From: Dictyophora rubrovolvata
Lineage: Eukaryota > Basidiomycota > Agaricomycetes > Phallales > Phallaceae
DNA: 64,000 bases
Assembly (NCBI GenBank): GCA_029959195.1
Contig: CP114123.1
Location: forward strand, 868,001 to 932,000
Reading direction: 5' to 3'
Shown here: positions 1 to 64,000 of the stretch, piece after piece
Layout of the letters: every line of letters starts with the position of its first letter
How positions within the stretch are numbered: position 1 is the first letter of the stretch
Notes under the pieces: model-generated
What the model saw: the letters and a program-made list of their open reading frames with translations, nothing else
Database searches by the model: none
What the model was told of the DNA's origin: nothing
Translations under genes and position numbers: made by a program

Positions 1-2279
1 ATACATGTAATATATCCTACAGACGGGTTAAGAAACACCAGTCATCCGCTTAATAACATTATGCCTACCAATACGAATACGGTGGCGACTGAGGTAAATT
101 CCAGAGACGAGGGTAAGGGAATTTACGATGTATACGCCGCTCGACTTTTGATTCGTCGTCGACCGTGTCAAACCCAATAACGCGTTGTAGGAAGACATGA
201 AGCTCTGGATGTGTTCGAGGGTCTTTAGTAACCTCAAACAGCGGTTGAAAAACATCTTCAGAAGAGAGGTTGAGTAGGCAACAAAGATGTAACAGACTAC
301 GACGTAAACATACTGCGAACAACATCCTCGAAACTATTAACAGATCCGCTGGCTTTATAGACCTCGTATAGTCGCGGCACCTGTATTAACCATCGTACGT
401 TGTGAGAGAATAATTTGTTGACAACGACCCATTTGGCGAGTTTATCCCATTCATCGAGAGAGCGGCCATAAATACTAATCCTCCATTCACAATTCTGCAT
501 TGGAATTCAAAAGGAGGAACCAGGATGGTTTTCTCAGACGTACTTGATATTTACTTTGTTCCAGATCTTCCATTAACTCTGACAATCATGGTTCATCAGT
601 ATATTGATGATAAAGACGAATGTCATATCAACCTTTCGTCAGTTCAGCCAAATAGCGACCGTTAATGAAGTTGTCAGTTTTGAGGAATATTTCACGCAAC
701 CGGGATTCTCCAATTGGATTATACTTGAGATTGAATTTGTCGAATCGATGGAAAGAATCTTGATGAGCGTGCATGTCAAGGGTATCGATAGATAGGTCAT
801 AAGCTGTAAGATTGAGAGATTGGAAAACCTGAGCCAATGTGAGCTCAGCTCCGTCTCTGAATATGACGACATCCTATATTGGGCATCAATAGGGTCAAGG
901 CCACATTACCAGTAGATGGCATGAATTACGTTAGGGCACTTTTTCATTTTAGCTTTGATAAACCGCAGCAGATGCTTTTGGTTCATACTGCTTGAGTGAT
1001 GGACGTGCGTGTCTACTTTACGAACATTGTAGAAGTCACTGAAAAAAACACCATCAGATATATATCTAACTGCAAACAATATAGACAAACCGATGAGGTA
1101 CCCCCTACAAAAAATCAATTACTTTGACAAAGAAATAGGAGCTAAGGACTTACTTTCATGTCCGTCATTTCTTGAAATTCATTAAGAAGTGTATACATCG
1201 TAAATTTGCTGACCAAGTATTTGAGACGTCTAAATGCAAAACTTTTGGTAGGTCCATCAGCAATAACGCCTAGGACGTAATCGAGATCCATGAAGTATTC
1301 TTTAATTGTTGGTATGTCAAATAAGGGTCTCTCGATATCAGTGGAAGAAGCTATTGTTGCTTTCAAACAGCTGCGGAAAATATATCCTAAAATTAACATA
1401 CCGGCAGAAGAATCGTAAACTTGGTATACGCCCTTCTCGTCTATTTTGAATGTCCAAGAACTTTGACCAGGAATTTCGCAATTTGAAAAATCGAATTCCT
1501 CCTCTTCTGAGAAAAAATTTGTCGAGGGTTTTTTGTAATGCCAATGAGGGGGTGGCGGACTTGGATAGATCTTCCAGGGGAAGTGGGTATCTTTTGATGG
1601 AGGAATAGGTTCGCAAGAGGACACGTGAAGTTTGATCCCCGAAACATCTCCAGCATCGCCTTTAAATCCCGCAAATATGCCATCGTGGTGCCGAGGATCA
1701 TCGCCTAGTCGTTGTTGAGACAACCTGATATATTTGTCCCTCAGATCAAGGCATTTCTGAAGGGCTTCAAACATAAATTTGAATTCAGCAGACGACCCCG
1801 TTTCTGTCTCTGTTAGCCCATATTTCATGATGAAGACATTACTCAAGTATCCTTACGAGAGAGGATAGGCATGACGCTTTCCGTTGCAGCTGTCGGCTCA
1901 CTAATCTCGGGGCCATGCTCTTGTTCGAAGGCCACAAAAACCGAAGAGGAAGAATCCTGATCATCAGGTGTCATCGCAGGCGGAAGGGTTAATGACGAAG
2001 GAAAATGAGTTCCTTGGGGTACAGAACCAAAGGCAGGCGTCGCTGGGATAGATATCGTGCCATCTCCTGCTGAAGGTCTTCTGTGGGCCCAATACTTTTC
2101 TTGAATCTAGAAACACTCAGTGAGTGAGTAAGAAGCAAAAGAGATGAAGACTTTATGCTTACGCTTTGCAGTGTTTTTTCCTCGTTATAGGGAAAAAATC
2201 CATCAGACGTTATATCAAGCGAAGGAACGCCATCATCGGGACTATGATTTCTTGAAGTCTGCTTCCTTTCTGGGGACAT
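1..2279 (-). CDS. AMD1: AMP deaminase, 5' part (cut by window edge)
   Basis: AMP deaminase hydrolyses AMP to IMP and ammonia in the cytosolic purine nucleotide cycle. The ATG at 2277-2279 opens a low-complexity N-terminal exon of the kind usual in fungal AMPDs. Next come a conserved stretch with [20 protein letters not shown] (about 1690-1780) and the metal-binding motif [20 protein letters not shown] (about 970-1030; its H-x-H binds zinc). [18 protein letters not shown] follows near 770-820 and [13 protein letters not shown] near 220-260. Short introns separate the exons; one near 10-60 rejoins ...PPYSYW to IYYMY. The C-terminal barrel residues lie beyond position 1. The match is close along the whole visible length and no break is seen. 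It is the conserved left flank of the paralogue array. Confidence 0.96.
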
Positions 2280-2560
2280 TAGAGACGTGAAAAGCAGCTT
2301 GAATGAACTCAGAAAAAGCTTTCAAACTGATGAGATGGCAAACTTGTCCTGTCAATTCATATATACTGCCGGAGCTCGAAATTCAAAGCATTGAAAGCGC
2401 TGGACGAATGACAAATTCGGTAGCGGAAGCGCCCAAGGAAGTTTAGTTGCGGCAATTCAAGTTTGGGCGAAAACCATGCGGTGCGTATAGTTCAATATTC
2501 AATATAAATACTTTCAAGTTGGTGTGCACAATCTAGTGACGGTGTACATATGGGGCCATT
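2280..2560. other. Intergenic, AMP deaminase promoter side
   Basis: This stretch lies between the AMP deaminase start and the decayed 3' end of array copy A. No ORF or RNA gene is recognised. It should hold the AMP deaminase promoter and the array's last 3' flank. Confidence 0.5.
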
Positions 2561-2561
2561 A

Positions 2562-4014
2562 CTATTGCTCGGAATGGCTTGGAGGTCTATCGACAATGGC
2601 AGTTTCGTCAGGCTGCAATACACTAAAACCGCTCTTCATGATGAACTACAATCGCCGTCCAACCTGATGGCGCAAAGTCCTTTCGTGGTCGAATAAACAC
2701 AGAGAGGAAGGAGCGGGGTGTGGCCATCTTGGCTCGTCGTTTGTTTCGTCAATCGTATGAGGTGAGGTTGGATTGTTTGATGATAAGGATTCAGATGAAT
2801 CAGAGGCCAACAGTGGGGCTGCTTGGGAGACAAACAGCGGCTGTATGGAAAAGGGATCTATGACGCTACGTACATTATCGCGACTTCTTCTTCGTTTGCG
2901 AGATCTAAGCCAGAAGAACACGATAATTGAGCATATCATAATTCCCACAACACCTCCCACAACACCCCCAACAATACTTCCAACTTGTGATGAATTTACA
3001 TCCGCAGGTGGTACTGGGTGTGATGTGGGATACCCACCCACCCCTTTACTACTAGAATTCGCGGGCGAGGGACCTGTATAGGGGAAAGAGCCGTTTGTCA
3101 CGACAAGAAAACCCAATGCTAAAGGAGTCTGCCCTGGGCTCCCTGTGTATTTGGAAGAAAGTACGTGATTTCCCATCTCAAGAGTTGGAGTCGTAAAGAA
3201 ACGGTGAAAAGATGTTGTAGCTGAAGACGGTTGTGGTAGGCCCGCTAACTTAAAAGGTGAGTAGGGTTGACCATCGATAGAATATTCCGCCGAAGACGCA
3301 TTATGCGGCTCGTCAGTAGGGATAAATCCATACCAAGCCAATTGAGTCCCTGCGTCATTTTCAAAAAAAAAACGTTTCGGGCTTTCGTACCAATGAAGGT
3401 GACCTTGACGAGGCCCTTAGGATCCGTTGTTTGGTTTGCTGTTTCCCCCAAAGCGCCCCATCCTGAAATATAGTCAATTGCCGGATCGTTATTATTGATA
3501 ACAATAAGTGAATTCTCCAGAGAGACATTTAAGGATGGTAGATATTGAATATAGTCCAGATAGAACGGCATTCCTTTTGAGGTTACGTTAACGACGAGTT
3601 CATGTGCGCCATCTGAAAAGTTTTTTTGACTGCACAATGACCAATTATTTTCAGGAGATTGAGATACATTTGGTGAATCAAAATCAATGCCATCGAGGAG
3701 ACATTTCCAAGTAGGATTAGGATCTGTCGACTAGTTTGCGATATTGACGGTGCCCCATACGTTTATTAACGAACCTTTTTCCAAAATAACACTAAGTAAA
3801 AGTCTTATGCGAATAGACCGGGTGTAAAATGCTGACCATGAAATGAAAAAGCGAAACTGCTTGTTGTGGTGGTGCTATGCAATTTCGGTGTATACGCTGG
3901 GTCATTATTTCCAAAACTATTGACCGTGGAAGCCTGTTCGGTTGTCCATTTACCGGCGTACGTTATACTTGTGTCGTCGTTTCCGACGCGAACCACTCGA
4001 TCTTGGAGAGGCAT
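2562..4014 (-). pseudogene. Array copy A: decayed two-repeat membrane protein
   Basis: This is the outermost member of the array. Exon 1 (4014-3837) starts MPLQDRVVRVGNDDTSITY. Exon 2 begins at 3774 and exon 3 covers the second repeat, linker, membrane helix (VGSIVGGVVGGVVGIMICSI) and basic RSRKRRRSR. Exon 2 has an in-frame TAG at 3733-3731 where paralogues read Ser. The tail slips out of frame near 2690, so the frame stops at 2646. Eroded traces of the HEDSGIR box and of PPxYSEQ (now PPSHSEQ, about 2562-2590) remain downstream. Both point to a pseudogene of a formerly full-length copy. The ectodomain resembles copies C and E. A 152 bp foldback MITE sits in its 5' flank. Confidence 0.8.
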
Positions 4015-4279
4015 TTATATAAACTGCTCTAGAGGCGGCACTCAGCAAATTCCTGTCTCATCTGGCAGAAAAGAAGAGAGTAATATGTTGTCCGAGTCGT
4101 TTAGTGTGTTCTCCAATTGCCAACACTCCACCTAAATATCTGGCTCCAGCTCACAAGTTGCACACAGGCCGTGCACTTACTTTTAGCATGAGATCCAAAT
4201 ATCAACGTGCTAAACCATTTTACTGGCTCCTTAGACTGGCCTACGGCATGGTACCTGATTTGCGCTCCACTTTGGTTAA

Positions 4280-4372
4280 AAACGCCAGACTTGAGGGCGC
4301 TGCGGGGGGATCCAATAATGTGTTGTAGTTTACTATAAGAAAGAGAAAATTTTCAGTCGAGGTTGCATCGAA
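4280..4372 (-). repeat. Upstream block shared by array copies (copy A)
   Basis: The sequence GGATCCAATAAT, then TTTTCAGTCGAGGTTGCATCGAA, recurs 300-450 bp upstream of several array start codons (B, C, D, E, G). Between paralogues it is better kept than the surrounding spacer. It is either a shared control region or simply part of the duplicated unit. Confidence 0.55.
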
Positions 4373-4524
4373 TGTCGCAAAAATCCTAACCGCCTTTTTT
4401 TGTTTAGAAGCCGCCCAGGCTCTAACAAGCTTTATAAACCGTTTACTTGAAGACCATTTATAAAACTTGTTAGAGCCTTGACCAGTTCGCTTAGCAAAAA
4501 AAGGCGGTTGGTATTTTTGCGACA
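4373..4524. mobile_element. 152 bp foldback MITE with visible empty site
   Basis: The element starts TGTCGCAAAAATCCTAACCG and ends with the near-perfect inverse, TTTTTGCGACA. A second inverted pair (GCTCTAACAAGCTTTATAAA and TTTATAAAACTTGTTAGAGC) makes almost the whole element a hairpin with arms of about 75 bp. Paralogous flanks read CATCGAAGCAAT without it, while here AA appears on both sides. The inferred target duplication is therefore 2 bp (AA). It has no coding capacity, so it was moved by an unknown DNA transposase. Confidence 0.85.
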
Positions 4525-4870
4525 AAGCAATCATACATATGACACGTTATTATGAGTCATTAGGAACAAAAAATTGTAATTCACCCGTCCCGTGTTCCAG
4601 CTCAGATGCGACGTCAGTTATTATTTCGCACACGCGCCGATCAGACGAGCTCGGTCGCTCGATTGAAACCCATCGTTGCTTCCCACAACAATGAGATTGT
4701 AACTTAAGTTTCGTTACCAGGAACAAATGAATTACTTGTCCATGATTATCATCGCATAATTGATTCATCTTGTAGCCTACTAGAGGCCTAATAACCGACG
4801 CAAGGCCCCTCAAAAGAGAATCACCGATGTACTGGAAATCAGCACTCAGTTAGATTTGTAAAGGTGTGTG
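4525..4870. other. Array spacer with shared upstream sequence
   Basis: This is the continuation of the array 5' flank after the MITE. A block with CAGACGAGCTCGGTCGCTCG then ATTGAAACC (about 4638-4672) is also found in diverged form near 8100, 11480 and 21450. No gene is recognised. Confidence 0.5.
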
Positions 4871-4889
4871 CAAACAAATCTGTCAGAGC

Positions 4890-5140
4890 TTCCCCAGGTC
4901 AGATTAGATACTGTACACATAATTGGCTGCAAATAGACGAAATATTGAATTCACATCATCTATTTTGTAATTCCAAACCGTTCAACTGAGGCCCGGGTGA
5001 ATTTAATTAGGAAATGAAATTGTAAGAGACGGTTAAAGTCAACCCTATCTTAGGTGTCTGGACACAATACTGAACGAATACGTCGGAAGCGGGGTATTTG
5101 GTGTTGGAGGAGATAATTGGAATCGAATAGTGTGAAATCA
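4890..5140. repeat. Diverged spacer repeat, unit 1
   Basis: CAGATTAGATACTGTACACA, AATTGGCTGCAAATAGACGA and, 3', GAACGAATACGTCGG with a GGTGTTGGAGGAGATAAT end match units near 5310-5575, 8370-8600 and 26160-26285. The units look like old duplicated spacer DNA and have no reading frame. Confidence 0.55.
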
Positions 5141-5304
5141 ATTGTAATTTATTGTCTGTCGGAAGTTATCCCATGTCAGGAATCCTCACCATCATACTTG
5201 AAATGTTCCTGAAACAGGATCCTCCGTGCGCAATAACCAATTAGATCTGCGCTGATCGAGCATTCAAAGTGATGTGTGCGTTTGCGAATCAATTTATTAT
5301 TTGT

Positions 5305-5580
5305 CAAGTCTTCTCCAAGTCATGTTAGATATTAATATACATGTGATTGGCCGCGAGTAGACGATATATTCAAGTTGAATGCAGTTAGATCATCTGCTTC
5401 GAAATTACACAGCGAGATAGATTGAATTATTGAATAACAAACGGAATTTGAGATGGAAGTCAACCTCATTCAGAGTTAGTGCATAATAAATAAATAAGAA
5501 GTCCCTGAAACGAACACGTTGGTAAGCTCAATATCTTGGGTGTTGGGGAAAATAATATGGAATTGAACGGCGACCATGCT
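5305..5580. repeat. Diverged spacer repeat, unit 2
   Basis: This is a second, tandem unit of the same spacer sequence (GATTGGCCGCGAGTAGACGA, GAACACGTTGGTAAGC, GGTGTTGGGGAAAATAAT). Two units beside each other imply a local duplication inside the A-B spacer. Confidence 0.55.
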
Positions 5581-5850
5581 AACACTGAAGCGCATATATG
5601 TCCATCGGAGGAATACGTACACGTAGCCGACTGGTTACTTTGTTAGGTTTATGATCCAAATAACCCGATCTCAACTTTCAAGTTTGCGACAAATTTTAAC
5701 GCCGGACAATATCGCAATCAGTGACTGCGGAGAAAATCATGAGATGTACAACTCAATTGTCAAATATAAATACGTTTTATAAACTAAAATACTATGATGT
5801 AGTGTACCCGAGAAAAAGGAGCGGAAATATTGTATATATTTACAGAGCTG

Positions 5851-7406
5851 CTATTGCTCGGAGTATGTTGGAGGTATTTCGACAGCAATTCCCGCAAGGA
5901 CGGGCTGTGATATACGAATACCACTATCTTCATGTTGAACAGGAGGTATGGTATTAGCCGCTGCGCCTATTGGCACGGTACCTTTTCGTGGACGCGGCGG
6001 ACTAAACTGTGTGAGTCCAGGAGCGATTGGGAGGGGCCGCCTTGATCCACTGATTGGTTCATCGGTCATGTAATGTGATACTGAATTGTTTGAAGACGAG
6101 GTTAAATTGGAGGGTGGGCTCATGGTTGGTTGTGAGTGGTGACGTGTAGACGAAGCTCCTTGACTTCCAGCAGTCTGATTCGCCAACAATGGGGTTGCTT
6201 GAGGGACAAACTGCGGCTGTATGGAAAAGGGTTCTATGACGCTACGTTTGCCACAACGTCTGCCACTTAGCCCGCGGAATCTGAGCCAGAAGAACAAGAT
6301 GATGGAGCATATCACAATTCCCCCAACACCCCCCACAACGCCTCCAACGATGCTTCCGACATGTGATGAATTTTTACTAGTAATACCACTCATTGATGGC
6401 ACTGGACTGGGCGTGGGATTTCCACCGGTTCCTCCGCTAGGATTTGTGGGCGAGGAACCTGTGGAAGGAAAAGAACCGTTTGTGACAATAAGATACTCGA
6501 ACGTAAACGGAGTCTGTCCTGGGCCTCCCGTATATTTGGCGGAAAGTATGTGAGGTCCCGTCTCAAGAATTGATGTCGTAAAGAAGAGTCGATTGAATGC
6601 TGTAGCCGAGAATGATTGTGATAGACTCGGTAACTGGAAAGACGTGAAGGGTTGACCATCCACGGAATACTCCCCAGAAGAGGCATTACGCGGCTCTGAA
6701 ATAGGAGTATATCCATACCAGGCGAGTTGAATTCCTGCATCGTTATTTTACTCAGATTGAAAACCCCAAAATTTGAGACTTCCGTACCAATAAACGTCAC
6801 GTTGACAAGACCCTCAGGATCCGTCGTTCCGTTTCGGATGTCTATAGGACCCCATCCTGAAATAAAATCAACAGCGGGATCGGTGTTTGCGATAAATACG
6901 AGTGAATTATCCAGAGGGACATCTGAAGAAGGTTGATATTCAAGAAAGTCCAAATAGAATGGCATCCCTTTTGAGGTTACGTTTACGACGAGTTCATGTG
7001 CGCCATTTGAAATATCCCCTTGACTGCACAATGTTCTAAGGTTTTCTTGATTAAATGAGGATAGATTCGGTACACCGAGGTCAATGCCATCGACGGCGCA
7101 TTTCCAAGTAGGGTCCTGGTTTTGCAATGACAAATTTGCGATATCGATTGAGCCGATCACATTTATTGACGAGCCTATTTTCGAATAAAAGTCTCATTCA
7201 AATAGGCCATGATTATTATACTGACCATGAAATGGAAATATAAAACTACTTATTGTGGTAGTACTGTGTAATGTCGGGGAAAACGTTGGGCCATTGATCA
7301 AATTTACGAAATTGTTGACCGTGGATGCCTGCACGGTTGTCCAATCACCGACGTATGTTATACTGTCATTGTCGTTTCTGACACGAACCAATCGATCTTG
7401 AGACAT
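5851..7406 (-). CDS. Array copy B: two-repeat membrane protein with PPxY tail
   Basis: Three exons (7406-7226, 7174-6788, 6734-5851) give 483 residues. The start MSQDRLVRVRNDNDSITYVG aligns with all other copies. Repeat 1 (about 1-185) has the conserved pair of Cys in TWKC and TLC and the motif DGAHELVVNVTS. Repeat 2 begins near TDPAVDFISGW and runs to the end of the ectodomain near residue 290. The membrane helix (HVGSIVGGVVGGVGGIVICS) is followed by RFRGLSGRR. The Pro/Ser-rich tail carries QHEDSGIRISQP and ends EIPPTYSEQ. Several N-x-S/T sites lie N-terminal to the helix. There is no signal peptide, so an N-out, C-in topology is inferred from the positive charges after the helix. Function is unknown. 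The copy looks whole and its exon 1 is almost identical to copy D. Confidence 0.85.
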
Positions 7407-7735
7407 TCATATAAATTTGAGAAGCAAAAAATTAGGCAAAGTGTGTCTAGGCGAGCAGGAGAAGGTGAAAAGAGAGTATGTTGTCGCAGGCCGCCCATGA
7501 TGAGTTCTGAGTTACAGTCTACGGCTGGCAACTGGCGATGATGCTTGATATCATTCTGAATCGGCTTCAATCCACAGACGGCACAGGCTATGTATGCATT
7601 TACCTCGGGCGAATCAAAATATCAGTGTACAATACAGATTGTACTATTAATCGGCCTCAATTTGGTAACGGCATGGCGATTTGACCAGCTGGGTGATTGT
7701 GCTCCAAATATGAAGCAGCGAGCGTAAAGGACATG
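7407..7735. other. 5' flank of copy B, near-identical to that of D
   Basis: The first 85 or so bases upstream of the ATG are identical to those upstream of copy D. A TATATGAATG-like context (minus strand) abuts the start. No gene is recognised. Confidence 0.5.
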
Positions 7736-8190
7736 CACCCTGCGGGAGGATCCAATATGATTTCATTGAGATATCTGGCGTCAACTCATGGGCGGCATAT
7801 GCTATACATCCGATATCAGCGTTCAATACAAATTGTCCACTTATTGGCCTCTCCAGAGAGCGACCTCATAACGATTGATCAGCTGGCTGACTGCGCTCTA
7901 ATATGAAGCATCGGATGTAAATAACTGGGAAAGACGCTGAGAAAACCTTTAGTTGTGGTCGTGTCGAAGCAACGAACCCCTATGATTATTTAATTAGCAA
8001 CAGAATGTCATACAGCTCACCTGTCTTAGCTCAGATGCGACCGCGCCTTCAAGGTACCATCTATAGCTTGCGCATGCGCTTGAGAACCCCATCAGCACCA
8101 ACTGTTGATGATTGAGTCCGTCACTCAATTGAAACTCCTCAGCGTTCCCGATATAGCAATAAAGAGACTGCATAAGTTTCAACAGCATAT
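7736..8190 (-). repeat. Upstream block shared by array copies (copy B)
   Basis: It holds GGAGGATCCAATAT (about 7744), GGGAAAGACGCTGAGAAAAC and GTGTCGAAGCAACG (7925-7972), and a block with TCACTCAATTGAAACTCC near 8122. Order and spacing follow the flanks of A, C and D. Confidence 0.55.
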
Positions 8191-8369
8191 ACCACGAATC
8201 AGTCTCGGTCTCGGACGTCCAGACAATTCTGAGTCAATTACTGGACTATACAAAGCTATCCAGAGAAAAATGACTGATGTGCTTGAGAATCAGTTGCGGT
8301 TTATAGATCTGCACTAATTGTGCATCCAAATTGACATACATGTTTAAATTAATCTATGATCCCTTCGTT

Positions 8370-8610
8370 GGGGTTTCCCCGAGTCAGATTGATACTGCAC
8401 ATATAACGGCCGCGAATAGGGAACATATGGAGCAATCATCCGCATATAATTCCAGCGAAGAAAATACGAATGGTGGTCAAGGCAAATAACAATCAGTATT
8501 GGTATACGAAAAAACACGTCCGTAAAATATTTTTGCCGTTGGTTGATACGATATGTAGTTGAAATGGTGATTACTCTGGCAACGATGCGCATATATGTAT
8601 ATAGATATCG
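8370..8610. repeat. Diverged spacer repeat, unit 3
   Basis: CGAGTCAGATTGATACTGCA followed by TAACGGCCGCGAATAGGGAA matches the start of the 4890 unit. The 3' end GATGCGCATATATG matches the 26265 unit. Confidence 0.5.
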
Positions 8611-8617
8611 ATTCGGG

Positions 8618-9080
8618 TAATATAGTTTAGAGTTCAGAACCGCGAGTACTGCAGCTTGGAATAAGCTCCATCGCATTATTAAAACCGGCGCTATGAATAC
8701 CTCTTGTTGGAGTGGGAGCCATTGTTGTCCTGGAGGCTGTTATCTGGGAAGCGGCAGCGATAGCCGAGTAGCGGATGGGAAAGGCACACTGTTGGCAAAG
8801 GAATTGAAATCCGATTGAAAATGCGTCTTTGAACCTGGTCTCACCCTCGACTTCTTGCACTTTGATTTTTATAAACAGAGCAGGTTGCATGCAACGCGTT
8901 TAACTACGGCACCCGGACCGGTAAGACGTCCCCGGCGCTTATCACGAGAAGCCCAATGATCCGACAGCCCAATAACCATAGCACAGTAAGGAATGGTGGG
9001 ATGGCGAACTGGACGAACTTGTTGGAGTCATAGCGGACCTGATGCATTTGTAACAAACTTGAGATTCCTCATGTTTGTCG
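8618..9080 (-). pseudogene. Relic of an H/J-type array gene
   Basis: Read on the minus strand, 8800-8880 resembles the segment just after the membrane helix of copy H. Both share GTGAGACCAGGT..CAA.GACGCA. Bases 9045-9065 give GTTTGTTACAAATGCATCAG, the same as the end of the H ectodomain (VTNASD). No long frame survives. It is a heavily eroded copy of the second subfamily lying inside the territory of the first. Bases 8694-8790 recur near 16500. Confidence 0.5.
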
Positions 9081-9082
9081 GA

Positions 9083-9178
9083 GCATTGGAATTGCAGCCT
9101 ATGAAGGTATGATTAGCAACTCTTCCAATTTAAGTCGATGCGGTGTACTCGGACCGGGGCCGAGTGCTTGAATAGCGC
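9083..9178 (+). pseudogene. Relic of the 3' end and flank of the lyase gene
   Basis: GCAGCCTATGAAGGTATGATTAGC and about 60 following bases (TTTAAGTCGATGCGGTGTACTCGGA) match the last codons and 3' flank of the PEP-mutase/isocitrate-lyase-family gene at 13355-13440. There the sequence reads GAAGCCTATGGAGATATTTA then ATATGATTAGC. The upstream coding part is not recognisable here. The duplicated unit must once have included the lyase gene. Confidence 0.55.
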
Positions 9179-9551
9179 AGAAATGAATTATTTATTTATT
9201 TCGGTGGAGCTTAAGAGTCGAGACTAGCAGGTTTGGCGAAGATCAGCACTATTTACAAGGCCGATGACCTTGAAAGTGTCTAACGAATAACCATTGGGAT
9301 AACGGTGTCCAAGATTTGAGATATGTATATATCGTTTATCACTACGGCTTAAAGCAAGAATTACTCACATTTTATCGATTCTGATATTGATTACCTTGGG
9401 CTCCCCGTAGGCTATGGCCATATGCTCTCAAATCACATTTAGAAGTTGTAAGAAAAAACATGAGGGGTATATTGCTTTTAATTCATACTAATATAACACA
9501 GCGTAGTAAATCCAAAAAAAGAGCGAAGAATATGTGCAAATGCTATAGCTA
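9179..9551. other. Array spacer
   Basis: AT-rich spacer downstream of copy C; no coding or RNA feature is recognised. Confidence 0.4.
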
Positions 9552-11101
9552 CTATTGCTCAGAATAGGTTGGAGGTATTTCGACGATAGTTGCAGGCTGC
9601 GATAAACGAATACCGCTATCTTCGTGTTGCACAGGAGTTATTGTAGGTGTTCTACCTGAAGCAGATCCTTTTTGTGCTGGAGGTGGGGTAAACTGAGCAG
9701 GAGGAGCAGGGAGCGGCCGCCTTGGGCTGCTGAATGTTCCATCGGTTGGGTAAAGAGAGTCCGAATTGTTTGAGGACGAGGCTGAATTGGAAAGGAGACT
9801 CATGCTTGGTTGTGATGAAGATGAATGATGAGTATACGAAGTGCTTTGACTTCCAGCAGTCTGATTCAGTGCCAACAATGGGGCTGCTTGAGAGACGAAC
9901 TGCGACTGTGTGGAAAAGGGCTCTATAACACTGCGTCGTATTATTTCGTTATGAGGATTGCTTCTTCTTCGTTTGCGCGATCTGAGCCAGAAGAAAATGA
10001 TGACTGAGCATACCACAACGCCCCCAATACCTCCTACAACACCTCCAACGATGATTCCGACGTGTGATGAGCTTTTACTAATATTATTTATTGGTGGTGC
10101 CGGATTTGGCGTGGGGTTTCCGCCAGCCCCTCCGTTAGAACTCGGGGGTGAGGAATTTGTGGATGGAAAAGAGCCATTTGTTACGGCAAGGTAATCCAAC
10201 GTGAAAGGAGTCTGTCCCGGGCTTCCTGTGTATTTAGCGGAAACCGTGTGAGACCCCATCTCGAGAGTTGGGGTCGTAAAGAAAAGCTGGTTAAACAGCG
10301 TGGCAGACGATTGTGGTAGGCCGAGTAACGGGAAAGATGAGTAGGGTTGACCATCGATTGAATATTCTCCCGAAGACGCATTATGCGACTCCTCAGTAGG
10401 GATAAATCCATACCAAGACAGTTGAGTCCCTGCGTCATTTTCAAAACAAAATCGAACAAAATGCGTGAGATTTTCGTACCAACGAAGGTGACCTTGACGA
10501 GGCCCTTAGGATCCGTTGTTTGGTTTGCTGTCCCCCCCAAATCACCCCATCCTGAAATATAGTCAATTGCCGGATCGTTATTATTGATGACAATAAGTGA
10601 GTCCTCCAGGGAGACACTTGAAGATGGTCGATATTGAATATAGTCCAGATAGAATGGCATTCCTTTTGAGGTTACGTTAACGACGAGTTCATGCGCGCCA
10701 TCTGGAATATTTCCTTGACTGCACAACGACCAATTGTTCTCAGGAAATTGAAATATATTAGGTGAACCTAGATTAATGCCATCGAGAACGCATTGCCAAG
10801 TAGGGTTTGGGTTTGTCGACGAATTTGCAATGTTGACGGTACCAATCACGGTTATTGACGAGCCTTTTTCCAACAACTGTAAGTAAGGGTTTTACGCAAA
10901 TAGGGCAGTTCCACAATGCTGACCATGAAATGGAAAGGTAAAACTGCTTATCGTTGTTGTACTGTGTAATGTGGGAGAAAACGCTGGACCAAAATTTCCA
11001 AAATTTTCGACCGTGGATGCCTGCACGGTTGTCCAATTACCGACGTACGTTATACTTGTGTCGTCGTTTTTGACAAGAATCGCTCGATCTTGAAAAGACA
11101 T
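9552..11101 (-). CDS. Array copy C: two-repeat membrane protein with PPxY tail
   Basis: Exons 11101-10924, 10863-10480 and 10429-9552 give 479 residues in frame. Repeat 1 carries ILVKNDDTSITYVGNW, FTFPFHG, TWQC and WSLC. Repeat 2 carries NNDPAIDYISGWG, WYGFIP and GEYSIDGQPYSSF. The TNGSFPSTNSS linker is rich in N-glycosylation sequons. The membrane helix lies at about 311-336, followed by RSRKRRR. The tail of about 140 residues holds PPAQFTPPPAQKG (a possible SH3-type site), QHEDSGIRLSQP, and ends VEIPPTYSEQ. The gene looks whole. Intron 1 contains an in-frame stop here, unlike in E and F. The localisation and the WW-domain partner are inferred; the biological role is unknown. Confidence 0.86.
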
Positions 11102-11324
11102 TCACATAAACGCTTCAAGAGGCGGAATACGACGCAAGTCTGTCTGTCTAGGCTAGTGAGAGAATGTGAGGAAAAGGGAGAATGTTGTCGTTTGATGAGC
11201 AGCCGGCGGCAACTGGCAATCATGGAGCTTGACTACATATCAAAGTATCATTGGGCGCGGCAACTGAAAGCACTGTTTTGATCAACTGGCTGATTAACCA
11301 ATTGCCCGCCAATCAAGGGGACTG

Positions 11325-11540
11325 CGAGGAGATCCAATATCCAATAATGTGGCCACTGGTAGTTTATTAAATAGGGAAGAGTGCCGAGAAGACTCTCAGT
11401 CGACATCACGTCATCCCCGTCGCTCAAAATCGTGCGCGCATTCAGTCACCATCACGGTTTCCTCAGCACCAGCTCGCGGTGTTGACGAGCTCGGTTGTTT
11501 GATCGAAACCCCACGGTTCATGATGCATCAATGAAGAGAT
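11325..11540 (-). repeat. Upstream block shared by array copies (copy C)
   Basis: GAGATCCAATATCCAATAAT, then GGGAAGAGTGCCGAGAAGAC, CTCAGTCGACATCACG and GACGAGCTCGGTTGTTTGAT. This is the most complete version of the shared 5' module, 230-440 bp upstream of the copy C start. Confidence 0.6.
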
Positions 11541-11632
11541 CGACCAGCCAGCTTTATTATCAGGAATCAAAAACAGCAATGACGTACATATGTATCTGGT
11601 CGTACCATCATCGTCGCGGCGGCGCTCGTGTA

Positions 11633-11668
11633 CTCACCTCAGTCAATAGATACTCGACTGAGGTGAGA
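11633..11668. repeat. Perfect 12 bp hairpin CTCACCTCAGTC / GACTGAGGTGAG
   Basis: CTCACCTCAGTC is followed 11 bases later by its exact inverse. The loop AATAGATACTC is also found between similar but imperfect arms near 29843-29870. Related arms occur near 28046-28097 and, as a single arm (CTCACCTCGGTTGA), near 13655. Confidence 0.7.
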
Positions 11669-11669
11669 T

Positions 11670-12000
11670 GTATGTTCCACTAGAACAAGAAAAGACCATA
11701 AAGGAAGGTGAAGCACAAAAGAAAAGGGCACCAATAAGGTACCAGCTCATTATGTACTCCCAACATATTGAGCTTGCACACCAAGGACTGAGAAGAACAC
11801 ATCGGTAGAAGGAATATTTTAAAATTGAGATGATAATTATGCTCACGATGATTAACATAGATATCGGTCTGCCACGGGAGTATTTCGCTGAGATTTGAGG
11901 GTCATAATAATCACAATATATTGTAACTTGAAGTCTAATAGCGCATTGCTTCGATCAGGAGTTATTTCATTGATACGGAATTCGTCGTCTCCGGGCTAAG
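11670..12000. other. Spacer between copy C and the lyase gene
   Basis: No gene is recognised. It should hold the promoter of the plus-strand lyase gene. Confidence 0.35.
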
Positions 12001-12067
12001 TTGACGGATAGGCAGTTCTTGTTCCACCGTTGGTCCGGGTATTGATGGACTACGTTTGCGCGATGGA

Positions 12068-13380
12068 ATGAGCGCGAGATTGGCTCTCGAGGCAGGGTTT
12101 TCCATCTTGTACATGTCGGGAGCGGTCAGTACGGCTTCCATGCTGTTCGTAAAGATTCCGTCGCTGTTTAGTTCGGAAATACTTAGGCCTCGTTTTAATA
12201 GTGGGCAACCCGATCTTGCCATTGCCACACAGAGGGATTTCGTCCAGGTATGGTCTTTTTTTCGGTGTGGAATGGCAGAGTCGAACTTCTTGTATGTCAG
12301 AATGCCGGAATGATAGCAGGACTGTCGCCTTCTACTCCTCTAATAGCGGATGCTGATACAGGGTAAGTATTCTATTCATAGCTACCCTTTTTTTCCTGCT
12401 TACGAGAAATGTTAAAGTTTTGGAGGTCCTGTCATGTGCGCTCGTACCGTGACTCTTTATGATCGTGCTGGTGTCGCTGCACTGCATATCGAAGATCAGG
12501 TAGATCCCGAAATAACATCTCAATATATCATAGTCAACTGTTTTTAATCAGGTTCAGACAAAGCGATGTGGTCATCTCAGTAGGTATTCCTGAACGAATC
12601 ATTTTAGATATTCCCTCTCATGGTGGTTTTCTAATATTAGTGGGGAAACAGATCGCACCCCTTCAAGAGTTCATTTCTAGAATTCGTGCCGCAGCAGCAG
12701 CTCGCGATGCCATTCCCGAATCTGACATTGTCCTTATAGCCCGCACTGATGCCGCACAGACCTATGGGATGGATGAAGCACTCAATCGTCTTAAAGGAGC
12801 CATTAAGGCTGGAGCAGACGTTGCGTTCTTAGAAGGTATAAATATTATCCGTGTCCACTCATTCACTTTTGTAACAACAACTGACGTGCTACAGGTGTGC
12901 GTTCTCGAGAAGAAGTAGAAAGAACCGTTCGAGAACTAGCTCCAACACCGGTAAACCATTGCTTTGGTATGGTTATACTGTCTCATATCGGGCGATAGGT
13001 TTTATTGAACATTGTTCATGGTGGAAGCACCCCTGACTTCACGATTGCTGATGCCAAAGAGATGGGAGTGAAGGTCGCAAGTATGCATTATTATTGCCGG
13101 TTATAAACTGGAAGAAAGCTAAAGCAACTATCCAGTCTTTCCTCTTATCAGTGCGCTTGGTGCGGTTCACGGTATGAGGGCTGCTTTGGCCTCTTTAAAG
13201 GAAACTGGGAGCGATGTTTCAACTGCTAAAGGTCTTAGTCCCAAAGGATTTTTCGAAATTATGGGTAGGCCGCTCTACGTCTTATGCAAGTCACAAGCTT
13301 AATATTCTCTGAGTATAGGTCTTGATGATGCTATCGCGATTGATAGGGCTGCTGGAGGCGAAGCCTATGGAGATATTTAA
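12068..13380 (+). CDS. PEP-mutase/isocitrate-lyase superfamily enzyme, N-terminus unclear
   Basis: Spliced exons read MSARLALEAGFSILYMSGA, then GQPDLAIATQRDFVQ, MIAGLSPSTPLIADADTG, CARTVTLYDRAGVAALHIED and KRCGHLMGKQIAPLQEF. ESDIVLIARTDAA, GADVAFLEGVRSREEVE and LNIVHGGSTPDFTIADA follow, ending DRAAGGEAYGDI. The superfamily signature K-[KR]-C-G-H and the metal-site ADTG and RTDA are present, so the C-C lyase/hydrolase core looks active (2-methylisocitrate-lyase or oxaloacetate-hydrolase-like; substrate unknown). At least seven short introns with GT-AG ends fit. The first 25 or so residues are doubtful: the frame upstream of 12068 shows ...VGPGIDGLRLRDG, an apparent extra DGLRLR, and then a stop. 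The start may lie in an unseen exon or be lost. It is the only plus-strand gene inside the array. Confidence 0.75.
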
Positions 13381-13880
13381 TATGATTAGCGATTCTTTCA
13401 ACTTGAACCGATGTGGTGTGCTCGGGTGTTCGAATAGATCAGGAGTGTTTAATGGTCCAAAGTCATCCTTCAAATAAACATTGGCAAACGCTGTCCGGAA
13501 TTTAAGTTCACGTCATTCATCACCGCAGCTAACAACGGTTCACATTTTCTCAACCTTTTATCATTATTTTGAGATCTCAGTAGGTTGTGGTCCCAAGCGT
13601 AAAACTTACCCGATGCAAGTTTGAATCAAGCTAAATCATCATGTGTATGCAGTCTCACCTCGGTTGACATCGCAGTTCTGCATATTATCGCGATTCGACG
13701 TTGTGGAAAAAATTGTGCTAAGTACAATCAAAATAAGTGAGGTAAATGAATGACTTGCCAAACTAATATATAGTATTGTAATAGACAACTCAAAAAACGA
13801 GCGTTGAAGACTACCTAAATGTGGCTACTGTTGGGGCACTAGTCTGGGTCGGAATAAGTTGGAGGTATTCTGACAACAGT
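13381..13880. other. Spacer between the lyase gene and copy D
   Basis: The first 60 bases match the relic at 9110-9178. The CTCACCTCGGTTGA arm of the recurrent hairpin lies near 13655. No gene is recognised. Confidence 0.45.
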
Positions 13881-13920
13881 TTTGTCAAGGACAGAATGGG
13901 ATAAACGAATACCGCTATCT

Positions 13921-15447
13921 TTATGTTGTATGGGAGCCTTGATATGAATCTGTTCCACCTACTGGTGCGGAGCCTTTTCGCAATGAAGGTGGTGGAATAA
14001 ACCGCTGGGGAGGAGGTGAAGGGAGCGGCCGCCCTAGTGATCCATCCATTGTTGCGTCGGTCGTGTAGGCTGAGACTAAATCATTTGATGACGATGTTGT
14101 CAGGTATGAAGATGTGGTGAGATTTGTGCTTGATTGTGAGGGCTGATAAGTAGTGTTCGTTGGGAATCCGTGACTTTCGTCAATCATTGGGCTGGATTTA
14201 GATACCAACTGTGGGGTCGTCTGAAAGACGAACTGTGGTTGCGGAGAAAGGGACTCCATTATGCTACGTCGGAAAATTTTATTATCCCTATTGGTCCTTC
14301 GTTTGCGAGATTTGAACCAGAAGAAGACAATGATTGAGCATATCACGATGCCCGCAATAGCCCCTACAACGCCCCCAACGATGCCTCCGACATGTGATGA
14401 ATTTTTACTAGCATCACTCGTTAATGGTACTGGACTTGATGTGGCATTTCCACCGGTTCCTTCGCTAGAATTCGAGGGCGAGGAACCTGTGGAAGGAAAT
14501 GATCCGTTTGTGACGATAAGATACTCGAACGTAAACGGAGTCTGTCCTGGGCTCCCGGCATATTTGGCGGAAAGCACGTGAGTTCCCATCTCAAGCATTG
14601 GTGTCGTAAAGATAAGTCGATTGAATGCTGTAGACGAAAATGATTGTGCTAGACCCGGTAACGGGAAAGATGTGTAGGGTTGACCATCGGTGGAATATTC
14701 TCCCGAAGAGGCATTACGCGGCTCTGAAATAGGAGTATATCCATACCAGGCAAGTTGTGTCCCTGCATCTTATTTTATCCAAAATAGAATACCAGATAAT
14801 TCGAGACTTCCATACCAATAAACGTCACATTGACAAGACCCTCAGGATCCGTCGTTCCGTTTCGGATGCCTAGATGGATCCATCCTGAAATAAAATCAAC
14901 CGCGGGATCGGTGTTATCGACGCGTACGAGTGAATTATCCAGAGGGACATTTGTAGAAGGTTGATATTCCAAAAAGTCCAAATAGAATGGCATTCCTTTT
15001 GAGGTTACGTTTACGACGAGTTCATGTGCGCCATCTAAGATACCCCCTTGACTGCACAATGTTCTAAGGTTTTCTTGATTAAATGAGGATGAAATCGGTG
15101 AATCAATACCAATGCCATCGACAGTGCATTTCCAAGAAGGATCCTGGTTACTATGCGACAAATTTGCGATATTGATTGAGCCGATCACATTTATTGACGA
15201 GCCTGATAAATTAAAACCATAGTAAGTAAAAGTCTTATGCAAATAGGCCAAGCTTATGATGCTCACCATGAAATGGAAATTTAAAACTACTTGTTGTGGT
15301 AGTACTGTGTAATGTCGGGGAAAACGTTGGGCCATTGATCAAATCTACGAAATTGTTGACCGTGGATGCCTGCACGGTTGTCCAATCACCGACGTATGTT
15401 ATACTGTCATTGTCGTTTCTGACACGAACCAATCGATCTTGAGACAT
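13921..15447 (-). CDS. Array copy D: two-repeat membrane protein, tail cut short
   Basis: Exons 15447-15267, 15202-14816 and 14762-13921 give 469 residues. The ectodomain follows copy B closely (NINGPTFSPTLHSTTT type, GIDSPISSSFNQENLRTLCS), but linker, helix and tail follow copy F. The membrane helix HVGGIVGGVVGAIAGIVICS is followed by KSRKRRTNRDNK. The frame ends ...APVGGTDSYQGSHTT. A net 4-base length difference from copy F at this point shifts the frame. In the next frame the family tail still reads QHKDSGIRLSH and PPTYSDPD up to a stop near 13850. The encoded protein therefore lacks the DSG box and PPxY motif. It could be a tail-less but membrane-anchored form, or an early pseudogene. Confidence 0.78.
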
Positions 15448-15740
15448 TCATATAAATTTGAGAAGCAAAAAATTAGGCAAAGTGTGTCTAGGCGAGCAGG
15501 AGAAGGTGAAAAGAAGGGAGGATGTTGTCGCTGGCCATGGCAACTGGCGATGATGCCTGATATCATTCGGCTTCAACCCACAGACGGCACAGGCTATATA
15601 TATTTGCCTTGGGCGAATCAAGATATCAGTGTACGGTACGGATTGCACTATTAATCGGCTTCTTCAACGAGGCAACGGCATGGCGATTTGATCAGCTGGG
15701 TGATTGTTCTCTAAATATGAAGCAGCGAGCGTAAAGGTGC
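15448..15740. other. 5' flank of copy D
   Basis: The first 85 bases are identical to the flank of copy B and similarity then continues more loosely. No gene is recognised. Confidence 0.45.
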
Positions 15741-15910
15741 ATGCCCTGCGGCAGGATCCAATAATATGATACCACAGGCTGGTACGTATTCTATTATGTA
15801 TAGGGAAGAACGCTGAAAAAACAATTAGTCGCGGTCGCATCGAAGCAATGTCCCTTATAAGTTATGATCTCAGCTCAAACGCTACGCCGCGTTCACCGTT
15901 TGGTTACCGT
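15741..15910 (-). repeat. Upstream block shared by array copies (copy D)
   Basis: GGCAGGATCCAATAATATG, TAGGGAAGAACGCTGAAAAA and CGCATCGAAGCAATG. This is the same order as in A, B and C, without the MITE of copy A. Confidence 0.55.
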
Positions 15911-16490
15911 CGGCAAAGTGACACATCGCCCAAAGGCCCTATCATCATCGAATATTTACTCAGTGTTACTAGTTACTGTTGACTATTCGATACAACTCAT
16001 CATTCTTGTACAAGGATGAAGCGATTGCAAACTTTATTGTCCGAAATAGCAAAGAGTTAGGCACCCGTGTCTCTTATCGTGTGATTGATTCGATCAGACT
16101 CGAAGCTTGTTCGAAGCCGTGCAATTACGATCCTGCCTCGTCTCGCCCTCCGTGATGGTATTCGTGGTAGGTTGGGGGGTCAGGCTACGCTCGGAACGCG
16201 GAACAGAAGACGACCGGGTGGGATTCGGACGCCACTTTCGGATTGATGCAAGACTTTATTATTTGTGATGTACGGTATATGACTAGCCATGAAATGAAAA
16301 CAAAAGAAATGGGTGGGAAAAACAATGACAAAGGAAAGATTGTGGAAAAGTGGATTGATGTTTGAGCGTGCTGGATGGTGGACTCGGAGCAAAGAGCGTC
16401 TGGGCGCTCGCGAGCTCAGCAGGACGTTGGTGCATGCCGGCGCCTGCCTATTGGGAAGAACCTCCAGCGTATTATTCGAATAATATTACG
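15911..16490. other. Array spacer
   Basis: No coding frame or RNA gene is recognised. The sequence is more GC-rich than other spacers (16100-16440). Confidence 0.35.
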
Positions 16491-16499
16491 AACACCTCA

Positions 16500-16595
16500 T
16501 GCTAGAGTGGGAGGGATTGAAATTATTTTGGCGGCTGTTCTCTAAGAAGCGGGTAATGATATCGAGTAGCGGACTAGAGGCCTTTGGGACACGGC
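16500..16595. repeat. Repeat shared with 8694-8790
   Basis: CTAGAGTGGGAGGGATTGAA, GGCGGCTGTTCTCTAAGAAG and CGAGTAGCGGA parallel GGAGTGGGAGCCATTG, GGAGGCTGTTATCTGGGAAG and CGAGTAGCGGA near 8710. It is probably a fragment of the same relic H/J-type gene. Confidence 0.5.
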
Positions 16596-16653
16596 AATTA
16601 TTATAGTGAATCCAAAAAAACAGAGCGAAGAATATGTACAAATGTGGTTACTA

Positions 16654-18173
16654 TTACTCGGAATACATTGGAGGTATTTCCATAATGGTTTCATCAAGGA
16701 CAGGCTGGGGTAAGCGAATACCGCTATCTTCATTTTGAATAGGAGATATTGTAGGTATTCTACCTACTGGTGCAGATCTTTTTCGTGGTGGAGGTGGAAT
16801 ATACTGAATGTATGGTGGCGGCCTACTGGACAGTGTTTGGTCAGTCACGTAAGGTGAGGCAGCTGGATTGTTTGACGACGAGGGTGGACAAGTACCCAGG
16901 GTTGGTTGTGATGGATTTACAGCACCTTGGCTTCCGGCAGTCTGATTCGTTGCCAATAATGGGGCCGCTTGAGAGACAAACTGCGGCTGTACGGAAAGTG
17001 GTTCTATGACGCTACGTGCATTGTCGCGACTTCTTCGTTTTCGGGATCTGAGCGAGAAGAATAAGATGATTAAGCACACCGCAATGCCTCCAACAGCTCC
17101 TACAACACCCCCAACAATGCTTCCTACGTGTGATGAACTTTTGCTGATATCAGTTTTTGGCGGTGCTGAATTTGACGTGGGATTTTCACCAGCTCCTCCG
17201 TTAGAATTCGGGGGGGAGGAATTTGTGGATGGAAAAGAGCCATTTGCTATGATAAGAAAGTCCAACGTTAAGGGAGTCTGTCCTGGGCTTCCTGTGTATT
17301 TAGCAGAAAGCGTGTGAGTCCACATCTCAAGGGTTGGAGTCATAAAGAAAAGCCGATTAAAAAATGTTGTAGTAGACGATGGTAACAGGCCGAGTAGCTG
17401 GAAAGATGAGTAGGGTTGACCATCGATTGAATATTCCACCGATGATGCGTTATGAGGCTCTTCAAAAGGGATAATGCCATACCAAGACAGTTGAACCCCT
17501 ACATCATTTTCAAACTGACAAAATCAAATAAAATGATTGGGACTTTCGTACCAACGAAGGTGATATTGACGATGCCCTTAGGATCCATTGTTTGGTTTGC
17601 TGTTTTCCCCAAAGCGCCCCATCCTGAAATATAGTCAATTGCCGGATCGTTATTATTGATAACAATAAGTGAATTCTCCAGAGAGACATTTGAGGATGGT
17701 CGATATTGAATATTGTCCAGATAGAATGGCATTCCTTTTGAGGTTACGTTAACGACGAGTTCGTGTTCGCCATCTGAAATGTTCTCTTGACCGCACAACG
17801 ACCAATTGTTCTCAGGAAATTGAAATATATTAGGTGAACCTAGATTAATGCCATCGAGAAAGCATTGCCAAGTAGGGTTTGGGTTTGTCGACGGATTTGC
17901 AATATTGATGGTACCGACTACGCTTATTGACGAACCTATTTCCAAACAACAGTAAGTAAAGTTTTCTGTGGGTAGAGAGGTTCTATAATGCTGACCGTGG
18001 AATGGAAAGGTAAAACTGCCTATCGTTGTCGTACTCTGTAATGTGGGCGAAAATGCTGGACCAAAATTTCCGAGGTTATTAACCGCGGATGCCTGCACGG
18101 CTGACCAACTACCGACGTATGTTATACTTGTATCGTCGTTTTTGACAAGAATCGATCTGGGTTGAGAAGACAT
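16654..18173 (-). CDS. Array copy E: two-repeat membrane protein with PPxY tail
   Basis: Exons 18173-17996, 17935-17552 and 17498-16654 give 468 residues, starting MSSQPRSILVKNDDTSITY. Repeat 1 has TWQC and WSLC; repeat 2 has NNDPAIDYISGWG and EYSIDGQPYSSF. The helix HVGSIVGGVVGAVGGIAVCL is followed by RSRKRRSRDN. The tail holds PPPYIQYIPPPPRKRS, QNEDSGIRLPQP and ends EIPPMYSE. Intron 1 (17995-17936) is 60 nt, a multiple of three, with no stop in frame. Retention would insert 20 residues between FPFHG and GSSISVVG. A 106 bp tract spanning exon 2 and part of this intron is identical to copy F. The gene looks whole. Confidence 0.85.
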
Positions 18174-18460
18174 ATATAACGCAAGTCTGTTTGTCTAGGC
18201 TAGTAGAAGAGCGTAAGAAAAAAAGGAGAATTGTCGTTTGATAGGGGGGACGTAACCGAAGGCCAGCAACTGGCAACAGCTTCGTCTGACAGGGTGCATA
18301 ATTTAGGTTATGCGTTGGAATCTAAGCGAGGATGAAATATCAACATAAATTGTATACCACTATCAGTTTGTCAACTTCTGGCTGACGGCAACTTAAAGCA
18401 TCCGTTCAGTCGACCGTCTGATTGTGCTTCAGTGTATATGTGAAGCTGTAAACCCAAAAG
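18174..18460. other. 5' flank of copy E
   Basis: This is spacer similar in layout to other array flanks. No gene is recognised. Confidence 0.35.
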
Positions 18461-18565
18461 ACAATGCGGAGGGATCCAATATTTAATAACGTGACGCCAC
18501 CAGTACCTTAGTCTCTTGCGGGGAGGCGCAATGAGAAATTCTCAGTCGAGCTCGCGTTGGCAGTT
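18461..18565 (-). repeat. Upstream block shared by array copies (copy E)
   Basis: GGAGGGATCCAATATTTAAT, GGGGAGGCGCAATGAGAA and TTCTCAGTCGAGCTCGCG. Confidence 0.5.
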
Positions 18566-19370
18566 CACGCGATAGGTACAGAGCAACGGAAGAAGAAAGA
18601 TCCAATTAGAAGTGCGTCTTGAATTTCTGGCTAGCTCATATTGCCACGCTACTTCGAATTTGTGATATCTTGGCACAGTCAACTGACTCATTTGCTCCTC
18701 GACGCGTGATCTGCTGGTACTTGATGAAGGCCGCGCCGCGACAGCTAACAACTGTAGAGTAACCACCAAAACAAGTTCTATAGCATTAGACACATCTCGA
18801 CATGTGTGTACTGGCAAGATATGGTATTAGCCAAAAAATTGTGAGATCTGGTACGCGCTGACGCAGATGTTAGCAAATCCACCGGAGTTTGAATTGGACT
18901 TTTCTCCCCACATGCATGATGCATGATTGCTGTCTGATATCGCTGTGCGTGCTATTGGGAAAATCATAACGGGAGAAAGCGGGTCTGCAAATGTTTTTCA
19001 GTATAGTATTATCCTTTTCCTAGCGGTTCTTTTCTCCCAGTTTTATAGACCAACTGTCTAAAGAAAACACTCCAGATCCCGTTGAACAAGCCCGTCGCCC
19101 GGCCCGGCGGGACTCGCGCGGTCATTTCCTTGTTCGCTAAAAATAAAATGCTATACTACCTGTCGATATACACGATCAGTGATTGAGCTCAGTGGCTCGT
19201 TTGTAGGTCCTGTTCGCAAGTTTCTCTCGAGCTATTTCCTCATAACATCAACATAATATACACAGCAGTTGACGCGGAACAGGCAACAGGCCACACGGTA
19301 TACAATTGAATTACTAAAGGTATACACATTGGAAAACGAGCGCTAAAGACTTGTATAGCTACTAAGGTTG
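18566..19370. other. Array spacer
   Basis: About 800 bases with no recognised gene, repeat unit or RNA. Confidence 0.35.
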
Positions 19371-19483
19371 GCTCTACTCGGAACTAGTTGGAGGTATTCT
19401 GACAGCAGTTTCATCAAGGACCAATCGAGATAAACGGATATCGCTATCTTTATGTTGTATAGGAGCTTGAATATTGGTTCCAC

Positions 19484-20952
19484 CTACTGGTGTAAAGTCG
19501 ATGGTGGCGGAATAAACTGTTGAGGAGGAGGTGAAGAGAGCGGCCGTCCTGATCCATCCATAGTTTCGTCGGTCGTGTAGGCCGAGACCAAATCATTGGA
19601 CAGCGAGGCTGTCGAATATGAAGACGCGGTGAAGCTTAGAGAGGTTCGAGTTGCGCTTGATTGTGAGGGCTGATAAGTGTACGTAGGTCCGTGACTTTTG
19701 TCAATTGGGCTGGATGCCAACAGTGGGGCCGTCTTAAAGACGAACTGTGGTTGCGTGGTAGGGTACTCTATTATGCTACGTCGGATTATTTTATTATCAC
19801 TACTGGTTCTTCTTTTGCGAGATTTGAGCCAGAAGAAGACGATGATGGAGTATATCACGATGCCCGCAATAGCCCCTACAACGCCTCCAACGATGCTTCC
19901 GACATGTGATGAATCTTTACCAGTATCACTCGTTAATGGTGCCGGATTTGATGTGGGAGCTCCACCGGTTCCTTCGCTAGAATTCGAGGGCGAGGAACCT
20001 GTGGAAGGAAAGGAACCGTTTGTCACGATAAGAAAATCCAATGTTAACGGAGTCTGTCCTGGGCTTCCTGTGTATTTAGCAGAAAGCGTGTGAGTCCCCA
20101 TCTCAAGAGTTGGAGTTATAAAGAAAAGTTGATTAAATTGTGTTACGGAAAACGATGCCGGTAGGCCGAGTAACTGGAAAGATGAATAAGGTTGACCATC
20201 GATTGAATATTCTCCCGAAGACGCATTATGGGGATCCTCAGAATAGATAACGCCATACCAAGACAGTTGAATCCCTGGATTATCTTTAAATCAAAATCAA
20301 ACGATATATGTGGGACTTTCGTACCAACGAAGGTCACGTTAACGAGGCCCTCAGGATCCGTTGTTTGGTTTGCTATTACTCCCGACTCGGAAGCCCTCCA
20401 TCCTGAAATGTAATTAATCGCGTGGTCCTCATTTTGTACAATTGTGACTGAATTCTCCAGAGAGACACTTGAAGATGGTCGATATTCAATATAGTCCAGA
20501 TAGAATGGCATTCCTTGTGAGGTCACGTTAACGACGAGTTCATGCGCGCCATCTGGAATATTTCCTTGACTGCACATCACCCAATTGTTTTCAGGAAATT
20601 GAAATAACTTTGGTGGACCTAGATTAATGCCATCAAGGAAGCATTGCCAAGTAGGGTTTGGGTTTGTCGACGGATTTGCAATATTGATGGTACCGACTAC
20701 GCTTATTGACGAACCTATTTCCAAACAACAGTAAGTAAAGTTTTTTCTGGGTAGGGAGGTTCTATAATGCTGACCGTGGAACGGAAAGGTAAAACTGCTG
20801 TTTGTCATGGTCCTACGTAATGTCGAGGAAAATGCTGGGCCAAAATTTCCCAAAGTATTCATCGTAGATGCTTGTACGATCGTCCAATTACCGACGTACA
20901 CAATACTTGCGTCGTCATTTTTGACTAGAATCGGTCGATTTTGGAGAGGCAT
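19484..20952 (-). CDS. Array copy F: mosaic two-repeat membrane protein, tail cut short
   Basis: Exons 20952-20775, 20714-20325 and 20274-19484 give 452 residues. The ectodomain is of the C/E type (DGINLGPPKLFQFPENNW, SQGNIPDGAHELVVNV). From about 20035 on, linker, helix and tail are of the D type (GSSPSNSSEGTGG, VVGAIAGIVIYSIIVFFW, KSRKRRTSSDNK). The frame ends ...FIPPPSTLHQ because about 10 bases are missing relative to D. The next frame still shows QHKDSDIRLSRL and IPPTSSE up to a TAG at 19374-19376, so even that tail has lost the Tyr of PPxY. Intron 1 (20774-20715) is 60 nt and stop-free, as in E. The product could be a tail-less membrane protein or a young pseudogene. Confidence 0.78.
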
Positions 20953-21645
20953 TCGTATAAATATCGGAATACTTTTATGCGAGTCTGTTTAGGCTAGTGG
21001 GAGATTGTGAAAAGACGTTGGTACGTTGCGGTTTGATCGAATAGTCCAAGCTCTTATGTAAAAGCGTAACCTCCGTCTAGCAATCAACAATAGTGCTACT
21101 CTCATTTCAACAATCGGCTTCAACTGATCAGGTGCGTAGGCTATACACTTACTAGTTCATCAAGTGCTCAATAGACCTTATTGGCTATCGACAGGTGGAA
21201 TCAATCGCCAGAAGATGGTCCGACTGGCAAGTACTAGTGGCAACGCCAAACTAAGATAACTGAAAGGACACGTGGAGGTATATAATCTTATTCCTCATCT
21301 ATCGCAACCATGAAAAATTTCTAACACATGAAGCAAACAACTTCGCAATGAATCGTTAGCAACAAAAAACCATTGACATACATCCGGCGCCGTCGGCCAT
21401 CTCAGTTGCGACGCTGCATTCGACGCACATGTGCACGTCAAACATGAACTACGTGTTAACGAGCTCAATACCTTGAAACCCATTTCAGTGGTCAAAATGG
21501 AGAAAAGTCCTGTTGCCAGAGGCAGAAACAACTCTCTGGAGGTCGTCATACAGGTCGATTGAAAAAAGGGAACAGACGGCTTGAAACTTGACACGTCAGA
21601 CGCTCCAATGATATGTTACAATTCGATCTGACGATTTTAGTTATC
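20953..21645. other. 5' flank of copy F / spacer
   Basis: Array-type spacer; the GTTAACGAGCTCAATACCTTG element near 21455 is the diverged counterpart of the 4640 and 11490 blocks. No gene is recognised. Confidence 0.4.
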
Positions 21646-21649
21646 AAAC

Positions 21650-22210
21650 TGATACGTGCGCAACAGGAGCGAACAGGAAGGAAAGGGAACCAAATGATAA
21701 GTGTGAGTCGAGGAAAATAGTGTAGGATAAGAATTGTAATTGTAGAGGAGAAAAATAAAGCTTATTTGCTCGAATTCAGACTGAGGGAAAAGCTGCGATA
21801 CAAAACTGAGGATATTGTTGGTCTTAAAACCGCGGATTTTTATATACAAGGGTAGCTCAGTGTCCGAGTGAAAAACGGAACACTTGTAATCTAAATGTGA
21901 ACAAAACGAGGTAAAACCATGTGGAAAAATGAATGCATGGTCTGGGGATTGGAATTTAAGAGAAAGAAAAGGGTTTCGCCGAGTGATTAAAATGTAAAAT
22001 AAGGGAAAAATATATAGTAAAATGTGAACACCAAGAAAAAGCTAAGTTTAAAGGCAATACGGCCTTTATAATCGTCATATGGAACCCAACCTTAGTGCAT
22101 ATACGACGGACGGGCTGTGCGAGTATTGGTTATTTCCGGCTCGGGTGGTATTTAAGCCCGAAGCGTCAATTCCCGCCGTTTCTCCTTGTACACTATTCTC
22201 GTGTGCAACA
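21650..22210. mobile_element. Solo-LTR-like fossil, family 1, copy 1
   Basis: This 561 bp element has TG...CA ends (TGATACGTGCGC ... GTGTGCAACA) and a 4 bp target duplication AAAC on both sides (21646-21649, 22211-22214). It is the inverse of the element at 23116-23681 along its length. No coding capacity or second LTR is seen. A TATTTAAG box about 60 bp from the right end suggests transcription left to right. The LTR retrotransposon superfamily cannot be told from an LTR alone. The sharp duplication argues for a fairly recent origin, while differences from its partner show some age. Confidence 0.75.
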
Positions 22211-23115
22211 AAACATACAACGAAGCGACTTACAGATCCTATGCCCAAAGTAACGTAAAGGACCACCCACTGTCATCATGGCAGGACTGTGATTCCCAAA
22301 TTGCTCCCGTTTTGGAGCGTCAGAAACTTAGAAGACTCACTTCAATCAACGAACTGAACCAGGCTTTGAAACTGACGAGATAGCAAACCCGTCCCGCTGA
22401 TTTGCAAGGACACAATGTCTCTCATCAATTCACTATGTTTATGTACATGAAATGTAGATGTTATTGCTCGGAATAAGCTGGGGGTATTTCGACGACAGGT
22501 TCGCTGAGAGGCTGTGTTAAGCGAATGCCGCTATCTTCGTGTTGAATGAGCGCTCTAGCAGCTGTTTCGTCTACTAGTGCGGAATTGTTTCGTGGTTGAC
22601 ATGGTGGAATGGACTGAGGCACGGAGGGAGTTGGGGAATGAACTACTTGACCCATTGAAGTACTAGTTGTTTCATAATGGTTCAGAGAGACTAAATTGTT
22701 TGAAGCCGAACCTGGATTAGAGGTTTGACTCAAGACCGGTTGTAAGGGAGGATGAGTATAGGTTTAACCATGAATTTGGGAAAATTGATTTGATGTCGAC
22801 GGTGGGGCTGCCGCCTGAGACGGGCTGCGACGGCTGCGGGAAGGGATCTATTGTTCTATGCCCGATCCCGATCACTCTATTATAAAAATTGTTCTTTCTC
22901 CGTTTGCTCTTTAGCCAAAAGAAGATGATGGCTAAGATCACAATGCTCCCAATAGCCCCTACGACACCCCCAACAATAATTCCGATGTGTGGTGAACTTT
23001 TACTACTATCATTTGTTGGTGGTGCTGGATCCGGACTTGATGTGTTTCCACCGACTCTTCCTGTAGAACTGGCTTTTGTTGATGATGCTGGATCCGTTAT
23101 AGGATTCCCATAGGC

Positions 23116-23681
23116 TGTTGTGCGCGAAAACGCCGTACAAGGAGAAACAGTAGAAATTGACGCTTCGGGCTCAGTACCACCCGAGCCAGAATAACCAAGA
23201 CTCGCACAGCCCGTCCATCATATATGCACCGAGGTTGGATTCCATATGACGATTATACAGGCCGTGTCGCCTTTAAACTTAGCTTTTCTTAGTGTTCACA
23301 TTTTACTATATATTTTTCCCTTATTTTACATTTTAATAACTTGGCGAAACCTTTTCCTTTCTCTTAAATTCCAATCCCCAGACCATGAATTCATTTCTCC
23401 GCATGGTCTTACCTCGTTTCAATCACTTTTAGATAACCGGTGTTCCGTTTTTCACTCGGACACTGAACTACTCATGTATATAAAAATCTGCGGTTTAAAG
23501 ACCAAAAATATCATAAAATTCCTTAGTTTTGTATTGCAACTTTTCCCTCAGTTTGAATTCAAGCACAAGCTTTATTTTCACTCTTCTACCTTTACAATTT
23601 TATCCTACACTATTTTTCTCGACTCACACTTCCCACTTGGTTCCCCTTTCCTTCCTGTTCGCTCCTGTTGTGCACGTATCA
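23116..23681. mobile_element. Solo-LTR-like fossil, family 1, copy 2 (inverse of copy 1)
   Basis: This 566 bp element has ends TGTTGTGCGCG ... GCACGTATCA and target duplication AGGC (23112-23115, 23682-23685). It lies inside the linker-coding part of copy G. It matches 21650-22210 in inverse orientation, with several small length differences. A frame of 168 codons across it is accidental. Confidence 0.78.
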
Positions 23682-24070
23682 AGGCCCGTCTGGTAGAACT
23701 TGTAGGTGAGGAACTTGTGGAACCTGAGAGAAAAGAACTGTTCGTGACATGAAGATAATCCGAGGTAAAAGGAGTCTGTCCTGGGCCCCCTGTGTATTTG
23801 GCGGAAAGCACGTGAGTTCCCATCTCAAGAGTTGGAATCGTAAAGAAAAGTTGATTGAATGCTGTAGCATTAAACGATTGTGGTAGGCCCAGTAACTGGA
23901 AAGATGTGTATTAGGGTTGACTATCGATGGAATATTCCCCTGAAGAGGCATCATGCGACTCCTCAATAATAATAAGAGTCAAGATAGTTCAATCCCTAAA
24001 CCACCCATTCATTCACTTGAGTTATAATGAAAAAGCATATGAGACTTCCATACCTACAAAAGTCACGTTG

Positions 24071-24944
24071 TGTAGATACTAAGTCTGTGAGGGATTTGTT
24101 TTAGATTTAGAATAGGCTTAGTTCCTAATAAAATATAATGGGGTTTTGTTTAGGGATTGTTCAGCAACTAAAAAGTCCTGTTATTGAAGGTGAGACTCTT
24201 GAAGGAAGATTTGAACTTAAGAATTAAGTTCAAATTAGTAGAGATAGATAGGGACTTATTACTAAGTCCTTGAGAATAGAAAAAGATAAGAGGAAAAAAG
24301 ACCAATTTGATTGGTAAGCACTTTGGTGCACAACAGTAGTTACAAGATAGCTAGATTACAAGAGAAATGAGCCCTTATTTATACACCTTGAGCAAGTACA
24401 AATAGCTCCAAACATTAGTAAGAGAAACATCATGTGAAAGATAAGAAATTACTTAAAAAGGAAGTGAATGAATAATAGTGGATCAGGGAAAATTATAGTG
24501 AGACAGGGAAGTGGAGAGAGATGATAAGAAAATAAAGGGGTTCCTGGAACTAAGTCATCTGACTGTTCCTGAAAGATAAGATACATTACAAATAAAGGAT
24601 TATTAAAGCAAGCAGGAACTAAAAAAAGAATAAAGAAAATACTTGTTTTTGGGTAGATAAGGGAGGAAATCATGAAATACATGACAAAGTCGTCGCTATC
24701 TGGCATCGACCTAATATACTGCAATGATCTCTAAGATGGAAAGATGATTTAATTCGAATGAAAAATGAGGATTAAATACAAAAGGTCTGAGGACCACAAT
24801 GTAAGCTAAGGACATAATGGAAGGACTAAAAATGAGGACAAGAAAGGAGTGTCTGTACGGACAAACAAATGATGAGGACAAAGAACCTAAATATACTCTA
24901 AACGGGCACTAGGGACCTCGTGTAGGGAGCTGCACTCCCTTACA
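24071..24944. mobile_element. Solo-LTR-like fossil, family 2
   Basis: This 874 bp AT-rich insertion in exon 2 of copy G has ends TGTAGATACT ... CTCCCTTACA, so TG...CA with a TGTA/TACA inverted pair. The target duplication is GTTG on both sides (24067-24070, 24945-24948). Paralogues read CACGTTGACAAG across the empty site, so the borders are certain. It has no coding capacity and no relation to family 1. The LTR superfamily is undetermined. Confidence 0.78.
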
Positions 24945-25548
24945 GTTGACAAGACCCTGGATCTGCAGTTTGGTTTGCTGTTTTCTCCACACTGACCCTC
25001 CATCCTGAAATATAGTCGATTGTGGGATCAATATTATTGATAACCATGAGTGAATTCTCTAAGGAGGCACTTGAAGAAGGTCAATATTGAATATAGTCCA
25101 GATAAAATGACATTCCTTGTGAAGTTACGTTTACAACGAGCTTATGTGCACCATCTGGGATATTTTGTTGACTGCACAATAACCAATTGTTTTCGAAGGA
25201 ATTGAATATATTTGGTGTACCAAGACTAATACCATCAAGAACGCATAGCCAAGTAGGGTTCGGGTTTGTTGATGGATTCGCGATGTTGACAGTGCCAAAT
25301 ACTTCTATTGTCGAGCCTTTTCAGAATAGATATTAAGTAAAAATCATGCCGTGCGTATAATACTAACCATGAAAGGGAAAAATAAAGCTGCTGATCGCTG
25401 TGGTGCTGTGTAACGTCGAGGAAAACGCAGGGCCATTATTTCCAAGGTTATTGACCGTAGATGATGCCTGCACAGCTGTCCAATCATTGACGTATGTTAT
25501 ACTTAAATCATCGTTTGTAACAAGAAGCACCCGATCTTGGGAAGACAT

Positions 25549-26160
25549 TCATATAAATGTCTGAATGGAAAAATAATATTGCGCAAAGCGTCTGTTTAGG
25601 CTGACAAGAGAGCGTAAATAGATGGGAGTAGGTTGTCAAGTTCGATGGGTCCTAAAGCAACCTCCGGCTGGCCACTGGTGGTGCCTGATTTAATTCCACT
25701 GTAGCTCCTCTAAACTTTAAGTTCCGGATTGGAATCTTGGTCAGATCCGTAGTCAGTCATCGATTTGGCATTATAAAGAACGCTGGGGAAATTTTGCAGT
25801 CGAGGTCATGAAGCAATGAACATCAAAACGCAGCGTCATCAATGATATGAATCCCACACATTGAGCTCAATTGCGACGTCACATCTAACAACAATTCGGC
25901 ATAGGCACACATCGAGATTTCATCAATACAACAGCAACGGCGTGTTATATTGTGTTGATTGCCCGCGGCCGGCCGGTATCGCGGCTGAACAGGGCTGAAC
26001 TCAGTATAAGGGGTTTGGGGCTTCATCGCATGTCCCACGACCCAGCTTCGAAGAAAGATCAGTTATCGAACTTGACGACGCACGGCTGCTTTGAAAACCT
26101 GATGGGCTGGGAAATCATTAGATTCGCATTGATAGCGTATCCAGAGTGACATAAATTGAG
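25549..26160 (-). other. 5' flank of copy G with shared upstream block
   Basis: AAAGAACGCTGGGGAAATTT, TGCAGTCGAGGTCATGAAGC and AATG near 25775-25820 are the copy G version of the shared upstream module. No gene is recognised. Confidence 0.45.
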
Positions 26161-26290
26161 AGTACAGGTGAAACTCGACACGTACAAGACAGGTCCTGGA
26201 ACAAACATGTTGGCGAAGTGATATTTTTGGTGTTGACGAAAATAATTTACATACGCGATAATTTACGATGCGCATATATATGGGTTCGGG
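26160..26290. repeat. Diverged spacer repeat, unit 4
   Basis: GAACAAACATGTTGGCGAAG, TTGGTGTTGACGAAAATAAT and GATGCGCATATATATGGGTT match the 3' halves of the units near 5100, 5520 and 8580. It marks the junction between subfamilies A-G and H-J. Confidence 0.5.
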
Positions 26291-26324
26291 GAATACAATG
26301 GCCGAGATTTCACAATCATACTAG

Positions 26325-27773
26325 TTACGATGGACTATAACCTGGAGGAAGCACTAGCGCATTGTTTAAACCTGGAGTTACCATGCGCAATCCGCTATCT
26401 TCATGGTGTACTAGTACTCGACGGATAGCCCGCTCTTGCTCCGTCGTAGGTCCGAGACTTGAATACGATAGGGGCGATTCGGATGGGCTACGAACGCTTG
26501 AACTCTGCGCAAATGCTGTTTTGGGTAACGTGGCCACGGAGGATGGTATTTGGTGTAAAGAATTATCGATCCATATTGAAGTGGAAAAGGGCGGCGTTGT
26601 CGCAGCTGTTTCTTGGGTAGTAGGGTCTCCGCGCAGTCCCAGTTCACCAGGTGCGGATGAGGAAGAAACACCGCTCGCAGAAGAAATATCCAATTGGAAG
26701 TGCGTCCTTGGACCTGGTCTCACCCCCAACTTCTCGCGCTTTAAACGCCTGTAATATATATATAGTAGAGCAACCACCACACCAAATCCTACTAGTACAA
26801 ACCCTCCGATAGCGCCATTAGGAACTCTGGGCTTATTATCAGACTGGGGGGTTGAAGGAAGAGTTGAAGACGCTGACGGTGTTGATATTGGGCGAGAAGA
26901 CGATGCCGTGGTAACAGGATCTGATGCATTTGTAACCAACAAGGAATACAATGTCAATGGGGTCGTCGTTACCCAGAAACCTGACAAAAAGTGTATGTGG
27001 TCCTTGTTGTAAGACGCCAGTAGTCAAAACAGGAACATTGAAAAAGTCGGTTGAGTTAGATATATTAGAGGGAAGGCCGACAAGAGTGAACTGCATAAGA
27101 GGGCCTTCGTCGACAGAGTATACGGCGGAAGAAGGCGCATGAGATCCTGTCCCCAAGATAATGCCGGTCCATTCTAACTGAATTCCTATGAAAGATATAT
27201 TGGCGAAGGCATTGGTTGCCTCTGTTGAGTTGGCAGAATATGGGCCTAACTGTGACCATCCTGGACTGAACGTTATTGAAGGGTCCGTGTTGTCCATCCA
27301 AACAACAGCATTATTGGTGGAAACATTAGCTGAAGGCACATATCGTATACTGTCAAGGTAGTATGGCCAGCCTCGTGCGGAGACATTAAGGACAAGTTCT
27401 TGAGGACCATCCGGTAAAGACACCGAGCATTGAGGAGCATTGTTTAATCCAGTTCCGGTGATAGAACTAACATTGACACCGTCGATAGAGCATTCTACCT
27501 CGGGTCCGTTCGGTGAACTGTCAGTAATCAGAGCGAGTACGGCAATAAAATCCCCTTGAATAGAAAAGTCACTGGAAGATATTTTGGGGGAGATAATAAC
27601 TTACCGCTGAACGAAAAAGAAAAGCTGCTATTTGACGTTGTCGTGTGATATATACCTTCTAAAGGGGGTCCAAAAGAACCCAGATCCTGAAAAATGGAAG
27701 AATTGACAAGAAACCATTCGCCCTCGTAGTGTATCTGAGCATCCTGGTTGCTCACGAGAATTGAACGTGTCAT
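26325..27773 (-). pseudogene. Array copy H: subfamily-2 membrane protein, one frameshift
   Basis: Exon 1 (27773-27605) starts MTRSILVSNQDAQIHYEGEW. Intron 27604-27555 is 50 nt. Exon 2 runs from 27554; the second intron of subfamily 1 is absent (FIGIQLEWTGI is continuous). Repeat 1 has VEC and QC; repeat 2 has DNTDPSITFSPGW and YSVDEGPLMQF. Near 26965 the sequence LFVRFLGNDD is 5 bases shorter than in copy J and the frame changes. The remaining frame is otherwise intact: helix GGFVLVGFGVVVALLYIYYR, then RRLKREK, a tail with HHEDSGLRMVTP, and the end VLPPGYSPS. Total exon length is not a multiple of three. I call it a young pseudogene; a sequence error is the alternative. Confidence 0.72.
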
Positions 27774-28306
27774 CGAAGTAACTTGAAGGTCGTGGTGTCG
27801 CAAAACCTTAATAACATCGTGGTCCAATTTATTTCGGTTGCTTTTGTCGATAAGCGAATCGAGGCAAATAACATCTCCGAATCAACTCGCAATGCTCGCT
27901 ATCTAATATTGTCATGTTACTTTGAGAAAACTAGCACAGATAAGCAAGACTCAACACATCGACCATAATGTAATAAAGCACTTGATAAGAGATGTCCAAA
28001 AAATCCTCATGAATTAATGGAATCAGTTAGGCTGGGAATGTGTACTCACGTTTCACCCCAGTTGATATCTAATATGATGATGATTGACCGAGGTGAGTTG
28101 CATTTTTGGGTCCGTTGTCATGTCTGCACATACTTATAATATAATAGATCAAACGAAAAGTAAACTGTGAACAAGCTTAAACTACAAAGTCCGGGGCCAA
28201 CGTTGAGAACGGTGGATGGACTCATTTTTTGATTTGAACTGAACAAATGAAAAAAATAAAGGGGATTTTACCACATCGTTATCCCAACTGGAGGTTACGT
28301 TATCTT
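27774..28306. other. Spacer with degenerate hairpin
   Basis: Imperfect inverted arms CTCACGTTTCACCCCAGTTGA and GACCGAGGTGAG (28046-28097) resemble the perfect hairpin at 11633. No gene is recognised. Confidence 0.45.
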
Positions 28307-29655
28307 TCACACCGTACTCGAACCGCTGCCTGAGGTGGTACTTGTCACAAAAGACGATGACGTAGCTGTAGAGGAATTGGATGATCGGGACTCTTCTCGC
28401 TGCAACGAAACATGCTTCGATCGAGTAAAAACGTCTGCAGTAGTGTCGTACCTCGTCCTCTGGGAAGTAGAGTTATCGTTTGGCGATCCCGGCTCGCGTG
28501 TCAACGGTGCCGGCGAATGGGGAGCGGAAGAGTACGTATACTCCATTTGGAAGGGCGTTATTCCATTTAAGACTGTCTGAAGTTTCCTGCGTTTCAAACG
28601 CCTGCAATATATAAACAGCAGAGCCATAAAAGTCAACCCTACAATGGCCCCTACAACTCCCCCTACAGCAGCGCCGACGGTGCTTCTTCGCTTATCATCA
28701 ACTTGAGTGGTCGAAGGAGATGCTGTTGGTGCTGTCAGTGGAAATGATGTTGATGAACTGGGCGACTCGGAGCTTGTTGAGTCTGATGGCTCTGATCTAT
28801 TTGCGACCACGAGATTATTCAATGTTAAAGGGATCGTGGAATCGTTGCCCAGAAAACGGACAAAAAGCGTATGCGATCCTTGATTTAAGGTGGTATTGAA
28901 AAAAGGAACGTTAGGAATATCGGTAGAGGGACTTGGGGATTCTGAGCCTGGGAGAGAGAAATTGACCATAGGTCCGCGATCAACAGAATATTGAGTTAGA
29001 GGATGAGCATGCTGAGGCCCCGAGCCTTCGATAACCCCAAACCAGCTTATACGCTCTCCTATGAAAGATATATTAACAGAAGCATTGGTGGTGGTCGTCT
29101 TGTTCGCTTCGAGACCCTTCACCTGTAACCATCCTGAGCTATAAGATATTGAAGGATCTGTGTTGGATATTATAACCGTAGCATTATCGAGCAGAGCATC
29201 ATCTGAAGGTACATATTGTAAGTTGTCAAGGAAGAAATGCGTGCCCGAGGAAATGTTAACGACAAGCTCATGGGACCCAGTCGGAAGGATCGACGTCGTG
29301 CATAGAGGAGCATTGTTTTCCTTCAATAATTTGGTAGAATTAAGAGGATTACCATCGATAGAGCAGTTGAATTCAACTTGGTCCGGTGAATCATTGTGAA
29401 TCAGGCCAAGTACATCAATTGAAGTCCCTTAGGCCAAAAGTGTCAATTTACAATATGTTTTGTAGGAGATAACGACCTACCGTTAAATGCAAAAGAAAAA
29501 CTGCCGTTCGATATTGCCTCATAAAGGGGGTTCTCTAAAGGTGGTGATGGTCCGACGGCAGACAACGCCTGATATACCGAAAAATTGGTAGGAGACCATT
29601 CTCCTTCATAGCGTATTTGATCACCCCGGTTGCTCACGACGAGTTTACGCGACAT
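28307..29655 (-). CDS. Array copy I: subfamily-2 membrane protein without PPxY tail
   Basis: Two exons (29655-29481, 29427-28307) give 431 residues, starting MSRKLVVSNRGDQIRYEGEW. Repeat 1 has FNCSIDG, PLC and HELVVNISSGTHFFLDNLQY. Repeat 2 has SNTDPSISYSSGW, SFIGERISWFGVI and YSVDRGPMVNFSL. A Ser/Pro/Thr linker is followed by the helix VGAAVGGVVGAIVGLTFMAL and by YCRRLKRRK. The tail is Ser/Thr-rich and ends TTSGSGSSTV. It has neither the HEDSG box nor the PPxY end seen in H and J. The frame is open throughout, so a functional tail variant is possible. Many N-glycosylation sequons lie before the helix. Confidence 0.82.
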
Positions 29656-30107
29656 TCTGTTTTCAACCGACTAAGGGTCGTGGTGCTGTTTGAGGCCAGG
29701 ATGAGTTTATCCTGGTGGATGCTGTGCTTGTATTTTAAGCTTACGAACGGGTCAATCGAGGTCGGCGACGCCTCGAGCTCGTCACAGTCGTCTCCGGTGA
29801 TCACCCCGTCGCCATAGTCGTGTGGAAACCTAATGAAAGATACCTCAGTCTAGATACTCGTTTGAGATGATTGATCTTCACTTCAGCCCTGTTAAAATGA
29901 TCAAACGAAAAAAACTATACAATATAAGTAAAAGTCCAGCGCATTAGGTGACCATGGTAAATAGGCTCATACATAGTAACCAATGCGCAGAGGATGCCAT
30001 TAAAGATGTAAACATGAAAGGAATATTGACTAGAATGATCAAAGATGAGATGGGTATTTCCTTGACAACAAAGCGCGTATCGGCTCGATCAGCCGCATTT
30101 GAGACGA
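29656..30107. other. Spacer with partial hairpin
   Basis: ACCTCAGTCTAGATACTCG then TTTGAGATG (29843-29870) is an imperfect copy of the 11633 hairpin, about 190 bp upstream of copy I. No gene is recognised. Confidence 0.45.
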
Positions 30108-31551
30108 TCAGGCTAAAGTGTAATTCGGCGGCAGTTCCACCACATTATCCATACCCGAACTTATTATACGTAATCCGCTGTCTTCATGCTGTAATCGCAC
30201 GAGCGGCGCTCCTTCCACCAGATTTGAATTTGAATTGAGCGGTGAGACGTATGAACTCTGTACTTGTGCCGGTACCGACGACGACACAGACCCAGTATAC
30301 GGACCTTGTTGTGGTGAGCTAACCCGTGTTTGAGCATGAGCCGTTGATGTTGCAGTACCAGACTTTGTTCTTTGAGAAGTAGTGATACTGTTAGACAACC
30401 CTGGTTCACGCGTCGCAGGTGACTGAGGAGCGTGAGATGCGTCTATCAGGAAAGGCGTTATGGTTTCATCTGCCCGTAGCTCTCTGCTCCTTGACCGTCT
30501 GCGGTATACGAATAGTAGAGCGACCATCAAACTGATTCCTGCGATACCCCCTACGACTCCTCCAACTATAACGCCGATAGGTTTTCCATGTGGGGATGTT
30601 TCAGAGGGTGAGGATGGAGGAGACGGTGAAGCTGGAAGAGAAGGTGAGGATGGAAGAGATGGGGAGGATATGGATGAGGATGCATTTGTAATAAAGAGAT
30701 TATTCAAGGTCAAAGGGGTCACGGAATCGTTCCCCAGATAGCGGACAAAAAGAGTATGCGATCCTTGTTCTAAAACATCGGTGATGAAAAATGGAATATT
30801 AAAAGTGTCGCTTGAGTTAGAAGCTCCAGGAGGTAAACCTGGGAGAGTGAAAGATACCAAAGGGCCGTCGTCAATGGAGTATTCGGCGGAAGAAGGCGCA
30901 TGAGGTTCTGATCCTGGAATAATCCCGAACCACCCTACCCGATTTCCTACAAAAGATACATTGGCGAAGGCATTCGTAGCTTCTGTCATGTTCGCTGTGA
31001 ATCCACCTAGCTCTGTCCATTCCGGACTATATGTTATTGAAGGGTCTACGTTGGGTATTATAATGGTGGCATTGTTGAGTGGAACATCGACCGAAGGCGC
31101 ATATTGTAAATTGTCAAGGAAGAAGGACGAGCCTTGCGTGGAGGTGGAGATGTTAACGACGAGCTCATGGGATCCATCTGAGAAATTTGATGTGCATAGA
31201 TGAACATTGTTTTGTTCCGTTGAAATGGAGGGAGTAATAATAACACCGTCGATTAAGCATTCCAATTTGAGTTGACTCGATGAGCTGTCGGTAATAAGTC
31301 CCAGCACACTAATATAAGTCCCTTGTGAAAATATATTAGCATGAAAGATGTTTGAGTGAGGCTATCAATAATTTACCGCTGAACGAGAATGTGAAACTAC
31401 TATCCGATGTTGTCATGTGAAGTGTGTCTTCTAAAGGTGGTCCGAAACTGCCTAAAGTCTGAAAAGACGAAGAATTGGATAAAGACCAGTCTCCTGCGTA
31501 GTTTATCCGGGCATCCTGGTTGCTCACAACAATTAAACGGGAGTTTGCCAT
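30108..31551 (-). CDS. Array copy J: subfamily-2 membrane protein with PPxY tail
   Basis: Exons 31551-31377 and 31321-30108 give 462 residues. I chose the ATG giving MANSRLIVVSNQDARINYAG because it aligns with other copies; an ATG 16 codons upstream is also in frame. Repeat 1 has LECLIDG, HLC and FLDNLQYAPS. Repeat 2 has NVDPSITYSPEW, SFVGNRVGWFGII and AEYSIDDGPLVSF. A Ser-Pro-Leu-rich linker leads to the helix (about 305-330, GVIVGGVVGGIAGISLMVAL), followed by YRRRSRSRE. The tail of about 130 residues holds LQHEDSGLRIISSG and ends VVELPPNYTLA. The gene looks whole and is the right-hand end of the array. Function is unknown. Confidence 0.86.
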
Positions 31552-32089
31552 CGAGTTTTCAGTCGAGGTTGTGGTGTTGTCAAAATCACTGGTCCACACT
31601 ACATCCCTTCCCGGTTCACCAGCAGCTAAACGCTTGGAGGCGACACCTCATCTCAGACCCACTAGCCCCAACAATGAATGTGATCGGCAATGAGGCGTCA
31701 ATTCAAAAACTGGACGTGATGCTATTCAAACGCTTATCGCGCTACAGAGCCTCTGCTATAAATACTGAGGACGTGAGAACACGAAAAGACTGATAATAAT
31801 GCAAAGAAGATTGATAGAGGACCTAAACTCCTAGCGTTGTCACATTTGGATCCGAATTACGTGCGAATTTTTTGATGAATTTACAATAGCAAAAAAAAAA
31901 GGTCGGAGACGTTCTGAGGTGCGCCATCAACTGCATCGTATTCCAAACTTGTCGAGCCCAATTGTCGAACCCAATTTGTAAGTGGCAGCAAATCAAATAT
32001 CTTACTGATTGATGTATGCCTCAGCTACTGTGAATTTTCAGTTTCGATCCCTGATCTCACATATCATAATTTAGTAATAAAAATATCAA
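31552..32089. other. Right border of the array
   Basis: No gene is recognised between copy J and the hydrolase. The A-rich run near 31890 is the only simple feature. Confidence 0.4.
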
Positions 32090-33347
32090 TCAAAGTTTTG
32101 TCTTGACACCTGTTTTCCAAATACCCCCTTGCAGTGTCCCTTCCCTAGCTTGCTCAAACCATTCAAGAATTGTTTCGTTCACTTCGTCATGTTTCTGTTG
32201 ATATCCATTGTGATTAATGACGGGCAAATGATAGAATGCATAAACATACCCCAATGAAATTATGATTGGCCCCTTCGACCATATGTAACGTATGCGTACC
32301 GGGACTTCGAGTAGACAATGCACGGTGATATATGACACCATCGTATCTAGAAAGCAATAGCGGTCTTTCAATATCAACTGTCGGAAAGAGAAACGAAGCT
32401 GCAAATTACGGAGGAACGATTTCGTCAGCAAGACCTTGCAGTGTCAACACGTGAATCTGTTGAGGGAATTGATCCCACATGTAGCTGGTATCCCAGGACG
32501 CAAATCGCTCAACATCGCCGTCGAAAATCTTTCCTATTTTTTCTTGTCCTGCCACTCTTACCTTCCATTCATAATAACCTTGTTTCTTTATCGACGGTCC
32601 ATAAATGGCAAGACGCTCTTACCCAGGAAAGCGAAGTTCATCAGGCCCTAAGCCGGCGGCATGAAAATATGGAAAGATCCTACCTAAAACTCTCTTGCAA
32701 AGATTATTAGCTCAACATCTCTTAAAAATCTTTGGAAGCGTTACCTTCATACGGAACCGCCCCGCGCAGTTAACGTAATAAGAAACATTACGACCTTCCG
32801 GGGTTGAAGCAACCCATTTAAGAGAGACGATAGCTCCACGGGAATGTCCAACAACCATATCAACTGTATAGCCTAACACCTTGCTTAGGAACGCCACGAC
32901 AGCACGAATGTCAGTTACATCATTAGAAAAGTCGGATACATTCCACGGTCCACCGGTTTCATGATTGCCACTGAAACATCGCTTCCTAAGATCTTAAGAA
33001 TTCAAAAAAAAATTGTACTTACCGGAAATCAAATCTAAAAGAATCCATTGGTAGCATCTTCGCGAGTCGCTTCTGGAATAAATAGTCTTTATGTCTGGAG
33101 AACATTTATCTTTCAAAGACAGTTGCATGATAAAAGACTAGAGTAACCCACCCCATGACACCGTGGCATATCTATTAGAACATGATTAGCCATTTCTAAC
33201 AAAACTTGACCTAATGAAACGTCAAACCAGCGCGATTTTCCTTCCATGGGTGGGCAAGTCAGGTTCAACCTGCTCTAAATCACCAGCAATCTTTATATTC
33301 TGATCATCTGGATGAGGAATATAGAACCTGGTCGTTTTCTTTGACAT
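32090..33347 (-). CDS. Alpha/beta hydrolase (ectomycorrhiza-regulated-esterase-like)
   Basis: It starts MSKKTTRFYIPHPDDQNIKI. Spliced sequence continues ICHGVMGHKDYLFQKRL, DSFRFDFRGNHETGGPWN, VDMVVGHSRGAIVSLKWVAS, VRVAGQEKIGKIFDGDVERF, VLTLQGLADEIVPP and HTLHMVEGANHNFIG, ending GGIWKTGVKTKL. The nucleophile elbow G-H-S-R-G, an Asp in LADEIVP and a His in GANHNF give a complete catalytic triad. Introns with GT-AG ends near 33130-33270, 32970-33030 and 32210-32400 fit. The junction between the GRFRMK and QGYYEWK exons (about 32620-32760) is unsettled. The similarity to mushroom 'ectomycorrhiza-regulated esterase' proteins is from memory. It is an intracellular serine hydrolase; substrate unknown. 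Confidence 0.83.
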
Positions 33348-34040
33348 TTATCGATGAAAAGCGAAAGTTTAGGGTATTTGGAAAACCGGACGAAAGTGCG
33401 ACGAGGGCATCCGGACTGCACAGTAGCCGGGTGTAAAAATAGATGCTCACGTCACATTATCCCAGCGGAGTTCTAATGCCGAGACGCTGGCGTTGTTAGG
33501 CGTTGTTTGTCCAATGCTTCGTGGTGGCAAGCACCGTATTGAATTACAAAAGCTAAACAGATAGACAATTTTCAAGACAATTTGTCCCATTCGTAACAAA
33601 ATGCTTGTAAGTTGGATCTGGCCTTTTTGGTAGCGTGACTCGTCTTAACCTGTTACAGTATCAACTTGCTATACTTTTGCATTGCATTTGCAAATGCTTC
33701 GCAAAACTGGAATAAAGCTTTCATTTTGAAACTAAATAGAGCGTATCACATCCTTTTGAAACTAATCGCTGTGTTGTGCTCCACCGTTGCTCAATGTCTC
33801 AAAATAAACGAACTTACCTTAATCCGTGCGATGGACATACACTATGTACCCAAAACCCTCAGATCTCCCAATATTATTTACGTAAAACCCGATTAAGATA
33901 CACAGAATCGGTTTTGGCTGTGACCGCCGACTATATTTTCAAGGTAAGAAAAAGTATATCCATCCGTTCTAAGGGTCATCTAAAAAACGTGCCTAACGCT
34001 GGCCCTCTATAGCTACGAGTCTAACTAAGCCAGACAACTT
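33348..34040. other. Intergenic between hydrolase and transporter
   Basis: No gene or RNA is recognised. Two short plus-strand frames near 33666-34012 have no family features. Confidence 0.4.
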
Positions 34041-36300
34041 CTAATCGGGATGCTGTCTTTCCCGCTCAGTGGCTTTCAGCCGCCATTCTCCTCCTTTGCG
34101 TATAGTTAGCAAAACCATCAAGGAGGCCAACACCATTATTCCAGCCCAAAGGGTGTATAGACCTCCGTCACCCAGTGCATTCTGTAAGTGGTACTAGACT
34201 TTCTGACAATAATAATGAAACGGGAGATCGTAACACACCTGCAACGGCACAGCGAGTTCTGCTGCAACGAAACCAGCCAAACCTCTGCAAAAGCTGTTAG
34301 TGGCTACGGCAGTAGAAGAGCGTCCGACATTTGCATCAACAATGTAAGCCAAAGTACTAGAATAAATCCAGCTAAAAACAGCATTAGATCATAGTTGGAT
34401 AAATGTTTAAAAATATTACTCGCATAGAAGAAAATCCGACAAAAAATAGAGCGACGCAGATTCCAGCAACGTTTACGTGCTTTTCTGCCATCCAAGCATA
34501 CGCAATCAATGACGGCGGCAAAACGAACATCATAGGTATGGTGCTTCTTAATCGGTCCTAGAATACGGATAACATATACACCTCCATTCCGCAGATGAAA
34601 AGTACAAACCTCACTATCTACTTTCCCTCCTTTACTTTCACTGCATCTCCTTAAAACATGGTCAGACCATTTCCCTCCCAACAAACTTCCGGTCATGCTT
34701 CCTAACAACCATAAACTTCATAGGATTATCTTTGTGTACATCGGGGGAGACGCACCTATTCCAAAGGCCAAAAGGATCAAACCAATTTTTAACGACCCAA
34801 ATGAATATGGGGCTGCAGACAATGTCAACACAACCGTGTATGTAATACAATAAGTAAACCCAAATATCATTGCTTGAAGTGAATCAGATCGAATTTGTCA
34901 TTACAGATATGATCGCATACCAGATGGAAACAAGATCGAAAGGTTATTCATACGCCGCATGACTACTCCAATAGGTCGAATTGGATTGACTTCCTTTATA
35001 CTCAATCGTATTTCATCTATAGAAGGCTGTCGGCTGGCTTCTAGATCCCGGGGATGAGATTTCTCCTTCCGCTTAGACTCTTCATGATGCCGTCTCACTT
35101 TTTCCCGGTCTTCGCGTTCCTTCAAAAGATGACGGAGCGCGCTTTGGTATGCCAAGCTACGCTGTCGACGAAACGTATCTTTGAAAAAGATAAAGCTGAT
35201 TAATGCGATTCCAGCAAAAATACAAAGGAAGTAGAATGTAGCACGCCATGATAAAAGTTGCGTTGCTGCGCCACCAATCAAAGGCCCCAGAGACGGTCCC
35301 AGCAAAGGCGTTGCATAATAAATTCCTACGACTGTCCCACGTTCATGAGGCTCAAAGATATCCTGTAGGCACATTAAAACGATTTCTACAGCAGAGTAAA
35401 AATATAATTACAGCGAGAGTGGCAGCTCCAATGGTCAACACTGCACTTCCCTGGTGAGAATTTTAGAATCAAGCCCATATTGAAAGAGGAAAACGTCCTA
35501 CTCCAATGGCCTGTACCACTCTCATTGCAAGTAGAAGTCCTATGCTATGAGCGGATCCAGCCACACCGCATCCAATAACGTATAACTATTTTGCCCACCC
35601 AGCCTTAATATCAATAACGGTAGAGAATATGCTAACTTACGGAGATGGAAACTAAATAGACAATCTATCCGCATTTATTATTATGTGGTACGTTTTAGTG
35701 GCTCAAAGGTAACATACCTTTCTGCCTTGGATTTCACTAATTGCACTCCACAGTAATGGAGTTGCTCCTTGCATCAAGATGAATATCGACAGACTCAGAG
35801 AAATTTCTTGGTCGCTTGCATGTAAGTCCGCTTTGATGTTATCAATAGCAGCTAATTGAGAGAAAAGTTTCAGTCTATTAAAAAAATAGTAGATTCATGT
35901 CGTTTCAGACACGGAGAAGAACCCAGTCTTCGTGGAGTGAATAGTGTGAGTGTTTACTCACGATTATAGATATTGATTCCCATCGTGGCTATTAAACTCG
36001 CGGAGGCTATGTTCGCAAGAATAAAGTTCTTCAATTCGTCATTCAGCTAGGGTTACATCTGCGAATATCGATGAAGCATATAACTACCTTTCGTCTTCTG
36101 GACCATTTCCGTGGGTCATTTTCAACATAAACATGTTCAATGTCAACTGCGGGAGGGGACTGTTCCTCAGGTTCGGTAGATGCATGATCAATGCTCTTCT
36201 CTTTACTCGGAGGCAGCACGACGTCATGGCCAATTCCTTCGTGGAGCGTCGAAGTGGCCGTAGGAGTCGTCGAATACTCGCGGCCTTTGCTCTCAGTCAT
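34041..36300 (-). CDS. MFS exporter, DHA1 (drug:H+ antiporter) type
   Basis: It starts MTESKGREYSTTPTATST. The acidic/Ser cytosolic N-terminus contains DPRKWSRRRK, the usual lead-in to helix 1 of fungal DHA1 transporters. Downstream exons give DIFEPHERGTVVGIYYATPL with LGPSLGPLIGG (35270-35370), the antiporter motif of helices 4-5. FYFLCIFAGIALISFIFF follows, then a long charged central loop (RREDREKVRRHHEESKRK type, about 80 residues) and later helices. The end LYTLWAGIMVLASLMVLLTI is followed by GGEWRLKATERERQHPD. Several short introns interrupt it; not every junction was fixed. It probably exports small molecules at the plasma membrane; Qdr-type is the nearest group by motif. Substrate unknown. 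Confidence 0.85.
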
Positions 36301-36790
36301 AGCAGCAATAGGGGGGTATTTTACAGGATGGGTGGCCCTTGAATGAAGGTGGTATATAAGAGATTACAGATGAGCAGCGAGGTGAAAGAAGATTTGACCC
36401 ATGACTTTTTTCCTCAGCGAGGGCAGCTAATTTAAGTCGTGCACCGTGAGTCGGGACCCTAGTACCGGTGAGGCCGTGGAGTGCCGACATGTGTTTTCGG
36501 AGATGTTCGGGCGGCGCATGCTCGGCTTTGTTCTGCCGAAGCAGCGAGCTACTTTTAGCGACGGCTTTTGACCCAACCCTGCCCAATCTAATATCCTTAT
36601 TGGCGCTTTTACGCATTGCAATTCAATCGAAGTCGACATCATGACTCATCTGAATCAACACTGCACATGTTTACTCACGTAAAGCAAATTACTGGGTGAA
36701 TTGAAAAAAAGGTAATTATTAGACTACAACAACGTAACCCTACAGCCCAAATTTATAACAAAGCAAAAAAAAAGGGAAAGAAGAAATGTC
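36301..36790. other. Intergenic, MFS promoter side
   Basis: No gene is recognised between the MFS start and the Rad60-like stop. Confidence 0.4.
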
Positions 36791-38462
36791 CTAAAGGCCA
36801 ATAATTTCAACCATGTCCCCATCCTCCAAGTCACAATCGGATATCGGCGCATTCGGATCCTGTTTTTCACCATCCACATATAACCGAGCCAAACTCGCTT
36901 TCTTAGCTGGGACAGTTAATCCCTTCTCCTTAACCATGATCGTAAGGAAGGCCTTCACGATTTTGCCGCATGTTGTGGCAGGTCGGACGCTTAGAGGGAT
37001 ACTCAGGTTCGCCGCTCGGACAATGAGCTTAAACTTCTCGTTGGAGTCATCCGCGGATGTTTCCGAAGTTGGCGTGTCTGCACGTTCTGAGCTTTCATCG
37101 TTTTCATGTTGATGCGGTGGAGGCGTGATGAAACGCGTATTCATGGTTTCATATGTCGACTTATGGCAAGCCTCTGAATCAAGTTTTTTAAGCTAACCCT
37201 GCATCCAAGGCCTCGTTTCAATTACTCACCAAGGTCAAATTCGTCCCAAATACCGAGTCCTTGAGGGCCCATAGTAGTGTAAACATGTTTCCCACCGTGT
37301 AGAAGTCTCACTTCCGGTAGTAGAACCCGCATTTCTTGAGAAATCTTTTCAGCTATTTGCCGAAGGGAATCTGTCTTCAAGCACAATGCGTAAGGGAGAA
37401 TTGTCAAAGCACATACAATAAGTCAAACCTTTCTAATGTTGAAAACCCACTGCTTCGGCGCAGGCCGATGCGGACCAGGTGGATATATCCAACTGACCCG
37501 TATAGTGACAGACGAAGTAGATGCTTGTTCGGAATCAAGTGAAGATTTATTTAGATCTATTGATATCAAAAATATAACACCAACGTTTACACAAATACAT
37601 AAATAATACTTACTCCTGTTCCCAACTCTTTCAATAATATGCCTTAATGAAGGATCAATGGGTTCTTCTCCAGGATCCATGATATCGTCATCTTCAATCA
37701 CGTTGACAGGAGGATCGTGTTTTTCTGGAGCCACTGTTTCAGCCTCAAGAACTCGCCTAATAAAAGCTTAAACATCGTTGCTTGTATTGTTAATCGCGTA
37801 TGCCTACCTTATGGCCATCTGAGTACGAAGACGTTCTTGTTCGGTGAGTACTGGGGGAGGTGTCAAAGACCGGGATCGACTTCGTGCTCTTTTCGAATGG
37901 GTTTGACTCGGACCAGCCTGATCATTATCTTCATCCGATAGATCAATCACAGTATTAACATATCTTTCGGGCTTTCTTAGCAACTCTCTATGAAAGGATC
38001 GGTGCTAAGATGCAAGAGTTTCGATGCAAATTTCAGAAGTAGACCCACGCTACGGTATCTTGATTAATCCACCCTGATGCACCCGTCGTTTTTCTTGCAA
38101 CATTCTTTTTAGACCGCGGCTGTGGTCTAGGGGTTCCACCTTCAGAAGCGGTATTATCGCTTTCACCCTCATCAGAACTCAATTCCTCCACTGTATTCGA
38201 AGCAGTCGTCGCAGCAACTTCTATTTATAAAGTAAAATGATCTGAATGAAACAATATACTTCGATAATATGATATGCCACGAACTAGCAGCACGCTCTTC
38301 AACTTCTCTCAGACTCCGTCCTTGGTTGCGTATGAAGAAGCTATCGTCATCGTCGCTTTTCTTAGAAGGTGCCCTAGATGATTCAGAGGTGGTAGGTATA
38401 GGTGAGGAAGGTACGGCAGCTTTGTCGACAGGACGTGGGCGTGGTCGTGGTCGAGGTGGCAT
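36791..38462 (-). CDS. Rad60/Esc2/NIP45-like protein with two SUMO-like domains
   Basis: It starts MPPRPRPRPRPVDKAAVPSS, with a Pro/Arg-rich N-terminus and DDDDSFFIRNQGRSLREVEE. A middle exon carries RYVNTVIDLSDEDNDQAG, a textbook SUMO-interacting motif (hydrophobic VIDL plus acidic run). An RS-rich stretch and VNVIEDDDIMDPGEEP, a second possible SIM, follow. SUMO-like domain 1 reads TIRVSWIYPP ... LRQIAEKISQEM ... RLLHGGKHVY (37220-37520). SUMO-like domain 2 reads FKLIVRAANLSIPLSVRPAT ... SDCDLEDGDMVEIIGL (36791-37030) and ends the protein, as in Rad60. The family scaffolds SUMO and Smc5/6-linked DNA repair in the nucleus. Five or so short introns. No break is seen. Confidence 0.88.
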
Positions 38463-38804
38463 TTCTGATTTGAAACGCGTGACACCATGCGCGCGCGAAG
38501 GGGCAGTACTTCAAGTTGTCGCTGAGACACGTAAAAATGTGGTTAATCAAGTTTATAAAGGTTTGGGGAATGTGATACAGATTGAAACTATTAATCAATG
38601 TATAAATGACAAACGAAATATGCGAACATCGAGGGTATGAAAAGCAAGAAAATAAAATGGGAATGGGTAAAAAATTGGAACATGGGGAATGCGCAGAATG
38701 AAGAGAGATGGCAATCGGGGAAAGTGTCGTGAAAGCACATAGAATTCAAGATTAGGAAAAAGACGTGGAAAACTTTGGGCGTAGGGATTTGAGTGCCAGG
38801 AGTT
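38463..38804. other. Intergenic between VNX1-like and Rad60-like genes
   Basis: A short gap between two minus-strand genes; no feature is recognised beyond the expected terminator and promoter. Confidence 0.4.
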
Positions 38805-41800
38805 TCATCGCGTGAATAAGAAGGTATAGATCACATGGAGGTAGCGGTTGATAGGACTCAAAGAACCAGCAGAGAGAGATGTGACTGCAGGTTCTCCTAC
38901 CAAAGGTGGGGCAAAGTAGAACCCAGCACCCAAGACGAGGTAACTAGAAAATGAACAGGTTACCATTTTGTGTGGAAGAACACACGAAAGCACATACCTG
39001 AAAATGAGTATACTACCACGGTGATAGTTGGCTTTGGCTTCGATGTAAGTGTAGGTGAGTAAGAAGATGGAAAGAACCATAGTAATGACATCCCAACGCG
39101 GAAAGATCAGCCTTCGAGATGAAATCAATTCCCTTCACAAAAGAAACCAGGGGGATAAACGGCTTACGTGAAAGTATTAGCTACGGTGTCTTTAGCAGGA
39201 TGATGGTACCAAGCTGAAAACGCAACCATGGCTGGGATTTGTAACAGGCAGACTTGCAACGCATACGCAGATCCAATCTCCATGCTGTGATGTCAAAACA
39301 TCAACATCATACCGATCTCCTGCGAAAAGTAGATGAATGTATTTACCTAAGAAAAATGTTCCCATTCATAGCAAACGAGATCGCATTCATGAATTCAGTG
39401 GTGTTAGGGACCAGCGCAAAAAGAGTGATACCCAGGAACTTTTCCTGGATCCCCGATCCTTCCAGCACGACATCGACTACCTCAATAAGGATCTCTATCA
39501 AAAGAGTACGATTGTCAAACCCACGGAAAGCACTAGAGCACATGGATTGCCTTACCCGCAATGATGGCATACAAAAAGGTACAACCCAACAAAACGCTGG
39601 CACTAAGACCCCGACTCCACGACGGCGCATCGTGCCCTCCGTGTCCACCACCAGCTTCCTCCATCTCACGAGGACGTCCAGGAGAAATAGCATTTTGTTG
39701 GTGTCGTAGCGCAGACACAGTCGCAACAGCAACGGCTCTCGTAAAATCATCGGCCGTCATATTACCCTGCGGTTGCAATCCATGACTCTTAACAGCATGA
39801 TCAACACTTTCCAACACAGGGGCAAATGCCACTTGATTCATGATGTTTCGAGTTTGAGTCGGTGATAAGGAACGAGGGCATTCTTGAGCGTCGCTTACGG
39901 ACATTGCTCGAGGGGTTAGGAGTCCCGCATTAAATTGAGACCGGAATTGTTGTCCCGATACGCTACCCACCGTTGTAGCTTGACTAGGCTTCCTTTTGAG
40001 CTGATGTGTAGGCAAGGATCCCATCAAACCAAGCTGTGTCAGTCTATTAGACAAACTCAGACGATTTGAGCCGGGCGCGCCGACATCAAGAGGATGCATG
40101 AGCTGTTGTGGATTCTGCCAGATTTGCGAAGCATGGGTGCGGAGGGAAAACCATAGTCCAATCAAATATGACTAAAGGAGATTGATCAATCTGTAAGTAG
40201 CTCGATTGGAACGGAAACATACCAACAAAAGAATACCGGCGCAGAAGTACATAAACCCTTTGACCGTGTTTTGGTAGAAGGGATCTTCGACGGGATCAGG
40301 GTATTCATAATAGCAATGACTACATGTCCATGAATTCGGGACATTATCAGGGCACTTGTCACATATGAGTGTAAACTGAAATGACGATGATCAGGTAAAT
40401 ATGGTTGAATAGACAGATAAGGGAGCCTCACATTTCCATAGACTTGATAGAACATGGTTGGTGTCAAAACACCGATAATAGCCATTATCAGCATAGTACT
40501 GGTGACATTGGCACTCTTGGCATTGAACTTCTGTTCCTTTTTCCTCAGTGCTCCTCCACACATACTGAGACCTGGCATAAGAAGCACACCGGCCAAAACA
40601 CTGCCTACAATACTACCTTCCACAAGCCGACCCTTATTCTGAGTCAACGCGATACCGTACAAGATAACCTCAATAATACTACCAAAAGTAGCATTAATAA
40701 CAGCACCCATACCGATACTGCTTTGAGCACTTATGCTAGCGACCGCCATACCAATGAAATAAGACAAAGGAATGACGCTGAGTAAACTCAAAATGAAAAT
40801 GAGGGCGTGACCGGTGAGAAATGCCAAAGCACCAGGCAGCGGTAGCCCGGCCTCTTTGCGATGTTCCGCGATTGGCAACAGAACCAGACCATCGAATATA
40901 ACAAAGAATACGATGGGGATGAGATTAATGAACATGATGTTGACACCCCCGACCGTATATTTGTAATACCGCAGTCCTGCTGCACGATACGTGCAAAGGA
41001 GAACCGTAGAATGGTCAGACTGGGGAGCAGCCTGACCCGCACTAAGACGAGGCGATCCAGAAGTAGCCATGAGACCTGCTTGGGATTCATGAACACCTGA
41101 TGTAGGTTGAAAAGGAGCGGGGGACTGGACAGGTGCTGATTGAAAACGGATTCGTGTAGGGCGGCGCCATATATGTGTAAGAAGCTCCCAATTCAGCCTG
41201 GCCATGGGAATAGTAAGGACAAGGGCCCAACATATGAGTGTCACAATTAATAGAAGCGGTGCGATGATCGATATAAAAAGTAGCCAAAATGTCGCGGTCT
41301 GCAGTGCATGGATAACGGAGGTAGTCGCAACAACGACAGAAGGAGGATGGGCAATGCCGTACGTTTTGCCTGCTGTCCCAGTGAAAAGGCCTGTTCGCTC
41401 ATTGGGAAGCTCTGAGTCGTGAGTATGCAGACGTTGTGGTGTAATGGTAGAAAGTGTGGAATGGGTTGTCAGTGGAATGCGGGGTTCGGATTCGGTCGCG
41501 TGGATATTAGATTCAGGTGTGGAAGCGTTTCCTCTTATAGTGTCGGATGACGGGCTTGTTTGGTTTGGTTGAAGAGCGGCGTCGGGATGGGGGTCATCGT
41601 TGGTTGCTTTAACCTCGAGCTTGTTTTCGACATCACCCTCCAGATAGGCACCAAAGGGCCAGCAAATGTACCACGATAAGCCTATGACAAGTTTGCTGTA
41701 GGTATTCCCTCCGAATGATACGATCCATAAGACAACGGAAACAAGGAAGAAGATAATCGCCAGCCACCATCCGAAAAATACCGCCCAGAAGACATTGCCT

Positions 41801-42387
41801 GGGATGAAATGTCGGTCAATGGTGGCTTTCGGGACGGAATGCAGCCCCGCCTCTGCATCACGAGTGACGGTCCGAGACTTTTTGTACAGTGCAGGTTTCC
41901 AGATAGGCAATCCGAATGGATGTTCGTCATTGATAAGCAGTTGACGAGCCCTGACTGTCAGCGGATCCTCTTCGCTGAATTCGCGCTCCCGAAGCTCGGG
42001 GTCATCCTCGTCGTTGTTGTTCACAGCTCCGGACGCATTTGGAGTATCATCGTCGTCATCGTCATCATCTTCGCCAGATCCGTCCTTGCCGCTTTCATCG
42101 TCAGCGACCCTGCTCGCAGTCGACACACTGGTGCTCCGAGTAGGCCTCGGTGTTGTGCGTGGATATCTAGAACCCGACGTGCTCATCCTTCGAAGTGGAG
42201 GAGATGTCGGTCTATAGGCAGTAGGGGATGTCGGGAAATAACTCGTACCCTGATGATGGTGGACAGGAGCCTCAGAGAAAGTGCGACGCATTCCCGGAAC
42301 GCTAGGGCCTGGTGTAGGTGTCGAGGCGACTGAAAATCCGCCGTCATCGTCTGACATATTCGGTGGCGACGGTATATTCGTGGCCAT
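38805..42387 (-). CDS. VNX1: Vacuolar cation/H+ exchanger, VNX1-like (CaCA superfamily)
   Basis: It starts MATNIPSPPNMSDDDGGFSV. The long cytosolic N-terminus has an acidic run of eight Asp, then PFGLPIWKPALYKKSRTVTR, the hallmark of the Vnx1/YNL321w group. First exchanger repeat: GMGAVINATFGSIIEVILYG (41140-40600 region). Second repeat: GITLFALVPNTTEFMNAISF then AMNGNIFLS (39350-39420). The two are joined by a long Ser-rich loop with HAVKSHGLQPQGNMTADDF and a GGGHGGHD stretch. The end is GAGFYFAPPLVGEPAVTSLS ... IYTFLFTR. These proteins exchange Na+/K+ (and in related groups Ca2+) for protons at the vacuole or ER membrane. The main exon is unusually long (over 2 kb) for the window. Confidence 0.9.
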
Positions 42388-42760
42388 AGTGAAAATTTAT
42401 AAGCGCAAAGCCAGAAAGAGAGTGAATTGAAAATGAGTGAGTTTTAGGAGTAAATTTACTTCCGCGGCGTTCAACTGGCGTCTCGTCCGGGCTGCGCTAT
42501 CTCTGCCCAAGTTCACGTCATATTATTCTAGACGTTCACTTTCTATGATAAAATACAAAGCCGAATGTATTGTGCGGCGATCAGACATGTTGCATGTTCA
42601 GCAGATTACATTTAGTAGATGAATACATGGAATTCTTGATTATAATTGCTATTGTGATACAAATTGCTTGCTCATTTGAAAGTTGAATTTCAGTGCAGGG
42701 AGTTGAATCCACACTTGCTACAGCTCTAAAAATGCAGACCAGAAGCTTGATTGAAATCTA
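42388..42760. other. Intergenic, VNX1-like promoter side
   Basis: 370 bases between two minus-strand genes; nothing is recognised. Confidence 0.4.
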
Positions 42761-44189
42761 TCAAAGGACTTTTTCTTTCGGCCAGTTCAATTGAGGCCCA
42801 ACCTATGGTCAAGGAATTCAACTGGTTGACTTTGAGTGTAACACAAAAGTCCTACCTGAGTGATACACATAGCCCCAAGTTTGTGCCCGACTTGGACAGC
42901 CTCTCCGAGTGACTTTCCCGACGCCAAAGCCGCAACGAATCCACCGGCAAACATATCGCCAGCTCCATTGGTATCAACAATTTGGTCTTCGGGAATTTTA
43001 TCTACAGGATACAACTGTTTTGACCGTTAGCAGAGCACAGGAATTCTACGCGACATGACTACCTTAGGGTTCTCAACATCTTCCGAAGAAACAACTACGG
43101 TAGGTTCAGCACCATGGGTGATAACCACAACCCTAGGTCTTGATGGATTCGTCTTAGTTGAACTGGCGATAGCTTGGGCAACTGCGGTAAGATTCTTGGG
43201 ATCTGGCAATCCCTGTGCACTAGCATAAGCCTCCGCTTCAGCTTCGTTTCCAAACACAACATCGCAGTATGGCAAGATGGCATCCAGCTGAACCTTGAAA
43301 AATTGGGGGATAAATGGCGCAGAAAGGTTGATCGCAAAAACCTGAATTTATATGAGATTAAAGGAATGTCAATCTCTAATAGACGTTGTGGGTACTTTAC
43401 TGGCGAGAGACGCCTTCTTGGCTACTTCCGTAGCGCTCTCTGTACCGTGCGTCAAAAAGTAACCTTCACAATAGAAATACTTGGCATTGTCAATGTATGA
43501 TGCGATTTCAGGAGTAGAGAGATGGTTTATGTTGAATTTCTCCGCCGAACGTAACGTCGTCACTAAAGATCTGCAATATTGGTTGATACATGATCGATTG
43601 ATAACAACTGCAAAGCAATCACCGACCTATGGTGTCCAGTAATGATGACGGCACAAGCCCCTGTTTTTTCGCCTTTAAGCACGTAATAAGCACTTTTCAA
43701 TCCTTCCTTGTCATTGGCTGCTTTTAGCTGAGCGGCGAGAGCATCATCGCCCACGGCACCAATATAGACAACCGAGTTCGAAGGCAGAGCGTACTATATG
43801 CCATTGAGCTACATTAGAAGGGAAAAAAGCAGGAGATCGAGCTAGACATACAGCTGCAGCACGAGCAGTATTCTGGGCTGCCCCGCCGGCGACGTAGGCG
43901 ACGGCATAATTCGCCGTGATCTCGTCGTAGCTTGGAGAAATGTCATGTTAGGCCTGACCCGAGTTAAGCAATATACTATCGATACACATACATTGGCACA
44001 TGAGACTCTTCAGCGAGGATAGCATCATTAGCCTTGAGATTGTATTTCTTCAGTAGCTCCTCGCCATTAGTGACCTTGCGGAATCAGTGTCAATGGTTAT
44101 AAAAGAATGAGAAAGATCAGTTTAGCTCTGGAACGCACTTGAATGTCTAATAAGGGATTTCCTATAACAAAGACGGAATAAGTCGCCAT
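42761..44189 (-). CDS. ADO1: Adenosine kinase
   Basis: It starts MATYSVFVIGNPLLDIQV (an in-frame upstream Met is less likely). Exons give VAYVAGGAAQNTARAAAYAL type sequence, VYIGAVGDDALAAQLKAAN, KTGACAVIITGHHRSLVT and YFYCEGYFLTHGTESATEV. PQFFKVQLDAILPYCDVVFG and VVVITHGAEPTVVV follow, then the PfkB signature DTNGAGDMFAGGFVAAL, with the catalytic Asp in GAGD. A last small exon gives VGPQLNWPKEKVL. The enzyme phosphorylates adenosine to AMP and supports the methyl cycle by clearing S-adenosylhomocysteine. It shares a 400 bp divergent promoter region with EFL1. Many short introns; no break seen. Confidence 0.95.
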
Positions 44190-44587
44190 CGCCAGACGTG
44201 AAGTATTAGAGAATGGATAGAAGAGCGGAAGTGGGCGGTTGTGAAGTTGAAAGGAGTTCAATGTCCGAACTTCAAGTGGGTCTCGGTCGTTCTCAATTAA
44301 TGGCACGGAAAAACTATCTCAAAAAGAATTCGGGGAAACGCGATATTTTTTTTCATAAATTTTGTAAACTTTTCTCAATTGTTGGCTTGAATGGTATAGC
44401 TTAAGTCACATCTGAAAGGCTTCAACTCCAATGCTCGCCGCCGCTCCACACCAACACGAATCAAAATTTGTATAATGATATTTTCTTTTTTTATGCCCTT
44501 TCATCACGGACTCGGTGCTACCCAATCACTTTACATACCCAGCTGGTCATGTCCGGCGCGATTATGTAAACGACCGCTTTCCTCATC
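44190..44587. promoter_or_regulatory. Divergent promoter region ADO1 / EFL1
   Basis: This 398 bp stretch separates the start codons of two head-to-head housekeeping genes, so both promoters must lie here or overlap. T-rich stretches occur near 44347 and 44478-44490. Confidence 0.6.
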
Positions 44588-47500
44588 ATGACTTCGATGG
44601 CGGAGCCGTCGAAAGCAGAAGACGTTCGAGTTATCCAAACAATCGGACATGTCGACCACGGAAAGACAACATTCGTGGACTCTTTACTTGCCGCCAATAA
44701 CATCATCTCCACGAGAATGGCCGGTAAAATACGATATATGGACAGCCGAGAAGATGAACAAGAGCGTGGAATAACCATGGAGAGTAGTGCTGTGTCTTTG
44801 TCCTTCAAAGTTATAGAAAGAGGCAACGAAGGAGGTAATATACGCTTTTAATTACATTTTTGATATATTTTCAAACAAATCGCAGAACCTCGTCCCCGAA
44901 ATTATGTCATAAACCTAGTCGACACGCCAGGCCATGTTGATTTCTCCAGCGAAGTGTCTATTGCATCCCGACTTTGCGACGGCGCCTTGGTTCTTGTGGA
45001 CGTTGTTGAAGGTGTCTGCACTCAGGTTTGTGTCCCAAACTTCTGCGTATTTTGTCTTTGACTTCGAACAAAGCCTTAGACAATCGCTGTGTTACGTCAA
45101 GCATGGCAAGACCGTCTCAAGCCCATTCTGGTGATCAACAAATTCGATAGGCTAATAACCGAGCTTAAACTCTCTCCACTCGAGGCGTATCACCATCTAA
45201 GTCAATTAATTGAGCAAGTAAATGCCGTCATGGGTAGCTTTTTTGCTGGCGAACGTATGGAAGAAGATCTTCGGTGGCGTGAAGAGCGCGAACGTAGAAT
45301 GGCCGAACGCAAACAACAAACAGCCGAAGAAATAGCTTCTCATGCCGTGTCAGATTCCATTGCAGATGATTTTCAAGAGAAGGACGACGAAGACATCTAT
45401 TTTGCACCTGAAAAAGGGAACGTCATTTTTGCATCCGCGATAGATGGATGGGGCTTTCGTATCGGAAAATTTGCGCAGTTGTTTGCAAAAAAACTGGGCA
45501 TGAAAGAGGCTAATTTACGGAAGGTCCTCTGGGGTGACTTCTATCTAGACCCTAAAACAAAGCGAGTCATAACATACAAGCATTTAAAAGGCCGTAATCT
45601 CAAACCGTTGTTCGTTCAGTTCATTCTGGAGAACATCTGGGCCGCTTATGATGGCATAATCCTCAACCCGTAAGTTGACACCCATATCTTAAAGCTCAAA
45701 ACAGACTGCATTCAAACGATTTTCAGTAATCCAGATAAAGTAAACAAAATTATAACCGCTTTAGACCTGAAAATATCCCCTCGAGATTTGAAATCAAGAG
45801 ATCCCAAGTACCTTTTGTCCGTCATCTTCTCCCAATGGCTGTCACTATCAACCTGTACGATCCAAGCAGTCATAGACGTAGTGCCCCCTCCACCCGTTGC
45901 CCAACGCATACGAATTTCCAAAATGATTTACCCGGATTTACATGAAGATACAATTACACCTAAAAACCGTATGGAAACTTATTTGTGGAACTGTGATGCT
46001 AGTGATGACGCCTTTGTCGTCGCCTATGTTAGCAAGATGTTTGCAGTCCCTACAAAAGAGCTTCCGGATAGCAAACCAAAAGGTATGACAGCGGAGGAAT
46101 TGCGAAAACGGGGACGGGAATTGCGAGAGAACAAGAATTCCGAGGGAGCCGACGTTCAGATTGGGGAAGCTATTGAATTACCTGTTGAAAAACAAGTGGC
46201 AGAGCCTTTCGTTGCTGCCAAAGCGGGAGCAGAAGAAACGTTATTAGGCTTTGCTCGACTCTATTCTGGTACGATTCACGTCAACAGCTATATTCACTGC
46301 GTACTACCCAAGTACAACAATTCACTCCCACCAACACATCCCAAAAATACACGATATATATTTACAACTCAAGTCCGGAATTTGTATATCATGATGGGTA
46401 GAGAGTTGCGCCCCGCTGAAAAGGTTACGGCAGGAAACATTTTTGCTATTGCCGGACTTGAAGGCAAAGTATGGCGCAGTGCTACTATTTGCGCCCCTGG
46501 GGGCCTACAAGGTGCTGCGACACTAAATGACGAGAGTGCGGAACATATACTCAATCTCGGTGCTCTGACCCGACAGGTAAGCCATATTCAACGTTTTACA
46601 GATTCGGAGTTGACTTTTATCTATTCGAGACCCTTCCCATCGTTCGGGTAGCATTAGAAACAGTTCACACGGGTAAATTCGAGCCTTTGATTATATCTCT
46701 TCACTTATGAAATTTTCTAGCGGATATGCCTAAACTAATAAAAGGGTTGCGCTTATTGAGTCAAAGCGACCCTTGCGTAGAAACGTTCCAACAACAAACT
46801 GGCGAGCATGTTATCTTGACTGCTGGTGAACTTCATTTCGAGGTATGGTATTTGATATGTCGTCCTACCACGTTAAACTGGCATGCTATCCCAGAGATGT
46901 GTGAAAGACCTTCGTGAACGGTTTGCCAAAGTTGAAATTCAAGCTTCGAACCCAATAGTTCCTTTCAGAGAGACAGCGATTCACGCACCTGGTCTGTCAT
47001 TTTCCCCATGTATGTCTCCCTCAAGTTTTAATCTCTTTTCAGACCTTCAGCCTCCCAAGGCAGGTGCAAACCACCCGCGTGGGACAGTATTAGGCACCGC
47101 TGTCCAAAGCATAGTGAAATTTACTTTACGTGCAATACCCCTTCCCGCCGAAATAATTGAATTTCTGCAAGCCAATATATCGATTATCAAAAAACTTGGC
47201 GAACTATCTGGATCGCAGGACTTACAACGATACCAGCAGCTGGCGAGCAGTGTCGGTGAAACCATTAGCTCGGAAACAACTGCCCGAGAAGCTGAAGAAG
47301 TAGGAGAAGATGACTCGTATGAGCTTGCTAATGTGCTGTCAGGAGAAGTTCAACGAAAACCTACTGTCAAGCTGCCGGATTTTTGGCAAGCTCTTGCGAA
47401 ATTGTTTGATGCCGCTGGTCAGGATTGGAAAAATACTGCAGATAAAATATGGTCTTTTGGACCATATCACTACGGACCGAACATTCTTTTGGACCGAAGG

Positions 47501-48486
47501 GCAGGAACAACTAATTCGTGTGTTTTTTAGTGCTATTTTTCTTCGTTGACCTTTTTGTTTATTCTGTTTTATTTGTAGCTTGCGAGATCATACAAAAAGA
47601 CCCTCGGACGGCAGAGTTCTCCGAGATTTTGATGATAGTATCGAAACCGGGTTTCAACTTGCCACGTTTCAAGGACCTTTATGTGCAGAGCCTGTCATAG
47701 GCATGGCATTCGTTCTTCAGGATCTTACAGTCGGAGAGTCAGATGATGAGATCCGTACGTATCATTTATTAGACTCCGCAATCACTAAATCAAGCGACTT
47801 GCATATTAGCAAATTCTCGAATAGCTGGCTCGTTAATTACCGCAACCAAAGAAGCTTGTAGAAATGGAATGCTCGACTGGTCTCCTCGGTTGATGTTGGC
47901 TATGTATTCATGTGACATTCAGGCATCGAGTGAGCCCCGAATTTAACGTAATTTAAAAATCCTAGTTTTGATTATTTTTTAATATTTGCAGCGGAGGTTT
48001 TGGGCAAAGTTTATGGGACTGTGGCCAAGCGCCGCGGTAGAATAACAGCAGAAGAAATAAAAGAAGGAACGAGCTACTTTACGGTCAAAGCTATGTTACC
48101 GGTAGTTGAGAGTTTTGGTTTCTCGCATGGTTTGTTTTTGCATAATTCTGCTTGTATCGTAAAAATTTGTTGACATTAGTGCTATGTAGACATCCGAATA
48201 CGGACTTCTGGTGCAGCCAGTCCACAACTAATATTCAGCGGGTATGTTCTACATCATTTTCATTTTGACATTGGATTATGCTCAAAATATTTGCAGATAT
48301 GAGATGTATGACCAGGATCCCTTCTGGGTTCCTACGACGGAAGAAGAATTAGAAGACCTGGGCGAAAAAGCCGATAGAGAAAACATTGCTAGAGCGTATA
48401 TGAACAGCGTCCGTGAACGCAAGGGTATGTTTGTTGAGAAGAAGATTATTCAGTTTGCGGAGAAACAGAGGACTTTGAAACGCTAA
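44588..48486 (+). CDS. EFL1: 60S ribosome-assembly GTPase EFL1/RIA1
   Basis: It starts [20 protein letters not shown]. GTPase motifs: G1 GHVDHGKTT; switch I region [18 protein letters not shown]3 [15 protein letters not shown]4 VINKFD. An acidic/charged insert (about 45245-45400) precedes [16 protein letters not shown], and EF-2-like domains II-V follow. These include [28 protein letters not shown], and near the end [20 protein letters not shown] and LPVVESFGF. The C-terminus [20 protein letters not shown] ... [16 protein letters not shown] is the EFL1-type end, not that of EF-2. With Sdo1/SBDS it releases Tif6 (eIF6) from cytoplasmic pre-60S particles. About ten short introns. It converges on the SET-domain gene with only 95 bp between stops. 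Confidence 0.95.
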
Positions 48487-48581
48487 CGTTTGTATACAAA
48501 AAAATATATTCCACATAGCTTATATAAATATATGGAACCCAGGACAAGTCGTTGGGGAATTGTGCAATTCAGACCCATGAG

Positions 48582-49976
48582 TCAAATTTCTGGGGAACCG
48601 ACACTCATCCTTTCGCTTCTCTTGCCCCAATTTGGATTACGTCGTGGATTTTCGACGATGTAACGCATGTTTGCTACTTCAGTGCTGTCTTGTCCCAATT
48701 CATAACCAAACCATTCTTGCGCCAGAAGCGCCCATTGCTTAGCAGCATTCTCACTATTATTTCCAGCATCAAACAACGATTAAACCAGACCTCGAAACGC
48801 TACTCACTCTGAATGAGCCACTGCTACATGAACGGCATCGGTAGCCCATTGGCCTCGTCTATGGAAAATTGAAAATTTCAGCACTAGTTATAACAAGAAA
48901 CAAGAGAACAAAACATACTCGCTCCAATAACCTTCGTCTTCACTTAATTTCCATATGGAGCGAATGGTATCCACGGCCTCTTTTCCGGAAATTGCATGTG
49001 AGTCCCAGGTGGATAGAACTTGCCTAAGCCTTGTTATTTCTTGTAGCCGGTTATCCGAAGCTAACGATTCGGCTCCGGGAAGCGAACACACTTTGCAAGT
49101 GCAATGGAATTTATAGTGTTCTAATAGATGCTCCCTGAATAGGTGGTAGGATTATTGTCTGTTTTGGAGGACGAGACTGAAAGATCCTTTACCGACGTTG
49201 ATCACGAGGTTTCTTTGTGTCGAAGTAAGCGGTGAGGAGTTCCTAATATGATTGTATAAGTCAAGTATCAAAATCACCAGAGATATAATAACCAACCTCC
49301 CCTTTCGAAATATTTCTCAAAGCATGAACAGCTACATGTCATGTTTCAGATAATCTTCCAGAATTCTAGGGTCGACGGGAAACAAAAAGATACCCAAAAT
49401 ATTCTCCTTTTCTTTGTACGAATAGACGACATTGAACGCAGAGGAGCAGCCGTGATTCAAACGAGCAGTTCGGGGGAACATACCGACCCGGTTTGGTCCA
49501 GCTGCAATTCCGTTGGTTTGAATTATAGAAACGGGTATTAGATCTTGTGAAACGTTGGGATCTGCATGAGACAAATTGAAAAATTCGTATTGCTGGTCTG
49601 TGGACAAGGCTGAAAGTTGATCGTCGATGTATCCAACGGGATCCTCAGTCACTTTCTGCAATTGAGCTGTCGCGAACACTTGATGTTCAAGAGAAACCTA
49701 CGTTTTTGAGGTATTAAAAGCAGTGGTTTTTCTGTTATAATCCGTTCGCCTCGCTAGAGGTAGTTTTGAAGATTTTCAGAAAAGCGATGATAAGTGAGAC
49801 TAAGTAAGACTCACCTCGATATGTCTTGAAGCTACCATGCCTTTGCCTTTGCCGGGAATCTCAACTATTTGGTACGGGATGATGTCATCATGAATGGACT
49901 TCACATTGGATTGAAACCTCCGTGTAAGTATAGTAATAATAATAATCATAATTATACGGAATGCAGCTGTTTGCAT
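48582..49976 (-). CDS. SET-domain protein (SMYD/SET5-like, no MYND finger)
   Basis: It starts MQTAAFRIIMIIIITILTRR, a short hydrophobic N-terminus that may be a membrane anchor. IPYQIVEIPGKGKGMVASRH opens the SET domain. RVGMFPRTARLNHGCSSAFN is the R-x-N-H-x-C cofactor-site motif (Gly replaces the usual Ser of NHSC). EELLTAYFDTKKPRDQRR covers the catalytic Tyr region. FHCTCKVCSLPGAE gives the post-SET C-x-C-x2-C zinc site. A helical C-terminal part ends SERMSVGSPEI. It is probably a protein lysine methyltransferase; substrate unknown. Several short introns. No MYND finger was seen between SET-N and the NHGC motif. Confidence 0.82.
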
Positions 49977-50260
49977 GTGACTTTTGAACTTTGAACTGCT
50001 TGGGCTTGCTGGCGTGGTCGGAACGTTATCTCGGGTTGTCTAGAGTAAGAGACTCTGGGTGAGAAACACATTCTTCTGGTATTGAGATAGAAGTTACATT
50101 CGGTGGTTCATGTTTTGTAGCAGTGGCCTTTTCAGGCTTCCGCTTCTTTGCTTTGCTAGACATATGGATAATGGGACTTGGAGAACACCGTGGCTCCGAA
50201 ATCAAGGGCGTGTCACGTGTGACACAAGTCACAAGTTTCCTTACCAACAACCACAAAATC
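49977..50260. promoter_or_regulatory. Divergent promoter with E-box palindrome
   Basis: 284 bp lie between the SET-domain and YAE1 start codons. GTGTCACGTGTGACAC at about 50206-50221 is an inverted repeat (GTGTCA / TGACAC) around CGTG and contains the E-box CACGTG, a bHLH (Cbf1/Pho4-type) site. It lies about 45 bp upstream of the YAE1 ATG. Confidence 0.6.
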
Positions 50261-50814
50261 ATGATTGACGATGACGATATCTGGAATCAGATAGACGATA
50301 TACACAATCAAGAATGGAGAAAATTGGATAATGATTTCACCAATGTAAGCTCAAAAGTACACTTTTTTGTTCGTGAAAAAAATTATAACGTAAGCTGCCC
50401 TAGGCAGGGTACCGGGAAGGCATAACCGCTGGCAAAGAAAATTCGCTTCAGGAAGGCTTTGATGAAGGTTTTGCGACTGTTGGCGTGCCTTTGGGACGTG
50501 ATGTCGGAAAATTACGGGGCATCGCGAGTGCCTGTATAAGCCTCTTGACATCATCTGGTCAAGCTGCCGCCTATCCCCCATTAACAGAGCTGCAAGATAT
50601 TCTTCGATGTCTCAATCAATTACGCTTTAAAGACCTTGTGTCTCCCGATCTACAGGCTGAAGAACATATGAAGGAGCACGTGCAGTCCGACGAAACTTTA
50701 TCCGGAACGGCGGACGAAGAGAAACATAATATGGCTATCAATACTTCAAGGGACTGCAAAATTCGCCTGCAGCGAATCGTAGAGCAGCTTGGGCTACAAT
50801 TAATCATCTCGTGA
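50261..50814 (+). CDS. YAE1: YAE1-like protein with deca-GX3 motif
   Basis: It starts MIDDDDIWNQIDDIHNQEWR. The intron 50345-50403 joins DFTN to AGYREGITAGKENSLQEGFD, then EGFATVGVPLGRDVGKLRG. That gives repeated G-x3-G spacing, the deca-GX3 motif of Yae1/Lto1. The remainder is helical and acidic, ending VEQLGLQLIIS. Yae1 with Lto1 is the adaptor that brings the cytosolic iron-sulfur machinery to the ABC protein Rli1 (ABCE1). Length (about 164 residues) fits the family. The frame is intact. Confidence 0.88.
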
Positions 50815-51913
50815 ATCGAACCACGTCATGGTCTATCTGAACTCGATCCCAGGATATTACTGACTCGTGAGTGGTTTGCTGCCTTCCAAACGTTTTTGTA
50901 AAATCGCATACTTCTGTAGTGTCGTGCAACCTAAATAAGGTTTCTTAATTAACTTCGCTGGCGAAGCGCGCTAGAGCCTATAGAAGCATGAGCTCACGGA
51001 AACCGTATCGCTTTAGCCGCAACCTTTCCACTGAACTACGATCGCATCTCACAAAATTTATCTGGGTGCAAGCAGCTTGCCTAATTTGTTTCTCTCTGCA
51101 AAATCTGTGATAAGGTTTGAAGACTTTAATCACAAAACTGCTTCGCGAATTAGAGAACCATAGCAAACGGTCCGGTTGCTTATTACTTCCCTCGCACCAC
51201 TTCCCTCTGCTTCGTACGTAATACACTTTGGTGTCAATTCGGATTAGAAGCCGCGAAATTCTTGTTACGAAATGAACTAGGGAATGCCACCTAATGTCGG
51301 AAACCCAGTTCGGGGCTTCGAGATGGCGTGACTTGGGCTGAGCCCATGTCGCATCTTTTATATATAACCGGAGACGCAGTTTGCCATACGTGTCGGTTTT
51401 TGGATTGGACTAGTATGTGTGTCAATCGTAGATCTTGCTTTTTTTAGGTCTTCAATACCGACACAAATAGATTTCATAGTGAAATGTTAATGGTGATCAG
51501 TGACATTAGGCACTGGTGATATTCTAACCATTTCCGGTTATCACATCACTGAATACTCAAGTACTCAAAGTACTCAAATCTCACGCTGTGCACTCTGTTA
51601 TGCCATATCTATGCCAAAATGGTATCCTGAGAAGTTCGCCCTAGTCGCGACTCGCACCGTACTGTTTTTACATAATTTCTCACATTCATTCTTCTTCCTT
51701 TTTCAAAAATGATGTTTTTTGATCCTTAATTTAGCTCAATATACTATCCAAACTTAAAATTCTTACTTCTACTATGGCACACGAGTCGTCTGATTGTCCA
51801 GACTCTCGCACGCGCAGGCGCCAACAGTGAACACGTCTGGTCACGACCTGTCACACAGCAACAGTTGACTAATTGCTCTCGCCAGCTTCAGCCTTCAGCA
51901 TCGCGTCCCCAAA
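50815..51913. other. Intergenic, about 1.1 kb
   Basis: No gene is recognised. A short tandem of ACTCAAGTACTCAAAGTACT lies at about 51552-51576. The frame at 51500-51712 shows no family features. The right end should hold the promoter of the histone-fold gene. Confidence 0.4.
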
Positions 51914-52732
51914 ATGGAGGAAATTCCTCAGAATCAAGAAGAAATCCAGATGGAAATTGCCGATACTTCGGTGAAGAAAGTCAAAGGACAAACAAAAGTG
52001 CCCCCACTTGCTGATAGGGCACCAGGTAAATCGCTTCTACCAACAGCAAGAGTTCAGCGAATCATGAAAGCTGATAAAGTAATCTTTGAAATCTTGCTTT
52101 TTAAATGAATGATTACAATCGATTAAGTACAGGAGCTATCTACTTGTAACAGGGAGGCCGTGTTTTTGATTTCGGTCGCAACGGTAAGAAGAGGGTTTTC
52201 CCTCGAAAGGTTTGCATGTTTTCATGTACGTTCTAGGAGGAATTCGTAAAACGACTGGGAAGGGCAGCCCAACAACAAGCTGTCAGGGAAAAAAGAAGCA
52301 CAGTTCAACGAAAAGACCTCGGTAGGCGGTGTTCTGACAGCCTTATATAAAGATAGGAACTAAGCGAAATTTACAAGCCACTGCTGCGCGCCGAGGGGAA
52401 GAATTTGCATTTCTAGAGGGTGAGTATATTACGACTCGTTTATATCGCCCAATGGAAAAGGGGAAAACGTTGAAAAATGCATCTTTTTAGAACTGTTGTC
52501 TATTAATGTGCCAACTGCACCACCAGCTCCGACGGCAAAGCGCAAACCAAAAACGAACGCTAATCCTGGAACAAATATTAAAGATGTTCTATCAAAAGTA
52601 GCATCTAATGAACAAAATACTGAGGGAAATTCTGGTTCGATATCCGGCTTTCAACGGGGCGCCCAACTTGAAAATACTCACGACAGTGGCAGCCAAGACG
52701 TCGAACAAGAGGAAACAATGAGCACATCCTGA
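51914..52732 (+). CDS. Histone-fold protein, Dpb3/POLE4 or CHRAC type
   Basis: It starts MEEIPQNQEEIQMEIADTSV, then LLPTARVQRIMKADK, ELSTCNREAVFLISVAT, EEFVKRLGRAAQQQAVREKR and STVQRKDL. This is the CBFD/NF-YC-type histone fold of DNA polymerase epsilon subunit C (Dpb3) and CHRAC-15/17 partners. The basic/Pro-rich C-terminus PPAPTAKRKPKTNANPG ends SQDVEQEETMSTS. Introns with GT-AG ends fit after ADK, SVAT and KDL. It probably pairs with a second histone-fold subunit in replication or chromatin remodelling; which complex cannot be decided here. It ends 60 bp from the convergent HIT gene. Confidence 0.83.
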
Positions 52733-52792
52733 TATTTTTTTCGAGCTTTTTTTATTGTATTACTCGCTTTGGAGATATCGTGTAGCTATTTA

Positions 52793-53509
52793 TCATAATT
52801 TGCTCTTAATTAGTTGGCACAGCTCATGACCTTCTTCGTCATCCAGTTCTCCGTGTTTCCGTGAACAAAATTCTTTTCGATGGATCTGGGGATTTGTCAG
52901 CGGAATCATAGGTGCTACCGCGTGTTCTGAATTATCGAAAACTGGGGCAGGAACGATGTGATAGTGAACCTATTGACAAGTGATCAGAATCGGGAAGGGC
53001 ACTTGAGAGAAAAGAACCACATGAGGAACTGCTTGGGCGTACTCCTGGTTACAAACGACATTCAAGGCAGTATTGTCCAGCGCTGTCAACGATTCATCAG
53101 ATTCGGCAGATTTCAGCACGATTATTATAAGAATGTACCATTTGTTAGCGCATTGGCAACTTTGGAAACCGCTGCACCCATCGCGCCCGCCACATCTGGC
53201 GGAAGTTCAGAAACACGTTTGCAATGGATTTTGGGTACAACCAGCGTGTGACCACGGCGTATTGGGAGAATATCTGTAAGCAATTTCTAGACCATTATTT
53301 TTTCTAATTACGGTGCAATATTTCCAATATTACTTCCCTAAGAAGGCCAGGACATTTTCGTTCTCATAGATCTTGAAGGCTGGTGCCACGTTTTGCACTA
53401 TCCGGCAGAAGACACAGAATTCAGCTGTAGTTGCCGTGCTGCTATGATCACCTTTCCAATTTGGTGCTATTTCCCTAGTTGTGTGGGATTTAATAATGTG
53501 AGAAGTCAT
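52793..53509 (-). CDS. HIT-family nucleotide hydrolase
   Basis: The ATG at 53507-53509 starts MTSHIIKSHTTREIAPNWKG. CVFCRIVQNVAPAFKIYENE then NVLAFL is the typical HIT N-terminus with its C-x2-C. GDILPIRRGHTLVVPKIHCK, VSELPPDVAGAMGAAVSKVA and VVCNQEYAQAVPH follow. After a small intron comes VHYHIVPAPVF, giving the catalytic triad motif H-V-H-Y-H. The end is ELCQLIKSKL. HIT proteins hydrolyse nucleotide phosphoramidates or related bonds. At about 190 residues the size is right. Three or four short introns; intact by inspection. Confidence 0.86.
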
Positions 53510-53801
53510 ATAGAAGTGTGAAGATATATCAGCTTTAAGTGGTTGCGGATAAGTTGACGTTCACAAATCAAGAAACGAAGCTATCCACTGGCGCAAGATT
53601 ATGTTGTCACGTGCTTGCATTCCGGAAAACAATGGGCGTGACTGGAAGCAAACTGTTCTTTCAAAAAACAAAATATTTGAAAAAAGGTTACGAATGTCTA
53701 CAATCAATACATATTTAATAGTTTTAAGAAATAAATATTTTGGCGGCGGTGTCAAACCTCGACTCGGAAATGAGGTGACTGTTGTTCAGTAAACCTGGAA
53801 G

Positions 53802-54836
53802 CTACACGTGATTTGCACCTCTGTACCGTTCATGAACAAATAGCGACCGCTCGTCCATGGAACAGCGATTCGACCGGAGGCCAGCTAGAAATTGCTCAAT
53901 GAGCATTTTTGTCATAAACGAAGATAATAATTCCCAATACTGCTCACCAACTGAAACGCTTTGAGTTTTATTATGTTCCCCAGTGATCGTTCTGAGGGAA
54001 TTCCAGTCCATTCCATGATCCTTCCATAGCTTATGCTGTTCCTCTTTTCCGATAACTTTAGGAACAAGAACGACTCGGCTATCCCTAAGCTTGTTCAATT
54101 CAGCCATTAATCTGGACTGTTCCAGTGAGATAGAAGCTTCGGATTGCCCAGAATTCGCGAACATCTGCCAAGGTAAAACGAGCAGGCGGACCAAGGTTCG
54201 CGATGGTAGCAGCGCGTTGATCGTTCGGAGTATGTACGCCATACTGGCATTCATTGCATATGAAATCGCCATGTGGGTCAGGTTGGGTAACTGAGAAATT
54301 TTCTGAGCCACATCGGGGTGTATCTGGCCGTTCAATAAATAGAGATGCGTCACATTGCCTAGCACGACGGTCGGAACGCTGCAAAAAATCATCGAAGATG
54401 TGACCATGAAAACGAATCTAGGCCGACAACTGAGGGATTCGGTTGTCTCCGTCAGACAAGCTTGATCGAGACACAAATCATTGACATGACTACAGGTAGC
54501 CAAAATGCTCGCAATCATCCGTTTGAAATTCCGATTATTTGGTAGAGCTGGAACCATATGAGACTGAGGTGCTATACAGAGCCGCCGCACGTGTTTTTTG
54601 AAGAAAGATGCAGGTCGTTTTGTGACAACGTACGCAAATGAAGCAATTTGCTCCGGGGTGGATAACACGACTGTGTGGTAAATCTGCGATTCTACAACGG
54701 GTTGGACCCAGGAAGAGACGTGAGATAATTTGAGAGCTGTGGGCATATCGCCCTGAGAACCCACTGCTTCAAATATTTGAAGTATGAGCTCGGGTTGTAA
54801 TTGACGAAATTGAGGGGAAAGAGTGTCCTTAGCCAT
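53802..54836 (-). CDS. F-box-like protein
   Basis: A single uninterrupted frame of 344 residues starts MAKDTLSPQFRQLQPELILQ. The N-terminal LQPELILQIFEAVGS ... LSHVSSWVQPVVESQIYHTV has the F-box-like layout common in large Agaricomycete families. LRR-like leucine patterns follow (RTINALLPSRTLVRLLVLPW, VTHLYLLNGQ, LPNLTHMAISY). It may be a substrate-recognition subunit of an SCF ubiquitin ligase, but many such proteins are uncharacterised. The frame is complete. Confidence 0.7.
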   Translation of the reverse strand: MAKDTLSPQFRQLQPELILQIFEAVGSQGDMPTALKLSHVSSWVQPVVESQIYHTVVLSTPEQIASFAYVVTKRPASFFKKHVRRLCIAPQSHMVPALPNNRNFKRMIASILATCSHVNDLCLDQACLTETTESLSCRPRFVFMVTSSMIFCSVPTVVLGNVTHLYLLNGQIHPDVAQKISQLPNLTHMAISYAMNASMAYILRTINALLPSRTLVRLLVLPWQMFANSGQSEASISLEQSRLMAELNKLRDSRVVLVPKVIGKEEQHKLWKDHGMDWNSLRTITGEHNKTQSVSVGEQYWELLSSFMTKMLIEQFLAGLRSNRCSMDERSLFVHERYRGANHV

Positions 54837-57280
54837 AGAGACTGTAAAAACAAATAGCGATTACAGGACAAGAGACAGCGATTGGAACAAGCGTGGACAT
54901 TCGAAGGATAGTGTTCGCTTTATATACTGAAATAGGTTCGGTTCTAGTGAATCAGAAATGTAAGTAAGCTATTGGGAATTTTGTAATTAGTCATAAATCA
55001 ATATAAAAAACCTGCTGCCTAATTCATACCTCCATCGATGCAAGGTTCGGTTCGGGTGTGTTCTGCCGCTTCTTTACCCTCTCTACGAATCAATAGAATA
55101 CATATCTCTTAGCTCTATCTCAACGCTCGCGTTATCCATTGAAACGAGTAACGGCGGAACTTGATTGGCAAGGAAGCAAAAAAAAAATTGAAAAGGGAAT
55201 GATTTTGGGACGATCCGCAAAATTTCGGCGCGTGAAAAATTGATAAGATGCAAGATTACCCGAAAACGAACGGACTAGCGGGAGCTGGGCTGAAACTGTG
55301 TGTGAATTGTGGACGATCGTTTCCTTCCAGAGTAGTACTAGTACGAGACAGTAAGGGTCCGCCGCTCCGAGTATTACAGGGCATGGTATGCGCAGCGTCT
55401 CCGAATGGAAGTGACGGAGAGAATTGATTGATAATATATTGATATTGATATTGTTTTTGCTTTTGATTTTCTTTTTGTTCTCGTTATAGTAAAGTCAGCG
55501 CTGTATAGGAATAAAAAAATCCCGAGTGAATCGTCGAGTGGTGTTTGAGGTATATAAATAACCTTGAAAGAGATAGATAGAGTTTACAGGAATGCGCAAT
55601 ATCTGTTCTATAAGTCACGGAGAAACATTTGGGTTAGAATGATGGCGAAGATAAATCATCGATGATGGTGATTAGCACGTTTTTCTGTATTCCGCACGCG
55701 AGGCGGACAAACAAGCCACAACTGATTCTCAGTAAAGTCGAAATTAAACCTTGACGGCTTCTTTCTAGTCTATATTTATGCGAAGATAGCTTTTGGGAGA
55801 GTAGAAATGCGCCCGGTACATATGGTAAAACTGAACACGTCTACGGAGATGAATATATTCAAACATACTGAGGATGGTGAACGCAATCTGAATTCGCGTG
55901 GTCGCTTCGTAGTATACCAATTAGGCCAGGAGACTGAAGCAGTGAATCCATGAGATCACATGCACTACCTAATGAACATCCCTTGCTTTTCGACGCTAGG
56001 ATGTGTCGTGTTTTGTTTAATAAGTGTTTTCATTAACATGTCAAATTGATGTCAAAACCGAAATGAAAGAGACGCAAAGTGCGAGAGAAGGTAAAAAGTC
56101 AAGTGATCCAATTACTCGGCATTCTCCGGACGTCTAAGAACGGCAGTTATGCAAATCAATGCCCTCCGTTAATACCACTGCACTACAAGAACACATGCCC
56201 AGTCTGTTCGTTCGGAAATATATATATTCTCCCGAAGCTGGAATATGTAGCCTCATATTGAATTTGCCAATAATTCCGACCCAAGGACTTGGGACTCGAG
56301 GGTGCTTTAGCAACCCCGGTCCCCAGTGAAAGTCGTTTTTAAATCCGGCCTAAATATCTCATTAGAGGAGCATTTTAGCAGTTCGTACAAGTCCCATATA
56401 ACACTGAGGCACCGTTGCCTACAGGAAGAGACGAAAAACCTTCCAGAAGTACTCCTGACACCACCGCAATTTCTCTTTGTGTTCCCGATAGTATGTCATA
56501 CGTAGCAACATACTTCTATCCAAGAACAAGTGGAACTTGGAAGTATCACGATTTAGTTTGCTACTTTATACTTTTAGTCGTAATATAACTTACTGATTTA
56601 TCACTTGTCCCTGCTACTATATTCCTGGAGTCCTCGAAGATTGTGGACACTGTGCGGCCGAACTCTGGCGTAATCGCCACCGTTCAAAAGGAATTAAACA
56701 GAAGAGACTTTGATCTGTTTATAATCGCCAAATATGTGCTTATTGATATTGTTCATTTGGCTCTGGTCTTTTAGAAGAGGGAACCCCTACACCATGCGAA
56801 ACACGGCACACGGCGTTATAACCAAGCTGGTTTGCGGCTAGTCACCGGTCCCGGTCAGTCATCAATGCAACATCCTGCCAAGAGTATGCAGACATGACGA
56901 GGATCGTATTCGTCAACGGGTCAACTTCCGGTAGACATCAGTCCAGCATCGACTCTCGAGAGACCCAGAGATTGAGGTGGCTAGGCTAATGCCGAGCTGA
57001 GCCGAGATATATAAACTTCAATGCAGTCCCTGCTGACTGTTACAAGTCAGCAAGTCATCGAATGTTTCGAATAAAACGCATGTGTCGCTGAGTAAGTTGT
57101 CCGACAGTAGTTTCACCGGGTTTGTCACGCATGTCACACATGCATACGTCAGCAGTTTTTCTTAGTAATGGTCTTGTTCCATACCATTCGGAGCACCGAG
57201 AACAGCGCTGACGCGTCGACAAGTATAATAAGCCAAACGCAGTTCCGTGCAGTTTTCGCCACTTACCGCACCCACTAGTC
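54837..57280. other. Large intergenic gap, about 2.4 kb
   Basis: This lies between the divergent F-box and AN1 genes. GATATTGATATTG simple sequence occurs near 55434. No gene, tRNA or mobile-element end is recognised. Short frames (for example 56079-56261 and the minus-strand frame at 57055-57303) have no family features. Confidence 0.4.
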
Positions 57281-58438
57281 ATGTCTAATATCGACTCCTC
57301 CATGAACTCTCATATGCTGTTTGTCGGACAGCAATGTCACTCGTCTCAATGCTACTTGGTCGATTTCCTGCCCTTCAAATGCGATCATTGCCACCATTCA
57401 TATTGTGCCGAACATTACAAGCCGGAAGCCCATGCTTGTGAGAAGTTCGATTCATCGAAACACAACAGAGTGGCACCCTCTTGTGAGTCCGACTCCTCGT
57501 GACATATCTCAGGTTAATTTCTCATCTTTCGGTCATAGGTCCACTTTGTGATACTCCAATAGCTATACCCCCAAATGAGGATCCTAACATTCGAATGGAA
57601 CGGCATATTGAAATGGATTGTCGGGTTGCCACGGGGCGCAAGGCAAAAACGAGTAGTGTTCCCATATGTGCTAAGCCCCATTGTGGAAAGAAGTTGCTTG
57701 CCCCCATCAAATGTCAGGTAAGCAATCAAATGTCTCAAATTTATGAAACCTATATGCACCATAATACAAATTTAGGATTGTAACCAACAATTTTGTCCTA
57801 CACATCGACATGCGCCTTCGCACGATTGTACCAAATTACCTACGCCATCCACGTCTTCCACAACAATGCAGGCCCTGGCGAAAGCCAAATCGGCTGTTTC
57901 ATCTTCCATATTATCAACGATCCCCGTTTCGTCCAACTTAAACAAGACAGCGAAGGCTTCTCAAGAAACAATATTACCTCGTGCTTCTTCGTCGGCAGCA
58001 ACATCAACACCAGCAGTAAAAACAAGTCTGGGATCATCACTCAAAGCTGACCGGTGCGATTCATTTCTTTCTTCACCAGTTAATATACGAATACCCACCA
58101 GTTCTCTTTCACCTGTCCTTTCACCTGTCGACGTCCCTGCATCGCCTCCTCCACCTCGTTGTAAACCTCTTAATTCAATATTAACTACGTCATGGGCACC
58201 GCCATCATTGTTTGGTACTGCTTAATCAAATTAAAGACGTGCGAAGGCGGAACAAGAATCTCAACTACGTGCAATGAGGGAACGTGCTAAGAAGGGTGTG
58301 CGTATCCCTCTCTTTCTCCGATTTCGGGCACGGTTTTAATGGAAATTTTAGCTTCTGTCTGATAAAGAGAAGGTCCAATTAGCCGAATTGGAGGCTGTTA
58401 TTGCCAATCGCAAGAATGATCAGTGCTTATTGATGTAG
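57281..58438 (+). CDS. AN1-type zinc-finger protein (two fingers)
   Basis: It starts MSNIDSSMNSHMLFVGQQCH. Finger 1 is C-x4-C ... FKCDHCHHSYCAEHYKPEAH (57335-57440), ending in HAC. After an intron, SCPLCDTPIAIPPNEDPN and RMERHIEMDC lead to finger 2, CAKPHCGKKLLAPIKCQDCN, then QFCPTHRHAPSHDC. A Ser/Thr/Pro-rich middle and a charged C-terminus (RAKAEQESQLRAMRERAKKG, EKVQLAELEAVIANR) follow. A 48 nt intron (GTCATG...AAAG, about 58190-58237) best explains the frame change near 58215; without it the frame stops at 58225. The layout resembles Cuz1/ZFAND2-type factors, which link stress to Cdc48 and the proteasome. Confidence 0.85.
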
Positions 58439-59052
58439 CTTCACTATTTATCATACATATATCTATGTGCCATTATTATATCCACAAACCTTGTATACTT
58501 TTACGGATATTTCATATTGGAATCTACCATATTCTTTATCACATAGCTTGCTGGTCCCTTTGCTTGAAAACTTCGGAGGAACAGTGCTGCCGCCTGGCAC
58601 TTAGTCCTCTCCTGTCGGTTTTTCATATATATCTACTTCCTTCAGCCAACTTTCATTAACTTGAGGAAATAATCCTAACGTAATTTTTACAGTAATCACT
58701 ATTCGTTCTATTCGGTTAACACTCTTCGGTGGCAAGGCTTCGTCAGATGACCTTTCGTCGACTCTTCAGCGCCGTACATATCTTCCAAAAGGGCGCTCTT
58801 TTGAAATCATCGAGGTTCCATTAACACAAAGGCGATAATTTGAAATATTTAGTCGTGTGATTAGAAGATAGTGCCGCCTAAGTTGTCAGGTCGTTATCCT
58901 CCGAACGAGCCACAACACGTCAACGGCCCCGCTGGAGGTAATGTCAAACTTATAGCTTACATGTACACAGCTTGCGGAGGACTAGCTGTAACTCAGCTTA
59001 GGACACAAATTCGTCATGCGATACCTCGCAATCTTTCTTTTAATCCTGCTTT
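58439..59052. other. Intergenic between AN1 and HIS1 3' ends
   Basis: No gene is recognised; a short plus-strand frame at 58871-59056 overlaps the end of HIS1 and lacks support. Confidence 0.4.
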
Positions 59053-60329
59053 CTAGACTCTACAGTTGTCTAGGCGAATAATCAGAACGTCTTTGGCTCC
59101 TATGTCCACCAGTTCATCCATGATATCGGCCGTTTTTTTCTTTTCAACCATACTGCTAACAGCTACCCATCCATTATTATCCAAAGGTGAGACCGTTGGT
59201 GCTCTACGACCTGGTGTAACAGCTGTGGCTTGATGCAGGAGTTCTCTAGGAATGTTGTATTGGCATAATACATATCTACACGGCAAATAGGTATTAACAA
59301 TAAGTGTCAGAAGAACAAAGAGAGAAAGGATGCCTACTTTGTGCTGGCGACTACGCCAGCTATACGGCTTGTGATACGTTCAACGAGTGGTTCCAAGTCC
59401 GAATGCTTCCTTTTCGAAGACTTAATCAGCACAGCTTCCGTTTCCAAAAGCGTCCCGATTGCATGTAATCCAGCTGCACGCATTGTATCGCCAGACTCTG
59501 ACATGAAAATTAATATGATAAATCTCTTCACCTGAGTCCTTGATCTACATACCAACAAGATCGACTACGAATCGCCATTAGTTTGTGAAACTTGAATGCA
59601 ACGACCGATCGGGCGTACCAATGCCATCAGCCAAACCAAGGGCACAAGCCGCTTCGACGCTGCCACCGACATATTGTATCTGCGTACGTTGCTCTTCGCG
59701 TAACTGCAGTTTATCATCCACCTCCGAAAAGAATTTTTTTGCCAAAGTTTCGAAAGACGTGACAACGCGTTTGCCAGCCAAGTCATCCACGGTCTTGATT
59801 GATGAATGCTCTGGCACTTGGACCTTTTAATCAAATCAGTACACTTGTTAACGTTGTACTGGAATGAACATACTTGTAATGAACACTTTCCGAAGCCAAG
59901 GCGTAAGACTTCCGTGACGTGATCGGACATTTCTGCCTCGAGAATGACATCATGCCCAGTTATACCGAGATCTATATCTCCTTTCCCTACATATGATGGG
60001 ATGTCGGAGGCAGGAAGAAAGACTCTACAAACGAAAATTATTGAGATATACCTCAAATCAGGGGAGAAACGGGTGACATACAACGCAATACGATGGTTTA
60101 ACACAAGAGATACGTCCAATCGATTGGCCTTTCTGAACTGAATATCAGCACCTTCGGGGTGAATCATTTAGATATAATGACAGAGAAAAGACATTAAAAT
60201 GACAAGCCTGCAAGTAGCTCTAATGATTTCTCGTATAATCGGCCTAGAAAGATCTTCAGGAATTCATTTGGTTAAACAGGCTGTCAATAGACCTTTCTTA
60301 GGAATAGCGAACAGAAGGCGGCCTTCCAT
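59053..60329 (-). CDS. HIS1: ATP phosphoribosyltransferase
   Basis: This is the first enzyme of histidine synthesis, joining ATP and PRPP. Exons read MEGRLLFAIPKKG, RLYEKSLELLA, GADIQFRKANRLDVSLVLNH, FLPASDIPSYVGKGDIDLGI, TGHDVILEAEMSDHVTEVLR, GKCSLQVQVPEHSSIKTVDD and QIQYVGGSVEAACALGLADG. ESGDTMRAAGLHAIGTLLET follows, and a C-terminal regulatory (ACT-like) domain ends LIIRLDNCRV. The substrate loop SGDTMRAAGL is intact. The intron after LLA appears to use a GC donor (GCAG then GCTTGT). The start given is the conserved internal ATG. A small upstream exon (MAFSDTMTHSQLIASSS, about 60420-60505) may add an N-terminal extension, possibly for targeting. Confidence 0.92.
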
Positions 60330-60651
60330 TGCTTCTGACAAGATATCTAAATATGTGTTCTCGTCATGTCACAATAATATACGAACATCTGGATAGAATC
60401 TTACGCATTGTGGAGCGTTGCAAAATCAACTGGTCTCCAACGAAACTTGCCGCGTGAACTTGAAGCAATGAGCTGGGAGTGAGTCATAGTATCGGAAAAC
60501 GCCATCGTCTCGGATTACCCGGAAGGCTATGACGTAATGCCACAAGGCGGGCAGCGGGCTACTGCGAGCTTGGCACATTCAACAATGCTGTCCACTCTAC
60601 TTTCTATATAGTTCTCTCCGAACTTCAAACTTCTCTGTCGCTATAGTCCAA
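60330..60651. promoter_or_regulatory. HIS1 upstream region / divergent promoter
   Basis: 320 bases lie between HIS1 and the plus-strand unknown gene. They may include a 5' HIS1 exon (see HIS1). Confidence 0.4.
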
Positions 60652-61093
60652 ATGCCGTCCTTCAGCGAGATATTTCACGTTTTGATCAATACCCCATGCA
60701 TCCCTCCACCAACGAAGAACAATCAGGACATCGAGTTAACAGAGTTGCAACGACTGGATGACCGCCCCTCTATCCAGGTAGAATCTTTCGTTCCGTTTCC
60801 TTTTATTTGTTCCTGAGGACGTCTATAGCCATTTTTGAAACAAAAGAAAGATACAGGCTCTCTTGCTTTTGACATTGATGATTCAGGTGTCGACACTGTA
60901 CCTGAAATAAAATTTCAAGTTATTGCATTGTCGCAGTATGTATCAGTAAGTACTAAACAAAGGCTCAGAAATGCTGTATTTACTGTAGTAGGAGTTTTCA
61001 AGACGTTCATCCAAATTCTACATAGCTCCGGCCGCAAATGTTGACTACTCAAAGCCGTCAAAACGCGTTTGCGGGTGCCTTTCTCTCAAGTGA
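60652..61093 (+). CDS. Unknown 114-residue protein
   Basis: Three exons fit in frame: 60652-60777, 60829-60945 and 60992-61093. They are joined by introns with GT-AG ends (51 and 46 nt). The start is MPSFSEIFHVLINTPCIPPP, the middle has LAFDIDDSGVDTVPEIKFQV, and the end is VDYSKPSKRVCGCLSLK. No helix, signal or known domain is recognised. It is acidic in the middle and basic with a C-G-C near the end, which could be a lipid-modified tail (inference). The third exon is the least certain part. Confidence 0.45.
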
Positions 61094-62977
61094 ACTGCGC
61101 ACACGCGGGGTTGCACTTTGAAGGAAATCCTCTGATGATCTATGAAAGGAGACGTTATACAAGATTACACGAACGAGCCTACCAGACTGACATCCGGGGA
61201 CACCATTCGACCGTAAAAAATGGCACCGCTTTTTCGATAACACCTTTCGTCTCGGTCCTCCCGTCGGGCCGCTCACTCTCAATCTCAATCTCAATCTGTC
61301 ACTCTACCAACCCAGTCTGTGTTTTCTACTCCAACAACAAACCACTCACACTTCCCCCGCGTCTTACAAGTTCTCCCCCAAACTATCCTGTGTTCCGCTT
61401 ATTATGGGTATATTTGTTGTATGGCCTTGCTTCTTATCCTCTGGAAAGCGCAACCGACCAACAAAAAGGAAATGAAAACACTTAGCTTCGGCCTGATGCT
61501 GTGTTTTACTCATAACCGCCAGCGGAGATGAGTCTATCAAAATATGGAAGTATTGAACAAGGTCCCGTTTTATTAAATACCTTTCAATGCAATCAAGGTT
61601 CCCTCCTCACGCGTCACACACGATGGCACCCGACTGTGTTGTCGTTTGGGATTCTGAGACTAAGAGTCTTGTTGGACTTGTTGTGGCTCGGGGGGTAATC
61701 GTGCTCAAGCTTGTTCTAGTTCCAGTTTTTTATACAGTTTTTTTTTCTAGAATTCCGATGTTCTGGTCATGCCTATGATTAACACGGGCTTGTATACGTT
61801 CTGCGCCGACGGTTGGATCCAGGTTTGTATTCAAGGGTTTTGTACATTCCGCTGCCTAAACTGACTGCCTCGTTGGTTTTTTATTAGCGTTAGTCCTGAG
61901 CCCAGTTCGCATGTGCGGCGTCGTGGCACACCCTCTCCAGGATGATTTTCTCTCCGATCGTCACACGATTATCATGTCCTTTACAACAATTACCTTTGCT
62001 ATTTAATAGGAAGAGGAGAAGGACCATCGAGGTGAGGTCAAGTCTCCAAACGAATGATGGCCTTTTACCCCAACGGAACATATATGCACGGTAATCTATC
62101 CTCACCTTACCTTTATTAATTAATTGATTTTCTTGCGTTATTAGATCCGCTTGTTAGTCTCTTTCATCGTTTGTTTCCATCCCCCCGGTAAGCAACAGCG
62201 AACAACACTGCGGGGTTTGTAGATAAACTTGATTATGGTCCAAGCATTGTTTGAATCAGCTGGGCGCCGATGCCAAAAATGGTGAGAGGGGGTAGAAAAA
62301 AATCTGTTGATGTGACTCACTTTGTCCTTTTAGATTCGACTGGACAACTTGTGTGTTAGCGGTGTTTAAAAGACTCAGACTCGGACTCGGTACATCCGAA
62401 TCGCGTATATTTTTTACAGGTGAGCACTAAAACACTGTCGCTCTACTGGTTCTGAATTTGAAATTTGAAATTAGGCATTAGGATGTTATATCAGCCGCGC
62501 CCATCATGGATAACGTGCCCATTCAAATTAAGGGGAACGGTGAAGCTGGGCGCCGATGAATTAAATGTACATATTCATTCGGAATAAACAGCTCAAGTGA
62601 TATTATACCGTATCAAAAAATAGAGCTGGGAACATGTGTGATAAAAAGATTAAGGATCGTGCCTCACTCGGAGTAATGAAAGCTCAAGGCACCGACATCT
62701 ATATATCCTACTTATTTACGTTTAGTCATGATGTAGCTCATGATGATGTCAAAACCCTTTTTCACTGGAAGGTATTTATATTCGCATCACGATGCGATTT
62801 GTGGTGGATCTTGGCAAGGGCTCTGAATCCTTTCAATCTTGCTATCATCTCACTCCGTTGAATTTAGACTTCATATTAATCATGACTCAAGACGTATTAA
62901 AGGGTTTAGACATTTGACTTTTGTAAGCTTACAACGCAAATACCTCGAACCCATACAATATAATCCTCTTCGTAAAC
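61094..62977. other. Intergenic, about 1.9 kb
   Basis: A pyrimidine-rich stretch with three TCTCAA units lies at about 61262-61283. Frames at 61069-61485, 61587-61778 and 62634-62861 show no family features and I do not call them genes. Confidence 0.4.
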
Positions 62978-64000
62978 ATGAATAGCACAAATAATAATAC
63001 TGTAACTGCGGACATTCCAGCTGAGGAGGTCTATCAAGCGTATGTGTCAGTTCTGGTTTATGCTCTATGCTCATCATCATATCTAACCTAATTATGGGTT
63101 TAGTTATGTTTATACTTTGCTTGTTCTCAGTTCAACAGGTGAGCAGTCCGACATCTATAAAAGAAAGTTTTACAAAGACGGCAAACTTCTAGTACTTTGT
63201 TTCTATGCTACCCTGATAAAATTCTCCCGAGAAACGAAGCATGTATGGTCCACGCCATTCAGTCTGCCTACATTATTATACATCTTCACACGATATGGGA
63301 ATTTGATTAATCAGGGACTTAGCGTTGGGCTGAACTTCGTTCCAGTGAGTTGATATGCGTAATGATATTAGTACTCTTGTTAATTCCGATTTTACTGAAG
63401 TCGGGTCCAGGAAGGCAAGATATCCTAATACACGTTTGAGATTGACGTCGACTGAAATAACAGAACCCTAATATTTAAAGAACTTGTAATATACTCACCG
63501 ATGCACAGGACACTATTTCTTTTTTGACATATATCGGTGTTCAAGGTCTGTGTTCCACCATTTAGCTGTTTCGAAGGAATTTATTCAGTAATAATTATAT
63601 TAGGCTTATTGGTTATTCGAGCATATTCAATGTGCCAAGGAAATCAAGTCCTCATTTCAGTTTTAGCCTTTGTTTATTTTTCTTACTGTATTTTGAGTTT
63701 GTACGGTAAGAACCTGACAATAATAAAGTTTGAAAGAAACAACTCACTCTTTATTTGGTAGATTTAATAGCGTTTCCCGGATGTAATACAGGGTCTGTAG
63801 TTCATGTATTTAGAATCTTCAAGCCCCTATCCATTAACAAATATCTGAACTTTCAAGGCTATCCATTCCAGAAATCATTGGTATGTCAATAGTTCGTACT
63901 CATTTGTCGAGTGTTTTTCTCATTCTAAATTAACCAGTTCGAATTAACTTTACCCTTGATATCCTTGCCGTTTCCACAGATTTGCTTGTATTTGGAATTT
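62978..64000 (+). CDS. DUF6533-type multi-pass membrane protein, 5' part (cut by window edge)
   Basis: It starts MNSTNNNTVTADIPAEEVYQ. After a 65-75 nt intron the frame continues AYVYTLLVLSST. A second intron leads to VLCFYATLIKFSRETKHVWS then TPFSLPTLLYIFTRYGNLIN. This is the first-helix plus 'xx-tryptophan ... LLYI-TRY' layout of DUF6533 proteins abundant in Agaricomycetes. The next exon gives PPFSCFEGIYSVIIILGLLV and RAYSMCQGNQVLISVLAFVY, two more membrane segments with the R-x-[YW] pattern. Later exons run past 64000. These proteins have about seven predicted helices and no established function. Confidence 0.75.

Follow-up and report, generated by a model that had tools for sequence, protein, structure and literature searches.

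The window examined here, a stretch of 64,000 nucleotides from Dictyophora rubrovolvata, carries an array of ten paralogues on the minus strand, with starts at 4014, 7406, 11101, 15447, 18173, 20952, 25548, 27773, 29655 and 31551, which probably encode receptor-like membrane proteins with the N-terminus outside, and which, judged from sequence, make the array a good candidate for a cluster of genes that sense the wall or glycans. Each protein consists of two homologous tandem ectodomain modules (I and II), followed by a stalk that by eye is rich in Ser, Pro, Thr and Asn, then by a glycine-zipper helix, a basic stop-transfer run and a long low-complexity tail ending in DSGxR...PPxY[ST]. The explanation that we tentatively prefer, which falls a little short of an even chance, is that these are single-pass surface proteins that bind glycans or the wall and whose time at the surface is controlled by the ligase Rsp5, encoded in an array that evolves by birth and death. 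Many fungal membrane proteins lack a named domain; for this family the parts can now be stated, a predicted carbohydrate-binding-like face on the outer side and, on the inner side, a motif that docks a ubiquitin ligase, and an array in which outer and inner halves were exchanged narrows the vague notion of a 'receptor-like cluster' to questions of glycan and Rsp5.

The layout of the array agrees with what an earlier note had claimed from the letters of this DNA. Each of the ten starts is a minus-strand ATG at which a homologous first exon begins, and a family HMM run on the six frames of the window matched parts of all ten copies, always on that strand, its matches outside the copies being weak (none better than E 1.4). 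Families of DNA repeats recur in register across up to seven copies. The flanking genes had also been named correctly, namely AMP deaminase and an alpha/beta-hydrolase-like gene (E 4.4e-5, below the Pfam cut-off), and an unrelated plus-strand gene of the PEP-mutase/isocitrate-lyase family (11980 to 13500, limits approximate and set by eye) interrupts the array between copies 3 and 4. Only four of the ten copies possess an unbroken spliced frame with a complete tail: copy 2 (5851-7406, 483 aa; exons 7226-7406, 6788-7174 and 5851-6734), copy 3 (9552-11101, 479 aa; exons 10924-11101, 10480-10863 and 9552-10429), copy 5 (16654-18173, 468 aa; exons 17996-18173, 17552-17935 and 16654-17498) and copy 10 (30108-31551, 462 aa; exons 31377-31551 and 30108-31321). 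In three others the frame stops before the tail motif: copy 4 (13848-15447) is open until a stop at 13921 (469 aa), with the motif in another frame at 13848-13937; copy 6 (19377-20952) is open until a stop at 19484 (452 aa), with the tail in another frame and both of its motifs altered; and copy 9 (28307-29655) ends after 431 aa. These seven copies (2, 3, 4, 5, 6, 9 and 10) are referred to as readable. The remaining three are broken: copy 1 (2565-4014) by a nonsense codon at position 74, in exon 2, its tail being out of frame; copy 8 (26328-27773) by a frame break directly after ectodomain II, the rest, including the tail motif, lying in another frame; and copy 7 (22464-25548), a relic in which the tail DNA can still be read, by a nonsense codon in exon 2 as well as a pair of LTR-like insertions. 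These insertions are a multi-copy repeat of about 565 bp (23116-23681, minus strand; inverted partner at 21650-22210) and a TG...CA repeat of 874 bp (24071-24944, minus strand) with CAAC on both flanks (by eye), of which about 587 bp are also found at 39 or more further sites. Intron 2 is absent from copies 8, 9 and 10.

The family extends beyond the array to a second cluster on contig C9, to intact copies on C6 and C11, and to a plus-strand member (C7:864949-866339) just left of the window, beyond the AMP deaminase segment. By ectodomain, the two diverged subfamilies of the array comprise 12 members, namely copies 1 to 10 and the C6 and C11 copies, of which six are intact genes (copies 2, 3, 5, 10, C6 and C11); the C6 copy is the sister of copy 6 (support 100/98). 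The pieces of ectodomain that could be matched in the outer paralogues share roughly 31-39% identity with copy 3, and a further locus, C7:961k, is a degenerate duplicate of copy 9 in which the tail motif was not seen.

The two ectodomain modules are recognizably related to each other (hhalign of I against II, E 4e-7; reversed control, E 0.46). Module II of copy 10 (30678-31079, minus strand), modelled alone, gave a structure with pLDDT 86.3 and pTM 0.79; an earlier single-sequence model (pLDDT 38) was not used. The model adopts a beta-jelly-roll fold like that of CBM6, CBM35, CBM36 and the N-terminal domain of CE2 enzymes, with 54 PDB matches at E <= 0.001, the top one being the CE2 esterase 2waa (E 2e-6, TMq 0.69), and the other best matches being glycosyl hydrolase 3nqh, CBM6 2cdp and CEX 6hfz. 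The likeness to CE2 extends to a weak match to the Pfam profile CE2_N in two of seven members (best E 0.0022), and three domain II pieces scanned alone against Pfam gave no such match. Because identity is only 9-17% among the 50 fold matches listed, and because the curated Pfam glycan-binding profiles reached a usable score in none of the members scanned, glycan binding is treated here as a prediction. The array proteins further differ from CE2 and CBM proteins in having no catalytic domain and in being membrane-anchored. Two Cys are invariant, and every readable copy (7/7) has exactly two per ectodomain. The N-terminal part had been described as sequon-rich, which is mildly so: the seven readable ectodomains hold 69 sequons against 39 in composition shuffles, the excess reaching P < 0.05 individually in three and not in the other four, in tests that are not independent since the seven sequences are related. 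Matches to neurexin and CD4 chains (E 0.0012-0.013), which cover positions 222-382 and 318-363 of the profile (part of ectodomain II, the stalk, the helix and the start of the tail), were rejected as composition or helix matches, and the NCBIfam matches were taken likewise.

The single Gly/Val-rich helix followed by a basic run, likewise reported previously, is present in all seven readable copies; it is the sole strongly hydrophobic segment and contains GxxxG three to four times in each of the seven, and a 25-residue segment that covers its end and continues beyond it includes 6-9 basic residues (7/7). No signal peptide was seen, the N-terminus being hydrophobic in none of the seven readable copies, nor was an upstream first exon, conservation between the copies reaching no more than 96 bases upstream of the ATG, with the exception of copies 2 and 4, which share 351 bases and a further block of 114 columns. 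Among the outer paralogues a methionine stands just before domain I in five of six, the sixth (C9:1684k) not being read to its start, and the member left of the window has a further ATG upstream in the same frame, accompanied by a short hydrophobic run. The family appears to be built without a signal-peptide exon, some room being left for an unseen upstream exon. The predicted pair of jelly-roll ectodomains, the two invariant Cys and the positive-inside helix support a membrane family whose N-terminus is probably outside. The helix would act as a reverse signal-anchor that moves the N-terminus across the membrane, the jelly rolls would bind a glycan, the likeliest source being the wall of the fungus or an organism that touches it, and the helices may pack side by side. 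Kinship with Snowball (SNB1) was rejected, SNB1 being described as a seven-helix protein (PMC10949477). An EGFR-like or receptor tyrosine kinase identity, suggested by TM_ErbB1 (PF21314), was also rejected, all scores listed lying below the cut-off of 27.1 bits, and no kinase domain occurs among the Pfam matches listed for family members.

PPxY is a motif that docks Rsp5/Nedd4 ligases. In copy 10 the tail motif lies at 30114-30197 (minus strand); among the 12 members of the array subfamilies both of its parts can be read in some frame in nine and in the frame of the ectodomain in six (copies 2, 3, 5, 10, C6 and C11), and in these six intact genes its presence is a matter of definition, since 'intact' required the tail. 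Within the array it is lost in copies 1, 6 and 9, out of frame in copies 4 and 8 and part of a relic in copy 7, so that, with copy 7 counted as broken, PPxY is either dispensable in most of the array (6/10) or marks its decay. On the other hand, at the six outer loci found by their ectodomain, PPxY follows downstream in all six and DSGxR in five (by eye), the member left of the window having a PPxY that is not at the very end and no DSGxR. A phosphodegron of the beta-TrCP type (DSGxxS or DSGxxxS) was rejected, as it occurs in only 3 of 22 tails; twelve of these tail rows, from loci L069-L079, had been found with a tail-made query and picked by a pattern requiring DSG.R, which makes the conservation of DSG in them circular. 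The set of 22 leaves out copies 1 and 9 (no motif), the member left of the window (PPxY only), L080 (motifs in different frames) and C7:961k; the reading of tails also left out C10:959k, C9:1692k and weaker family places. A candidate for the ligase, with three WW domains and a HECT domain in one locus, was found at C1:993156-995165, other WW and HECT places in the genome not being adjacent to one another. A conserved PPxY in tails predicted to be cytosolic is the mark of Rsp5 clients or adaptors; it would recruit the ligase, upon which the protein would be ubiquitylated, taken into the cell and delivered to the vacuole, and we propose that internalisation of this kind would couple ligand state to surface level.

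The same evidence also lends itself to a different reading, in which the proteins are transmembrane Rsp5 adaptors that hold other membrane proteins by ectodomain or helix and bring the ligase to them by the tail, in the manner of PPxY membrane adaptors, many paralogues then serving many cargoes; the C-terminal PPxY gives weight to the cargo-adaptor option that the earlier note had offered. To our knowledge, the genes of Sna3 and comm/PRRG4 do not lie in tandem arrays, and known adaptors, these two included, lack a tandem CBM-like, jelly-roll ectodomain. Nor does the sequence suggest any cargo, and we regard this reading as unlikely overall, even with PPxY in frame in six genes, few lysines (one to three per tail in all seven readable copies), one WW-HECT locus and the precedent of Sna3 and comm/PRRG4, known small PPxY membrane proteins that recruit Nedd4/Rsp5 ligases (PMC2171029, PMC5578492).

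Exchange between copies is clearest in copy 4, a chimera with an ectodomain of the copy 2 type and a stalk, transmembrane helix and tail of the copy 6 type, the breakpoint lying near 14522, about eight codons before the end of ectodomain II (mosaic test, 0/1000 permutations); the test gave a weak signal in copy 5 (1/1000) and none in copy 1 (68/300). The chimeric copy, the broken copies and the dispersed copies support a birth-and-death, recombining array, a locus in which copies would duplicate in tandem, be lost, disperse and exchange parts at the border between ectodomain and stalk. Pooled over ten pairs of five intact paralogues, pN/pS was 0.39 in both ectodomains, 0.63 in the stalk and 0.59 in the cytosolic part; taken as averages, these rates show purifying selection, with no arms race in the ectodomain. 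Positive selection was not found in the ectodomain in these regional and pooled-window averages, no 40-codon window exceeding 0.63 in one genome with too few copies for single sites. The earlier proposal is borne out in part: a receptor-like membrane family in a recombining array is supported, and 'rapidly changing surface recognition' is not, at the level of these averages. Single pairs exceeded 1 in short parts, namely the helix of copy 5 against the C6 copy (26 codons, dS 0.05), the stalk of copy 5 against the C11 copy (1.08) and the stalk of copy 4 against copy 6 (dS 0.04), all of them too short to carry weight.

An ordinary lineage-specific expansion, with a role in dosage or no strong role, in which duplicates decay nearly freely and few copies matter, would account for the six of ten copies that are broken or tail-less and for the LTR-like insertions in copy 7, but is improbable given that intact copies are under purifying selection in ectodomains and tail motif (pooled 0.38-0.39) and that the tail motif is common to outer paralogues as distant as those described above. 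Least favoured is the view that hyphal compatibility is determined by how the array varies in its alleles and copy number, as in allorecognition or non-self receptors, with which tandem paralogues in two diverged subfamilies, broken and tail-less copies and clear exchange of ectodomain and tail are all consistent, and against which stand the lower pN/pS of the ectodomains as well as the dispersed intact copies and second cluster, which speak against a single polymorphic locus. A bolder form of the glycan-binding, Rsp5-regulated reading, to which we likewise give little credence, holds that the array swaps whole ectodomain pairs between PPxY-bearing stalk-helix-tail modules, which would be competent to signal, and tail-less ones, creating receptors and decoys that share a binding face, and that surface level, through Rsp5, carries the signal instead of a kinase, possibly in non-self or partner recognition in basidiomycetes. 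If the ligand were non-self, the family could be considered a candidate for the step at the cell surface by which hyphae of mushroom-forming fungi recognise one another, and a literature search on such recognition, judged by title-level entries, gave no apparent account of such a family.

Several known systems resemble the preferred glycan-binding surface proteins in part. The plant CrRLK1L wall sensors, such as FERONIA, have a tandem malectin-like ectodomain and would work alike, with tandem carbohydrate-binding-like jelly rolls facing the wall from a single-pass protein, but the array proteins have no kinase, no signal peptide that could be seen and a ubiquitin-ligase docking motif in the tail instead. 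The WSC/Mid2 wall sensors of yeast are single-pass proteins with a Ser/Thr-rich stalk that face the wall, features shared by the array proteins (the side being predicted for these); however, neither a signal peptide nor a WSC, Mid2-type or other Pfam sensor domain was found in the members scanned, and the ectodomain is modelled as a folded jelly roll. KIR-type receptor arrays hold tandem receptor paralogues, hybrid copies and copies differing in their tails. The present array departs from these in its unrelated fold and in its ectodomain averages from one genome, which gave no positive selection, and resembles them in its tandem paralogues, its hybrid copies and the differences between its tails.

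The window occupies C7:868001-932000 (C with a number denoting a contig) of a 28.24-Mb genome in 11 contigs, and the ten homologous minus-strand genes that the earlier note had placed at 4014, 7406, 11101, 15447, 18173, 20952, 25548, 27773, 29655 and 31551 (copies 1-10) were all borne out. The flanks it had named were also correct, with AMP deaminase on the left and, on the right, an alpha/beta-hydrolase-like gene (Hydrolase_4, E 4.4e-5, below the cut-off). In-register DNA repeat families span up to seven copies, and a family HMM run against all six frames recovered pieces of the same ten copies; no other match in the window scored better than E 1.4. Inside the array, between copies 3 and 4, lies a plus-strand gene of the PEP-mutase/isocitrate-lyase family (11980-13500; PF13714 E 1e-9 at 12463-12915). 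Two short introns of 41-64 bases recur in copies 1-6, one always following the FHG codon and the other the V[TI]F[VI]G codon; copies 8-10 retain the first alone. An unbroken spliced frame through the full tail was found in four of the ten, namely copies 2, 3, 5 and 10 (483, 479, 468 and 462 aa). Copies 4 (469 aa), 6 (452 aa) and 9 (431 aa) stay open past the membrane helix and stop ahead of the tail motif. Copy 1 is interrupted by a nonsense codon at position 74 and its tail frame is lost, copy 7 carries one nonsense codon and two insertions, and copy 8 breaks directly after ectodomain II; some of the breaks in copies 4, 6 and 8 may be assembly errors.

On the best reading, these are surface proteins that would bind glycan or wall, with Rsp5 setting their level at the surface. 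The fold, tail motif, ligase locus, exchange and purifying selection are computed results; the topology, the ligand, ubiquitylation and any physiological role are what we infer. Ectodomain I is homologous to ectodomain II (hhalign E 4e-7; reversed control E 0.46), and each of the seven ectodomains checked holds exactly two cysteines, both invariant. A model of ectodomain II built from an alignment of 23 window pieces is all beta and confident (134 residues, pLDDT 86.3, pTM 0.79), with 54 Foldseek matches to the PDB at E <= 0.001. These are headed by the carbohydrate esterase family 2 structure 2waa (E 2e-6, TMq 0.69), then by the glycosyl hydrolase 3nqh, CBM6 2cdp and the CEX esterase 6hfz, with CBM36 and CBM35 lower down and weaker scores for cycloglucanotransferase, hinokiresinol synthase and Cry-protein chains; identity is 9-17% among the 50 matches listed. 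In Pfam the ectodomain has no named domain, a CE2_N match appearing in two of seven members (best E 0.0022). The sequon-rich N-terminal part claimed earlier stands as a moderate enrichment (69 against 39 expected, counted on sequences related to one another) and reaches P < 0.05 individually in 3/7. The helix after the stalk has three to four GxxxG steps, and 6-9 basic residues lie within the 25 residues counted from helix position 20. A hydrophobic N-terminus is absent from all seven readable copies, from which we infer that the proteins would be N-outside and inserted in the membrane through their own helix.

The family tail ends in DSGxR...PPxY[ST]. Among the 12 array-subfamily members found by ectodomain (copies 1-10 and the copies on C6 and C11), both motifs occur in one frame or another in nine and in the ectodomain frame in six (copies 2, 3, 5, 10, C6 and C11); they are lost in copies 1, 6 and 9. 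In six outer paralogues found by ectodomain and named by contig and kb (C7:864k, C7:527k, C9:1487k, 1515k, 1684k and 1695k), a downstream PPxY was seen by eye in all and DSGxR in five, where the tail sits in a separate, unjoined piece beyond the main frame; the degenerate copy-9 duplicate C7:961k showed no tail motif. Each motif is present in 21 of 22 tails listed in any frame, copy 6 lacking both; 12 of these rows were found via the tail itself, which makes the count partly circular. A beta-TrCP degron was rejected as the identity of DSGxR, its pattern being met in only 3 of 22 tails. PPxY is the established ligand of the WW domains in Rsp5/Nedd4 ligases (see PMC2171029). A genome search found a single locus that combines three WW domains with a HECT domain (C1:993156-995165), the remaining WW and HECT places not lying together. 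A rival in which the array proteins are themselves Rsp5 adaptors draws on the same tail and ligase locus.

It had also been suggested that the array is a rapidly changing recognition cluster, and an allorecognition system is a second rival. The averages speak against rapidly changing recognition: pooled over ten pairs among five intact copies (2, 3, 5, C6 and C11), pN/pS is 0.39 in both ectodomains, 0.42 in the helix and 0.38 in the tail motif, and rises to 0.59 in the cytosolic part and 0.63 in the stalk; no pooled 40-codon window exceeds 0.63. In stalk or helix some individual pairs rise above 1, over stretches of 26-36 codons. The averages could conceal a few selected sites, and exchange between copies blurs measures of this type. 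Such exchange is seen in copy 4, in which 80 upstream bases and the two ectodomains resemble copy 2 (82-96% in 150-column windows) and the stalk, helix and tail resemble copy 6 (77-90%). The maximum chi-square breakpoint falls at column 1054 (14522), about eight codons ahead of the ectodomain II end (14500) and about 130 bases ahead of the helix (14391); with informative sites few at columns 1064-1101, it can be placed only to within some tens of bases. Informative sites favour copy 2 over copy 6 by 222:41 on the left and copy 6 over copy 2 by 47:125 (copy 2 : copy 6) on the right, a maximum reached in 0 of 1000 permutations. The mosaic tests that take copy 6 as the child reflect this one event, and the tail is broken in both sharers of the common tail module. 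Near-neutral expansion, the third rival, would accommodate the broken copies and sits poorly with purifying selection on the intact ones.

Beyond the array, intact copies with spliced frames lie at C6:2122708-2124247 and C11:1409002-1410610, a further member at C7:864949-866339 (plus strand), and more on C7:527k, C10:959k and C9. A degenerate piece (L042, C7:961971-962822), about 62 kb off the array on the opposite strand, reads by eye as a copy 9 duplicate followed by copy-8-like tail sequence. In a midpoint-rooted ectodomain tree of 17 rows, which left out copy 7, C7:961k, C10 and several C9 members, copies 1-6 group with C6 and C11 (100/99) and copies 8-10 with one another (100/98), the C9 and C7:527k rows are separate (100/100), and C7:864k adjoins the first group on a long branch (92/90). 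The sister of copy 6 is the C6 copy (100/98), and this placement of the dispersed copies suggests that members moved out of the array to other chromosomes. A tail search gave 12 places, one at C7:526k and 11 on C9 within 1488-1695 kb, which therefore forms a second cluster. That cluster, of the outer clade and on both strands, occupies C9:1508-1541 kb and 1684-1696 kb, its tails carrying DSGxR...PPxY. Among the full-text literature matches listed, no paper was seen to describe the array family; to our knowledge, mushroom-forming fungi commonly have unnamed proteins built along such general lines.

Copy 7 contains two multi-copy LTR-like repeats. A TG...CA repeat of about 561 bp forms an inverted pair (21650-22210 and 23116-23681; 87-90% alike, single short arms 79-91%) with at least 40 genome matches, itself included (40 of 44 candidates scored), and looks like solo LTRs, one within copy 7. 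The 874-bp TG...CA insertion in copy 7 (24071-24944) has CAAC on both flanks. With 40 of 80 candidates scored, some 587 bp of it recur at 96-99% identity in at least 39 other places, so that its source is probably young. A short scrap at 8771-8863, between copies 2 and 3, is 76% alike to the copy 8 region over 93 columns and may be one more relic.
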